A DNA stretch of 42,272 nucleotides from assembly GCF_023035815.1 (NCBI RefSeq), contig NZ_CP073173.1:1-42272 (forward strand), in the 5' to 3' direction. Of the stretch, positions 1-42,272 are shown piece after piece. Every line of letters begins with the position of its first letter. Within the stretch, counting starts at the first letter, position 1. The stretch is from Borrelia parkeri (GTDB lineage: Bacteria > Spirochaetota > Spirochaetia > Borreliales > Borreliaceae). The notes beneath the pieces are model-generated. The model was not told where the DNA came from and did not search any database. It saw nothing but the letters and a program-made list of their open reading frames with translations. The position numbers and the translations under genes are program-made.

Positions 1-30
1 ATTATAATTTGTTAATAGTATAGAATGTTT
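1..30. other. left telomere (Borrelia hairpin-end sequence)
   Basis: The first bases contain TATAAT (3-8) and TAGTATA at 16-22. The right end, read inward, also has TAGTATA at 16-22. Borrelia linear replicons end in covalently closed hairpins that the telomere resolvase ResT processes, and TAGTATA is the conserved box 3 of these telomeres. The matching offset at both ends is the direct evidence. That the terminal base is the true hairpin tip is inferred. Confidence 0.85.
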
Positions 31-42
31 ATCCATTTATAT

Positions 43-169
43 AACTCATAAGTTTCCACATATAACTCATAAGTTTGCTACTAAAAATTAATAGTTTACA
101 CAAAAAACTCATAAGTTTAATTTACCTTTTTATACAAAATTAATAGTTTGCATAAAAAACTCAATAGTT
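43..169. repeat. subterminal short-repeat tract
   Basis: AACTCATAAGTTT occurs at 43-55, 63-75 and 106-118. AATTAATAGTTT occurs at 86-97 and 138-149. A hybrid, AACTCAATAGTT, lies at 158-169. The units share an ATAGTTT/ATAAGTTT core and are spaced irregularly. The tract lies between the telomere box and the first gene and has no counterpart at the right end. The function is unknown. Confidence 0.8.
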
Positions 170-233
170 GCTTTAAAAAAATATATAGTTACCTCCCTCT
201 TTGCTAGATTAATAGTATTATATTTATATATAT

Positions 234-995
234 ATGTTCTCTCTAAAAAATTTATTTACTAATAATATACCTTATATCCCTATTCATAAAATTAATCCTG
301 ATGAATTTATTCTCATTAGTAATTATCTTATTCTCTCTTCTAGCACTATTCACAATTTACTCGGCATTATTATGGCTTCCGGCATACCTTTAACACATCT
401 AAAAGATCCTTTTATCAAAATATTTTATACTTTTAATAACAATATTATTACTTATACATTAAGTAATGGTCTACAGTTTCAACAATATTCTTTACTCGAA
501 CCCAATGTTATTGCTACTTCCATTATTAAAAATTTAAATAAAAATATTTTATCTTCTATTCATGCATACAAAATTAACTACATCGCTAAAAATATATTCA
601 ACTTCTCTATCACTACAAAACATATAATTTCTATCTACTCTTTGATTGCTAAGTCTAAAATTACCTTCAATAATATCTATTACAATAATACTCATCTCAA
701 TATCCTATTAGATAATCAACCTTGTATACTAGACTTATACGAAAAAATAAACTATATTAAGTCTTTTAACAGACTAAAACTTAATAAAAATAACCTAGAT
801 CTATTTAAAAACCATACTAATAAAACTCTCTCTACTATTGCTTCTCTGGTTGAATCTTTCTTCCTTGATCAAACATCAAACAAAAACCTACATACCCTCA
901 AATCTTATATTAATCTACACCTCAAACAACTTGGTATACCTTATAAATCTACTAATAGATTGCAAAAACTACTATTATCTCATATATTTTTGTAA
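234..995 (+). CDS. hypothetical protein next to the left telomere
   Basis: A 253-residue open frame, the only gene in the left 20 kb that reads rightward. I do not recognise the family. The protein is rich in Asn, Ile, Leu and Lys, has no signal peptide, lipobox or clear membrane segment, and looks like a soluble, mostly helical protein. There is no Shine-Dalgarno site before ATG 234; the preceding bases are an A/T run (TTATATTTATATATAT), so the start is uncertain and translation may be weak. Its 5' side abuts the subtelomeric repeats and its 3' side faces the terminator of the oppositely transcribed vlp V1. The length and uninterrupted frame in this A+T-rich DNA favour a real gene. Confidence 0.6.
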   Translation: MFSLKNLFTNNIPYIPIHKINPDEFILISNYLILSSSTIHNLLGIIMASGIPLTHLKDPFIKIFYTFNNNIITYTLSNGLQFQQYSLLEPNVIATSIIKNLNKNILSSIHAYKINYIAKNIFNFSITTKHIISIYSLIAKSKITFNNIYYNNTHLNILLDNQPCILDLYEKINYIKSFNRLKLNKNNLDLFKNHTNKTLSTIASLVESFFLDQTSNKNLHTLKSYINLHLKQLGIPYKSTNRLQKLLLSHIFL

Positions 996-1179
996 TTATA
1001 CATTGTACATTTTTGTGACATCTCTTTAAAAAAAATACATAAAAGAAAATAAATTTGTTCACTCAGCAGCAACTATGTACAAATTGATAATAATATATTG
1101 CTTGTACTATTGTAATGAAAACCTAAAAAAATTTTTTCGACCCCCTAGCTTAATATCAATTAGTAAAAACTAACTTCAT

Positions 1180-1235
1180 ACTCAGTATCACTAAAGATAC
1201 TGAGTATTTAGATAAAAAAGCAGGAATTCCTGCTT
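1180..1235 (-). terminator. double hairpin terminator at the end of the left vmp array
   Basis: Two inverted repeats lie just 3' of vlp V1. ACTCAGTATC (1180-1189) pairs with GATACTGAGT (1196-1205) across a 6-base loop. The perfect 18-bp palindrome AAGCAGGAATTCCTGCTT lies at 1218-1235. On the minus strand the palindrome is followed directly by a T run, the form of a Rho-independent terminator. It would stop minus-strand transcription before the convergent gene at 234-995. Confidence 0.75.
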
Positions 1236-1269
1236 GTAAAAACTTATTCCAATGAATAACCACACTATA

Positions 1270-2316
1270 TTAATTTGTAGGTTTTACTACACTACTGGAA
1301 TCTTCTTTTATGCAATCATCAACATCTTTTAAACATTTATCAACTGTTCTTCTTACAATAGATACTATCTCATTTACAGTTTTACCAACTACTCCTATTA
1401 ATACTGCATTCACTGCTTGTCCTGGTGCATGAGTAGCAACAGTTGCTAATTTACCATCCTTTGCCATTGCTCTCAATGCTAAACCTGCTGCTATTGCTGA
1501 TGCATTTGTTTTAATATCATCATGAGCATTTGTATCATCTTTAGTAGCAACTGCAATGTCATAAGCATTTGTTGCTGCACTAATATTACCTGCTTGCTTA
1601 CTTGTATCCTTAGCTGCTTCAATTGCTGCTAATATATCTGCACCACTAGCTGCAATTACTGCTCTCCTGGCTCCACTTAGTGCCTTGGCATCACCACCAA
1701 CATCACCAGTGCCTTTAAATAACTTTGCAATCTCTTTAGAATCCTCAATCTGCTTATTAGCATTTCCTTTTGGCTCAGTATCAGCTTCCTTTGCTGCTTC
1801 ATAAATTAAGTTAATCCCTTCAACAAGACCCTTAACGCTTGCTGTATTTGCTGGTGCTGCATCCTCAGTATCACCAACATTACCACCAACTTTACCATTA
1901 GCACTACCAGTAGCATCCTTAATTTTACTTGCTCCTTCAACTATCTTTCTTAAAGTATCAATTGCCTTATTAATTGTACTTTCAGCTTTATCTTTTATTA
2001 AATTAAACTGCTCATTTCCCTTTAGCTCTTCTAACTTATCTTTAGCTATTTTCACTGCTTCTCCAACCTTACCCAATCGTTCTCCTACTGCTTTTTTAGT
2101 TGTATCTGCAGTAAGACCAAATGCTTCTTTTAGTAAATTTCCAAAAGAAACAAAAGCATCCAAAAATAATTGTCTTGAGCTTGCAATTACTTCACTTAAA
2201 CTTCCAGTCCCTTTCTCTGAACCAGTCTTCCCAGCATCAGCAGCCTGTTGTCCACTTCCACAGCTAAGAAGTAAAAATAAAGTCATTAATAACGCACTTA
2301 AAGTAATTCTTTTCAT
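1270..2316 (-). CDS. vlp: variable large protein V1 (vlp, SLSEVI type)
   Basis: A 348-residue lipoprotein with the Vmp leader [19 protein letters not shown] and lipobox Cys19. The mature start has GSLSEVI followed by a helical domain ending LTADTTKKAVGERL. An Ala/Gly/Lys-rich variable middle follows, and then the conserved Vlp C-terminal block with [14 protein letters not shown] and a VNEIVSIVRRTVD helix. Vlps are abundant surface lipoproteins exchanged by gene conversion for antigenic variation. ATG 2316 is chosen because GGAGG lies 9 bases before it; the upstream GTG is too close to the site. It is the vlp nearest the left telomere, reads toward it, and is the only cassette with a strong private terminator instead of a DHS. 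It is the only clear member of its subfamily here. No promoter is evident, so it is probably silent. Confidence 0.92.
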   Translation of the reverse strand: MKRITLSALLMTLFLLLSCGSGQQAADAGKTGSEKGTGSLSEVIASSRQLFLDAFVSFGNLLKEAFGLTADTTKKAVGERLGKVGEAVKIAKDKLEELKGNEQFNLIKDKAESTINKAIDTLRKIVEGASKIKDATGSANGKVGGNVGDTEDAAPANTASVKGLVEGINLIYEAAKEADTEPKGNANKQIEDSKEIAKLFKGTGDVGGDAKALSGARRAVIAASGADILAAIEAAKDTSKQAGNISAATNAYDIAVATKDDTNAHDDIKTNASAIAAGLALRAMAKDGKLATVATHAPGQAVNAVLIGVVGKTVNEIVSIVRRTVDKCLKDVDDCIKEDSSSVVKPTN

Positions 2317-2360
2317 TATCACGTGCCTCCTTTTTTACTCAAGGGGGTAAGATATAGATA

Positions 2361-2420
2361 AAAGGAAAACAATTCTCATGAAAAGAAAAGTTTCCCTCAA
2401 ATGACTTTATTTAGTTATGT
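2361..2420 (-). repeat. DHS copy 1 (3' vmp hairpin block)
   Basis: On the minus strand the block reads TAACTAAATAAAGTCATTT, then a GAGG(G)AAAC...GTTTTCC hairpin. It starts 9 bases past the stop of V2. Known role in relapsing-fever Borrelia: the 3' homology used for vmp gene conversion. The hairpin may also act as a terminator. Confidence 0.8.
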
Positions 2421-2429
2421 ATATTGTTA

Positions 2430-3491
2430 TTAATTCTGATTATTAACTTTTGTTTCAGGGATCTGATTATCAGTAGTTACAGGAGTATCAGTAGAATTAA
2501 ATTTCATAGCATCTTTAACTTCCTTAAGTCCCACGTCAATAGTATCTCTTATTGCAATAGTTAATGTACTTAACGCCTTAGTAACAGCACTTACTGCTGC
2601 ATTCTCCACTGCTTTCTTTGCATCAACACTAGCAGCATCACTAGGACCAGCAAATTTACCACCTTTAGCCATAGACCTTAAAACTACAGCACCTGCTATA
2701 GTTGCATCTTTAGGGATAGCACCAGCATTCCCAGTTGTTTCTTTAGCTAGCTTAGCAGCATCACCACTTTCTTTAACCATAGTTTTTAAGATATCAGCAC
2801 CAGTTACTGCTCCAACAGCTTTTGCTGCATCAGCAGCTGATTTTTTTGCATTCTCAGCAGTGCCAACATTAGCAGTAGCAAATAATTTACCTGCTTCACC
2901 ATCCCCAGCAGCAGCGGTTCTTGCAGTAGAACCATCACTAGCCTTTTTATCATCCCCCGCCTCAGGATTTCCTTCTTTAAGTACTACACCTACAATCTTT
3001 CCAATTCCTTCACTAAGAGACTTAACTGAAGCTTCTTCACCAGCAGCACCTGCATTTTGGTCAGCAACATTAGCTATTGGATTACTATCAGAACCAATAG
3101 CTTCACTAGCAGTCTTAGCCCCTTGGATTATTTTATCAAGAGTATTAGTAATTAAAGCTTTGACAGCGGTATCAGTAGCCTCTGAATTAGGATTATTCTC
3201 AGATTTCATGTCAGCAACAATTTTATTAAGCTTATCCTTAATGCCTTGTACAACATCATGGACTTTCTTAAAGTAAGCTGCAACATCAGACTTTTTAGTA
3301 TTAGTATTAAACCCTAAAACCCCTCCAACCATATCAGAAAGGGAAGTAAAAACATTTAAGAAGTCATTACTTAAACTAATAATAGATTTCAAGAATCTAC
3401 TCTGAGGATCCTCAGCCTTAGTACTGCCACTCCCACAACCAAGAAGTAAAAATAAAGTCATTAATAATGCACTTAAAGTAATTCTTTTCAT
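2430..3491 (-). CDS. vlp: variable large protein V2 (vlp, EDPQSRF type)
   Basis: A 353-residue Vlp. The leader ends LLLGC (lipobox Cys19) and is followed by [33 protein letters not shown], an Ala/Gly/Asp-rich variable middle, [25 protein letters not shown] and the C-terminal helix [16 protein letters not shown]. It is close to V3, which shares the same front and tail but differs in the middle, the pattern expected of archive alleles. The UHS has ATGAGGCAC in place of the usual GGAGGCAC, weakening the Shine-Dalgarno to GAGG. It follows bdr1 after a 218-base spacer also found before V11 and V16. Confidence 0.92.
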
Positions 3492-3709
3492 TATCACGTG
3501 CCTCATTTTTTACTCAACTCAGGAGGGTAAGATAGTTAACAAGCTTTGAACAAAATAACAAAGCTAAAACATAAATATTGTAACCTTACAGATACTGTGT
3601 GTGATTCAACAATAAATAAAATTGATTGTTACTAACAAATAATTAAATAATTTTTGTAAAAAAATAATTGACAGAAAGTCATTTAAAGAAGGAAGATAAT
3701 TAAATAAAT
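3492..3709 (-). promoter_or_regulatory. bdr-vlp intergenic module, copy 1
   Basis: A spacer between the bdr1 stop and the V2 start. It shares GATACTGTGTGTGATT (plus strand) and the AAGCTT/AACAAAATAA segment with the spacer before V11 (17183-17379), and more loosely with that before V16 (29336-29557). No convincing -35/-10 pair is visible in this copy, so I list it as a conserved intergenic block and not as a proven promoter. Confidence 0.45.
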
Positions 3710-4231
3710 TTACTTTACTAATAATGACATTAATGCTAAAAATATTCCTATATTAAGGGTAATAAGGGTACCAAACATCCAATTATGTAATCTTGATGTA
3801 CTATCAAACTTAATTTTATTAATTTCCATATCTTTTCTAACAAGAAAAACCTCATTGCTCACAGATGCAATATCAGATTTTAACTCACTTTTAACGTTGT
3901 CAATCTTATTATCAAGTTCATTAAATTTAGTATCTATTTTGCTATCAAGTTCATTGAATTTAGTATCTATCTTAGTGTTAAGATTATTCTCAACTGTATC
4001 TATTTTGTTATCAAGTTCAGTCTTGACAGATTTAATTTCAGCTTGTAAAAGAGCTTCAACCTTTTCAAGTTTTATATCAAAGTTTTCTTTTAAGAATTCA
4101 ATATCTTTATAAGTCAGTTCATTACGATAGTACCTGTAAGATAAATCAATAGCAATATCTCTCTTAATACCGGCTTTAGTAAGTTCAGCTATAACCATTT
4201 GCTGTGTAATTACTGGTTGAGCAAGTCCCAT
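3710..4231 (-). CDS. bdr: Bdr repeat-motif membrane protein (bdr1)
   Basis: A 173-residue member of the Bdr (Borrelia direct repeat) family. The N-terminus GLAQPVITQQMVIAELTKAG and the NELTYKDIEFLKENFD segment are the family's conserved front. The middle (about 65-120) is a coiled coil made of tandem KID/NELD units such as DTKFNELDSKID. The C-terminus has one hydrophobic segment (about 150-170, MFGTLITLNIGIFLALMSLL) that anchors it, probably in the inner membrane. Bdr function is not established; phosphorylatable repeats are reported for the family. It lies upstream of V2 in the same direction, an arrangement repeated at bdr2-V11 and bdr3-V16. Confidence 0.92.
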   Translation of the reverse strand: MGLAQPVITQQMVIAELTKAGIKRDIAIDLSYRYYRNELTYKDIEFLKENFDIKLEKVEALLQAEIKSVKTELDNKIDTVENNLNTKIDTKFNELDSKIDTKFNELDNKIDNVKSELKSDIASVSNEVFLVRKDMEINKIKFDSTSRLHNWMFGTLITLNIGIFLALMSLLVK

Positions 4232-4343
4232 AAAAAACTCCTTATGTAATTATTATATAATATCTTAAGTATTACAGGAACCTTATCTTAGTAAAATGGG
4301 CTTTAAGAAAACGGGGATCCAAAGTCAATAACATATATGATGC

Positions 4344-4656
4344 TTACATGCTATCTAATGAATCATCATCACTCTTACCATCTCCTTTGTACTTATAAAT
4401 ATCAGATATAGCTGACTTACTTGAATAATCCATAATACTGTAATTCTAGTAAATTTATTACTTATAGGTTTAATTGGTACAAGCTTAACTTATGACTCAT
4501 ACCTGCTCTAAGGTTAAGAAAGGTTTTAGTCACATTCCCATGACCAAAAACGTTATCCCTATCTTTAACATATAGTGTTAGGCCAATTTTCTTTAGTTTA
4601 TAAAAAAGCTCAAATGCAATCTTACCATCAATCCGTTGTTGAATGATTGCTGTCAA
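4344..4656 (-). pseudogene. 3' remnant of an unrecognised gene upstream of bdr1
   Basis: The minus strand reads QQRIDGKIAFELFYKLKKIG, then NVFGHGNVTKTFLNLRAGMS, a stop, and in another frame a coherent acidic tail DYSSKSAISDIYKYKGDGK ending SLDSM at 4344. It looks like the C-terminal part of a longer protein broken by a frameshift. Shorter, more decayed copies (QQIDGKTAFEFFDKLKKI) lie upstream of bdr2 and bdr3. I do not recognise the parent family. Its fixed place before bdr suggests it was the gene preceding bdr in the ancestral replicon. Confidence 0.55.
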
Positions 4657-4689
4657 TACTATTTAAACCTGAATTATTAGATATAGATA

Positions 4690-4748
4690 AAGGAAAACAA
4701 TTCTTATGAAAAGAAGAGTTTTCCTAAAATGACTTTATTTAGTTATGT
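4690..4748 (-). repeat. DHS copy 2
   Basis: AGGAAAAC...GTTTTCCT hairpin plus AAATGACTTTATTTAGT (plus strand), 19 bases past the V3 stop. Confidence 0.8.
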
Positions 4749-4767
4749 ATATTGTTATTAATTCTAA

Positions 4768-5805
4768 TTATTGACCTTTAGTTTCAGAAAATTGCCTATC
4801 AGTAGTTACAGGAGTATCAATAGAATTAAATTTCATAGCATCTTTAACTTCTTTAAGTCCCACGTCAATAGTATTTCTTATTGCAATAGTTAAAGTACCC
4901 AATGCCTTAGTTACTGCACTTGTTGCTGCTCCCTCTATTGTTTTTTTTGCATCATTAGCATTGTTACCATTAGCAAATTTACCATCCTTTGCCATGGCTC
5001 TTAAAGCTATACCCCCTGCAATAGTTCCATCTTTAGCATTAGCTGCAACACCAGCAATAGCGGCAGAATTTTTAGCTAGTTTAGCAGCATCACCATTATC
5101 TTTAACCATGGCTTTCAAGATGTCAGCGCCAGTTACAGCACCAACAGCTTTAGCAGCATCAGCAGCTGCTTTTTTATCATCTCCAGCAGCACCAGTACTA
5201 CCATCAAACAATTTACCTGCTCCATCATTATTTCTTACATTAAGCTCCTCAGCTTTTTTATTATCACCAGCATCAGCATTTCCTACATCTTTAAGAACCA
5301 CATCTACTATACTTTTAATTCCATTTATTAACTTATCAACCCCAGTCCCTGCAACACCAGCAGCATTGGCAGCAGCAACATTAGCAAGCGAGTCACTAGC
5401 ATCAGAACCAATAGCCTCACTAGCAGTTTTAGCTCCATCAATTATTTTATCAAGAGTATTAGTAATTAGAGCTTTGACAGCGGTATCAGTAGCCTCTGAA
5501 TTAGGATTATTATCAGATTTCATATCAGCAACAATTTTCTCAAGGGATGTCTTAGTAGATGAAACAGTGTCATGAACAGTTTTAAAGTAAGCTGCAACAT
5601 CAGACTTTTTAGTATTAGTATTAAACCCTAAAACCCCTCCAACCATATCAGAAAGGGAAGTAAAAACATTTAAGAAGTCATTACCTAAACTAATAACTGA
5701 CTTTAAGAATCTACTCTGAGGATCCTCAGCCTTAGTACTACCACTACCACAGCTAAGAAGTAAAAATAAAGTCATTAATAACGCACAAAAAGTAATTCTT
5801 TTCAT
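4768..5805 (-). CDS. vlp: variable large protein V3 (vlp, EDPQSRF type)
   Basis: A 345-residue Vlp with the leader [19 protein letters not shown], then [37 protein letters not shown], a variable Ala/Asn/Asp-rich middle, [30 protein letters not shown] and the tail helix [20 protein letters not shown]. Its front and tail are nearly those of V2, but the leader is the other UHS allele (TFCALL, not TLSALL). It has a perfect GGAGGCAC Shine-Dalgarno and a DHS immediately 3'. No promoter is visible, so it is an intact silent cassette. Confidence 0.92.
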
Positions 5806-5850
5806 TATCACGTGCCTCCCTATCATTCAAAGAGGCAAGATATAGGTAAA

Positions 5851-5908
5851 AGGAAAACAGTTCTTATAAAAAGAAGAGTTTTCCTCAAATGACTTTATTT
5901 AGTTATGT
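5851..5908 (-). repeat. DHS copy 3
   Basis: Same hairpin block, 20 bases past the V4 stop. It is a cassette boundary. Confidence 0.8.
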
Positions 5909-5928
5909 TGATTAATAATTATTTATTG

Positions 5929-6978
5929 TTACTGTCCACTAGTTGCTGTTTCTGCGGGTGTAGTAGCTTCTACAGATTTATCTTCTTGTGTAACTGTAGC
6001 AAGAGCTGCACTTATTGTCTTTAAACCACTATCAACAGTATTCCTAATAGCAATAATAAGGGTACTTAAAGTCTTACCAACAGCACTAGCAGCTGCACCA
6101 TTAACTGCATGAGCTGATTTCTCTTCATTTTGTTTAGCAGCAAATTTACCACCCTTTGCCATTGCTCGCAGTGCTATACCCGCAGCAATAACTGCATCTT
6201 TCTTTGCTGATTCTATTGTAATCTCTTTAGCGGCTTCTGCCTTAGCAGCAGCAATCTCAGCAGCATTCTTTGCTGTCTCAACTTTAATCTCACCAGTACC
6301 AGCCTCAGCAGAGCTAGCAATAGCTTGTAATATGTCAGCCCCAGTTACTGCACCAATTGAAGCACTAGCAGCTGCTGCATGTGCTTCTGTTCCATCAGCG
6401 TCTTTAGTCCCAAACAATTTACCAATTGACTTTTTCTCAGCTTCGGCAGTTTTAGTAACTCCTGCATTTCCCTCATTTGATTTTAAAACTATCCCGACAA
6501 TTTCTTTAATTCCTTTAACTAGTGAGTTGACACTTGTAGCATCTGCTGCTACAGCATCTTGATTGTGTACAGCATTACCAATAGCATCGCTACCAATAGC
6601 TCCTGTTGCTGCTGTCTTAGCCCCTTCTGCGATCTTGTCTAATGTTCCTGTGATAAAAGTATCAACGACTGATTTAAGTTTCAAGTAATTTCCATTTTTT
6701 GCAACTTCATCTTGTAATTTCTTTTTAACAGATGTCATAGTCTCTGCAATTTTAGTGAAATAAGCTCCAATATCTTCCTTTTTAGTGTCAGCCTTAATAC
6801 CAAAAGCGCCAGCAAGCATATCAGAAAGAGAAGTAAAAACATCTAAGAACCCTTTACCTAAATTAGCAATAGAAGTTAAGAAAGTGGTTTTAGGATCTTC
6901 CGTCTTAGTACTACCACTACCACAACTCAGAAGTAAAAATAAAGTCATTAATAACGCACAAAAAGTAATTCTTTTCAT
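5929..6978 (-). CDS. vlp: variable large protein V4 (vlp, EDPKTTF type)
   Basis: A 349-residue Vlp with the leader [57 protein letters not shown], then VVDTFITGTLDKIAEGAKTA, a variable middle, [13 protein letters not shown], an Ala/Glu/Lys-rich coil, [16 protein letters not shown] and LSTLIIAIRNTVDSGLK. The frame is open upstream to 7062, but the GGAGGCAC Shine-Dalgarno and the leader shared with other Vmps set the start at 6978. This is the commonest subfamily here (V4, V6, V7, V8, V11, V12 and part of V10) and resembles what is usually labelled Vlp-delta; that label is from memory. Confidence 0.92.
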   Translation of the reverse strand: MKRITFCALLMTLFLLLSCGSGSTKTEDPKTTFLTSIANLGKGFLDVFTSLSDMLAGAFGIKADTKKEDIGAYFTKIAETMTSVKKKLQDEVAKNGNYLKLKSVVDTFITGTLDKIAEGAKTAATGAIGSDAIGNAVHNQDAVAADATSVNSLVKGIKEIVGIVLKSNEGNAGVTKTAEAEKKSIGKLFGTKDADGTEAHAAAASASIGAVTGADILQAIASSAEAGTGEIKVETAKNAAEIAAAKAEAAKEITIESAKKDAVIAAGIALRAMAKGGKFAAKQNEEKSAHAVNGAAASAVGKTLSTLIIAIRNTVDSGLKTISAALATVTQEDKSVEATTPAETATSGQ

Positions 6979-7023
6979 TATCACGTGCCTCCTTATTAAC
7001 TCAAGGGGGCAAGATATAGCTAA

Positions 7024-7077
7024 AAGGAAAACAGTTCTCATAAAGAGAAAAGTTTTCCTCAAATGACTTTATTTAGA
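7024..7077 (-). repeat. DHS copy 4
   Basis: Hairpin block, 17 bases past the V5 stop. The TTAGTTATGT end seen in most copies is replaced by TTAGATTATTT, a variant associated with the [12 protein letters not shown] vlps (V5, V9 and V14 are similar). Confidence 0.75.
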
Positions 7078-7094
7078 TTATTTAAATAGATAAT

Positions 7095-8183
7095 TTATTT
7101 AGCAGCAGCCGGTTGAGTAGTAGAACTAGCTTCAGCTGATTCAGTAGTAGTTTCAGAGTACTGTATTCCCTTAACAGCTTCTCTTATCTTATCTAGATTG
7201 CTTGATACTGTTTTTCTAATTATAAAATCAAGAACTCCTAATACCTTATTTACAGCCGTTACAGCTGCTGATTTAACTGCTTCAGTATCTGCAGCATTAG
7301 CACTGAATTTACCACCTTTAGTCATAGCCTTAAGAGCAACAGCAGCTGCTAGATCTGCGTTACTCTTTGCGCCAGCTCCTGCATCTGCATTATTATTAGA
7401 AGCAGCTAGTGCTCCTGCTTCATTATCCGTACCAGCATTAAGCTTAGCAGCAGCAGTAGCCTTAGCATTCTTAATCTTGTCAATCATAGCCCATGGATCT
7501 GCTTTAGATACTTCAACTGCTAACTTATCACCAGCTCCAGCAGAAGCCTTGGCAGTATGCCCTCCAAGTACAGCAATAGCATCAGTAGCATTAGCAGCTA
7601 CAGCTATCTGATTACCAACATTTCCGGGTTTGATTTCTATGCCAGATTTCTTTGCTACTTCAATAATTGAACTTACACTTTTAATTATAGTATCAACGCC
7701 AACCTCTTCAGCTGCAGCAGGAGGATTATCAACATTATCACCAATAGAAGAACTATCATTAGTTATACTAGCCATTTTGGTTACAGAGTCAATTAGCTTT
7801 GCAATAACGTCACTAGCACTGTTAATTGCATCTTCAACTAATTTAATTGTGCTGCTATTAGCATTTTTTGCTTCAGATATTTCATCTGATAGCTCTTTTA
7901 ATTTCCCATTAGTATCTACCAAACCTTTTTTTATTTTCCCAAAGTGTTCACCAACTTTACTTTTCTGGTCACCCGATTTAACAGCTGTAAATCCCAAAGC
8001 ATCCCCAATAGCATTACCAAAGACGCCAAAAATCTCGTAAAACCCATGTCCTATCTTAACTAATGAATCTAAGAAAGTATTCTTACTCTCAGCAGCCAAT
8101 TTCTCAGCTTGAAGTTGTCCACTGCCACAACTAAGAAGCAAAAATAAAGTCATTAATAACGCACAAAAAGTAATTCTTTTCAT
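7095..8183 (-). CDS. vlp: variable large protein V5 (vlp, AEKLAAES type)
   Basis: A 362-residue Vlp with the leader [39 protein letters not shown], a conserved [20 protein letters not shown] helix region, SKVGEHFGKIKKGL and the subfamily signature [14 protein letters not shown]. An Asn/Ala-rich variable loop, [17 protein letters not shown] and a tail [19 protein letters not shown] follow. It ends in a Thr/Ser/Glu-rich stretch. The subfamily is shared with V9, V14 and V16. Both the UHS and the DHS are complete, so it could serve as a full-length donor. Confidence 0.92.
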   Translation of the reverse strand: MKRITFCALLMTLFLLLSCGSGQLQAEKLAAESKNTFLDSLVKIGHGFYEIFGVFGNAIGDALGFTAVKSGDQKSKVGEHFGKIKKGLVDTNGKLKELSDEISEAKNANSSTIKLVEDAINSASDVIAKLIDSVTKMASITNDSSSIGDNVDNPPAAAEEVGVDTIIKSVSSIIEVAKKSGIEIKPGNVGNQIAVAANATDAIAVLGGHTAKASAGAGDKLAVEVSKADPWAMIDKIKNAKATAAAKLNAGTDNEAGALAASNNNADAGAGAKSNADLAAAVALKAMTKGGKFSANAADTEAVKSAAVTAVNKVLGVLDFIIRKTVSSNLDKIREAVKGIQYSETTTESAEASSTTQPAAAK

Positions 8184-8228
8184 TATCACGTGCCTCCTTT
8201 TTTACTCAAGGGGGTAAGATATAGATAA

Positions 8229-8287
8229 AAGGAAAACAATTCTTATAAAAAGAAAAGTTTTCCTCAAATGACTTTATTTAGTTATGT
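8229..8287 (-). repeat. DHS copy 5
   Basis: Hairpin block between V6 (3' side) and the V5 UHS. Confidence 0.8.
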
Positions 8288-8304
8288 TTATTGATAATTA
8301 TTTA

Positions 8305-9348
8305 TTATTGCCCACTATCTGCTGCGCCTACAGGTGTAGTAGAATCTAAAGATTTATCTTCTTGTGTAACTGTAGCAAAAGCTGCATTTATTGTTTTCAA
8401 TCCACTATCAACAGTATTTCTTATTGCTATTATTAGAGTACTTAATGTCTTACCAACAGCACTAGCTGCTGCCCCATTAACTGAATGAGCAGATTTCTCT
8501 TCATTCTTAGCAGCAAATTTACCACCCTTAGCCATTGCTCGCAGTGCAATACCAGCTGCAACAACTGCGTCCTTTTGGTCTGCTTTTAAATCTTTAGTAT
8601 CTTCTTTCTTGGCAGCAGCAATCTCAGCAGCATTCTTTGCTGTCTCAATTTTAATCTCATCAGCACCAGCCTCCTCAGACTTAGCAATAGCTTGTAATAT
8701 ATCAGCTCCACTTACAGCGCCAATAGATGCATTTGCTGCAGCAGCTTGTGCTTCTGTTCCATCATTATCTTTGCCACCAAATAACTTACCAATTGATTTT
8801 TTCTCAGTATCTGCAGTCTTAGTAGCCTCTGCATTCCCTTCATTGTTTTTTAAAACAATATCAACCATTGTCTTAATCCCTTTAACAATAGAATTTACTG
8901 CTGTTTTATCAGCCGGTGCAGCATCCTGACCAGTAGTAGGAGCACTACCAATCTTATCGTCACTAGTAGCCCCTTTAGCCGCTTCTTTAGCTCCTTCAGC
9001 GATCTTGTCTAGTGTGTTAGTGATAAACTTATCAACTACTTCTTTTATCTTTACATAATTGCCATTCTTAGCAACTTCTGTCTGTAATTTCTCTTTAACT
9101 GATGTCATAGTATTTGCAATATCAGTAAAATACTTCCCTACTTCACTCTTTTTAGTCTCAGCTTTAATGCCAAAAATACCAGTAACCATGTCAGAAAAGG
9201 AAGTAAAAACATCTAAGAACCCTTTACCTAAATTAGCAATAGAAGTTAAGAATGTGGTTTTAGGATCTTCCACCTTAGCACTACCACTACCACAACTAAG
9301 CAGTAAAAATAAAGTCATTAATAATGCACTTAAAGTAATTCTTTTCAT
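8305..9348 (-). CDS. vlp: variable large protein V6 (vlp, EDPKTTF type)
   Basis: A 347-residue Vlp with the TLSALL leader allele and lipobox Cys19, then [92 protein letters not shown] and LSTLIIAIRNTVDSGLKTI. The tail ends DSTTPVGAADSGQ. It is very close to V4 outside the variable middle but carries the other leader allele. It is an intact cassette with a good Shine-Dalgarno and no visible promoter. Confidence 0.92.
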   Translation of the reverse strand: MKRITLSALLMTLFLLLSCGSGSAKVEDPKTTFLTSIANLGKGFLDVFTSFSDMVTGIFGIKAETKKSEVGKYFTDIANTMTSVKEKLQTEVAKNGNYVKIKEVVDKFITNTLDKIAEGAKEAAKGATSDDKIGSAPTTGQDAAPADKTAVNSIVKGIKTMVDIVLKNNEGNAEATKTADTEKKSIGKLFGGKDNDGTEAQAAAANASIGAVSGADILQAIAKSEEAGADEIKIETAKNAAEIAAAKKEDTKDLKADQKDAVVAAGIALRAMAKGGKFAAKNEEKSAHSVNGAAASAVGKTLSTLIIAIRNTVDSGLKTINAAFATVTQEDKSLDSTTPVGAADSGQ

Positions 9349-9392
9349 TATCACGTGCCTCCTTATTAATCAGGGGGGCAAGATATAGATAA

Positions 9393-9453
9393 AAGGAAAA
9401 CAATTCTTATGAAGAGAGAAAAGTTTTCCTCAAATGACTTTATTTAGTTATGT
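9393..9453 (-). repeat. DHS copy 6
   Basis: Hairpin block, 20 bases past the V7 stop. Confidence 0.8.
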
Positions 9454-9473
9454 TTATTAATAATTCTTTATTG

Positions 9474-10494
9474 TTACTGTCCACTAGCTGTTGATTCTGC
9501 AGGTGTAGTAGCCTCTGCGGTTTTATCTTCTTGTGTAACTGTAGCAAGTGTTTCACTTATTGTCTTTAAACCATTATCAACAGTATTTCTTATTGCAAGC
9601 ATAAGAGTGCCAAGTGTCTTTGAGACTGCACTAGCTGCTGCACTATTAACCGTACTAACAGCTTCATTCTCATTATTTTTAATAGAAAACTTACCACCCT
9701 TAGCCATTGCTCGCAGTGCAATACCCGCAGCAATAACTGCATCTTTCTTGGCTTCTGCCTCTTTAATTTCTTTCTTGTTGTTAACAGCCGGAGCAATAGC
9801 AATCTCTGCTGCATCTGTAGCTTTTTCAATGCCATCAGTACTATCAGCTTTAGGATTTTCTTTAGATTTAGTTATAGCTTGCAATATATCAGCCCAAGTT
9901 ACAGCGCCAATAGATGCATTTGCTGCAGCAGCTTGTGCTTCTGTTCCATCATCCTTTTTACCAAGCAACTTACCAATTGATTTTTGCTCTGTGTTACCAG
10001 TCTTAGTAGCACCTGCATTTCCCTCACCATCTTTCAAAACTACACCAACAATTTCTTTAAATCCTTTAACGAGTGCATTGACACTTATATCGTCTGCGGG
10101 TGCAGCCTCCTGGTCTTTAACAGCATTACCAATAGCAGCATCAGTAGTAGCTCCTGTTGCTGCTGTTTTAGCCCCTGAAGCAATTTTATCTAATGTGTTA
10201 GTGATAAATGTATCAACAACAGATTTAATTTTTGAGTAATTCCCATTCTTAGCAACTTCATCTTGTAATTTCTTTTTAACTGTGTTCATAGTTTTTTCAA
10301 TAGAAGTGAAATACTTACCAATATCAGATTTCTTAGTATCAGACTTAATACCAAAAGCACCAGTAATCATATCACTAAGAGAAGTAAAAACATCTAAGAA
10401 CCCTTTACCTAAATTAGCAATAGAAGTTAAGAATGTGGTTTTAGGATCTTCCGTCTTAGTACTGCCACTGCCACAACTAAGAAGTAAAAATAAG
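9474..10494 (-). pseudogene. vlp: leaderless vlp cassette V7 (EDPKTTF type)
   Basis: Vlp homology runs from [20 protein letters not shown] to the normal tail (AEATTPAESTASGQ), but upstream of codon 13 of the leader it is replaced by the 3' element of vsp1. The Shine-Dalgarno, start codon and first leader residues are gone. An internal ATG (10370) gives a 298-residue frame without a signal peptide. The body is otherwise uninterrupted, so it can still donate sequence by gene conversion. The breakpoint (10494) is the same leader codon as in V10 and V12. Confidence 0.85.
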
Positions 10495-10743
10495 CAATCT
10501 AAATTATTATTAAGAGATAAACCAAGATAAAATCAATGCATAAATATAAGTCTAAAAGATAAAAGTAATTAAAGAAATCTAAAGAAGTATAATAAAGAAG
10601 TAAAGCAAGTAAAGATATGAATAAAGAAACAAAATAAGCTAAGAGAAGCATACTCTTAGCTTATTATTTATAGACTTTATTTTATCAGATAATTACGATT
10701 GATTAAAAAGTAATCTTATAATAATAAATTAACTTGTTTACCC
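10495..10743 (-). repeat. vsp 3' element, copy 1, with terminator
   Basis: A roughly 250-base non-coding block joins the vsp1 stop to leaderless V7. Near-identical blocks follow vsp2 (15113-15352) and vsp3 (18813-19057). It contains AATAAGCTAAGAG (10633-10645) pairing with CTCTTAGCTTATT (10653-10665), a 13-bp stem followed on the minus strand by a T-rich run, so it is a likely Rho-independent terminator for the vsp. Confidence 0.8.
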
Positions 10744-11382
10744 TTAGTTAGATTGAGCAGAAGATGCTGACTTAGCAGGGGTTGAAAGCTCTTTAATTGC
10801 AGCTGTTACTGCATCTTCAGCAGATGTTAACAACTCATCTATTGCTGTGTTTAGTTTAACAAGTTCTTCCTTACCCTTACCCCCAGTAGCATCACTCTTA
10901 TCTATGGCATTTTTTACATGAGCATCACTAGCAGTGTCTTTACCAAGATCAGAATTCTGGCCTTTTATTTTGGTCAAAAATGCTGCACTTTCAGTCTTAG
11001 TAGCATTAACCTTTGCCTTTAAATCACTAGAGAGCCCAACTTTGCCTAATGTTCCTAATTTAGTATCCACAGCTTCTATAACACTATATACTCCTGCAAT
11101 TAAAGAACCATTATGATTAGCATCAGCAGCAAGTCCATTAGCATCAATCTTTTTCCCAATAGCTTTAGCGAGTTCGTCAATGGATTTAACTAAAGTATGA
11201 ACGTCTTTAACATTTTTTGCAAAAGCGACAGCCTCTTTTATGTTATTAGTTATTTTAGCTAAATCAATAACAGTTCCATCAGATTTAGCCGCTTGTCCAT
11301 CTTTAGGAGAAGAAGCTGAATTATTACAAGACATGAGTAAAAATAAAGTCATTAATAACGCACAAAAAGTAATTCTTTTCAT
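10744..11382 (-). CDS. vsp: variable small protein 1 (vsp)
   Basis: A 212-residue Vsp of the OspC/Vsp family. The leader [19 protein letters not shown] is followed by NNSASSPKDGQAAKSDGTVI and then helical segments VAFAKNVKDVHTLVKSIDEL, AKAIGKKI and GSLIAGVYSVIEAV. The C-terminus has ELVKLNTAIDELLTSAEDAV and AAIKELSTPAKSASS. Vsps are dimeric helical surface lipoproteins expressed from the same locus as Vlps. The start at 11382 has the shared GGAGGCAC Shine-Dalgarno. A DHS lies upstream, and the gene has its own 3' element instead of a DHS, so it would have to recombine through different 3' homology than the vlps. Confidence 0.93.
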   Translation of the reverse strand: MKRITFCALLMTLFLLMSCNNSASSPKDGQAAKSDGTVIDLAKITNNIKEAVAFAKNVKDVHTLVKSIDELAKAIGKKIDANGLAADANHNGSLIAGVYSVIEAVDTKLGTLGKVGLSSDLKAKVNATKTESAAFLTKIKGQNSDLGKDTASDAHVKNAIDKSDATGGKGKEELVKLNTAIDELLTSAEDAVTAAIKELSTPAKSASSAQSN

Positions 11383-11427
11383 TATCACGTGCCTCCTTTT
11401 TACTTCAGGAAGGCAAGATATAGGTAA

Positions 11428-11486
11428 AAGGAAAACAATTCTTATGAAAAGAAGGGTTTTCCTAAAATGACTTTATTTAGTTATGT
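11428..11486 (-). repeat. DHS copy 7
   Basis: Hairpin block, 15 bases past the V8 stop. Confidence 0.8.
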
Positions 11487-11501
11487 TTTATTGATAATTA
11501 T

Positions 11502-12555
11502 TTATTGTTGTTGTCCACTAGCTGCTGCGTCTGTAGGTGAAGTAGAATCTGCAGCTTTATCTTCTTGTTTAACGGCAGCTAGTGCTTCACTTATTGTTTT
11601 TAATCCACTATCAACAGTATTTCTTATTGCTATTATTAGAGTACTCAAAGTCTTACCTATTGCATTAGCAGCAACCCCTTTAGCTGCTTCAGCTTCAGTT
11701 TTATTTGCAGCAGTATCCTTAACAATAAATTTACCATCCTTAGCCATAGCTCGCAGTGCAATACCAGCAGCAATAACAACGTCTTTCTTTGCGGAATCCC
11801 CAAGTTGATCATCATTATCAGTAGAAGTACCCTTAGCTAAAGCCAGAGCAGCTGCATCCTTAGCCTCACTAACTTTACCATCTTTAGTAGCATCAGCATT
11901 AGCAGAAGCAATAGCTTTTAGAATGTCAGCCCCAGTTACTGCCCCAATTGATGCACTAGCAGCCGCTACATGTTTCTCTTCAGCACCACCATCAGCACTA
12001 TCATTTTTAGCCCCAAATAACTTACCAATATCTTTCTTATCAGCATCAACAGGCTTAGTTTTATCTGCTTTTGGATCCCCTTCTTTTAAAACCAAATCAA
12101 CAATAGTTTTAATCCCTTTAACAAGATTCTTTATACTCTCTGCATCAGTAGTAGCCCCAACAGCATTAGCCTTTACAACCTCACCAATAGCTCCACCAGT
12201 AGCCCCTTTAGCAGCTTCTTTAGCCCCTTCTGCGATCTTGTCTAATGTGCCTATGATAAAAGTATCAACAACTGATTTAAGTTTTGAGTAATTTCCATTA
12301 TTAGCAACTTCTGCTTGCAATTTCTTTTTAACTGTGTTCATAGTGTTTTCAATATCACTAAAGTATTTCCCTATATCAGATTTCTTAGTGTCAGCCTTAA
12401 TACCAAAAGCACCAGTAATCATATCAGAAAGGGAAGTAAAAACATCTAAGAACCCTTTACCTAAATTAGCAATAGAGTTTAAGAATAAGGTCTTAGGATC
12501 TTCCACCTTAGCACTACCACTGCCACAGCTCATAAGTAAAAATAAAGTCATCAGT
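11502..12555 (-). pseudogene. vlp: 5'-truncated vlp cassette V8 (EDPKT type)
   Basis: The body is open from leader residue 11 (MTLFLLMSCGSG, 12551) to the normal tail, 349 residues. The Shine-Dalgarno, the true start codon and the first ten leader residues are missing. Homology starts at about 12555, and the DNA before it comes directly from the DHS of V9, so a deletion joined that DHS to the V8 leader. The ATG at 12551 has no Shine-Dalgarno. Features include [46 protein letters not shown] and LSTLIIAIRNTVDSGL. It is a usable donor body but not expressible as it stands. Confidence 0.85.
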
Positions 12556-12568
12556 ATAATACAAATAA

Positions 12569-12622
12569 AAGGAAAACAATTCTTATGAAGAGAAGAGTTT
12601 TCCTAAAATGACTTTATTTAGT
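12569..12622 (-). repeat. DHS copy 8
   Basis: Hairpin block 20 bases past the V9 stop. Its far edge is fused to the truncated leader of V8. Confidence 0.75.
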
Positions 12623-12642
12623 AGATTATTTAATTAGATAAT

Positions 12643-13650
12643 TTATTTAGTAGTAACAGGTTGAGTAGTACTAACTTCAGTTGATTCAGTAGTAGTCTCA
12701 GAGTACTGTATTCCTTTAACTGCTTCTCTTACTTTATCTAGATTACTTGATACTGTTTTCCTAATTATAAAATTAAGTACTCCTAATACCTTATTTACAG
12801 CACTTATAGCAGCAGCTTTAACTGCTTCAGCATCTGCATTATCAGCTCTAAATTTACCACCCTTAATCATAGCCTTAAGAGCAACAGCAGCTGCTAGGTC
12901 AGCATTGGTTTTAGCACCATAGTTATTATCATTAGCATTAGCATTAGAAGCAGCTAGTGTTCCAGCTTCATTATTATTGCTTTGAGCAAGGGTAGCAGGA
13001 TCAGTAGCGGTAGCATTCTTAATCTTATCAATCATTGCCCATGGATCTGCTTTAGCAACTTCAGCTGCTAGCTTATCACCAGCTCCAGCGCCTGCAGCTG
13101 CATTATTATGACCACTCAGTACAGCAGGGGCAGCAGTATTAGCAGCAGCTGTTATCTGCCCACCAGCATCTCCAGCTTCAATCTTTACTCCAGACTTCTC
13201 TGTTGCTTCAACAATTTCTTTAACTCCTGCAATAATAGCTTCAACTCCATCCTTTTCAGCACCAGCAGCAGCATTATTATCATTATGACCAATTGGGTTA
13301 TCATCTTTAGTTGCATCAGCAAGTTTAGTTAGAGCGGCAATTAGTTGTTCAAAGACATCACTAGCACTGCCCATTGCACCCTTAACAGCTTCAATTGTGC
13401 TGCTATTAGCATTTTTTGCTTCAGATATTTCACCTGACAACTCTTTTAACTTATCCTTAGTATCACCTAAACCTTTTTTTATTTTCTCAAAGTGTTCACC
13501 AACTTTACTTTTCTTATCACCAGATTTAACTACTGTAAGTCCAAAAGCGTCTCCAATAGCATTACCAAAAATGCCAAAAATCTCTTGAAATCCTTGACCT
13601 ATTTTGATAAATGAATCAAAGAACGAAATTCTAGATTTAGCAGCCAATTT
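12643..13650 (-). pseudogene. vlp: leaderless vlp cassette V9 (AEKLAAES type)
   Basis: Homology to V5 and V14 begins abruptly inside the mature front (AAKSRISFFDSFIKIGQGFQ, from about 13650). The whole leader, the lipobox Cys and the start are absent. The rest is open to the normal tail: [51 protein letters not shown] and LGVLNFIIRKTVSSNLDKV. There is no Shine-Dalgarno before the frame. It is an archival fragment, not an expressible gene. Confidence 0.85.
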
Positions 13651-13678
13651 AACTTCTTAAAGTTAATTACAACAATAT

Positions 13679-13714
13679 AGAAGGCATCTTAGATATCGAT
13701 CTAAGATGCCTTCT
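13679..13714 (-). terminator. 16-bp-stem hairpin between V10 and V9
   Basis: AGAAGGCATCTTAGAT (13679-13694) pairs perfectly with ATCTAAGATGCCTTCT (13699-13714) across 4 bases. It sits 40 bases past the V10 stop, where other vlps have a DHS, so it is probably the original terminator of this divergent vlp. The T run after the stem is poor. It is unlike any other hairpin in the window. Confidence 0.6.
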
Positions 13715-13753
13715 AATCTTACTTTTAAGTAATTAATCTAATTATTTATCTTA

Positions 13754-15112
13754 TTACTGACCTTCTGGTTTTGTAGCTCTTGCTTTATCTATTTCTCCTT
13801 TTGCTTTTTCAAGAACATTCTTTACTGTCTTCTTAATTACATCCTCTACTGCTTTCAATAGTTTGTTTGCTGCTGTTACTCCTATTTTTTGTACTTCTCC
13901 TTGTCCTCCTGCACTATTAGCTGCTGCTCCTGCTGATAATTTACCTGTCTTAACCAATGAGCGCAGTGCTATCCCTCCTGCAACCGCTGCTGCTTTTGGA
14001 GTATGTGCATTTGATACATGATTATTTGTTCCTCCTTTTGCAAACTTTAATGCACTTGTGTTGACATCTGCATTACTTGAAACACCTGCTACCGCATCAT
14101 TTTCTTGTGATTCAATTATTGATTTTAAAATTTCCTCACCACTTACTGCTGCTAATATTACTGCTGCTTTAGCTACATCTCCTGCTGCTGGATTCCCACC
14201 ACTTGTAGCTAATATCTTAGCACCATCCTTATTATCTGCGCCTCCATTTGCTTGTAATGTAGTAGTTCCTTCTTTTAATGCTTGAACACCTACATCTGTT
14301 GCAGCTTTTACTATTTCTTTCAATGCATTGTATGCTTTCTTTAACTCAACATCATCTGGTGTTGTACCTTGCCCAGCAGCACTTGCTGCATCACCCACTA
14401 AATTAGAATCACCTACTTGACCTAAAGACTCTAAATGACCTTTTAATGTACTTAAAGTAGTCTTAGCAGTATCAACTGCTTCTTTAATTACCTTGTTTAG
14501 ACCACCTTTATCAACATCTGTTTCCGAATCTTTTACTACTTGTTCTAACTCTGCTGATGCTTTTCCAAGCTTGTCACCTAGACTTTTAAAATAAGCTCCT
14601 ACATCCTCTTTCTTTGTAGTTGATTTAGCAGTAAAGCCTAATGTATCTGAGAGTAACTCTAAAAAAGAATAAAAAGCATTCTCAGCACTTCTACCTACCT
14701 CCATTAGGACTTCGCTTAAACTTCTCTCTCCTGTTGATGCTGCACCATCAATCTTATCGTCACCAGCAGCCCCTTTAGCAGCTTCCTTTGCTCCTGCAGC
14801 AATCTTATCTAATGTCTCAGTAATAAACTTATCAACTACTTCCTTTATCTTTGGATAGTTACCATTCGTAGCTACTTCTGTCTGTAATTTCTTTTAACTG
14901 TGTTCATAGTTGTCTCAATATCAGTGAAATACTTATCAATATCAGATTTCTTAGTGTCAGCCTTAATGCACAAAACACCAGCAACCATATCAGAAAGGGA
15001 AGTAAAAACATTTAAGAACCCCTTACCTAAATTAGCAATAGAAGTTAAGAATGTGGTCTTAGGATCTTCCATCTTAGTACTACCACTCCCACAGCTAAGA
15101 AATAAAAATAAG
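13754..15112 (-). pseudogene. vlp: chimeric vlp V10 (EDPKTTF front, SLSEVLMEVG body)
   Basis: The front is a leaderless EDPKTTF-type vlp beginning [18 protein letters not shown] at 15112. A single missing base in an A run near 14893 shifts the frame. In the restored frame it reads VVDKFITETLDKIAAGAKEA and GAAGDDKIDGAA, then continues in frame into GERSLSEVLMEVGRSAENAF, the start of a different Vlp subfamily. That body stays open to 13754 (316 residues from ATG 14704): LELLSDTLGFTAKSTTKKED, AGGIALRSLVKTGKLSAG and a KAVEDVIKKTVKNVLEK tail. The junction is near 14740. The lack of a leader and the frameshift make it silent. It is the only SLSEVLMEVG-type body present. Confidence 0.8.
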
Positions 15113-15352
15113 AAATATAAGTTATTATTAAATGATAAAACAAATTAAAATCAAAGCATAAGTATAAGTCTAAAAAATAAAAGAAATCTTAAAGAAGTCT
15201 AATAAAGAAGTAAAGGAAGTAGATATAGAATAAAAAAGGAAAATAAGCTAAGAGAAGCAAACTCCTAGCTTATTATTTATAGACTTTATTTTATCAGATA
15301 ATTACGATTGATTAAAAAATAATCTTATAATAAATAATTAACTTGTTTACCC
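15113..15352 (-). repeat. vsp 3' element, copy 2, with terminator
   Basis: Near-copy of 10495-10743. The hairpin AATAAGCTAAGAG / CTCCTAGCTTATT spans 15242-15274 with one mismatch. It joins the vsp2 stop to leaderless V10. Confidence 0.8.
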
Positions 15353-15997
15353 TTAGTTAGATTTAGCAGAAGATGCTGACTTAGCAGGAGTTGTAAGCTC
15401 CTTAATTGCAGCTGTTACTGCATCTTCAGCAGATGTTAACAATTCATCAATTGCTGTGTTCAGTGCAATAAGTTCTGTAACTCCCTTGCTTTTATCACTA
15501 TTAGTTCTAAGTATAGCTTTTTTTGTGTCATCATCAGAAGCATCTTTTTTGCCAAGCTCGGTATGCCCATCTTTCAATTTATTTAAGAATGCTTCAGATT
15601 TACTTTTAACCTCAGTAATCTTGGTTTTCAATTCATTAGAAATTTCACTTGTTGTTTCCAATACCCCAACTTTAGTTTTTACAGCTGATATTACACTATG
15701 CACTCCAGCAATTAACGACCCATTTTGACCAGCTTCAGCATCTAACCCCCCATCATTTTTAATTTTCTTACCAATAGCTTTAGCGAGCTCATCAATAGAC
15801 TTAACTAAGGTATGAACTTCTTTAACACTCTTAGCAAAAGCAACAACCTCTGTTATTTTCGAACTTACTGACTTTAAATCAATAAGAGTCCCATCAGGTT
15901 TAGCCGCTTGTCCATCTTTAGGAGAAGAAGCTGAATTATTACAAGACATGAGTAAAAATAAAGTCATTAATAACGCACAAAAAGTAATTCTTTTCAT
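15353..15997 (-). CDS. vsp: variable small protein 2 (vsp)
   Basis: A 214-residue Vsp with the leader [19 protein letters not shown] and SASSPKDGQAAKPDGTLIDL. The conserved EVHTLVKSIDELAKAIGKKI helix follows, then a variable centre (ETTSEISNELKTKITEVKSK), LIALNTAIDELLTSAEDAVT and AAIKELTTPAKSASSAKSN. It differs from vsp1 mainly in the central third. The Shine-Dalgarno GGAGG lies 9 bases before ATG 15997. It is an intact silent cassette followed by its own terminator element. Confidence 0.93.
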   Translation of the reverse strand: MKRITFCALLMTLFLLMSCNNSASSPKDGQAAKPDGTLIDLKSVSSKITEVVAFAKSVKEVHTLVKSIDELAKAIGKKIKNDGGLDAEAGQNGSLIAGVHSVISAVKTKVGVLETTSEISNELKTKITEVKSKSEAFLNKLKDGHTELGKKDASDDDTKKAILRTNSDKSKGVTELIALNTAIDELLTSAEDAVTAAIKELTTPAKSASSAKSN

Positions 15998-16040
15998 TAT
16001 CACGTGCCTCCTTATTACTCAAGGGACAAGATATAGCTAA

Positions 16041-16101
16041 AAGGAAAACAAATCTCATGAAGAGAGAAGAGTTTTCCTCAAATGACTTTATTTAGTTATG
16101 T
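16041..16101 (-). repeat. DHS copy 9
   Basis: Hairpin block, about 20 bases past the V11 stop. Confidence 0.8.
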
Positions 16102-16120
16102 ATGTTTATTAATAATTATT

Positions 16121-17182
16121 TTATTGTTGTCCACTAGTTGTTGCTTCTGCAGGTGTAGTAGAATCTAAAGATTTATCTTCTTGTGTAACTGAATCTAGTG
16201 CTTCACTAATTGACTTTAAACCAGTATCAACAGTATTTCTTATTGCTATTATTAGAGTACTTAAAGTCTTACCAACAGCACTAGCAACAGCACCATTTAT
16301 TGCATGAGCGGATTTCTCTTCATTTTTAGCAGCAAATTTACCATCTTTAGCCATTGCTCGCAGTGCAATACCAGCAGCAATAACTGCGTCCTTTTGTGCT
16401 GCTGCCTCCTTAATTTCTTTTTTACCATTAGCAGCCGGAGCAATAGCAATCTCAGCTGCATCTGTAGCTTTTTCAATTCCATCAGTATTATTAGCTTTAG
16501 GATCTTCTTTGGATTTAACAATAGCTTTTAATATATCAGCCCCAGTCACTGCTCCAATGCTAGCTGATGCCTTTGCAATATTTTCTTCTTTGGCATCATC
16601 TTTACTACCATCAAACAACTTACCAATATCCTTTTTATCATCTTCTGCAGTTTTAGTAGCCTCTGCACTCCCTTCATTGTCTTTTAAAACCACTCCAACA
16701 ATAGTTTTAATCCCTTTAACAAGGGCGTTCACACTTGCAGTATCAGCCGGTGCAGCATCCTGACCAGTAGTAGGAGCACTACCAATCTTATCGTCACCAA
16801 TAGCCCCTTTAGCTGCTGTTTTAGCTCCTTCTGCGATCTTGTCTAATGTGTTAGTGATAAACGTATCAACAACAGATTTAATTTTTGAGTAATTACCATT
16901 AGTAGCAACTTCCTCTTGTAACTTCTTTTTAACTGTGTTCATAGTTTTTTCAATATCAGTGAAATACTTACCAATATCAGATTTTTTAGTATCTGCTTTA
17001 ATGCCAAAAGCCCCAGTGATCATATCAGAAAGGGAAGTAAAAACATCTAAGAAACCCTTACCTAAATTAGCAATAGAAGTTAAGAATATAGTTTTAGGAT
17101 CTTCCACCTTAGCACTACCACTCCCACAGCTAAGAAGTAAAAATAAAGTCATCAATAATGCACTTAAAGTAATTCTTTTCAT
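16121..17182 (-). CDS. vlp: variable large protein V11 (vlp, EDPKT type)
   Basis: A 353-residue Vlp with the TLSALL leader allele and lipobox Cys19, [60 protein letters not shown], a variable middle, [54 protein letters not shown] and DSTTPAEATTSGQQ. It follows bdr2 after a 197-base spacer. Within that spacer TTTACA (17347-17342) and TACAAT (17323-17318) sit 18 bases apart, a possible but unproven promoter. The Shine-Dalgarno is GGAGG. Confidence 0.92.
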   Translation of the reverse strand: MKRITLSALLMTLFLLLSCGSGSAKVEDPKTIFLTSIANLGKGFLDVFTSLSDMITGAFGIKADTKKSDIGKYFTDIEKTMNTVKKKLQEEVATNGNYSKIKSVVDTFITNTLDKIAEGAKTAAKGAIGDDKIGSAPTTGQDAAPADTASVNALVKGIKTIVGVVLKDNEGSAEATKTAEDDKKDIGKLFDGSKDDAKEENIAKASASIGAVTGADILKAIVKSKEDPKANNTDGIEKATDAAEIAIAPAANGKKEIKEAAAQKDAVIAAGIALRAMAKDGKFAAKNEEKSAHAINGAVASAVGKTLSTLIIAIRNTVDTGLKSISEALDSVTQEDKSLDSTTPAEATTSGQQ

Positions 17183-17379
17183 TATCACGTGCCTCCTTAT
17201 TACTCAAGGAAGGAAAGATGGTTAGCAAGCTTCTAACAAAATAAAAACAGTAAATAAAGAACATAGATGCTTTAACATTTCAGATACTGTGTGTGATTTA
17301 ACAATTAATGAAGTCAAATTGTACTTAAAATTTTAGTGTTTTGTAAAAAAACAATTGATATATTATCAAATAAATAAAT
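17183..17379 (-). promoter_or_regulatory. bdr-vlp intergenic module, copy 2, possible promoter
   Basis: Shares GATACTGTGTGTGATTT and the AAGCTTCTAACAAAATAA region with the spacer before V2. TTTACA-N18-TACAAT (minus strand, 17347-17318) resembles a sigma-70 promoter, but the copies before V2 and V16 do not keep a good -10 box. Low confidence as a promoter; good confidence as a repeated block. Confidence 0.4.
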
Positions 17380-17988
17380 TTACTTTACTAATAATGACAT
17401 TAATGCTAAAAATATTCCTATATTAAGGGTAATAAGGGTACCAAACATCCAACCATGCAGTCTTGATGAACTCTTAAATTCTGATGCGGTTTTATCAAGT
17501 TTACTATCAAGTTCCATTTTATTAATCTCTATATCTTTTCTAACAAGAGAAATTTCATTACTAACAGATGCAATATCAGACTTTAATTCATTTCTAACAA
17601 TATCTATCTTATTATCCAAGTCTTTAATGTCAGATTTTAACTCATTTCTAACAATATCAATCTTTACATTTAAGTTACTTTCAACAGAATCTATTTTATT
17701 ATCCAGCTCATTAAATTTAATGTCTATCTTATTATCAAGCTCAGTTTTAACAGAAATAATTTCAGATTTTAAACTACGCTCTAACATCTCAAACTTAAGA
17801 TTAAAATTACTCTCTAAATACTCAATATCTTTATAAGTCAGTTCATTACGATAATATCTTTTAGAGAGATCATTTGCAACAAAATCTTGCATACCCATCT
17901 TTACAAATTCTTGATATATAATCTCCTCTGTAATATGCCCATTAAAAATTTGTGTACTAGCAACAGAATGTAGTGATGAATCTTGCAT
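17380..17988 (-). CDS. bdr: Bdr repeat-motif membrane protein (bdr2)
   Basis: A 202-residue Bdr. Its first 25 residues (HSVASTQIFNGHITEEIIYQ) differ from bdr1 and bdr3, marking another Bdr subtype. The NELTYKDIEYLESNFNLKFE segment, a long repeat coil (about 70-145, units such as DNKIDIVRNELKSDI) and the C-terminal membrane segment GWMFGTLITLNIGIFLALMS are conserved. The 3' half is nearly identical at DNA level to bdr1, so the gene is mosaic. The start at 17988 is preceded by AAGGAG. Confidence 0.92.
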   Translation of the reverse strand: MQDSSLHSVASTQIFNGHITEEIIYQEFVKMGMQDFVANDLSKRYYRNELTYKDIEYLESNFNLKFEMLERSLKSEIISVKTELDNKIDIKFNELDNKIDSVESNLNVKIDIVRNELKSDIKDLDNKIDIVRNELKSDIASVSNEISLVRKDIEINKMELDSKLDKTASEFKSSSRLHGWMFGTLITLNIGIFLALMSLLVK

Positions 17989-18063
17989 AAAATCTCCTTA
18001 TATAATTATTATATAATATCTTAAGTATTATAGGAACTTTATGTTAGTAAAATGTGATTTAAG

Positions 18064-18178
18064 AAAGTCCCTAAATTTAACATAAATGTTTAATCTATTT
18101 TCTTTAGTTTATCAAAAAACTCAAATGCAGTCTTACCATCAATCTGTTGTTAAAGGATTGCTATCAATACTCTTTAGA
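18064..18178 (-). pseudogene. remnant of the gene upstream of bdr2
   Basis: The minus strand encodes VLIAIL-stop-QQIDGKTAFEFFDKLKKID-stop, homologous to the longer remnant upstream of bdr1 (4344-4656). Two stops within 30 codons show it is dead. Confidence 0.5.
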
Positions 18179-18206
18179 CCTGGATACTATTACAAATAGT
18201 AAAAAA

Positions 18207-18267
18207 AGGAAAACAATTCTTATGAAAAGAGAAATAGTTTTCCTCAAATGACTTTATTTAGTTATGT
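18207..18267 (-). repeat. DHS copy 10
   Basis: Hairpin block, 19 bases past the V12 stop. Confidence 0.8.
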
Positions 18268-18286
18268 ATACTTTATTGACAATTCT

Positions 18287-18812
18287 TTACTGTTTTTTTC
18301 CACTAATTGCTGTAGGTGTAGTAGCGCCTGCATTCTCCTCATTCTTTTTTAGAACTACATCAACAATAATTTTAATTCCTTTAACTAGTGAGTTGACACT
18401 TGTAGCATCAGCAGATGCAGGATCCTGACCAGTTGTAGGAGCACCACCAATAGCATCACTACCTTCAACACCTTTTGCTGCAGTCTTTGCTCCTTCAGCA
18501 ATTTTATCTAACGTGTTAGTGATAAAAGTATCAACGACTGTTTTAAGTTTTGAGTAATTTCCATTAGTAGCAACTTCTTCTTGTAACTTATTTTTAACAG
18601 ATGTCATAGTTTTTTCAATATCAATGAAATACTTACCAATATCTTCCTTTTTAGTCTCAGCCTTAATACCAAAAGCACCAGTAATCATATCACTAAGAGA
18701 AGTAAAAACATCTAAGAACCCTTTACCTAAATTAGCAATAGAAGATAAGAATGTGGTTTTAGGATCTTCCGTCTTAGTACTACCACTTCCATAACCAAGA
18801 AGTAAAAATAAG
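18287..18812 (-). pseudogene. vlp: deleted, leaderless vlp V12 (EDPKTTF type)
   Basis: Begins at the same leader codon as V7 and V10, joined to the vsp3 3' element. The expected lipobox Cys codon TGT is TAT (Tyr). The front reads EDPKTTFLSSIANLGKGFLD, MITGAFGIKAETKKEDIGKY and [20 protein letters not shown]. After NEENAGATTPTAISGKKQ it stops: the middle and the conserved C-terminal third are deleted (about 170 codons) between ENAGAT and the ATTP.. tail. It is a partial donor at best. Confidence 0.85.
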
Positions 18813-19057
18813 CAATAGAAGTTATCATTAAGTGATAAAACAAGATAAAATCAAAGCATAAATATAAGTCTAAAAGATAAAAGAAATCAAAGAAATTAAA
18901 AATAATATTAATAAGTATAATAAAGTATTAAAGCAAATAAATAGAAAATAAGCTAAGAGAAGCAAACTCCTAGCTTATTATTTATAGACTTTATTTTATA
19001 AGAAAATAACGATTGATTAAAAAGTAATCTTATAATAATAAATTAACTTGTTTATCC
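18813..19057 (-). repeat. vsp 3' element, copy 3, with terminator
   Basis: Near-copy of 10495-10743. The hairpin AATAAGCTAAGAG / CTCCTAGCTTATT spans 18947-18979. It joins the vsp3 stop to leaderless V12. Confidence 0.8.
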
Positions 19058-19696
19058 TTAGGTGTTAGAAGGTTTAGCAGGGGTTGTAAGTTCCTTAATT
19101 GCAGTTGTTACTGCATCTTTAGCAGAAGTTAACAACACATCAACTGCTGTGTTCAATGCAATAAGTTCTTCAGCTCCTTTATCTTTAGTACCATTATTTA
19201 CATCCAAAGCTTTTTTTGCATGATCATCAGAAACATCTTTTTTACAAAGCTCAGAATCTCCCTTCACCTTATCTAAAAATGCTTTGCTTTTCGCCTTTAC
19301 ATCATCAAGCTGTGTCTTCAATTCAGCAGAAATACCATCTTTTTTTCCTAATGCTTCCACTTTAGTGCTTACAACCGATATTATACTAAATGCCCCTGCA
19401 ATTAAGGCTCCATTATTATTACCCCCAGCATCAGCAGCAATAGCACCAGTGTTTTGAGTCACTTTATTTCCAATACCCTTAGCAAACTCACCTACTGACT
19501 TAACTAAAGTATGAACTTCTTTAACATCTTTAGCAAAAGCAACAGCCTCTGTTATTTTTGAACTTACTGACTTTAAATCAATAAGAGTGCCATCAGATTT
19601 AGCCGCTTGCCCATCTTTAGGAGAAGAAGCTGAATTATTACAAGACATAAGTAAAAATAAAGTCATTAATAACGCACAAAAAGTAATTCTTTTCAT
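19058..19696 (-). CDS. vsp: variable small protein 3 (vsp)
   Basis: A 212-residue Vsp with the leader [19 protein letters not shown] and SASSPKDGQAAKSDGTLIDL. The conserved KEVHTLVKSVGEFAKGIGNK helix carries several changes relative to vsp1 and vsp2. NNGALIAGAFSIISVVSTKV and LIALNTAVDVLLTSAKDAVT follow, with a shortened tail TTPAKPSNT. The Shine-Dalgarno GGAGG lies 9 bases before ATG 19696. It is intact and is the vmp cassette closest to the partition operon apart from fragment V13. Confidence 0.93.
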   Translation of the reverse strand: MKRITFCALLMTLFLLMSCNNSASSPKDGQAAKSDGTLIDLKSVSSKITEAVAFAKDVKEVHTLVKSVGEFAKGIGNKVTQNTGAIAADAGGNNNGALIAGAFSIISVVSTKVEALGKKDGISAELKTQLDDVKAKSKAFLDKVKGDSELCKKDVSDDHAKKALDVNNGTKDKGAEELIALNTAVDVLLTSAKDAVTTAIKELTTPAKPSNT

Positions 19697-19741
19697 TATC
19701 ACGTGCCTCCTTATTACCGCAAGGAAACAAAATATAGATAA

Positions 19742-19800
19742 AAGGAAAACGGTTCTTATAAAAAGAAAAGTTTTCCTAAAATGACTTTATTTAGTTATGT
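19742..19800 (-). repeat. DHS copy 11
   Basis: Hairpin block, about 30 bases past the V13 stop. It marks the origin-side edge of the left archive. Confidence 0.75.
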
Positions 19801-19831
19801 ATTGCTTACTAATCCTATTTAGTCCTGATTC

Positions 19832-20135
19832 TTAGTTCTTCTTAGCTTCAGGAGGCTGATTATCAAAAGTTAACGGAGTATCAGTAGAATTAATTTTCAT
19901 AACTTCTTTAACTTCCTTAAGCCCTATATCAATAGTTTTTCTTATAGCAATAGTCAATGTATCTAATGCCTTAATAACTGTACTTACTGCTGCGACCTCT
20001 ACTATTTTCTTTGCATCAGAAATAGCTACAGTACTACCATTAACAATTTACCTGCGCCGTCATTATTCTCTATGCTATTACCATCTTAAGCTTTTTTATT
20101 ATCCTCTCCTCAGGATTTCCTTCGTCTTTAAGTAA
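19832..20135 (-). pseudogene. vlp: 3' fragment of vlp V13 (EDPQSRF type)
   Basis: The minus strand gives LKDEGNPEE, a frameshift, NDGAGKL, another shift, then [40 protein letters not shown] and [19 protein letters not shown] ending at 19832. This is the tail of a V2/V3-type vlp with the GADIL block deleted and at least two frameshifts. The break at about 20135 lies 140 bases before the partition operon. Confidence 0.8.
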
Positions 20136-20274
20136 GAGATATTACCAATTAACTCACCAATATACCCTATAATATATTTACTAAAAATATTTTTATTATA
20201 AATGGGTTTACTTTTTAACGGGTATTGCACTATGATAAAAGATAATAATTCAATAACCAACACAGGAGATTTAA

Positions 20275-21366
20275 ATGAGGAACACAAAAAAATTTACAAA
20301 CAAATACCAACACAAATTAATAGTTTTAATATCAACACTAAATTACATGAACTTAAAGTTAAAAAAATACACTCAAAATGACATACTTTATTATTTCAAT
20401 AATAATATGAAAAACAATGACCAAAAACCTATCAAACTTAAAACACTACAAAGTTATCTTTATAAATTAGAAAAAGAATTTCAAGTAACAATTAATTATC
20501 ATAGACATTTGGGTGTTAACATGGGAACTGAAATTCACTACAAACTTAAATACTCTAAAAAAGAATGTTACTGCATAATCAATAAGCAATTTAGAGAGAA
20601 AAAAGAGGAAAGACATAAAAAACGTGTTAATGTATATCTTGAAAAAACTTGCATTAAAAATAGCAGTGTAGAAAAATGGGAGTGTTATTATAATAATTGT
20701 AATAAAGAGAAGAAGAAAGACATAAAACTTATAGAAAAACTCCAAGTAAAAAAATACATCAGAAAATGCAACTTTAAATCAGACATACTCTATTCTATTT
20801 TAAATTTAAAATTAGAAAAAAATATTACGATTAAAGTATGTAAAATTATTAAAAGAACCGAAAATTTAATTAAAAACAGTATATACAAGAAAATTAATGG
20901 TATTAAATCGAAAAGAAGTAAACAGCAAGAAATAAGTAATATCTTGAATGAAACAAGGATTAGACTGGAAAACGAAGGATATAACAGTAAACAGTTAGAA
21001 ACACAAATACAAGAAGTATATGAACAATATAAAGACAAACCCCACTTTATCATAGAGAATAACAAGTACAATGACTTAAAGAAAATAATAGGAAATCTTA
21101 AGAAAACAGTTGAATATACTAATAGGAATACACAAGAAAATAAAAAAGACATTAGAAATAACGTATTTAGCATACTTCTTGAACAATTAAGACATAAAAT
21201 AGACAAATCGATTTTAGTATCAATATTGAAGGATTATTTAAATAAACAGGATAAGTTAACATACAGCAAGGTACTTAATAATTATTACTATCATGAACTT
21301 TTAGAGTTGATAAATAATAATATAGGTTATTTAAAACCAAAAAAACTTGAGATAATCACCAGTTAA
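20275..21366 (+). CDS. PF57 plasmid replication/maintenance protein
   Basis: A 363-residue member of the Borrelia PF57/62 (ORF-A) family, needed for replication of Borrelia plasmids in the systems tested. The front carries KYQHKLIVLISTLNYMNLKL and TLQSYLYKLEKEFQVTINYH, a probable DNA-binding helical region. The middle is Lys/Asn-rich, and the C-terminus ILLEQLRHKIDKSILVSILK is shared with the damaged copy at 39060-39812. ATG 20275 has AGGAG 5 bases upstream. It is the first gene of a four-gene operon, with 9 bases to PF50. The operon straddles the plasmid midpoint, as expected for an internal origin. Confidence 0.9.
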   Translation: MRNTKKFTNKYQHKLIVLISTLNYMNLKLKKYTQNDILYYFNNNMKNNDQKPIKLKTLQSYLYKLEKEFQVTINYHRHLGVNMGTEIHYKLKYSKKECYCIINKQFREKKEERHKKRVNVYLEKTCIKNSSVEKWECYYNNCNKEKKKDIKLIEKLQVKKYIRKCNFKSDILYSILNLKLEKNITIKVCKIIKRTENLIKNSIYKKINGIKSKRSKQQEISNILNETRIRLENEGYNSKQLETQIQEVYEQYKDKPHFIIENNKYNDLKKIIGNLKKTVEYTNRNTQENKKDIRNNVFSILLEQLRHKIDKSILVSILKDYLNKQDKLTYSKVLNNYYYHELLELINNNIGYLKPKKLEIITS

Positions 21367-21375
21367 GGATTAGTT

Positions 21376-21936
21376 ATGGAGAGTATATTAGAACGCTTAA
21401 AAAAAAAGGAATCAGAAATTAAGAAAAAAAACAACAGGAATCTTTTCGTAAAAGTAGAAAAAATTAATAACAGGACAATATATCATACAAAAATAATGAA
21501 AGATTTGTTCTCTTTTGGAATTAATAAAAACCAAAAAGGTAAATTTTTTGTTTCTTTTAGGGAACTTTTTAATCAAGAAAAAATAGCAGTGTTTAATCTA
21601 TTTTCTTTAAGAGATGATGATAAATTTTTGGGCATATCTTATTGGTATAGAAAACCAATACAAAATATTGTAACAAGATATGAAGAGAATGGTATCATGA
21701 AAGCGTCTACATTTTCAAAAGTTTATTACGTAGAGTTTAGATTTAAGAAAGGTAGTGTTTTTTGTTATATTGGAGAAATTACTTATTTACTTAGAAAGGA
21801 AAAAGCTAATAAGAAATATTATGAATCTTTAGTTGAAAGAATGATCAATTTAGAAAAACAAGTATATGAATTTTATGGCAAAAAGCTACCAAATGGAGGG
21901 ATTATAAATAAATGGATAGAAAAAAACCAGAAATAA
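21376..21936 (+). CDS. PF50 plasmid maintenance protein
   Basis: A 186-residue PF50 (DUF226-type) protein, found in almost every Borrelia partition cluster. Features include NRTIYHTKIMKDLFSFGINK, VFNLFSLRDDDKFLGISYWY, VEFRFKKGSVFCYIGEITYL and a C-terminal LEKQVYEFYGKK..NKWIEK. Its biochemical role is not known. Its last 25 bases overlap the start of PF32, implying translational coupling; the same 25-base overlap is kept in the decayed cluster at 38.5 kb. Confidence 0.9.
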   Translation: MESILERLKKKESEIKKKNNRNLFVKVEKINNRTIYHTKIMKDLFSFGINKNQKGKFFVSFRELFNQEKIAVFNLFSLRDDDKFLGISYWYRKPIQNIVTRYEENGIMKASTFSKVYYVEFRFKKGSVFCYIGEITYLLRKEKANKKYYESLVERMINLEKQVYEFYGKKLPNGGIINKWIEKNQK

Positions 21937-22673
21937 TCACAATTGCTAATATCAAGGGTGGTGTTGGAAAAAGCATTTTAACTATTATTTTTAGTTATAT
22001 TTTAAAAGATGCGGGCAAGAAGATTTTAGTTATAGACTTAGATCCTCAAAATAGTTTAACCAGTTATTTTATGCAATATATAAAAAATTTAGAGGTGAAT
22101 AATGTTTATGAGTTTTTAAGAGAAAATACAAATTTAGATTTTAGTAAATATTTAAACAAGATAAATGATAGAATGTATCTTCTACCTTCTCATCCAAATT
22201 TACATCTTTTTAATCAACAAGTTGATTCGTATAAAGTTCTTTCTTTAAAACATAGGTTAAAAAATTTTTTAGTTAGTTATTATTTTGATTATGTTTTGAT
22301 AGATACTCCTCCTAATTTAGATTCACTTTTAGATAATGCTTTACATGTTACAGATAAGCTCATAATACCTATTCAGGTTGAGAGATTTTCGGTTGAAAGT
22401 TTGTCTATATTGATGAAATACATTTCAAAAATTTCTATTTATATAGATAAAGACATTGATATATCAATAGTAGAAAATCAGTTTATGAGAAATAGAAATA
22501 CTTTTAAGGATATAGAAAATTCAATTCAAGAAAAATATGGTAATTTTATTAAAGGAAAGGTTCATTTTTCCAATAAAATAAAAGTTTTTACAAATAACTT
22601 ACAAGAGCCCAGTTATAAGGAGCTTTATTATCAAGAATGTGCAGAATGTTTAAATAATATATTAAGAATTTAA
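21912..22673 (+). CDS. PF32 ParA-type partition ATPase
   Basis: A 253-residue ParA/Soj family ATPase that segregates plasmid copies; PF32 type largely sets Borrelia plasmid compatibility. The deviant Walker A is IKGGVGKS (residues 14-21), followed by Ile22 where Thr is usual. IDLDPQNSLTSYF (about 39-51) is the A' motif, and YVLIDTPPNLDSLLDNAL (about 124-141) is Walker B and the following loop. GGAGGG lies 11 bases before the ATG. It overlaps PF50 by 25 bases, and a 36-bp palindrome separates it from PF49. It differs clearly from the second PF32 at 40506-41282, so the plasmid carries two compatibility types. Confidence 0.93.
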   Translation: MDRKKPEIITIANIKGGVGKSILTIIFSYILKDAGKKILVIDLDPQNSLTSYFMQYIKNLEVNNVYEFLRENTNLDFSKYLNKINDRMYLLPSHPNLHLFNQQVDSYKVLSLKHRLKNFLVSYYFDYVLIDTPPNLDSLLDNALHVTDKLIIPIQVERFSVESLSILMKYISKISIYIDKDIDISIVENQFMRNRNTFKDIENSIQEKYGNFIKGKVHFSNKIKVFTNNLQEPSYKELYYQECAECLNNILRI

Positions 22674-22694
22674 ATTTAATTTTTATAGTTAATG

Positions 22695-22730
22695 AGAACA
22701 AAATCGTTCGATATCGAACGATTTTGTTCT
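22695..22730. promoter_or_regulatory. 36-bp perfect palindrome between PF32 and PF49
   Basis: AGAACAAAATCGTTCGAT followed at once by its exact reverse complement, centred between 22712 and 22713, ending 1 base before the AAGGAG of PF49. The core GTTCG-ATAT-CGAAC is matched by GTTCG-GCAC-CGAAC at the same gene junction of the second partition locus. It is a candidate partition site or operator; a terminator is possible but there is no T run after the stem. Confidence 0.7.
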
Positions 22731-22744
22731 AAGGAGTTTTGCAA

Positions 22745-23281
22745 GTGTCAAAAAATATAATTGTTTTAAATGATAGGGAAAAGGGTTTGATGAGCATTTC
22801 GCAAGAGGAAGAATATGAGAATTATAAGTTCGCTTTAAGGAAAAGTATGATCAATGATATTGAAAATAAAATTCAAATAATGGAAATTTTATACAATATA
22901 AAAACCAAAAATCTTTACCTTATTGACGGATATAAAAGTTTTGAGGTGTTTATCAATAAATTTTTGATTAAAAAAACACAAGCATATTCATATTTAAAAA
23001 TATATGAACATGTATTAAGGGGTGATTTAAGTATAAATGATATTAAACAAAGGGGAGTAGTAGATGTTTATAAAAGTATCAAATCAAATGAAGTTACCAG
23101 TAAAAAATCGAAAAAAAATCCAATAAAGCCGTTGCGTTTTCAACTTAAAACAGAGCAAGCATATGAATTTTATAAGAAAAATTCTGAATTTACAAGTTTT
23201 CTTTTAGAAGAGATTTTTAGTAATGAAGGGAACATTTTAGAACAGTTAAAAATCAGATATAGAAATTTAAAAAACAATTGA
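22745..23281 (+). CDS. PF49 partition-associated protein
   Basis: A 178-residue PF49 family protein, the usual fourth gene of Borrelia partition clusters and the presumed ParB-like partner. Features: NDIENKIQIMEILYNIKTKN, LYLIDGYKSFEVFINKFLIK and KKTQAYSYLKIYEHVLRGDL (helix-turn-helix-like), then LRFQLKTEQAYEFYKKNSEF. I start it at GTG 22745 because AAGGAG (22731-22736) is 8 bases upstream; TTG 22739 would be only 2 bases from the site. It lies directly after the palindrome. Confidence 0.87.
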   Translation: MSKNIIVLNDREKGLMSISQEEEYENYKFALRKSMINDIENKIQIMEILYNIKTKNLYLIDGYKSFEVFINKFLIKKTQAYSYLKIYEHVLRGDLSINDIKQRGVVDVYKSIKSNEVTSKKSKKNPIKPLRFQLKTEQAYEFYKKNSEFTSFLLEEIFSNEGNILEQLKIRYRNLKNN

Positions 23282-23351
23282 TTTTATTTGATTTTTAATG
23301 TATTTTAATATTAATTGTGTGGGCATTTAAATCCCATCCTATGTTGGTCAA

Positions 23352-23413
23352 GCTTAAAAGTTTTTAAGCCTTTGTTAACAATTCTCAAAAAGATTTGCTA
23401 ACAAAGGCTTAAA
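23352..23413. repeat. overlapping inverted repeats downstream of PF49
   Basis: Two alternative hairpins share bases. GCTTAAAA-GT-TTTTAAGC lies at 23352-23369. TTAAGCCTTTGTTAAC (23364-23379) pairs at 15 of 16 positions with GCTAACAAAGGCTTAA (23398-23413) over an 18-base loop. It lies 70 bases after the PF49 stop. It may be a terminator or part of the replication origin. A similar 15-base stem with an 18-base loop lies beside the decayed cluster at 38115-38162. Confidence 0.65.
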
Positions 23414-24404
23414 TTTTGACTTTCAAGTTTAATAGTGCAATATTTTTTGTATGATAAAGCCATTTTTGTTAATAATGTTGTAGGTTTTTAGTTTTTGACT
23501 TATTATGATAAATAATCAACATAGAATGTTAATAATGTAAAATACAATCAATATAATAAGTAAAATGAATTTAAGTAATATTGTAGAAGTATTGAAAATA
23601 TATAAGAATATGATATGATGTGAGACCCTTTTGATAGTTTAGAGATAATAGATATATTTTTGTTATAATCATAGAATGATAAATCTAGTATACTTGATTA
23701 TTTTGGAGGGAAATCAAAGCTTGAAACTATAGAGTATTAGATTGGCTTACTTAATAAGTATTTAATAAAGAGAGAGTTTAGTTTGGAAGTAATAAAATAT
23801 TTTGTCATCTTTTTAATATAAGAAAAGTCTAAATATAGTTAAAGGTAACCAAATCTTTTTGGATATGTAGTTATTGATGAACCTTTTAAGTATTCTTTGC
23901 CAGTAAATACAAACTTCCTATTTCATGAGAAGAAAAGTTTCTTTAAGGGGAGGCTTTCTTATATATACTTAATTTTGTAATTTTGAATATTTTTTGTACC
24001 TTATTTGAGGTGATAGGTTTAATGAGTTTAATATATTCTTTAAATAGATTGATATTAAACATCAAAAAATATAACATAGCATCGGTTATTTGCTTGGTTT
24101 TGAGTTAGGATATGTCAAGAGATTTATATAGATATTTGATAGTTTTTGGAAATTACATAAAAATGTAACTGAAGATGACCTTAAAATGAAATTATTTTGC
24201 AAAGTATTTTCTCTTCTAAATCGTATAGGTTTAATGGTTTTTGTAAGTATTCTCTGCAAAATTTAATTTCTTCTCCTCTATGAATCAATTGTTTACTTGA
24301 TGCATTACTTTGACCATTTTGGTAATAAGTTTAATTTATTTTTTATAAGGTGTTTTTTGCTTTACTATTTTAAATCTCTTTTTTTAAATATGCTTTCTTA
24401 ATTT
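23414..24404. other. A+T-rich region without recognisable genes
   Basis: About 1 kb with stops in all frames and no RNA gene that I can identify. A short stretch near 23929-23945 (TCATGAGAAGAAAAGTTTC) resembles the loop region of the DHS. It lies between the partition operon and two dead lipoprotein genes, so decayed coding DNA or origin-flanking sequence is likely. Confidence 0.5.
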
Positions 24405-24495
24405 CATTATGATGAGTTATCATCATTTTTATTATTAAATTGACTTAAACTATTAATTAGTAATGCCGGCATTAAAATAAAATTGATTTTTTCAT
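24405..24495 (-). pseudogene. signal-peptide remnant of an exported protein
   Basis: GGAG, 7 bases, then ATG 24495: MKKSILF-stop; with one base shifted it continues as LMPALLINSLSQFNNKNDDN. It has the form of a Borrelia export signal, broken at its seventh codon and with no body left. The good Shine-Dalgarno shows it was once a gene start. Confidence 0.45.
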
Positions 24496-24617
24496 AACAA
24501 ATCTCCTTATTTTTATTGCTAATTTACTGTAAGTTCTGCTACATGATTTTTCTTCTGAAAGCTTTATTTTAAGATATTCAAATATTCCTTTATTAGTATT
24601 TTTGTAGGACATACTGT

Positions 24618-25026
24618 TCATAATACCTTTAAAAAACTGTTCGATTTATAATCAATAGCATCATTGATATATTGAGCAAAAATTTTATCATTGTCTTTTT
24701 CACTTCTTTTTTTTTGTTTGTATTCGTTAAGCCAGTCAAGAAATTTTGTGTATTTGCTCTTACTTTCATCTTTGCATCCACCAATTTAATTTTGTAATTA
24801 TTAATTACCTGATTCAATGCATGCTTTAAATAGCTAAATTTCTTCTGCTTATCATCAGATAGAGTAAATTTTTTTCTGTTTAGTCAGTTTTATTTGGTAA
24901 TTTATTCAAATTCCTCTTAGATCTATTATGTGGCTGAGCATCAGTAGGTTTTATACTTATATTATATAATTTGCAACAGTTCAAAAGTAATGTGCTGAGA
25001 AGTATTAACCTTGTAAGTTTACTCAT
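24618..25026 (-). pseudogene. decayed surface lipoprotein gene
   Basis: ATG 25026 opens MSKLTRLILLSTLLLNCCK, a lipoprotein leader with lipobox LLNC, then runs to PNKTD-stop. In a second frame it continues KFTLSDDKQKKFSYLKHALN and VINNYKIKLVDAKMKVRANT. In a third it reads KYTKFLDWLNEYKQKKSEKD and IFAQYINDAIDYKS, ending at TGA 24618. At least two frameshifts are needed. The pattern (LS.D..KKF..LK.AL, KF.DWL) is loosely like P35/PFam54 antigens; that assignment is tentative. It is divergent from V14. Confidence 0.5.
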
Positions 25027-25172
25027 ATCAATTCTCTTATCTTTGTAATTTAAACAATATATAGTAATTCTTATTGTGATGTATGAGTTTTTGTGAGTAT
25101 TGACTTGTTTTGTAAAAATTATTCCTTTTTTAACTATTTTGCCCTGATGAGGTAATAAGGAGGCACGTGATA
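25027..25172 (+). promoter_or_regulatory. unique upstream region of vlp V14 (candidate expression promoter)
   Basis: Unlike every other complete cassette, V14 is not preceded by a DHS or bdr spacer. Similarity to archive upstream DNA begins only at about TTTTGCCCT (25137). The unique part holds TTGTGA-N18-TATTGA (25074-25103), an overlapping TTGACT (25100-25105) and a T run at 25126-25131 before the GGAGGCAC. The expressed vmp locus of B. hermsii has a promoter and T-rich DNA before the UHS. The exact promoter is a guess. Confidence 0.4.
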
Positions 25173-26249
25173 ATGAAAAGAATTACTTTTTGTGCGTTAT
25201 TAATGACTTTATTTTTACTTCTTAGCTGTGGAAGTGGACAACTTCAGGCTGAGAAATTGGCTGCTGAGAGTAAGAATACTTTCTTAGATTCATTAGTTAA
25301 GATAGGTCATGGGTTTTATGAGATTTTTGGTATTTTTGGTAATGCTATTGGTGATACTTTTGGATTTACAGCAGTTAAATCGGGTGACAGGAGAAGTAAA
25401 GTTGGTGAACACTTTGAGACTATAGGAGATGGGCTTACAACTACTAAGAATAAGTTAAATGAGCTATCAAATAAAATATCTGAGGCAAAAAATGCCAATA
25501 ACAGCACAATTGAAGCTGTTAAGAGTGCAATTAAAGGTGCAAATGATGTCTTTGAAAAACTAATTGCTGCTTTAACTAAACTTGCTGGGGTTGTTAAGGA
25601 GGCTGGCGATACTAATATTGGTGATGCTAATAATGCTGGTGCTGCAGTTGCTGCTGATAAGGATGGAGTTGACACTATAATTAAAAGTGTGAATGCAATT
25701 ATTGAAGTAGCAAAGAAATCTGAAGTAGAAATCAGTTCTGGAGATGCTGGTGGACCAGTAAATAATGATGCTGGTGCTGCACCTGATGCACTTGGTGGAA
25801 ATGCTCAGGCTGCTGCAGGTTCTGGTCCTAAATTGGTTGATGAGGTGACTAAAGCTGATCCATGGGCTATGATTGATAAAATAAAAGATTCTACTACTTC
25901 TGGTCTTGTTGCTGCCAATAATAACAATGCTGGACAACTAGTTACTGGTGCTGCAAATGCTAATGGTGCTAAGGCAGCTACTAATGCAGACTTAGCTGCT
26001 GCTGTTGCTCTTAAGGCTATGACTAAGTCTGGTAAATTTACTCAACCTGCTGCTAATGAAGATGGAGCAGTTAAAGCCGCTGCTGTAACTGCTGTAAATA
26101 AGGTATTAGGGATACTTGATTTTATAATTAGAAAAACAGTTGCAAGCAATCTAGATAAGATAAGAGAAGCTGTTAAGGGAATACAGTACTCTGAAACTAC
26201 TACTGAGTCAACTGAAGCTAGTTCTACTCAACCTGCTGCTACTAAATAA
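25173..26249 (+). CDS. vlp: variable large protein V14 (vlp, AEKLAAES type), possible expressed copy
   Basis: A 358-residue Vlp with the TFCALL leader allele, lipobox Cys19, [44 protein letters not shown]-type helices, [55 protein letters not shown] and STQPAATK. It is the only intact vlp on the plus strand and the only one with a private upstream region, and a DHS follows it. These points make it the best candidate here for an expression site, although such sites are usually subtelomeric. It could equally be an archive cassette moved by rearrangement. ATG 25173 has GGAGG 9 bases upstream. Confidence 0.92.
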
Positions 26250-26269
26250 ATTATCTATTTAAATAATCT

Positions 26270-26325
26270 ACTAAATAAAGTCATTTGAGGAAAACTTTTC
26301 TTTTTATAAGAATTGTTTTTCTTTT
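26270..26325 (+). repeat. DHS copy 12 (plus-strand orientation)
   Basis: CTAAATAAAGTCATTTGAGG then the AAAAC...GTTTTTC hairpin, 20 bases past the V14 stop. Same structure as the left-arm copies but on the other strand. Confidence 0.8.
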
Positions 26326-26366
26326 ATTTATGTCTTGTCCCTTGAGTAATAAGGAGGCACGTGATA

Positions 26367-26700
26367 ATGAAAAGAATTACTTTAAGTGCGTTATTGATGA
26401 CTTTATTTTTACTTCTTGGTTGTAGGAGTGGCAGTACTAAGACGGAAGATCCTAAAACCACATTCTTAAATTCTATTGCTAATTTAGGTAAAGGGTTCTT
26501 AGATGTTTTTACTTCCCTTTCTGATATGGTTGGAGGTGTTTTAGGTTTTTAATACTACTACTAAAAAGTCTGATGTTGGGAACTACTTTAAAACTATTTA
26601 GGATACTGTATAAGGCACTAAGATATTCTTTGACAAAATTGTTGCTGACATGAAATCTGGAAATAATTCTAATGCTGAGGCTACTTAGACTAGTGTTAAT
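26367..26700 (+). pseudogene. vlp: decayed vlp V15 (VGGVLGF type)
   Basis: A full UHS with GGAGGCAC and the TLSALL leader, LLLGC lipobox, EDPKTTFLNSIANLGKGFLD and [12 protein letters not shown], then a T-run insertion at about 26549 gives a stop. In the restored frame NTTTKKSDVGNYFKTI is followed by TAG, TAA and another TAG within 150 bases ([20 protein letters not shown] lies between). Homology fades at about 26700. Multiple stops show genuine decay. The front combines the EDPKTTF start with the VGGVLGF segment of the EDPQSRF type, so it is itself a mosaic. Confidence 0.85.
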
Positions 26701-27307
26701 GAATTAAATTCTTTTAAGAAGTAAGTATATATAATGTATTTTAATTGAAGAAGATACATAGTTTTAGTATTATATAAACATTATTTATACGGGTATATGA
26801 GTCTAGATAGTTGTAATTTAAAGAGGGATGAATAAAGGTTTTCATGAATTAGGATAAGGATAAGTTATAGTTTTAGATTTTGCTTGATTAGTACTATAAA
26901 GCAGTCTTATATGAAAAATTCAGTATTTACGTAAAGGAAATAGAGAAATTTACTTACAGCGGTATATAATATTACATAGATTTTTACATAGCAAACATGT
27001 TTGGTAGTTGCTATTAAATAGATTCATATTTGAAATTTATTGATTTAGGAAATGATTTGAAGTTATGTAACTACCTTTATGAAGCTAAGTTACTTGAAAG
27101 TATTAGGTATGGTGTTTGATTGAATTAGAGAGTATTTAGAAAAAATAAAAACTTTTCATAAGTTGAATCAATTTTATATATTTTTTAGTTTTTAACAACT
27201 TAGATAAGCTTAAGAAAGCTCTTTTTTTAAGCTATTTGGGTATTTGGGCTACAGATAAGTAATTTGCTTGTTTATTTAAATTTGATTAAATCCATAAATT
27301 ATTTAAT
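26701..27307. other. gene-free A+T-rich stretch
   Basis: About 600 bases between the V15 remnant and the hairpin at 27308. There is no open frame of note on either strand, no similarity that I recognise to the surrounding cassettes, and no RNA gene. It is probably decayed coding DNA. Confidence 0.5.
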
Positions 27308-27354
27308 TTGTATAAGGTGAGTCTTTTGGTTTTGTAAAGACTCACCTTATACAA
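27308..27354. terminator. 19-bp-stem bidirectional terminator hairpin
   Basis: A perfect 19-base stem (27308-27326 with 27336-27354; TTGTATAAGGTGAGTCTTT on the left) over a 9-base loop, 7 bases past the stop of the lipoprotein gene at 27361. The stem is GC-richer than its surroundings. There is no long T run, so termination efficiency is uncertain. Confidence 0.65.
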
Positions 27355-27360
27355 GACTTT

Positions 27361-27879
27361 CTATGATATAGTCTTGTTATTTTGAATATCGAAAGTTGAT
27401 GGTATGACACTCCAAATTTGCCACCATGAAGTAAATGTATTTACAAAGAAAAAATCACTTGATTGATCGTCAATTTTTTTAATCTTTTTATATATCATTT
27501 GAAGTAATACTTTAGTTTTTTTGTTACCAAGTTCGTTGAATAACTCAATTACATTTGTTGCATTATAGGTGTAATTCATATGATCAATAAGATGTTTAAC
27601 TGATGCTTCTTTTAATTTTCTTAAAATATTTTGATCTTTAAGTGATATTATGAAGAAGTTAAGGGCTTGTTTTTCATCTCTATTTAAGTCTAGTTTTAAG
27701 ATTTCATTATTAAATTTTTTCTCAGTCATAATTGCACTGGTATTATAACCTTTAGTATTAGTGTATTTATTTTTGTGTGTATTTAGATCACAGTTAAGAA
27801 AAGTGAAGATAGCTAAAAACATAGTATATATATTTGATATATTATTGATTTTTTTAGTAAAAAGGATCATTTTGTTCAT
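27361..27879 (-). CDS. small lipoprotein with an Mlp-like motif
   Basis: 172 residues. A hydrophobic leader ends MFLAIFTFLNC, a plausible lipobox with Cys at about residue 30; an internal ATG at residue 4 would shorten the leader. A polar linker (TKGYNTSAI) follows. LNRDEKQALNFFIISLKDQN resembles the LT.EQK.AL.FL..AL.D motif of Borrelia Mlp lipoproteins, and LFNELGNKKTKVLLQMIYKK is probably helical. It ends with a Trp-rich WWQIWSVIPSTF segment unlike Mlp. AAGGAAAA precedes the start. Assignment to Mlp is by motif only, so the function is unknown. Confidence 0.6.
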   Translation of the reverse strand: MNKMILFTKKINNISNIYTMFLAIFTFLNCDLNTHKNKYTNTKGYNTSAIMTEKKFNNEILKLDLNRDEKQALNFFIISLKDQNILRKLKEASVKHLIDHMNYTYNATNVIELFNELGNKKTKVLLQMIYKKIKKIDDQSSDFFFVNTFTSWWQIWSVIPSTFDIQNNKTIS

Positions 27880-28170
27880 TATGTTTTTCCTTGAAAATTT
27901 TTTTAAAAAAAATATATAGCAATACTTTAAATTAGTCTAGAAAAAAAGACTTTTCAATAAGTAAATAATGGGATTGTTATTTTATATTTTTTAAAAATTT
28001 TATTTCTTTATCTTTTATTCAGAAATAAGTGATAATGAAGAATAAAGTTTTGAATGTCTATTATATACCATTTCAGAATATTGATTTGATAAAGTTCAAA
28101 TATAATTAAAGTTTAATTAGTATAGGTCCTTCATTAAATATTTAAAAAAAGTAAGTAAGTAAATTAAATA
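27880..28170 (-). other. upstream region of the Mlp-like gene
   Basis: An A+T-rich intergenic stretch with no open frame. It must hold the promoter of the gene at 27361-27879 if that gene is expressed, but I cannot single out -35 and -10 boxes in the A/T background. Confidence 0.4.
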
Positions 28171-28231
28171 ATAAAGTCATTTTAGGAAAACATTTCTCTT
28201 CATGAGAAATGTTTTCCTAAAATGACTTTAT
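28171..28231. repeat. head-to-head DHS pair forming a perfect 28-bp hairpin
   Basis: ATAAAGTCATTTTAGGAAAA begins the left arm (28171-28198). The right arm (28204-28231) is its exact reverse complement, over the loop TTCAT. Each arm is the outer half of a DHS, so two DHS copies meet in opposite orientation 3' of V16. This is the expected scar of an inversion between DHS copies, or a stronger terminator. Confidence 0.8.
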
Positions 28232-28253
28232 TTAGATCTTTTAATTAGGTAAT

Positions 28254-29335
28254 TTATTCAGTAGTAGCAGGTTAAGTAGTACTAACTTCAGTTGCTTCAG
28301 TAGTAGTCTCTGAGTACTGTATTCCCTTAACAGCTTCTCTTATCTTATCTTATCTAGATTGATTGATACTGTTTCCTAATTATAAAATCAAGTACTCCTA
28401 ATACCTTATTTACAGCAATTACTGCTGCTGCTTTAACTGCTCCATCTTCATTAGCAGCGGGTTGAGTAAATTTACCAGACTTAGTCATAGCCTTAAGAGC
28501 AACAGCAGCTGCTAAATCTGCATTAGTAGCTGCACTGCCGGCAGCATTATTGCCATTAGTAGCAGTAGCTAATACTCCGGCTTCAGAATTAGCAGCAGGG
28601 ACAGCAGGTGCAGTAGCCTTAGCATTCTTAATCTTGTCAATAATTGCCCATGGATCTGCTTTAGCAATTTCATCTGCTAGTTTAGGTCCAGCATTAGCAC
28701 CAGCTTGAGCGTTATGAATTAGCGCTTTAGGTACATCTCCATTAGCCACCTGATCCACCAGGATTTCCAGGCCTGATTTCTATGCCAGAATTCTCTGCTA
28801 CATCAATAATTTTCTTTACATTGTCAATTACAGCTTTTACACTATTTTCATCAGCACCTGCAGCATTATTATCAGTCGTTGCATCACCAATATTAGTATC
28901 GCCAGCTTCTTTAGCAACCCCAGCAAGTGTAGTTAGAGCAGCAATTAGTTGTTCAAAGACATCATTTGCACTGTTAATTGCACCCTTAACAGCTTCAATT
29001 GTGCTGTTATTGGCATTTTTTGCTTCAGATATTTTATTTGATAGCTCATTTAACTTATTCTTAGTAGTTGTAAGTCCATCACCTATAGTCTTAAAGTGTT
29101 CACCAACTTTACTTCTCTTGTCATCAGATTTAACAGCTGTAAGTCCAAAAGTATCACCAATAGCATTACCAAAAAAGCCAAAAATCTCTTGAAATCCTTG
29201 ACCTATTTTGATAAGTGAATCAAAGAAAGAAATTTTAGATTCAGCAGCCAGTTTCTCAGCTTGAAGTTGTCCACTTCCACAGCTAAGAAATAAAAATAAA
29301 GTCATCAATAATGCACTTAAAGTAATTCTTTTCAT
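28254..29335 (-). pseudogene. vlp: frameshifted vlp V16 (AEKLAAES type)
   Basis: A TLSALL leader (LFLFLSC), [20 protein letters not shown] and [20 protein letters not shown], open to [18 protein letters not shown]. A frameshift at about 28745-28760 moves the reading to [53 protein letters not shown] and [10 protein letters not shown]. There a missing base and an AAGAT duplication break the frame again, and the last codons contain a TAA before the normal tail (28254). The start has the variant ATGAGGCACGTAATAATG. It follows bdr3, as V2 follows bdr1. Confidence 0.85.
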
Positions 29336-29557
29336 TATTACGTGCCTCATTTTTTACTAAGGGGGGCAAGATGCTTAACAAGCTTTGAACAAAATAAAAA
29401 CAGAAAATAAAAAAATAGATACATCTTTACTTAAAAAGGCTTCTGGAAATGTAACAATGCTCAAAGATAAATTAATATTAATAAAATAATTTATTGGTTT
29501 TGGTAAAAAAATAACTAACATGTAATCAAATAAAGCAAAGGTTTAATTAATTTAAAT

Positions 29558-29980
29558 TCATTTATTTAACAATGAATAGACTATGGACATTAATGTTAAA
29601 AATATTCCTATATTTAGGGTAATAATAGTTCCAAACATCCAACCATGTAGTCTTAGTATACTCTTAAGTTTTGATGTAGCTTTATCAAGTTTACCATCAA
29701 GCTCCACCCTATTAATTTCCATATCTTTTCTAACAAGAGAAACCTCATTTCTAACAATGTCAATCTTATTATCAAGGTCTCTAATATCGGCTTGTAAGGT
29801 TACTTTTACCTTTTCAAGCTTAAGGTTAAAAGTAGTCTCTAAATACTCAATATCCTTGTAAGTCAGTTCATTCTTATAATATCTATAAGATAAATCAATA
29901 GCAATATCTTTACTTATACCAGCTTTAGTAAGTTCATTGATGACCATTTGTTGAGTAACTACTGGTTGTGCAAGTCCCAT
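29558..29980 (-). CDS. bdr: Bdr repeat-motif membrane protein (bdr3)
   Basis: A 140-residue Bdr, the shortest of the three. The N-terminus GLAQPVVTQQMVINELTKAG and NELTYKDIEYLETTFNLKLE match bdr1. The repeat coil is cut to about two DNKIDIVRN-type units (about 70-105). The C-terminal membrane segment GWMFGTIITLNIGIFLTLMS is followed by a longer tail, IVYSLLNK. Length variation in the repeat region is typical of the family. It precedes V16 in the third copy of the bdr-vlp module. Confidence 0.9.
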   Translation of the reverse strand: MGLAQPVVTQQMVINELTKAGISKDIAIDLSYRYYKNELTYKDIEYLETTFNLKLEKVKVTLQADIRDLDNKIDIVRNEVSLVRKDMEINRVELDGKLDKATSKLKSILRLHGWMFGTIITLNIGIFLTLMSIVYSLLNK

Positions 29981-30063
29981 AAAACACTCCTTATATAGGT
30001 ATAATATAATATTTAAGTATTATAGGAACCTTCTTTTAGTAAAATGTGATTTAAGAGAGTCCT

Positions 30064-30165
30064 TAAATCTAACATAAATGTTTAGTCTATTTTTTTTAGT
30101 GTATCAAGAAGCTCAAATGTAGTCTTACCATCAATCTGTTGTTAAAGGATTCCATCACTACGCCT
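30064..30165 (-). pseudogene. remnant of the gene upstream of bdr3
   Basis: The plus strand contains AGTCTTACCATCAATCTGTT and AAGCTCAAATGTAG, matching the remnant before bdr2. On the minus strand this corresponds to QQIDGKTTFELLDTLKKID, with stops around it. Confidence 0.45.
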
Positions 30166-30210
30166 TAGACCTGAGTATTATTACATGAATATTATTACAA
30201 GATATAGATA

Positions 30211-30270
30211 AAAGGAAAACAATTCTTATGAAGAGAAGAGTTTTCCTCAAATGACTTTATTTAGTTATGT
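30211..30270 (-). repeat. DHS copy 13
   Basis: Hairpin block 20 bases past the V17 end, same orientation as the left archive. Confidence 0.8.
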
Positions 30271-30291
30271 ATTTGTTATTAATTCTGATTA

Positions 30292-31015
30292 TTAACTTTT
30301 AGTTTCAGAAATTTGCTTATCAATAGTTACAGGAGTATCATTGGGATTAATTTTCATAGCTTCTTTAACCTCTTTAAGGCCTAAGTCAATAATTTTTCTT
30401 TATTGCAATAGTTAATATATCTAATGCCTTAGTTATTGCACTTACTGCTACTCCCTCTACTATTTTCTTTGCATCAGCAGCATTACTTCCATTAGCAAAT
30501 TTACCGCCTTTAGTCATCGCTCTTAATGCTATCCTTCCTGCCATAACTGTATCTTTGGGAGCAGCAACACCGGAAGCAGCAATACCAGCAGAATTCTTAG
30601 CTAACTTAGCAGCATCACCAATAGCCTCACTAGCAGTCTTAGCTCCTTCAATTATTTTACTAAGTGTTTCACTCACTAGTTTTTTTACTGCAGCACCTGC
30701 AGCCTCTGCATTAGGATTATTTTTAGATTTCATGTCAGATACAATTTTCTCAAGGACTGTCTTAGTAGATGAAACAGTATCATGGACTCTCTTAAAGTAT
30801 TTCCCTATATCAGATTTTTTAGTATTAGTATTAAACCCTAAAACCCCTCCAACCATATCAGAAAAGGAAGTGAAAACATCTAAGAACCCTTTACCTAAAT
30901 TAGCAATATAAGTTAAGAATACAGTTTTATGATCCTCAGCTTTAGTACTACCACTCTCACAACCAAGAAGTAAAAATAAAGTCATCAATAACGCACAAAA
31001 AGTAATTCTTTTCAT
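30292..31015 (-). pseudogene. vlp: internally deleted vlp V17 (VGGVLGF type)
   Basis: The TFCALL leader (LLLGC) is followed by [40 protein letters not shown] and LEKIVSDMKSKNNPNAEAAG. In-frame, [10 protein letters not shown] jumps directly to [13 protein letters not shown], losing about 110 codons of the variable middle including GADIL. AGRIALRAMTKGGKFANGSN and ALDILTIAIKKNY-stop follow. One extra A at about 30400 breaks the tail, which otherwise continues KIIDLGLKEVKEAMKINPND to the normal end at 30292. The UHS has ACGTAATAATG. Confidence 0.85.
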
Positions 31016-32221
31016 TATTACGTGCCTCTTTATTACTCTTACAATTCTTTACAGTATCTTTACCGTACTCTTAGAACTTAGTTATCTCTGTAATACGAGA
31101 ATATTAAAGACATTTTGACTTATACCCCCCAGAAATAATAGCCCTACTAATAAAACTATTTAGCATCATAAAATCGCTTAAAATCAAAAATTCTTACAAA
31201 ATATGGTTTAAACTATCAAATAATCCATATAACAAACACCATATTATTGATAATATATTAAAGACAACCATTTTTTATAGCAATGTAGAAGTATCATCAA
31301 GAAATTTATTCTTTAAAAGAAAGCATAGAAAATCAAGAAAGACTAAAAAACAACTAAGAAAAATTAAATGTTTTTACTTGAGGAACTCTAAGAGTTTATC
31401 AATATTTTCAACTGATATGTAAAGCACTAGAAATTGGAATTATCTCTCCATAAGACAATTCACAACTTTTCAAAATATAATTTTTAAAACTTATAGTAAT
31501 AATAGACACAATTTTTCAATAATATCAAGAAATATACCAACATACTCACGCATGTCTTTTAATGAATGTTTCCTAAAATTTTTTGATTAATTTAACGCCA
31601 ACCTCAATTTAATAAAATGAAAAAGATTTTTTAAATCAATCTACCAATACTATTCAGTATATAAAATTAAGGGCAAAATTATTTTAGAAACTTCATTTGA
31701 AACATCATAGTTTATCATATTTTGATATAGTTGTTAACAAAAACTTTGACTTTTCTTTAAATCATTTATTGTAACATGAAATTTGAATACTAATTGTTCA
31801 AATAAATTTGCATGTTCATTTTTTATTAAAAAAATCGATAAACCCATTATCTTCTTTAATATTCTAACTACAATATGAAATTCTTATAAAATCCTTGCGA
31901 CTTGAATTATTCTTACATCACTATCTATACAATCAATAAGCTTAAAAAAAGTTTTGTTTACACTTTATATCCTTGATTCAAGGATTTTTCTTTTTCGTTC
32001 ATACTCAAAGCATGTACCCCTTAAATTTTCAAAATAATTTACAATAATAATCCTTATACATATTAAAACCTTTAAGATGTACAAGTCAATAGTTAAATTT
32101 AAAAGGTAATTATTTTTAGAAACTTATCTAAATAAAATTTAAGAGAGCTCATTTTAACAGAAGACTCTCCTTTTCAAACATTAGTATTAGAGAGTATCTT
32201 TAAGTACCTTTACATGATCTT
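31016..32221. other. gene-free A+T-rich stretch at the edge of the vmp region
   Basis: About 1.2 kb with no open frame of note. Short coding-like pieces are interrupted by stops (for example RVYQYFQLICKALEIGI on the plus strand near 31394) and do not match a family I can name. There are no tRNA, rRNA or CRISPR features. Confidence 0.5.
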
Positions 32222-33151
32222 TTACCATGAAAGATTCTCTAGATACGATTTCGCTTCTTTAATAAGTTTTTCTATATCTTTCTTCCTTCCCTTTGCTTCA
32301 CCTATCCTTGAATAAGATTCTATGTGTTTTAGAGAAATTTCTGCATCACTTCGTGCAATTCCGGATAATTGTGCTGGTACATAAGATAATCTATGCCTCC
32401 AATTTGTTGAATTCTCTAATCTTTTGATAATAGCTTCCTTTAAAGTTTTTTGTGCTCTCTCAAAAAATTTTTCTGCAGACCATATATCTTGTATTGCAAT
32501 ATCAATTTCATTTATAAGTCTCTCAAAATTAGAATATTCTTCCCTTAACCAACTGTACCAACGATTTAAACTCTCTATATCCATTCTATTTTTCCTAAAT
32601 CTATTTCCTAGACTCAATCCTTTGAAACTTCTTTTCTCTTGGAGTTTTGAAAGTGTATTATACAAATCGACTTTTAGTCGTTCATATTCATCTTTAAGCT
32701 CACGTGAATTCTCAATTAATTGCTGGAATCCAGAACCTTTAAGAATACTTTCTATATCTTTAATTGCCTTGTATGCTTCCTGTTCTACTTTTGTACTCGG
32801 TATTAAATCCTCTTCTTTTATCTCTATTTTTTTTCGAAAAGGATAGTATGGATAATTTTGAAACACTGGAATCTCTGCATTAACAGGTGTTAAGGGAACT
32901 ACAGGAACTACTTCCATGTCTGATATCACTCCTACACGCTCTTCAATATTATTGATAATATCTGCTTGTTTTTCTTCACCTTCTTGATTTTCTTTTATCG
33001 AGTTTAAATCTTTTTTATCTTTTTTATTTTTTTCTAAATTTTCTAAACAACTTTCTCTTGATTTGACTAGCAATTCATTCAAGACATTAAGATCACATGA
33101 TAGCAAACACAATAATGTTAACATACATACTGCCAAAACATTCTTTTTCAT
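32222..33151 (-). CDS. surface lipoprotein with helical C-terminal domain
   Basis: 309 residues. The leader MKKNVLAVCMLTLLCLLSC has lipobox Cys19. An acidic/basic linker rich in Glu and Lys (about 30-70) is followed by a Val/Pro segment VVPVVPLTPVNAEIPVF, KIEIKEEDLIPSTKVEQEAY and a long helical domain with IENSRELKDEYERLKVDLYN, WYSWLREEYSNFERLINEID and FFERAQKTLKEAIIKRLENS. The layout (tethered helical bundle on a Pro-rich stalk) is that of Borrelia host-interaction lipoproteins such as the FhbA or P37 groups, but I cannot assign a family. Upstream AGG-like bases precede the ATG. It stands alone, flanked by non-coding DNA. Confidence 0.8.
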   Translation of the reverse strand: MKKNVLAVCMLTLLCLLSCDLNVLNELLVKSRESCLENLEKNKKDKKDLNSIKENQEGEEKQADIINNIEERVGVISDMEVVPVVPLTPVNAEIPVFQNYPYYPFRKKIEIKEEDLIPSTKVEQEAYKAIKDIESILKGSGFQQLIENSRELKDEYERLKVDLYNTLSKLQEKRSFKGLSLGNRFRKNRMDIESLNRWYSWLREEYSNFERLINEIDIAIQDIWSAEKFFERAQKTLKEAIIKRLENSTNWRHRLSYVPAQLSGIARSDAEISLKHIESYSRIGEAKGRKKDIEKLIKEAKSYLENLSW

Positions 33152-33579
33152 ATATCTCTTTCCTAAGTTATAAAATTACTAAAACATTAAACTAAAATAA
33201 TTATTAGCAAAGGTATACCATTTATCTCAAATATCAAAATAAATTTCTAAAAATGCTACAATGATATTAACATCAAAATTGCAGAAAAAATTTTGTAATC
33301 CCTGCCATTTTAAAAGAACATATACACTCAAAAATTAAAAAAAATAAATATCTTAATAATATCTCTGAAAAAAAAGACGTTGGATAACTATCCAGAATAC
33401 GATTGCCTTGCCTACTCTTTTATAATCCTTTAATATCACAACTATTACAATATCATATATTTATCACCCATTTTTTAATAATTAGATTGATTGATTTACT
33501 AATAAAATTTAATCTTTACACACCTAACGGTAAAATAACAAACTTAACAACACATTATGTACTTAAAAAAGAAAAGTTA
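33152..33579. other. intergenic region
   Basis: About 430 bases between two minus-strand lipoprotein genes. There is an A+T-rich promoter region for the downstream gene and no persuasive coding frame. A short plus-strand frame at 33403-33585 has no Shine-Dalgarno and is convergent with, and overlaps, the gene at 33580. Confidence 0.4.
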
Positions 33580-34350
33580 CTATAACTCTCCTTTTTTAAC
33601 TTTTCTAAGCATTTCTTCTAAAACACTTAAAAGACTCCCTACATTACCTTTAATTTTAAAATGAAAATCACTATTATCTTGTCCTTCACAATTAAGAAAT
33701 TTATTCTCAGTATCTATATATTTATTATATGTCTTAGAGAATAAACGATATTTACTATTCTTTAAATCTTTATTGGCAAGACTTAAAGTTAAACTTATAT
33801 TATTTTTTTTATCTTTTATAATACCTATGTAATTAATCAATTCATTATGATCAAAAACAATACATTTACTGCCCAGTAAATTCCCATCTGATATTGATGA
33901 TAATCTATCAAACCCAGAATCAAAAACAAATTTGAAACCTAAAAAACCCAAACCTTTACTCCTTAAGTGCTCATTAAGCCCTTTTACAGTCTTAATACCC
34001 AATTCCCCTAAACAAGCTGAATCTACCAATAAACCAACTTTGCCAAAAGAGAAACTATTAGTTTTGTCTGAACTACTCTCATCAAGACTTCTTCTTGTTG
34101 CAATATGATGGCTGCCCAATACTCGATGGTCAGTCCGTGATGTAGATTCAGACTTAGTATCTACAAATTCAAACTTTAAATCAAGATCTATAGGAAATTC
34201 TTCAACATAATAATACCTATGACTATCAAAAATCACCTCAGCATAATCATTAATAATACCAGATGATGGCTTACTAAACACACCATGACTACAACTAAAT
34301 ACTATAAACAACAAGGTCAAAACAATATTTTTAACAATTTTCACTCTCAT
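33580..34350 (-). CDS. hypothetical lipoprotein
   Basis: 256 residues. The leader MRVKIVKNIVLTLLFIVFSC gives a lipobox Cys20, followed by SHGVFSKPSSG. The mature part has a Ser/Asp/Arg-rich segment (about 70-98) and a probable beta-rich domain with VGLLVDSACLGELGIKTVKG, FLGFKFVFDSGFDRLSSISD and KCIVFDHNELINYIGIIKDK. The composition is far less Lys/Asn-rich than its neighbours. I do not recognise the family. It is probably an outer-surface or periplasmic lipoprotein. The start ATG 34350 is preceded by AGGAGA. Confidence 0.75.
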   Translation of the reverse strand: MRVKIVKNIVLTLLFIVFSCSHGVFSKPSSGIINDYAEVIFDSHRYYYVEEFPIDLDLKFEFVDTKSESTSRTDHRVLGSHHIATRRSLDESSSDKTNSFSFGKVGLLVDSACLGELGIKTVKGLNEHLRSKGLGFLGFKFVFDSGFDRLSSISDGNLLGSKCIVFDHNELINYIGIIKDKKNNISLTLSLANKDLKNSKYRLFSKTYNKYIDTENKFLNCEGQDNSDFHFKIKGNVGSLLSVLEEMLRKVKKGEL

Positions 34351-34635
34351 CTCCTATATAAACTAAAAACCAACCTATACCATGAATACTAGTACACATT
34401 AATAAAAAAACATCCCTCAAATTTGACCATACAGTCTCTCCCCCTCTACCTCTATCGCATTAATATCTGTAATATTCACCAAATTAGCCTTATAGAAAGG
34501 CTAAACTACTCTTTAACATTTACTATATCAATTCATATTAAAATTATTAAGACATTGAAAATCTCAATCTAGAGAAAAAGGCAAATTATGAAAATCTTAA
34601 AAAATAAATGGGCTACTTAAAATTAGGTTATATCT

Positions 34636-34905
34636 TTACTTGTTCTTATTATCATTAAGTCTTTTTTCAAAAAGAAAACTTAAAGCTTTAGATCTTACTT
34701 GAATTTTCTGATTTTTAAGCTGAGTTTCCTTTTCTATATGAACCATCCAATCATCAAGACCTTTATCTGCTCCATACTGCTTTTGGAAATCTCTAAACTC
34801 TCTATCCAACTGTGCAGTAGTGTAATCAACTTGGGCCATAAAATCTTCAATATCCATTTGTTCAGACTTTAAGCTTCTCCTCTTAGGGAACTTAATTACT
34901 TTCAT
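34636..34905 (-). CDS. small hypothetical cytoplasmic protein
   Basis: 89 residues with no signal peptide. The basic front MKVIKFPKRRSLKSEQMDIE is followed by a helical core DFMAQVDYTTAQLDREFRDF and DDWMVHIEKETQLKNQKIQV. AAGGAT lies 6 bases before the ATG. I do not recognise the family. Its position between lipoprotein genes is uninformative. Confidence 0.6.
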   Translation of the reverse strand: MKVIKFPKRRSLKSEQMDIEDFMAQVDYTTAQLDREFRDFQKQYGADKGLDDWMVHIEKETQLKNQKIQVRSKALSFLFEKRLNDNKNK

Positions 34906-35906
34906 ACAACGATCCTTAAACAGGTAAGAATAAAATAAATATTTTCATAATAATAAATTAAAAATACTTATATAGTATATACTATATATTAATCCAAAAA
35001 ACATAATTTCGTAAACTATACTTGTATTGAAACAAAAAATTTTTAGGATACCTACCTTAGTATTTCAAATACCTGTTCAATGAATAATTACTATTATGGT
35101 ATATCTGGATCCACAAATCTCACTACTTGCAGAACAAATCACAATTGAGATAATGTTAATATAAAAGCTCTGATGATTTTAATAATCGTATATTTTTGTA
35201 TAATTTTATGCATAGCATGTTCTTAAACACAACAAAAAAGGATTATTTTCAATTTGTATATATTAAAAAAACTTCTAAGATCCTTATTTAATGCTTAAAA
35301 TACTAATTTCAACTCTATATTTATTCACTGCCAATAAATATTGTAAATATATTCTTATAAGAATAACAATAGCTAAACTTTGTATGTCTATATTCCTTAA
35401 ATAACAAATCAATATAAACATACAAAAACAATTTAATAATTTAAACCAATTATATATGGTGAATATGTTTGTATCCATCGTACATATTAAAAATATCAAA
35501 TGATGTAATTTAAATAGCAATGGCAGCAATGACCCGAGTTAAGTCTAATGTTATAAGGAAATTGATGTTTAAATATTAACATTATTTTAATAATAATGCT
35601 TATCACAAGAACAATTCAACTAATTAAATATTAGTTTTTAAGCCAAAAATTATAGAATGAAATTTTTATATCTATAAAATCCACTCAAAAACCAACACCT
35701 TGAGAACAAATCAAATTTCCTAAAATCATTATTAATGATTCAAATCTTAAAGCCAAAAATAAAATTATATGCACCAATTTAAACATAATAATAAATAAAA
35801 ATTGGTTATTTTAAATTCCAAAAAAATCAAATACCCTACAAAGGTACAGAATTATATCTAAATAACCTAATAATAATTCCCAATTGTACAAAGTTTATAT
35901 ATAAAT
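34906..35906. other. about 1 kb without a supported gene
   Basis: A 20-bp palindrome TATATAGTATATACTATATA lies at 34969-34988, near the promoter region of the gene at 34636-34905. An 81-codon minus-strand frame at 35284-35529 (Leu/Ile/Cys-rich) lacks a Shine-Dalgarno and I do not call it. The rest is A+T-rich and featureless. Confidence 0.5.
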
Positions 35907-36839
35907 TTAATCTTCTCTTATAAGAGAAGATTCTGCAAATTTATAATCAAACGAAGGTGATAAAATCTCAATAGAATTGATATTATCTATACTAGATCTT
36001 ATATCATCATCATTGAAATTAGCATCTATCACAGATAAATATTCATCTAATGAAAGTTCAATTTTTTCCCTTAGATCATTTTTTACTTCTGTATATTCTA
36101 CTTTTATCTCATCATTCATCTTAAATTCAAGTTCTCCGCTATCTAAATTCTCAAAATCTAAAATAAGCTCATTAACAGATTCAAGGTCCCTTATACTGTT
36201 TAAATTTCTACTTATTATATCAAGCATATTTTTGATTTCATCTTCATCTAAGACTAAAATTTTATTTAACTTATCAACCTTACTAGACAAAGCTTTTTCC
36301 AAAAATTCTAATGCTTCTTTCTGTACTTCATTTAGGTTGTTTTCCAATCTTTTTTTACAACTTTCTAATAAATCTTGTTCCAAAATTATTTTTGATACTA
36401 TATCATTGTTATTAAAATCCTCATTTACAATTACTCGTTCACTGATATAGTCTATATCACTTTGTACGGAAGATAATGCACTATCCTGTAACAGATAACC
36501 ATTTAACCTTTCCACTTCCAGAATATCTACTTTCGCAACTTCTTGATCATCTATATGATAGTTTAAAACTCCTTTTTTAAGTGCTCCTTGATCATTATTG
36601 TCTATGTCAGTTTGATTAATATTATTTTTTTCTATTTGTTTTTTACTATCTTTATAATGTTGCCAAATAGATTTGTCTACATGGGACTCATTTTGTTCAA
36701 AATCATTGCTGTTCAAAAGCAGATCCAAACTATCTTCGTAAAACCGGATACCTACATTACCTTTTTTATCCACACTACAACCATTTAAGGTAATAACTAA
36801 ACAAATAACAATACCCGAAAGATTTATCTTAACACTCAT
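35907..36839 (-). CDS. lipoprotein with embedded Mlp-like motif
   Basis: 310 residues. The leader ends VICLVITLNGC (Cys21). The mature protein is acidic and Asn/Asp/Leu-rich. Residues about 168-213 (NLNEVQKEALEFLEKALSSK, then ILVLDEDEIKNMLDIISRNL) follow the Mlp pattern EQK.AL.FL..AL...K..K.L..DE..IK..LD.I...L. Mlp proteins are usually about half this length, so the motif here sits inside a longer protein with its own N- and C-terminal regions (IELSLDEYLSVIDANFND near 265-282). Surface location is predicted; the function is unknown. It is a single gene. Confidence 0.72.
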   Translation of the reverse strand: MSVKINLSGIVICLVITLNGCSVDKKGNVGIRFYEDSLDLLLNSNDFEQNESHVDKSIWQHYKDSKKQIEKNNINQTDIDNNDQGALKKGVLNYHIDDQEVAKVDILEVERLNGYLLQDSALSSVQSDIDYISERVIVNEDFNNNDIVSKIILEQDLLESCKKRLENNLNEVQKEALEFLEKALSSKVDKLNKILVLDEDEIKNMLDIISRNLNSIRDLESVNELILDFENLDSGELEFKMNDEIKVEYTEVKNDLREKIELSLDEYLSVIDANFNDDDIRSSIDNINSIEILSPSFDYKFAESSLIRED

Positions 36840-37030
36840 AAATAATAATTTTTCATTGTACTACAAAATTATAAATTTTAAAACTTTCATTCTCAATAAC
36901 TTAGGGTACCCTCAGTATATAACACTATACACATGTACATCTAAAATGCTATAGAAAACATTCGTGATTGAATTTATGATATCAACAAAAAAAGATAGAA
37001 CTTGAATATATAGATTGCAACTTTTTAACA

Positions 37031-37648
37031 CTACAGTAAACTAAAATTATTAAAAATATCTCTTGCCAAACAGGTTAATATACCAAGTTTTTTAAGCTCC
37101 ATAATTATTAGTTCAGGAAAAGAAGAAATACTTCTTGTAGCATCAGTTATTAAATAAGACTGAAATCCTAAATTATGGGCATCAATTATTGTTTCCTTTA
37201 CACAAAAGTCTAAGGCTAAGCCTACTATAAACACTGCATCAATCCCATTGAATTGAAGATAATCCAAAAGACCTGTTGATTTTTTCTTATTAGAATCATC
37301 ATAAAAACCACTGTAACTGTCATAATTCTCATCCTGTCCCTTTAAAAAAACAGACTTCACTTTATCAATATTTAAATCTTTTGGAAATTCTGCTCCCCAT
37401 GTATTTTTTACACAATGCTTAGGCCAACCTTTACAATTAGCATTACTCAAAAAACTTACATGATTTTCACAATGCCAATCCTTAGTTGCAACAATGTGCT
37501 CAAAGCACTTCTGAAGTTGGTTTACCAAAGGGATAATCTCATTACCTTGAGGAACAGAAAGAGTCCCTGACTCCAAAAAATCGTTTTGGATATCTACTAA
37601 AATTAATGCTGCTTTCTTTAAATTAAAACTAAAAGGGATTCTTCCCAT
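37031..37648 (-). CDS. pncA: nicotinamidase (PncA), isochorismatase-fold hydrolase
   Basis: Hydrolyses nicotinamide to nicotinate and ammonia in NAD salvage, in the cytoplasm. From MGRIPF (ATG 37648) the protein has 205 residues. LILVDIQNDF holds catalytic Asp19; DWHCENHVSF holds the metal ligands Asp57, His59 and His63; FLKGQDENYDSYSGF holds Lys103; VGLALDFCVKETIIDA holds the nucleophile Cys149. All expected catalytic residues are present and the length is normal. GAGGAG lies 17 bases before this ATG, rather far, and an upstream GTG touches the site, so the start is not certain. B. burgdorferi carries pncA on lp25, where it is needed for infection. It stands alone here. Confidence 0.92.
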   Translation of the reverse strand: MGRIPFSFNLKKAALILVDIQNDFLESGTLSVPQGNEIIPLVNQLQKCFEHIVATKDWHCENHVSFLSNANCKGWPKHCVKNTWGAEFPKDLNIDKVKSVFLKGQDENYDSYSGFYDDSNKKKSTGLLDYLQFNGIDAVFIVGLALDFCVKETIIDAHNLGFQSYLITDATRSISSFPELIIMELKKLGILTCLARDIFNNFSLL

Positions 37649-38429
37649 TAAACTGATTATAATCACTCCTCACAGTACTAAGATTATTATCTTAAAATAC
37701 CGTCACTCATATCTGATATAATACAGAACTGTAATTTTAACACAAGAACAAAAATTAAAACACTTAAATTCTATATCTTATAAGTTATTATAGGATAATA
37801 ATCTGATTTAAAATACAGAAATACCTTTATTATTACAATTAATAATCTTAAATTTATTAATTTAACTTCTTTAAGAATATTCACTAAATTAAAATTATAT
37901 ATAGCTAATTATTAGTTATATATAATAAGAATAAAATTAAAACAATAAGACATATAAAATGTTTTTCATTATTTTTAAATCTAAGCAATCTAAGGTTTAA
38001 ATATCTCAAAAAGTCTTCGGGAATTAATATGATGTTTTCCGCCATAATATAACATTCTAGAACTTTTAACTTATATACATATTAAATGGTTTTTCATATC
38101 TTATAGCTAAACTTAAAGGTTTTATTAGGAACTTTACAATTAAAACCCCTAACAAAACCTTTAATTGGTTTTATAATTTCTTTTTCTGAAAGAGTGATAC
38201 GTAAGTGTATCAAACCTTAAATAAACTATACAACAATTTTGTTAATTTTCAAATATCTATGTTTGAAATGAAAGAAATAATTTTTACTAATTTTGTATTT
38301 TTTAAATTATCCTGTGTTTTTTTGAGATATTTGTTAAAACGAATTGTAAAACTTGCTTGTATCTTTGTACAAGTCGATAAAACACTGGTTTTTTGAGGTA
38401 ATAGAAGGGAAAATAATGGACAAAAAGCC
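37649..38429. other. intergenic region with a long imperfect hairpin
   Basis: About 780 bases between pncA and the decayed partition genes. AAAGGTTTTATTAGG (38115-38129) pairs at 14 of 15 positions with CCTAACAAAACCTTT (38148-38162) over an 18-base loop, similar in size to the inverted repeat after PF49 at 23364-23413. Two short plus-strand frames at 38205-38535 overlap the remnants on the other strand and are not supported as genes. Confidence 0.5.
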
Positions 38430-38499
38430 CTTTTTTTTTACGCCTTCCTTAATTGATGTTATAGATATTAGGTATTATTTTTGTTTTTTCTCTATCCAT
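38430..38499 (-). pseudogene. 5' fragment of a third PF32 (parA) gene
   Basis: ATG 38499 opens MDREKTKIIP, then after small indels ITSIKEGV and KKK, matching the MDKKRTKIITIASIKGGVGK start of PF32. Homology ends within about 25 codons. It overlaps the end of the adjacent PF50 by 25 bases, as in the intact operon. Confidence 0.65.
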
Positions 38500-39046
38500 T
38501 TGGTTATTATTTCACCTGATAAATTTTTGTTGTAGAAAGCATATACTTGTTTTTCAATTTCTAGAGTAATGTTTAATAGTTTTTTGTAATATTCAGTGTT
38601 TATTTTATCTTTTCTTAACAAGGAATAAAAGTTCGTAAGATAACATATAATAGAACCTGTCTTAAATCTAAATTCCATACAAACACACCATCTTATGGTA
38701 TAAGACTCATTTTTTTCTGTATTTGTAATGATTAATGGCTTTTGTATTTTTTTGATAGAATAATGAATTCCTAGAAAATCGTCTTCTCCTTTGACACTGA
38801 ATAAATGGAACGTGTATATTTTTTTTTCTTTGTTGGGATTTGAATATTTTTTAAGGGCTATTAAGAATTTTTGTTTTTGTTTTCTGTTGACACCAAATGT
38901 ATAAAAATCATTAAATAATTTTGTGTGATATATTTTTTTTCTTCTATTTTTTCTATTTTATCGAAAATATTCTTGATATTTGCTTGAGATGTGTTTAATT
39001 TAAGAGTTTTTGCTTTTTGTTTTAGTTTTTTGAACAAGTCGTTCAT
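38475..39046 (-). pseudogene. PF50 gene with one frameshift
   Basis: MNDLFKKLKQKAKTLKLNTS through DKIEKIEEKK is in frame, then one base is lost or gained in an A run near 38936. The other frame carries YHTKLFNDFYTFGVNRK, YTFHLFSVKGEDDFLGIHYS, MEFRFKTGSIICYLTNFYSL and LEIEKQVYAFYNKN through to IEKKQK. Apart from this homopolymer indel it is full length, so a sequencing error is possible. Confidence 0.75.
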
Positions 39047-39059
39047 TTTTATTCCTTAG

Positions 39060-39812
39060 ATTTAGAATAATTAATTTAGGATTTGCCTAGTATTTCTAGG
39101 AGATCATAGTAGTATTAATTATTTTATTATAATTTAGATTGTTTGTTTTATCTAGATATTGCTTTAGTATTGGTACTAAGGTTTTGATTTCTGCCTTTTT
39201 TTTAAGTTGTTCAAGTAATATACTGAATATATTATTTCTAATATTGTCTTTATTTTTTTTATTTGCTTCTTTTATTGTTTTGTTTTGGTCTTGGTATTTT
39301 TTGTTTTTACTTACGACATTGGTTTTGTAGTTATGATTTTTGTGTATTTTATTTAATTTTTCTTTTGGTTTTGTATTATTTATATTATTTATACACTCCC
39401 ATTTTTCTTCATTGATATTTTTTGAACACAGATATTTATGAACTCTTGCATTAAATTTTTTTCTCTTTTTGTTTTAAAGTATGAGTTTATTTTGTGATAA
39501 CATTTATTTTTGGGATATTTGAGTTGATAATAAATTTCTGTTCCATAGTTCTTTCCTAGATGTTTATAGTAGTTAATAGTTATCTGTAATTCTTTTTCTA
39601 ATTTGTATAAGTAGCTTTGGAGTGTTTTAATCTTTATAATTTTTTGACCATTTCTTTTCAGATTATTATTAAAGTAGTAAAGTATATTACTTTGGGTATA
39701 TTTTTTTAAATTTAAATTCATATAATTTAGTGTTGATATTAGTACTATCAACTTATGTTGATGCTTATTAAATTTTTTTTTCTTTATTATGAGATTTTTT
39801 TAAGATTTCCAA
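39060..39812 (-). pseudogene. PF57 gene with large internal deletion
   Basis: Starts at TTG 39812 with AAGGAG 8 bases upstream: KKSHNKEKKFNKHQHKLIVL, then ISTLNYMNLNLKKYTQSNIL and TLQSYLYKLEKELQITINYY. A frameshift near 39430 turns NEEKWECINN into SMKKNGSV-stop. In the new frame, after a deletion of roughly 100 codons compared with PF57 at 20275, NIRNNIFSILLEQLKKKAEI and LVPILKQYLDKTNNLNYNKI follow, then stops. Nonfunctional. Confidence 0.75.
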
Positions 39813-39952
39813 TTGATTTACTCCTTCAAAAAAAGCTGTGGGCATATTATATATGAAAGATTATATTTTGTCAATAATATGTTTTTATTGCTTAATAAAT
39901 TTTGCATAGAGAGTCAGTATTTGTTTAAAATAATAACTAAACTATTGAATTT

Positions 39953-40525
39953 TCATATTTGTTTTTTAGATTTTGCCATACTTTTTTCAAAGTCTTTTTT
40001 TGTTTTTTTTATGTATTCTTTGTCTTGAATAAAGATCCTTTCCATAAGGAAACAGGTGAATTGTTGGTTTGTTTTGTAAAAGTTGTAAGCATCTTGGTCT
40101 TTAAGTTGCAGTTTAATTGATTTGATTAAATTCGATGTCTTTTGTTTGTTTTGCGTTTCTTTAGTTGATAGAAAAAAATATGTGTTCATTATTCCTTTTT
40201 CAATTATGGATTCTTCGTTGATTAAGTTGTTCTTGAGACCTTCTGCAATAGCTAGATATGTATAAACTTGGGTTCTGGCTAGATTATAATTTTTGATAAA
40301 TGTGCTAAAGTTTTTATATCCGTCTAATTTGAATAATTTTTTGTCATTAATTTCTTTTAATATTTTCATGGTTTCTATTTTGTTGTAGATATCTTCTTGT
40401 AGGTTTATTTTAAGTTTTGCTTTTAATTTTTCGTAAGTTTGCCTATTGATATCATTAATATTTTCTTGGAGAGAGTTGTTTTTTTCAATAATCCTTTTAT
40501 TTAGTTTAAATTTGTTCTTTTTCAT
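39953..40525 (-). CDS. second PF49 partition-associated protein
   Basis: 190 residues from ATG 40525 (AGGGAG 8 bases upstream; the frame opens earlier at 40552 inside the palindrome, but has no Shine-Dalgarno there). KLKINLQEDIYNKIETMKIL, LFKLDGYKNFSTFIKNYNLA, RTQVYTYLAIAEGLKNNLIN and IKLQLKDQDAYNFYKTNQQF match the PF49 at 22745 in order. The N-terminal 25 residues differ. It overlaps the PF32 stop by 20 bases. Intact, so it probably works with its own PF32. Confidence 0.87.
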   Translation of the reverse strand: MKKNKFKLNKRIIEKNNSLQENINDINRQTYEKLKAKLKINLQEDIYNKIETMKILKEINDKKLFKLDGYKNFSTFIKNYNLARTQVYTYLAIAEGLKNNLINEESIIEKGIMNTYFFLSTKETQNKQKTSNLIKSIKLQLKDQDAYNFYKTNQQFTCFLMERIFIQDKEYIKKTKKDFEKSMAKSKKQI

Positions 40526-41282
40526 ATAATCTCCCTGAAATTTGTTCGGCACCGAACAAATTTTTTAATGCTTTTTTGTAGTCTGATGTGTCGTCTTCGT
40601 TTAAAGAAAATCCAATATTTTGTGCAATTCTTTTATTTAAATCCTCTCTCTCTCTTATAGATCCAATAAAATTAGAATTTTGTTTTAGAATATCTAGGTA
40701 GAATTTATTTGAATTATTATTTTTAAGTCTGGTGTTTAATATATATATTGGTAAGTTTAGGTCCAATTGTTTAACTTTAAAGTTAAGAGCCTCTAGACTT
40801 TCTATAGACCATTTTTCGGCGGGAATTGGAGATATAACAAAGTTAGAAACAACAAGAGCATTAATTAGTGTAAAATCTAAGCTTGGATTAGTATCAATTA
40901 TTATGTAATCATAAGTATTTTTAATAAAATAAAGTGCTTTTTTTAGTCTGGTTTCTTTGAATGGTAAATTATCGTTATTAAAAAAGTGTAAATTTAAGTA
41001 ACTAGGGATAAAATCTAAATTTTGATTTATATTGCAAATACTATTATTAATATCCAGATTTTTTCGTAAGATTTCATATATATTTGTATTTTCTACATTG
41101 ATTCGTGCTTTTTCAAGATATTCATTAAAGTAACTTGTAAGACTTGCTTGAGCGTCCATATCAATTAGTAAGACGCTAAAATTTTTAGAGATAATAGTAG
41201 AGAAAAGAATGGCAGAAGTACTCTTTCCCACTCCTCCTTTAATTGATGCTATGGTTATTATTTTTGTTCTTTTTTTATCCAT
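40506..41282 (-). CDS. second PF32 ParA-type partition ATPase
   Basis: 258 residues. Walker A is IKGGVGKST (14-22), the complete consensus including Thr22, unlike the PF32 at 21912. LLIDMDAQASLTSYFNEYLE is A', and YDYIIIDTNPSLDFTLINAL is Walker B with the following loop. The C-terminus FGAEQISGRLYEKEQI is encoded across the 26-bp palindrome. No PF57 is in front, only a PF50 remnant, so the locus is incomplete, but PF32 and PF49 are both intact and could give the plasmid a second partition or incompatibility specificity. Confidence 0.93.
   Translation of the reverse strand: MDKKRTKIITIASIKGGVGKSTSAILFSTIISKNFSVLLIDMDAQASLTSYFNEYLEKARINVENTNIYEILRKNLDINNSICNINQNLDFIPSYLNLHFFNNDNLPFKETRLKKALYFIKNTYDYIIIDTNPSLDFTLINALVVSNFVISPIPAEKWSIESLEALNFKVKQLDLNLPIYILNTRLKNNNSNKFYLDILKQNSNFIGSIREREDLNKRIAQNIGFSLNEDDTSDYKKALKNLFGAEQISGRLYEKEQI
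40538..40563. promoter_or_regulatory. 26-bp palindrome at the second PF32/PF49 junction
   Basis: AAATTTGTTCGG-CA-CCGAACAAATTT, 12-base stems. The core GTTCG-GCAC-CGAAC equals GTTCG-N4-CGAAC of the palindrome at 22695-22730. It lies inside the last codons of PF32 and 13 bases before the PF49 start. It is a candidate binding site for a partition protein. Confidence 0.7.
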
Positions 41283-41460
41283 TTGTTTATCATTCCTCTG
41301 TATAAATTTTATTGTAAAAGCATATGTTTGTTTTGCAATTTCTATAGTAATATCTAATAATTTTTTAATATTCCATATTTATTTTATCTTTTCTTAGCAA
41401 AGAATAAAAGTTTTGTAAGGGATTATATAATAAGAATCCGTTTTATGTTTATATTTTATA
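41283..41460 (-). pseudogene. 3' remnant of PF50 upstream of the second PF32
   Basis: The minus strand reads KTDSYYIIPYKTFILC-stop-EKIK, then IKKLLDITIEIAKQTYAFTI, matching KTGSIICYLTNFYSLLRKDK and LLNITLEIEKQVYAFYNK of the PF50 at 38475. Stops and small indels show decay. It identifies the lost gene in front of this PF32. Confidence 0.65.
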
Positions 41461-41530
41461 TGAATACATTATATTATATATTATAAAACCCATTTTTTTC
41501 TATATATAAATACTACAATGATATTCTGAT

Positions 41531-41893
41531 TATCTTAGTTTTTGTTAATGAATTGTGGTTTAGTAAGTAAATAAAGAGAATGTAGAGAGTTTTAAAGCTT
41601 TGTTTCTAAACTCAATAGTTAATTTGGGAAAAAGTTTTTTCAGTTTGTGTATCATTGGAAGAAATGGTATTTGATATGCTTGGTGTTTAAGACCGAGATT
41701 AAAAAAAGTGATGTAGGAAGAGTATTTTATTGATATTGAAAATATAATGAAAGCAGTTAAAGAGAAATTAAACACAGATATAGATAAGAATAGAAATTAC
41801 ATAAAAGTTAAAACAGTAGTTGATAAGTTTGTCACTGAGATATTAGACAAGATTATAACAGGCACTAAAGAAGCAATAAGTTTTTTAGTGTAA
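41531..41893 (+). pseudogene. vlp: wrecked subtelomeric vlp V18
   Basis: The plus strand retains LS-stop-FLLMNCG (leader and lipobox), then SFKALFLNSIVNLGKSFF, EEMVFDMLGV, KKSDVGRV, YFIDIENIMKAVKEKLNTDI, NYIKVKTVVDKFVTEILDKI and ITGTKEAISFLV-stop, in shifting frames. These match the first 150 residues of the EDPKTTF-type vlps. It reads toward the right telomere and ends 379 bases from it, the position and direction of known vmp expression sites, but it is dead. Confidence 0.75.
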
Positions 41894-42142
41894 AAACCCT
41901 TTTTTTTTTGATTTGTTAAGGATGTTGTCTTGATGTGCACTATCAGAAAGAAATTTAATAACTTTTTTCTTAGTATACAATACAAAATAATTTTATCAAG
42001 TGAATCAATGAATTTATCTTTAAGTTTACAATTAAATATTAAGTCATAACTAATAAAACTTGAGAGCAACCTTAATTTTAAACATTTTGTTTTGTTTCTT
42101 GTATTAATTTGCCTTGTTATATTTCTTGCAAAGAATGTTGTT
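41894..42142. other. subtelomeric stretch without a supported gene
   Basis: About 250 bases between the dead vlp V18 and the hairpin. A minus-strand frame here (41797-42069) overlaps V18 antisense and has no Shine-Dalgarno. No repeat like the left subterminal tract is present. Confidence 0.45.
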
Positions 42143-42182
42143 AAATAGTACTAAACTGATTGTAATCAGTTTAGTACTATTT
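42143..42182. repeat. 40-bp near-perfect hairpin close to the right telomere
   Basis: AAATAGTACTAAACTGATT (42143-42161) and its exact reverse complement (42164-42182) are separated by GT. It lies 90 bases from the plasmid end and about 250 bases past the dead vlp. It could terminate transcription before the telomere; it lacks a T run and the TAGTATA telomere box. Confidence 0.7.
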
Positions 42183-42242
42183 ATTAGATAATAATTTTAA
42201 AGAGAAAATCCTGAAAGTGATGAGAAATTAAATATATTTTGC

Positions 42243-42272
42243 TTTTTATTTATACTAATAAAAATTAAATAT
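42243..42272. other. right telomere (Borrelia hairpin-end sequence)
   Basis: Read inward from the end, bases 1-15 are A/T-rich, then TAGTATA at 16-22 (plus-strand TATACTA at 42251-42257), the same offset as at the left end. Both ends therefore look like processed telomeres, and the window is a whole linear replicon. Confidence 0.85.

What the first reader, a model, noticed from the sequence alone, without database searches (positions are those of the whole stretch)
22695..40563. Conserved palindrome core GTTCG-N4-CGAAC at both PF32/PF49 junctions: candidate partition site
A perfect 36-bp palindrome (22695-22730) and a 26-bp one (40538-40563) lie immediately before PF49 in two divergent partition loci. 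Their flanks differ but the core matches exactly, in one case even inside the PF32 coding end. Such placement suggests a bound site (a parS-like centromere or operator for PF49, PF50 or PF32) with locus-specific flanks giving specificity. I know of no defined Borrelia plasmid parS.
Basis: partly seen in the sequence, partly recalled or inferred. Interest (0 to 1): 0.8.

Follow-up and report, generated by a model that had tools for sequence, protein, structure and literature searches.

The report
Plasmid-specific centromere candidates in Borrelia
Most partition loci examined on Borrelia plasmids carry, just before the gene called PF49, a short mirror-image DNA site whose letters differ from one plasmid type to the next and are probably read by the PF49 protein, which could explain how one cell keeps many different plasmids apart.

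Summary
Both palindromes are real, but GTTCG-N4-CGAAC is not a conserved core: 12 of 213 distinct PF32/PF49 junctions hold it. What is conserved is a dyad at one place. 173 of 213 junctions exceed the 95th percentile of shuffled sequence, 142 the 99th, and the signal is confined to about -120..+60 of the PF49 start. Plasmid types differ in a 14-16-bp palindrome, mostly framed nTnC...GnAn: 110 distinct cores among 195 junctions. Of 1294 within-genome locus pairs 8 share a core, 2 on different contigs. Half-sites change symmetrically (80 events) and without G.T bias. Core bases covary with the predicted PF49 recognition helix (78, 82, 85) and residue 106, although PF32 columns correlate too and single residues predict poorly across distant clades. 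Best reading: type-specific parS-like sites read by PF49, a ParB-like adaptor. They work like repABC parS but are not of that family. Binding, partition and incompatibility are untested. Eight literature searches showed no Borrelia plasmid parS.

The parts
20275..21366 (+). PF57/62 gene (Borrelia_orfA), putative replication initiator, locus 1
   Evidence: PF02414 E 1.4e-97; PF57/62 = PF02414 as in PMC6945570
21376..21936 (+). PF50 gene (DUF226), locus 1
   Evidence: PF02890 E 1.8e-54; PF50 = PF02890 as in PMC6945570
21912..22673 (+). PF32 gene (ParA-like ATPase), locus 1
   Evidence: AAA_31 PF13614 E 9.9e-36
22695..22730 (.). Perfect 36-bp palindrome; candidate PF49-binding, parS-like site, locus 1
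   Evidence: 18-bp arms, no loop; similar junctions in B. hermsii, B. turicatae and B. miyamotoi plasmids, B. miyamotoi read
22706..22719 (.). 14-bp core GTTCGATATCGAAC
   Evidence: only copy at up to 1 mismatch in 664 kb of the own genome's plasmid DNA
22745..23281 (+). PF49 gene (GTG start after AAGGAG), locus 1; predicted HTH with helices 66-71 and 77-92 (the latter the putative recognition helix)
   Evidence: PF01672; AlphaFold2 pLDDT 86.6; start chosen
39389..39751 (-). PF57/62 fragment downstream of PF49, locus 2
   Evidence: PF02414 model positions 6-123 of 288 only
39953..40525 (-). PF49 gene, locus 2
   Evidence: PF01672 E 3.5e-23; start chosen
40538..40563 (.). 26-bp inverted repeat inside the PF32 3' end; candidate PF49-binding, parS-like site, locus 2
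   Evidence: 12-bp arms, 2-nt centre
40544..40557 (.). 14-bp core GTTCGGCACCGAAC
   Evidence: only copy at up to 1 mismatch in 664 kb
40506..41282 (-). PF32 gene (ParA-like ATPase), locus 2; its end carries the palindrome
   Evidence: AAA_31 E 8e-35

Best explanation
Plasmid types of Borrelia carry, about 33 nt before the PF49 start, their own 14-16-bp palindrome (frame nTnC...GnAn, mostly GTnC...GnAC; inner letters type-specific) that PF49 binds as a symmetric dimer through a helix-turn-helix. PF49 would act as the ParB-like adaptor, the site as the centromere (parS), and PF32 (ParA-like ATPase) would move the complex. Because the inner half-site and the PF49 recognition helix diverged together, many partition systems can coexist in one cell without cross-binding, so the PF49/site pair would be a plasmid compatibility determinant. 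Binding may also autoregulate PF49. Shown here by computation: the sites, their position, symmetry, type specificity, uniqueness in one genome, and covariation with PF49. Inferred: PF49 binding, dimer geometry, the PF32 interaction, partition and incompatibility.
For: Dyad enrichment: 173/213 above the 95th and 142/213 above the 99th shuffle percentile; first members of PF49 clusters above the 95th: 70 of 91 at 80% identity, 40 of 56 at 70%, 31 of 38 at 60%. Localisation: 66% and 61% of windows at -120..0 and -60..+60 of the PF49 start, at most 8% at other offsets, 4.9% of random own-plasmid windows. Centre to PF49 start median 33 nt, IQR 30-41, n=159. Half-site changes on the PF32+PF50 tree: 129 left, 122 right, 89 on the same branch, 80 identical and symmetric. 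Core mismatches A.C 28 vs G.T 26: no RNA-wobble preference. Fourteen own-genome cores searched in 664 kb: exact copies only at their own loci; contigs C3 and C4 share one. Within genomes 8 of 1294 pairs share a core, 2 on different contigs. Top columns by MI: h3 PF49 T78 z 8.5, h5 PF49 S82 z 6.4, h7 PF49 V106 z 9.0. Tree-controlled: S82-h5 best of all columns on both trees (1.8e-7, 6.3e-6); S82 and V106 are the top two for change anywhere in bases 3-7 on both trees. Residue 82 vs base 5: N->A 25/26, R->C 14/15, E->G 13/14, K->A 6/6. Predicted helices 66-71 and 77-92. Four of nine PF49 frames without a separate upstream PF32 keep a dyad.
Confidence: 0.66

Rival explanations
1. Operator only: PF49 (or another regulator) binds the dyad to control PF49 expression within the operon, and the real centromere lies elsewhere.
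For: The centre is tied to the PF49 start (median 33 nt), close upstream of its ribosome-binding site. Self-regulation by centromere-binding proteins is common (recalled).
Against: The promoter scan of window 22560-22800 found 2 weak matches against 1.3 in shuffles, so no clear promoter for the dyad to control. In L196 the (imperfect) dyad at 1117-1130 lies about 20 nt upstream of an 11/12 promoter match at 1152-1181. Such strong type specificity with hardly any shared core per genome is more than simple autoregulation needs.
Confidence: 0.2
2. The dyad is read by PF32 (ParA) rather than PF49.
For: Many PF32 columns correlate with core type and core width, several ranking first.
Against: The PF32 correlations are spread over the protein, as joint inheritance predicts, whereas the PF49 ones concentrate on the predicted recognition helix (78, 81, 82, 85) and residue 106. 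Three PF49 genes lacking an upstream PF32 keep a related site.
Confidence: 0.07
3. RNA hairpin (terminator, attenuator or stability element) between PF32 and PF49.
For: The longest examples (arms up to 33 bp) would form stable hairpins; flanks stay symmetric for several bases beyond the core.
Against: No terminator-like site in 22560-22800. Many cores are 14-16-bp palindromes with no loop. G.T mismatches (26) are no commoner than A.C (28). The letters covary with a protein helix, which a hairpin does not predict.
Confidence: 0.05
4. Chance or mutational palindromes (quasipalindrome correction) without function; type sharing only reflects common descent.
For: Templated correction could also give symmetric changes in long arms. 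Palindromes with arms of at least 10 bp are not rare: 8 in the window.
Against: Confined to one interval next to PF49 in hundreds of loci, with a shared outer frame and recognition-helix covariation.
Confidence: 0.02

Closest known systems
repABC parS sites of Alphaproteobacteria (PMC9040568, passages read)
   Same: [quoted passage not shown] parS sites are incompatibility determinants. Five of 110 Borrelia cores match GTTNNNNGCNNNNAAC literally.
   Different: Different host phylum and initiator (PF57/62, not RepC); the window's PF49 gave no RepB/ParB family match; core width varies 14-16 bp.
ParB/parS of chromosomes, and the Borrelia chromosomal ParB/parS and ParA/ParZ systems (PMC9712426)
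   Same: ParA-type ATPase with a centromere-binding partner encoded next to it; [quoted passage not shown]
   Different: The window's PF49 is 178 aa with no ParB N-terminal domain detected; the 14-bp cores differ from a parS-like GTTTCACGTGAAAC (sequence recalled) at 4 or more positions. PF49 was not compared with ParZ.
Type I plasmid partition loci with small centromere-binding proteins (e.g. E. faecalis RepB/RepC)
   Same: ParA plus a short unrelated DNA-binding adaptor; PMC9039534 compares lp17 bbd21 with RepB (passages).
   Different: Those centromeres are mostly arrays of short direct repeats (recalled); here there is usually one palindrome, two in the cp26 type.
PF49 / Plasmid_parti PF01672 of Borreliaceae
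   Same: This is the protein family itself; [quoted passage not shown]
   Different: No target site was given in the passages read; PMC9039534 calls the role of PF49 unknown.

Membership tests
ParA/centromere-binding-protein/parS partition systems | ParA-type Walker ATPase in the operon | tested here: met
   PF32 matches AAA_31/CbiA in both loci
ParA/centromere-binding-protein/parS partition systems | Small DNA-binding protein encoded beside parA | tested here: inconclusive
   PF49 lies next to PF32 and its model has an HTH arrangement, but this is a prediction and no structural relative was significant
ParA/centromere-binding-protein/parS partition systems | Centromere-like repeat or palindrome at the par locus | tested here: met
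ParA/centromere-binding-protein/parS partition systems | The adaptor binds the site specifically | not testable with these tools
   Only covariation seen
ParA/centromere-binding-protein/parS partition systems | Site confers stability in cis and incompatibility | not testable with these tools
   Only near-absence of shared cores within genomes
ParB proper (ParB/Srx CTPase domain plus HTH) | N-terminal ParB/Srx domain | tested here: not met
   The window's PF49 matches only PF01672 and, weakly, DUF7717 at E<=1 in Pfam
ParB proper (ParB/Srx CTPase domain plus HTH) | ParB-like HTH fold | tested here: inconclusive
   [not shown]
repABC replicons | parS consensus GTTNNNNGCNNNNAAC | tested here: not met
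   Both window cores are 14-mers; 5 of 110 distinct cores match
repABC replicons | repC initiator in the same operon | tested here: not met
   Initiator gene here is Borrelia_orfA PF02414; no RepC among Pfam hits of the 9 window proteins scanned
Intrinsic terminator | GC stem followed by a T run | tested here: not met
   0 found in 22560-22800
Chromosomal ParZ family | Homology of PF49 to ParZ | not tested
   ParZ sequence was not fetched
PF49 / Plasmid_parti (PF01672) | Match above the curated cut-off | tested here: met
   104.8 and 82.4 bits vs 22.1; all 91 aligned members match the family

The most novel reading that the evidence does not exclude
Borrelia runs a large set of mutually orthogonal centromeres: dozens of PF49/palindrome pairs (110 distinct cores in the sample) diverged by paired change of recognition-helix residues (78, 82) and residue 106 with half-site bases (3, 5, 7), so that plasmid compatibility groups are written in a readable protein-DNA code and coexistence of over ten replicons in one cell rests on it.
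Probability: 0.45. Interest if true: 0.87.

Novelty: new variant of a known kind. Interest (0 to 1): 0.76.

Why it matters
How Borrelia partitions and keeps apart its many plasmids is an open question. Papers seen here call the role of PF49 unknown or merely likely ParB-like, and none of the passages gave a plasmid parS. The result names a concrete 14-16-bp site for most plasmid partition loci examined, a reader protein, and residues likely to set specificity. Centromere function and plasmid compatibility, so far typed mainly by PF32, become directly testable with short oligonucleotides and natural proteins.

Tried and rejected

Weak or superseded tests: leave-clade-out prediction of bases from single residues was weak, partly because single linkage made one giant clade. 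The first covariation run gave undefined values and was redone (then 59). The motif-weighted scan used weights learned from the same data, so the enrichment claim rests. The within-genome count of zero duplicates was made after identical regions had been dropped and is replaced. The sister-pair test compares pair sets of unequal divergence (0.72 vs 0.88), so only ranks are used.

Sampling: 229 loci were taken of 404 PF49 matches in 33 of 36 genomes (my sum of the table); weak and broken matches were mostly left out. 222 PF32/PF49 junctions (two of them the window's, also present as L012 and L015) gave 213 distinct regions; 9 PF49 frames had no separate upstream PF32. 18 of 213 junctions were dropped before covariation, mostly by a hand-made list, and the core frame was set by hand in 6; 182 of the remaining 195 had PF50 and entered, using 54 representatives. 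Nine named plasmid junctions were read of the 60 listed and the 9.
Full report
OBSERVATION. The window is one contig (C15, 42,272 bp) of a 17-contig Borrelia genome, of relapsing-fever type judging by its genes; close named plasmid records are from B. turicatae, B. hermsii, B. puertoricensis, B. venezuelensis and Candidatus B. fainii. Locus 1 reads PF57/62, PF50, PF32, PF49 on the plus strand; locus 2 on the minus strand has PF32 and PF49 and only a PF57/62 fragment. The 36-bp palindrome at 22695-22730 is perfect. The 26-bp one at 40538-40563 has 12-bp arms and a two-base centre. The 14-mer pattern shared by the two is found twice in the window; 0.05 were expected at up to one mismatch.

IS THE CORE CONSERVED? 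No. In the own genome most PF32/PF49 junctions have a palindrome, but with other letters in each. I collected 229 PF49 loci (of 404 matches in 33 of 36 genomes of the family) and recovered 222 PF32-PF49 junctions, 213 distinct. GTTCGNNNNCGAAC is in 12 of 213. The window's own type in B. miyamotoi reads GTTCAATATTGAAC, with one base pair changed on both arms and the symmetry kept.

IS THE DYAD REAL? With a scan that knows no motif, 173 of 213 regions exceed the 95th percentile and 142 the 99th percentile of the best score in shuffled regions. After collapsing relatives at 80% PF49 identity, 70 and 63 of 91 first members do; at 70% 40 and 35 of 56; at 60% 31 and 27 of 38. The signal is confined: 66% and 61% of windows at -120..0 and -60..+60 of the PF49 start pass the 99th-percentile score, at most 8% at any other offset between -900 and +720, and 4.9% of random own-plasmid windows. 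The centre lies 33 nt before the PF49 start (median, IQR 30-41, n=159), and in 58 of these 159 it lies inside the PF32 reading frame. Of nine named plasmid junctions read, six have clear dyads (B31 cp26 and cp32-3, B500 lp38, Am293 lp54, B. miyamotoi lp66, Candidatus B. fainii p42), lp36 has an imperfect one upstream, N40 lp25 is weak and 297 lp28-5 has none.

ANATOMY. Cores are 14, 15 or 16 bp (59, 79 and 40 of the 178 above the 99th percentile, whose weights were learned from these data). Among 110 distinct cores 69 have GTnC...GnAC on both sides and 101 have nTnC...GnAn. Symmetry continues outward and fades: 81% complementary at the first outer pair, 27% at the 16th. The cp26 type carries two palindromes in tandem (own contig C14). 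On the PF32+PF50 tree, half-sites changed 129 times on the left and 122 on the right; 89 of these fall on the same branch and 80 are the same change. Core choice favours symmetry, so part of this is built in, but comparisons such as B. miyamotoi are direct. Of 102 mismatched pairs among 1358, A.C (28) and G.T (26) are about equal, which argues for recognition as DNA rather than as an RNA hairpin.

TYPE SPECIFICITY. I searched 14 own-genome cores in 664 kb of the own plasmids (contig C17 has no clear core and was not included). Exact copies lie only at their own junctions, with these exceptions: contigs C3 and C4 share one (assembly redundancy possible), the C14 type is a tandem pair, and contig C5 holds its locus at both ends. 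A two-mismatch variant of the C2 and C3/C4 cores lies on C4 beside a partial PF49. Of 1294 within-genome locus pairs 8 share a core, 6 of them on one contig. In genomes with at least 8 loci the rate is 6 of 1232 within (1 on different contigs) against 89 of 12,134 between genomes.

WHO READS IT. PF49 was modelled with pLDDT 86.6 as an all-helical protein with helix 66-71, turn and helix 77-92, as in a helix-turn-helix (domain alone pLDDT 90.5). In 54 representatives the strongest correlate of half-site base 3 is PF49 T78 (z 8.5; K85 6.6), of base 5 PF49 S82 (6.4), of base 6 PF49 Y81 (6.4, nearly tied with others) and of base 7 PF49 V106 (9.0); bases 1 and 4 and core width are led by PF32 columns. 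Residues 78, 81, 82 and 85 would lie on one face of the predicted recognition helix. With the tree taken into account, S82-base 5 is the best of all columns of the three proteins on both trees (1.8e-7 and 6.3e-6), and S82 and V106 are the top two for change anywhere in bases 3-7 on both trees; but PF32 Y170 leads base 3 and PF32 columns lead base 4 on both trees, and PF32 H114 and N229 lead bases 6 and 7 on the PF32+PF50 tree. In sister pairs V106 ranks 1, PF32 102 and 110 rank 2-3 and S82 ranks 4 of 496 columns; several of the next columns lie in PF32 96-120, possibly a partner-recognition region. Counts: residue 82 N with base A 25 of 26, K with A 6 of 6, R with C 14 of 15, E with G 13 of 14, L with G 16 of 19, but D and A mixed; residue 78 S with C 39 of 49, T with T 49 of 77; residue 106 N with T 18 of 20, R with C 24 of 31, H with A 10 of 12. 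Two PF49 groups with K82 both read GTACAC; other K82 groups read CCAG or TCAG, also with A at base 5. Across strict clades a single residue predicts little better than the commonest base at 65% identity and mostly no better at 55% and 50%, so this is a lead to a code, not yet a code.

PF49 WITHOUT PF32. Of nine PF49 frames with no separate PF32 upstream, three Lyme ones keep a dyad about 270-300 nt before the PF49 domain: GTTCGGAGCCGAAC in L229, the imperfect GTTCAGAACCGAAC in L196 and L209; in L196 it lies about 20 nt ahead of a good promoter match. One (L068) is a PF32-PF49 fused open frame with the palindrome inside it. The other five are decayed, truncated, show no intact site, or (L202) have a 63-bp repeat array. 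This ties the site to PF49 and weakens an operator-only reading, but on few cases.

MECHANISM. Most likely PF49 is the centromere-binding adaptor of the PF32 ATPase and the dyad is its parS; its N-terminal segment has a nearly invariant arginine (R11) that could stimulate the ATPase, as in other adaptors (inference). Autoregulation may be a second function. Shown: site, symmetry, position, type specificity, covariation. Not shown: binding, partition, incompatibility.

KNOWN OR NEW. The arrangement resembles repABC parS (GTTNNCNGCNGNNAAC; [quoted passage not shown] an incompatibility determinant; passages of PMC9040568). It is not a repABC system (no RepC found; consensus not met by the window's cores). 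PMC10406323 suggests PF49 is ParB-like, PMC9039534 calls its role unknown, PMC9712426 describes chromosomal ParZ, and PMC5870499 and PMC3303823 describe the partition cluster without a site in the passages found. All papers were seen as search passages only (also PMC13155636, PMC12958805, PMC10481545, PMC2674063, PMC9158201, PMC6945570), plus one section of PMC9712426. PMC2674063 cites Dunn et al. for two tandem inverted repeats near a promoter on cp8.3; this may be an early sighting and I could not read that paper. Literature searches that showed no Borrelia plasmid parS; most subscription papers are not in the library, and the Chaconas and Norris review was not held.

Noticed in passing
L068:1313-1341: PF32 and PF49 form one open frame of 441 codons with the palindrome inside the coding sequence: a natural fusion or a sequencing frameshift.
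   Followed up: partly
L202:2-1292: About 20.6 copies of a 63-bp repeat directly upstream of a PF49 without an adjacent PF32; 8 of 21 units hold a quasi-palindrome GTCCAGTAAACTAAAC on the minus strand, possibly an iterated site.
   Followed up: partly
L196:1152-1181: Second inverted repeat TTGACACAAATTTTAACTTGTGTCAA downstream of the dyad, overlapping a promoter-like match on both strands; with small changes also in L209 and L229.
   Followed up: no
L265 (own contig C11, first 20 kb of 29.5 kb): Phage-like plasmid (judged by eye from the ORFs: a 1119-residue tape-measure-like protein, a terminase-like protein, tail-fibre-like proteins) with no PF49 match.
   Followed up: no
window 28170-28232: 63-bp inverted repeat with 29-bp arms and 5-nt loop outside the partition loci; other long ones at 13678-13715 and 42142-42183.
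   Followed up: no
window 22197-22271 (PF32 residues 96-120, locus 1): A PF32 stretch (columns 96, 99, 102, 103, 110, 114, 115, 117, 120) changes together with plasmid type and core across the junction loci; candidate partner-specificity region.
   Followed up: partly
L005 and L006: Own contigs C3 and C4 share an identical PF32/PF49 junction, unusual within one genome; perhaps duplicated assembly or a fusion plasmid.
   Followed up: no
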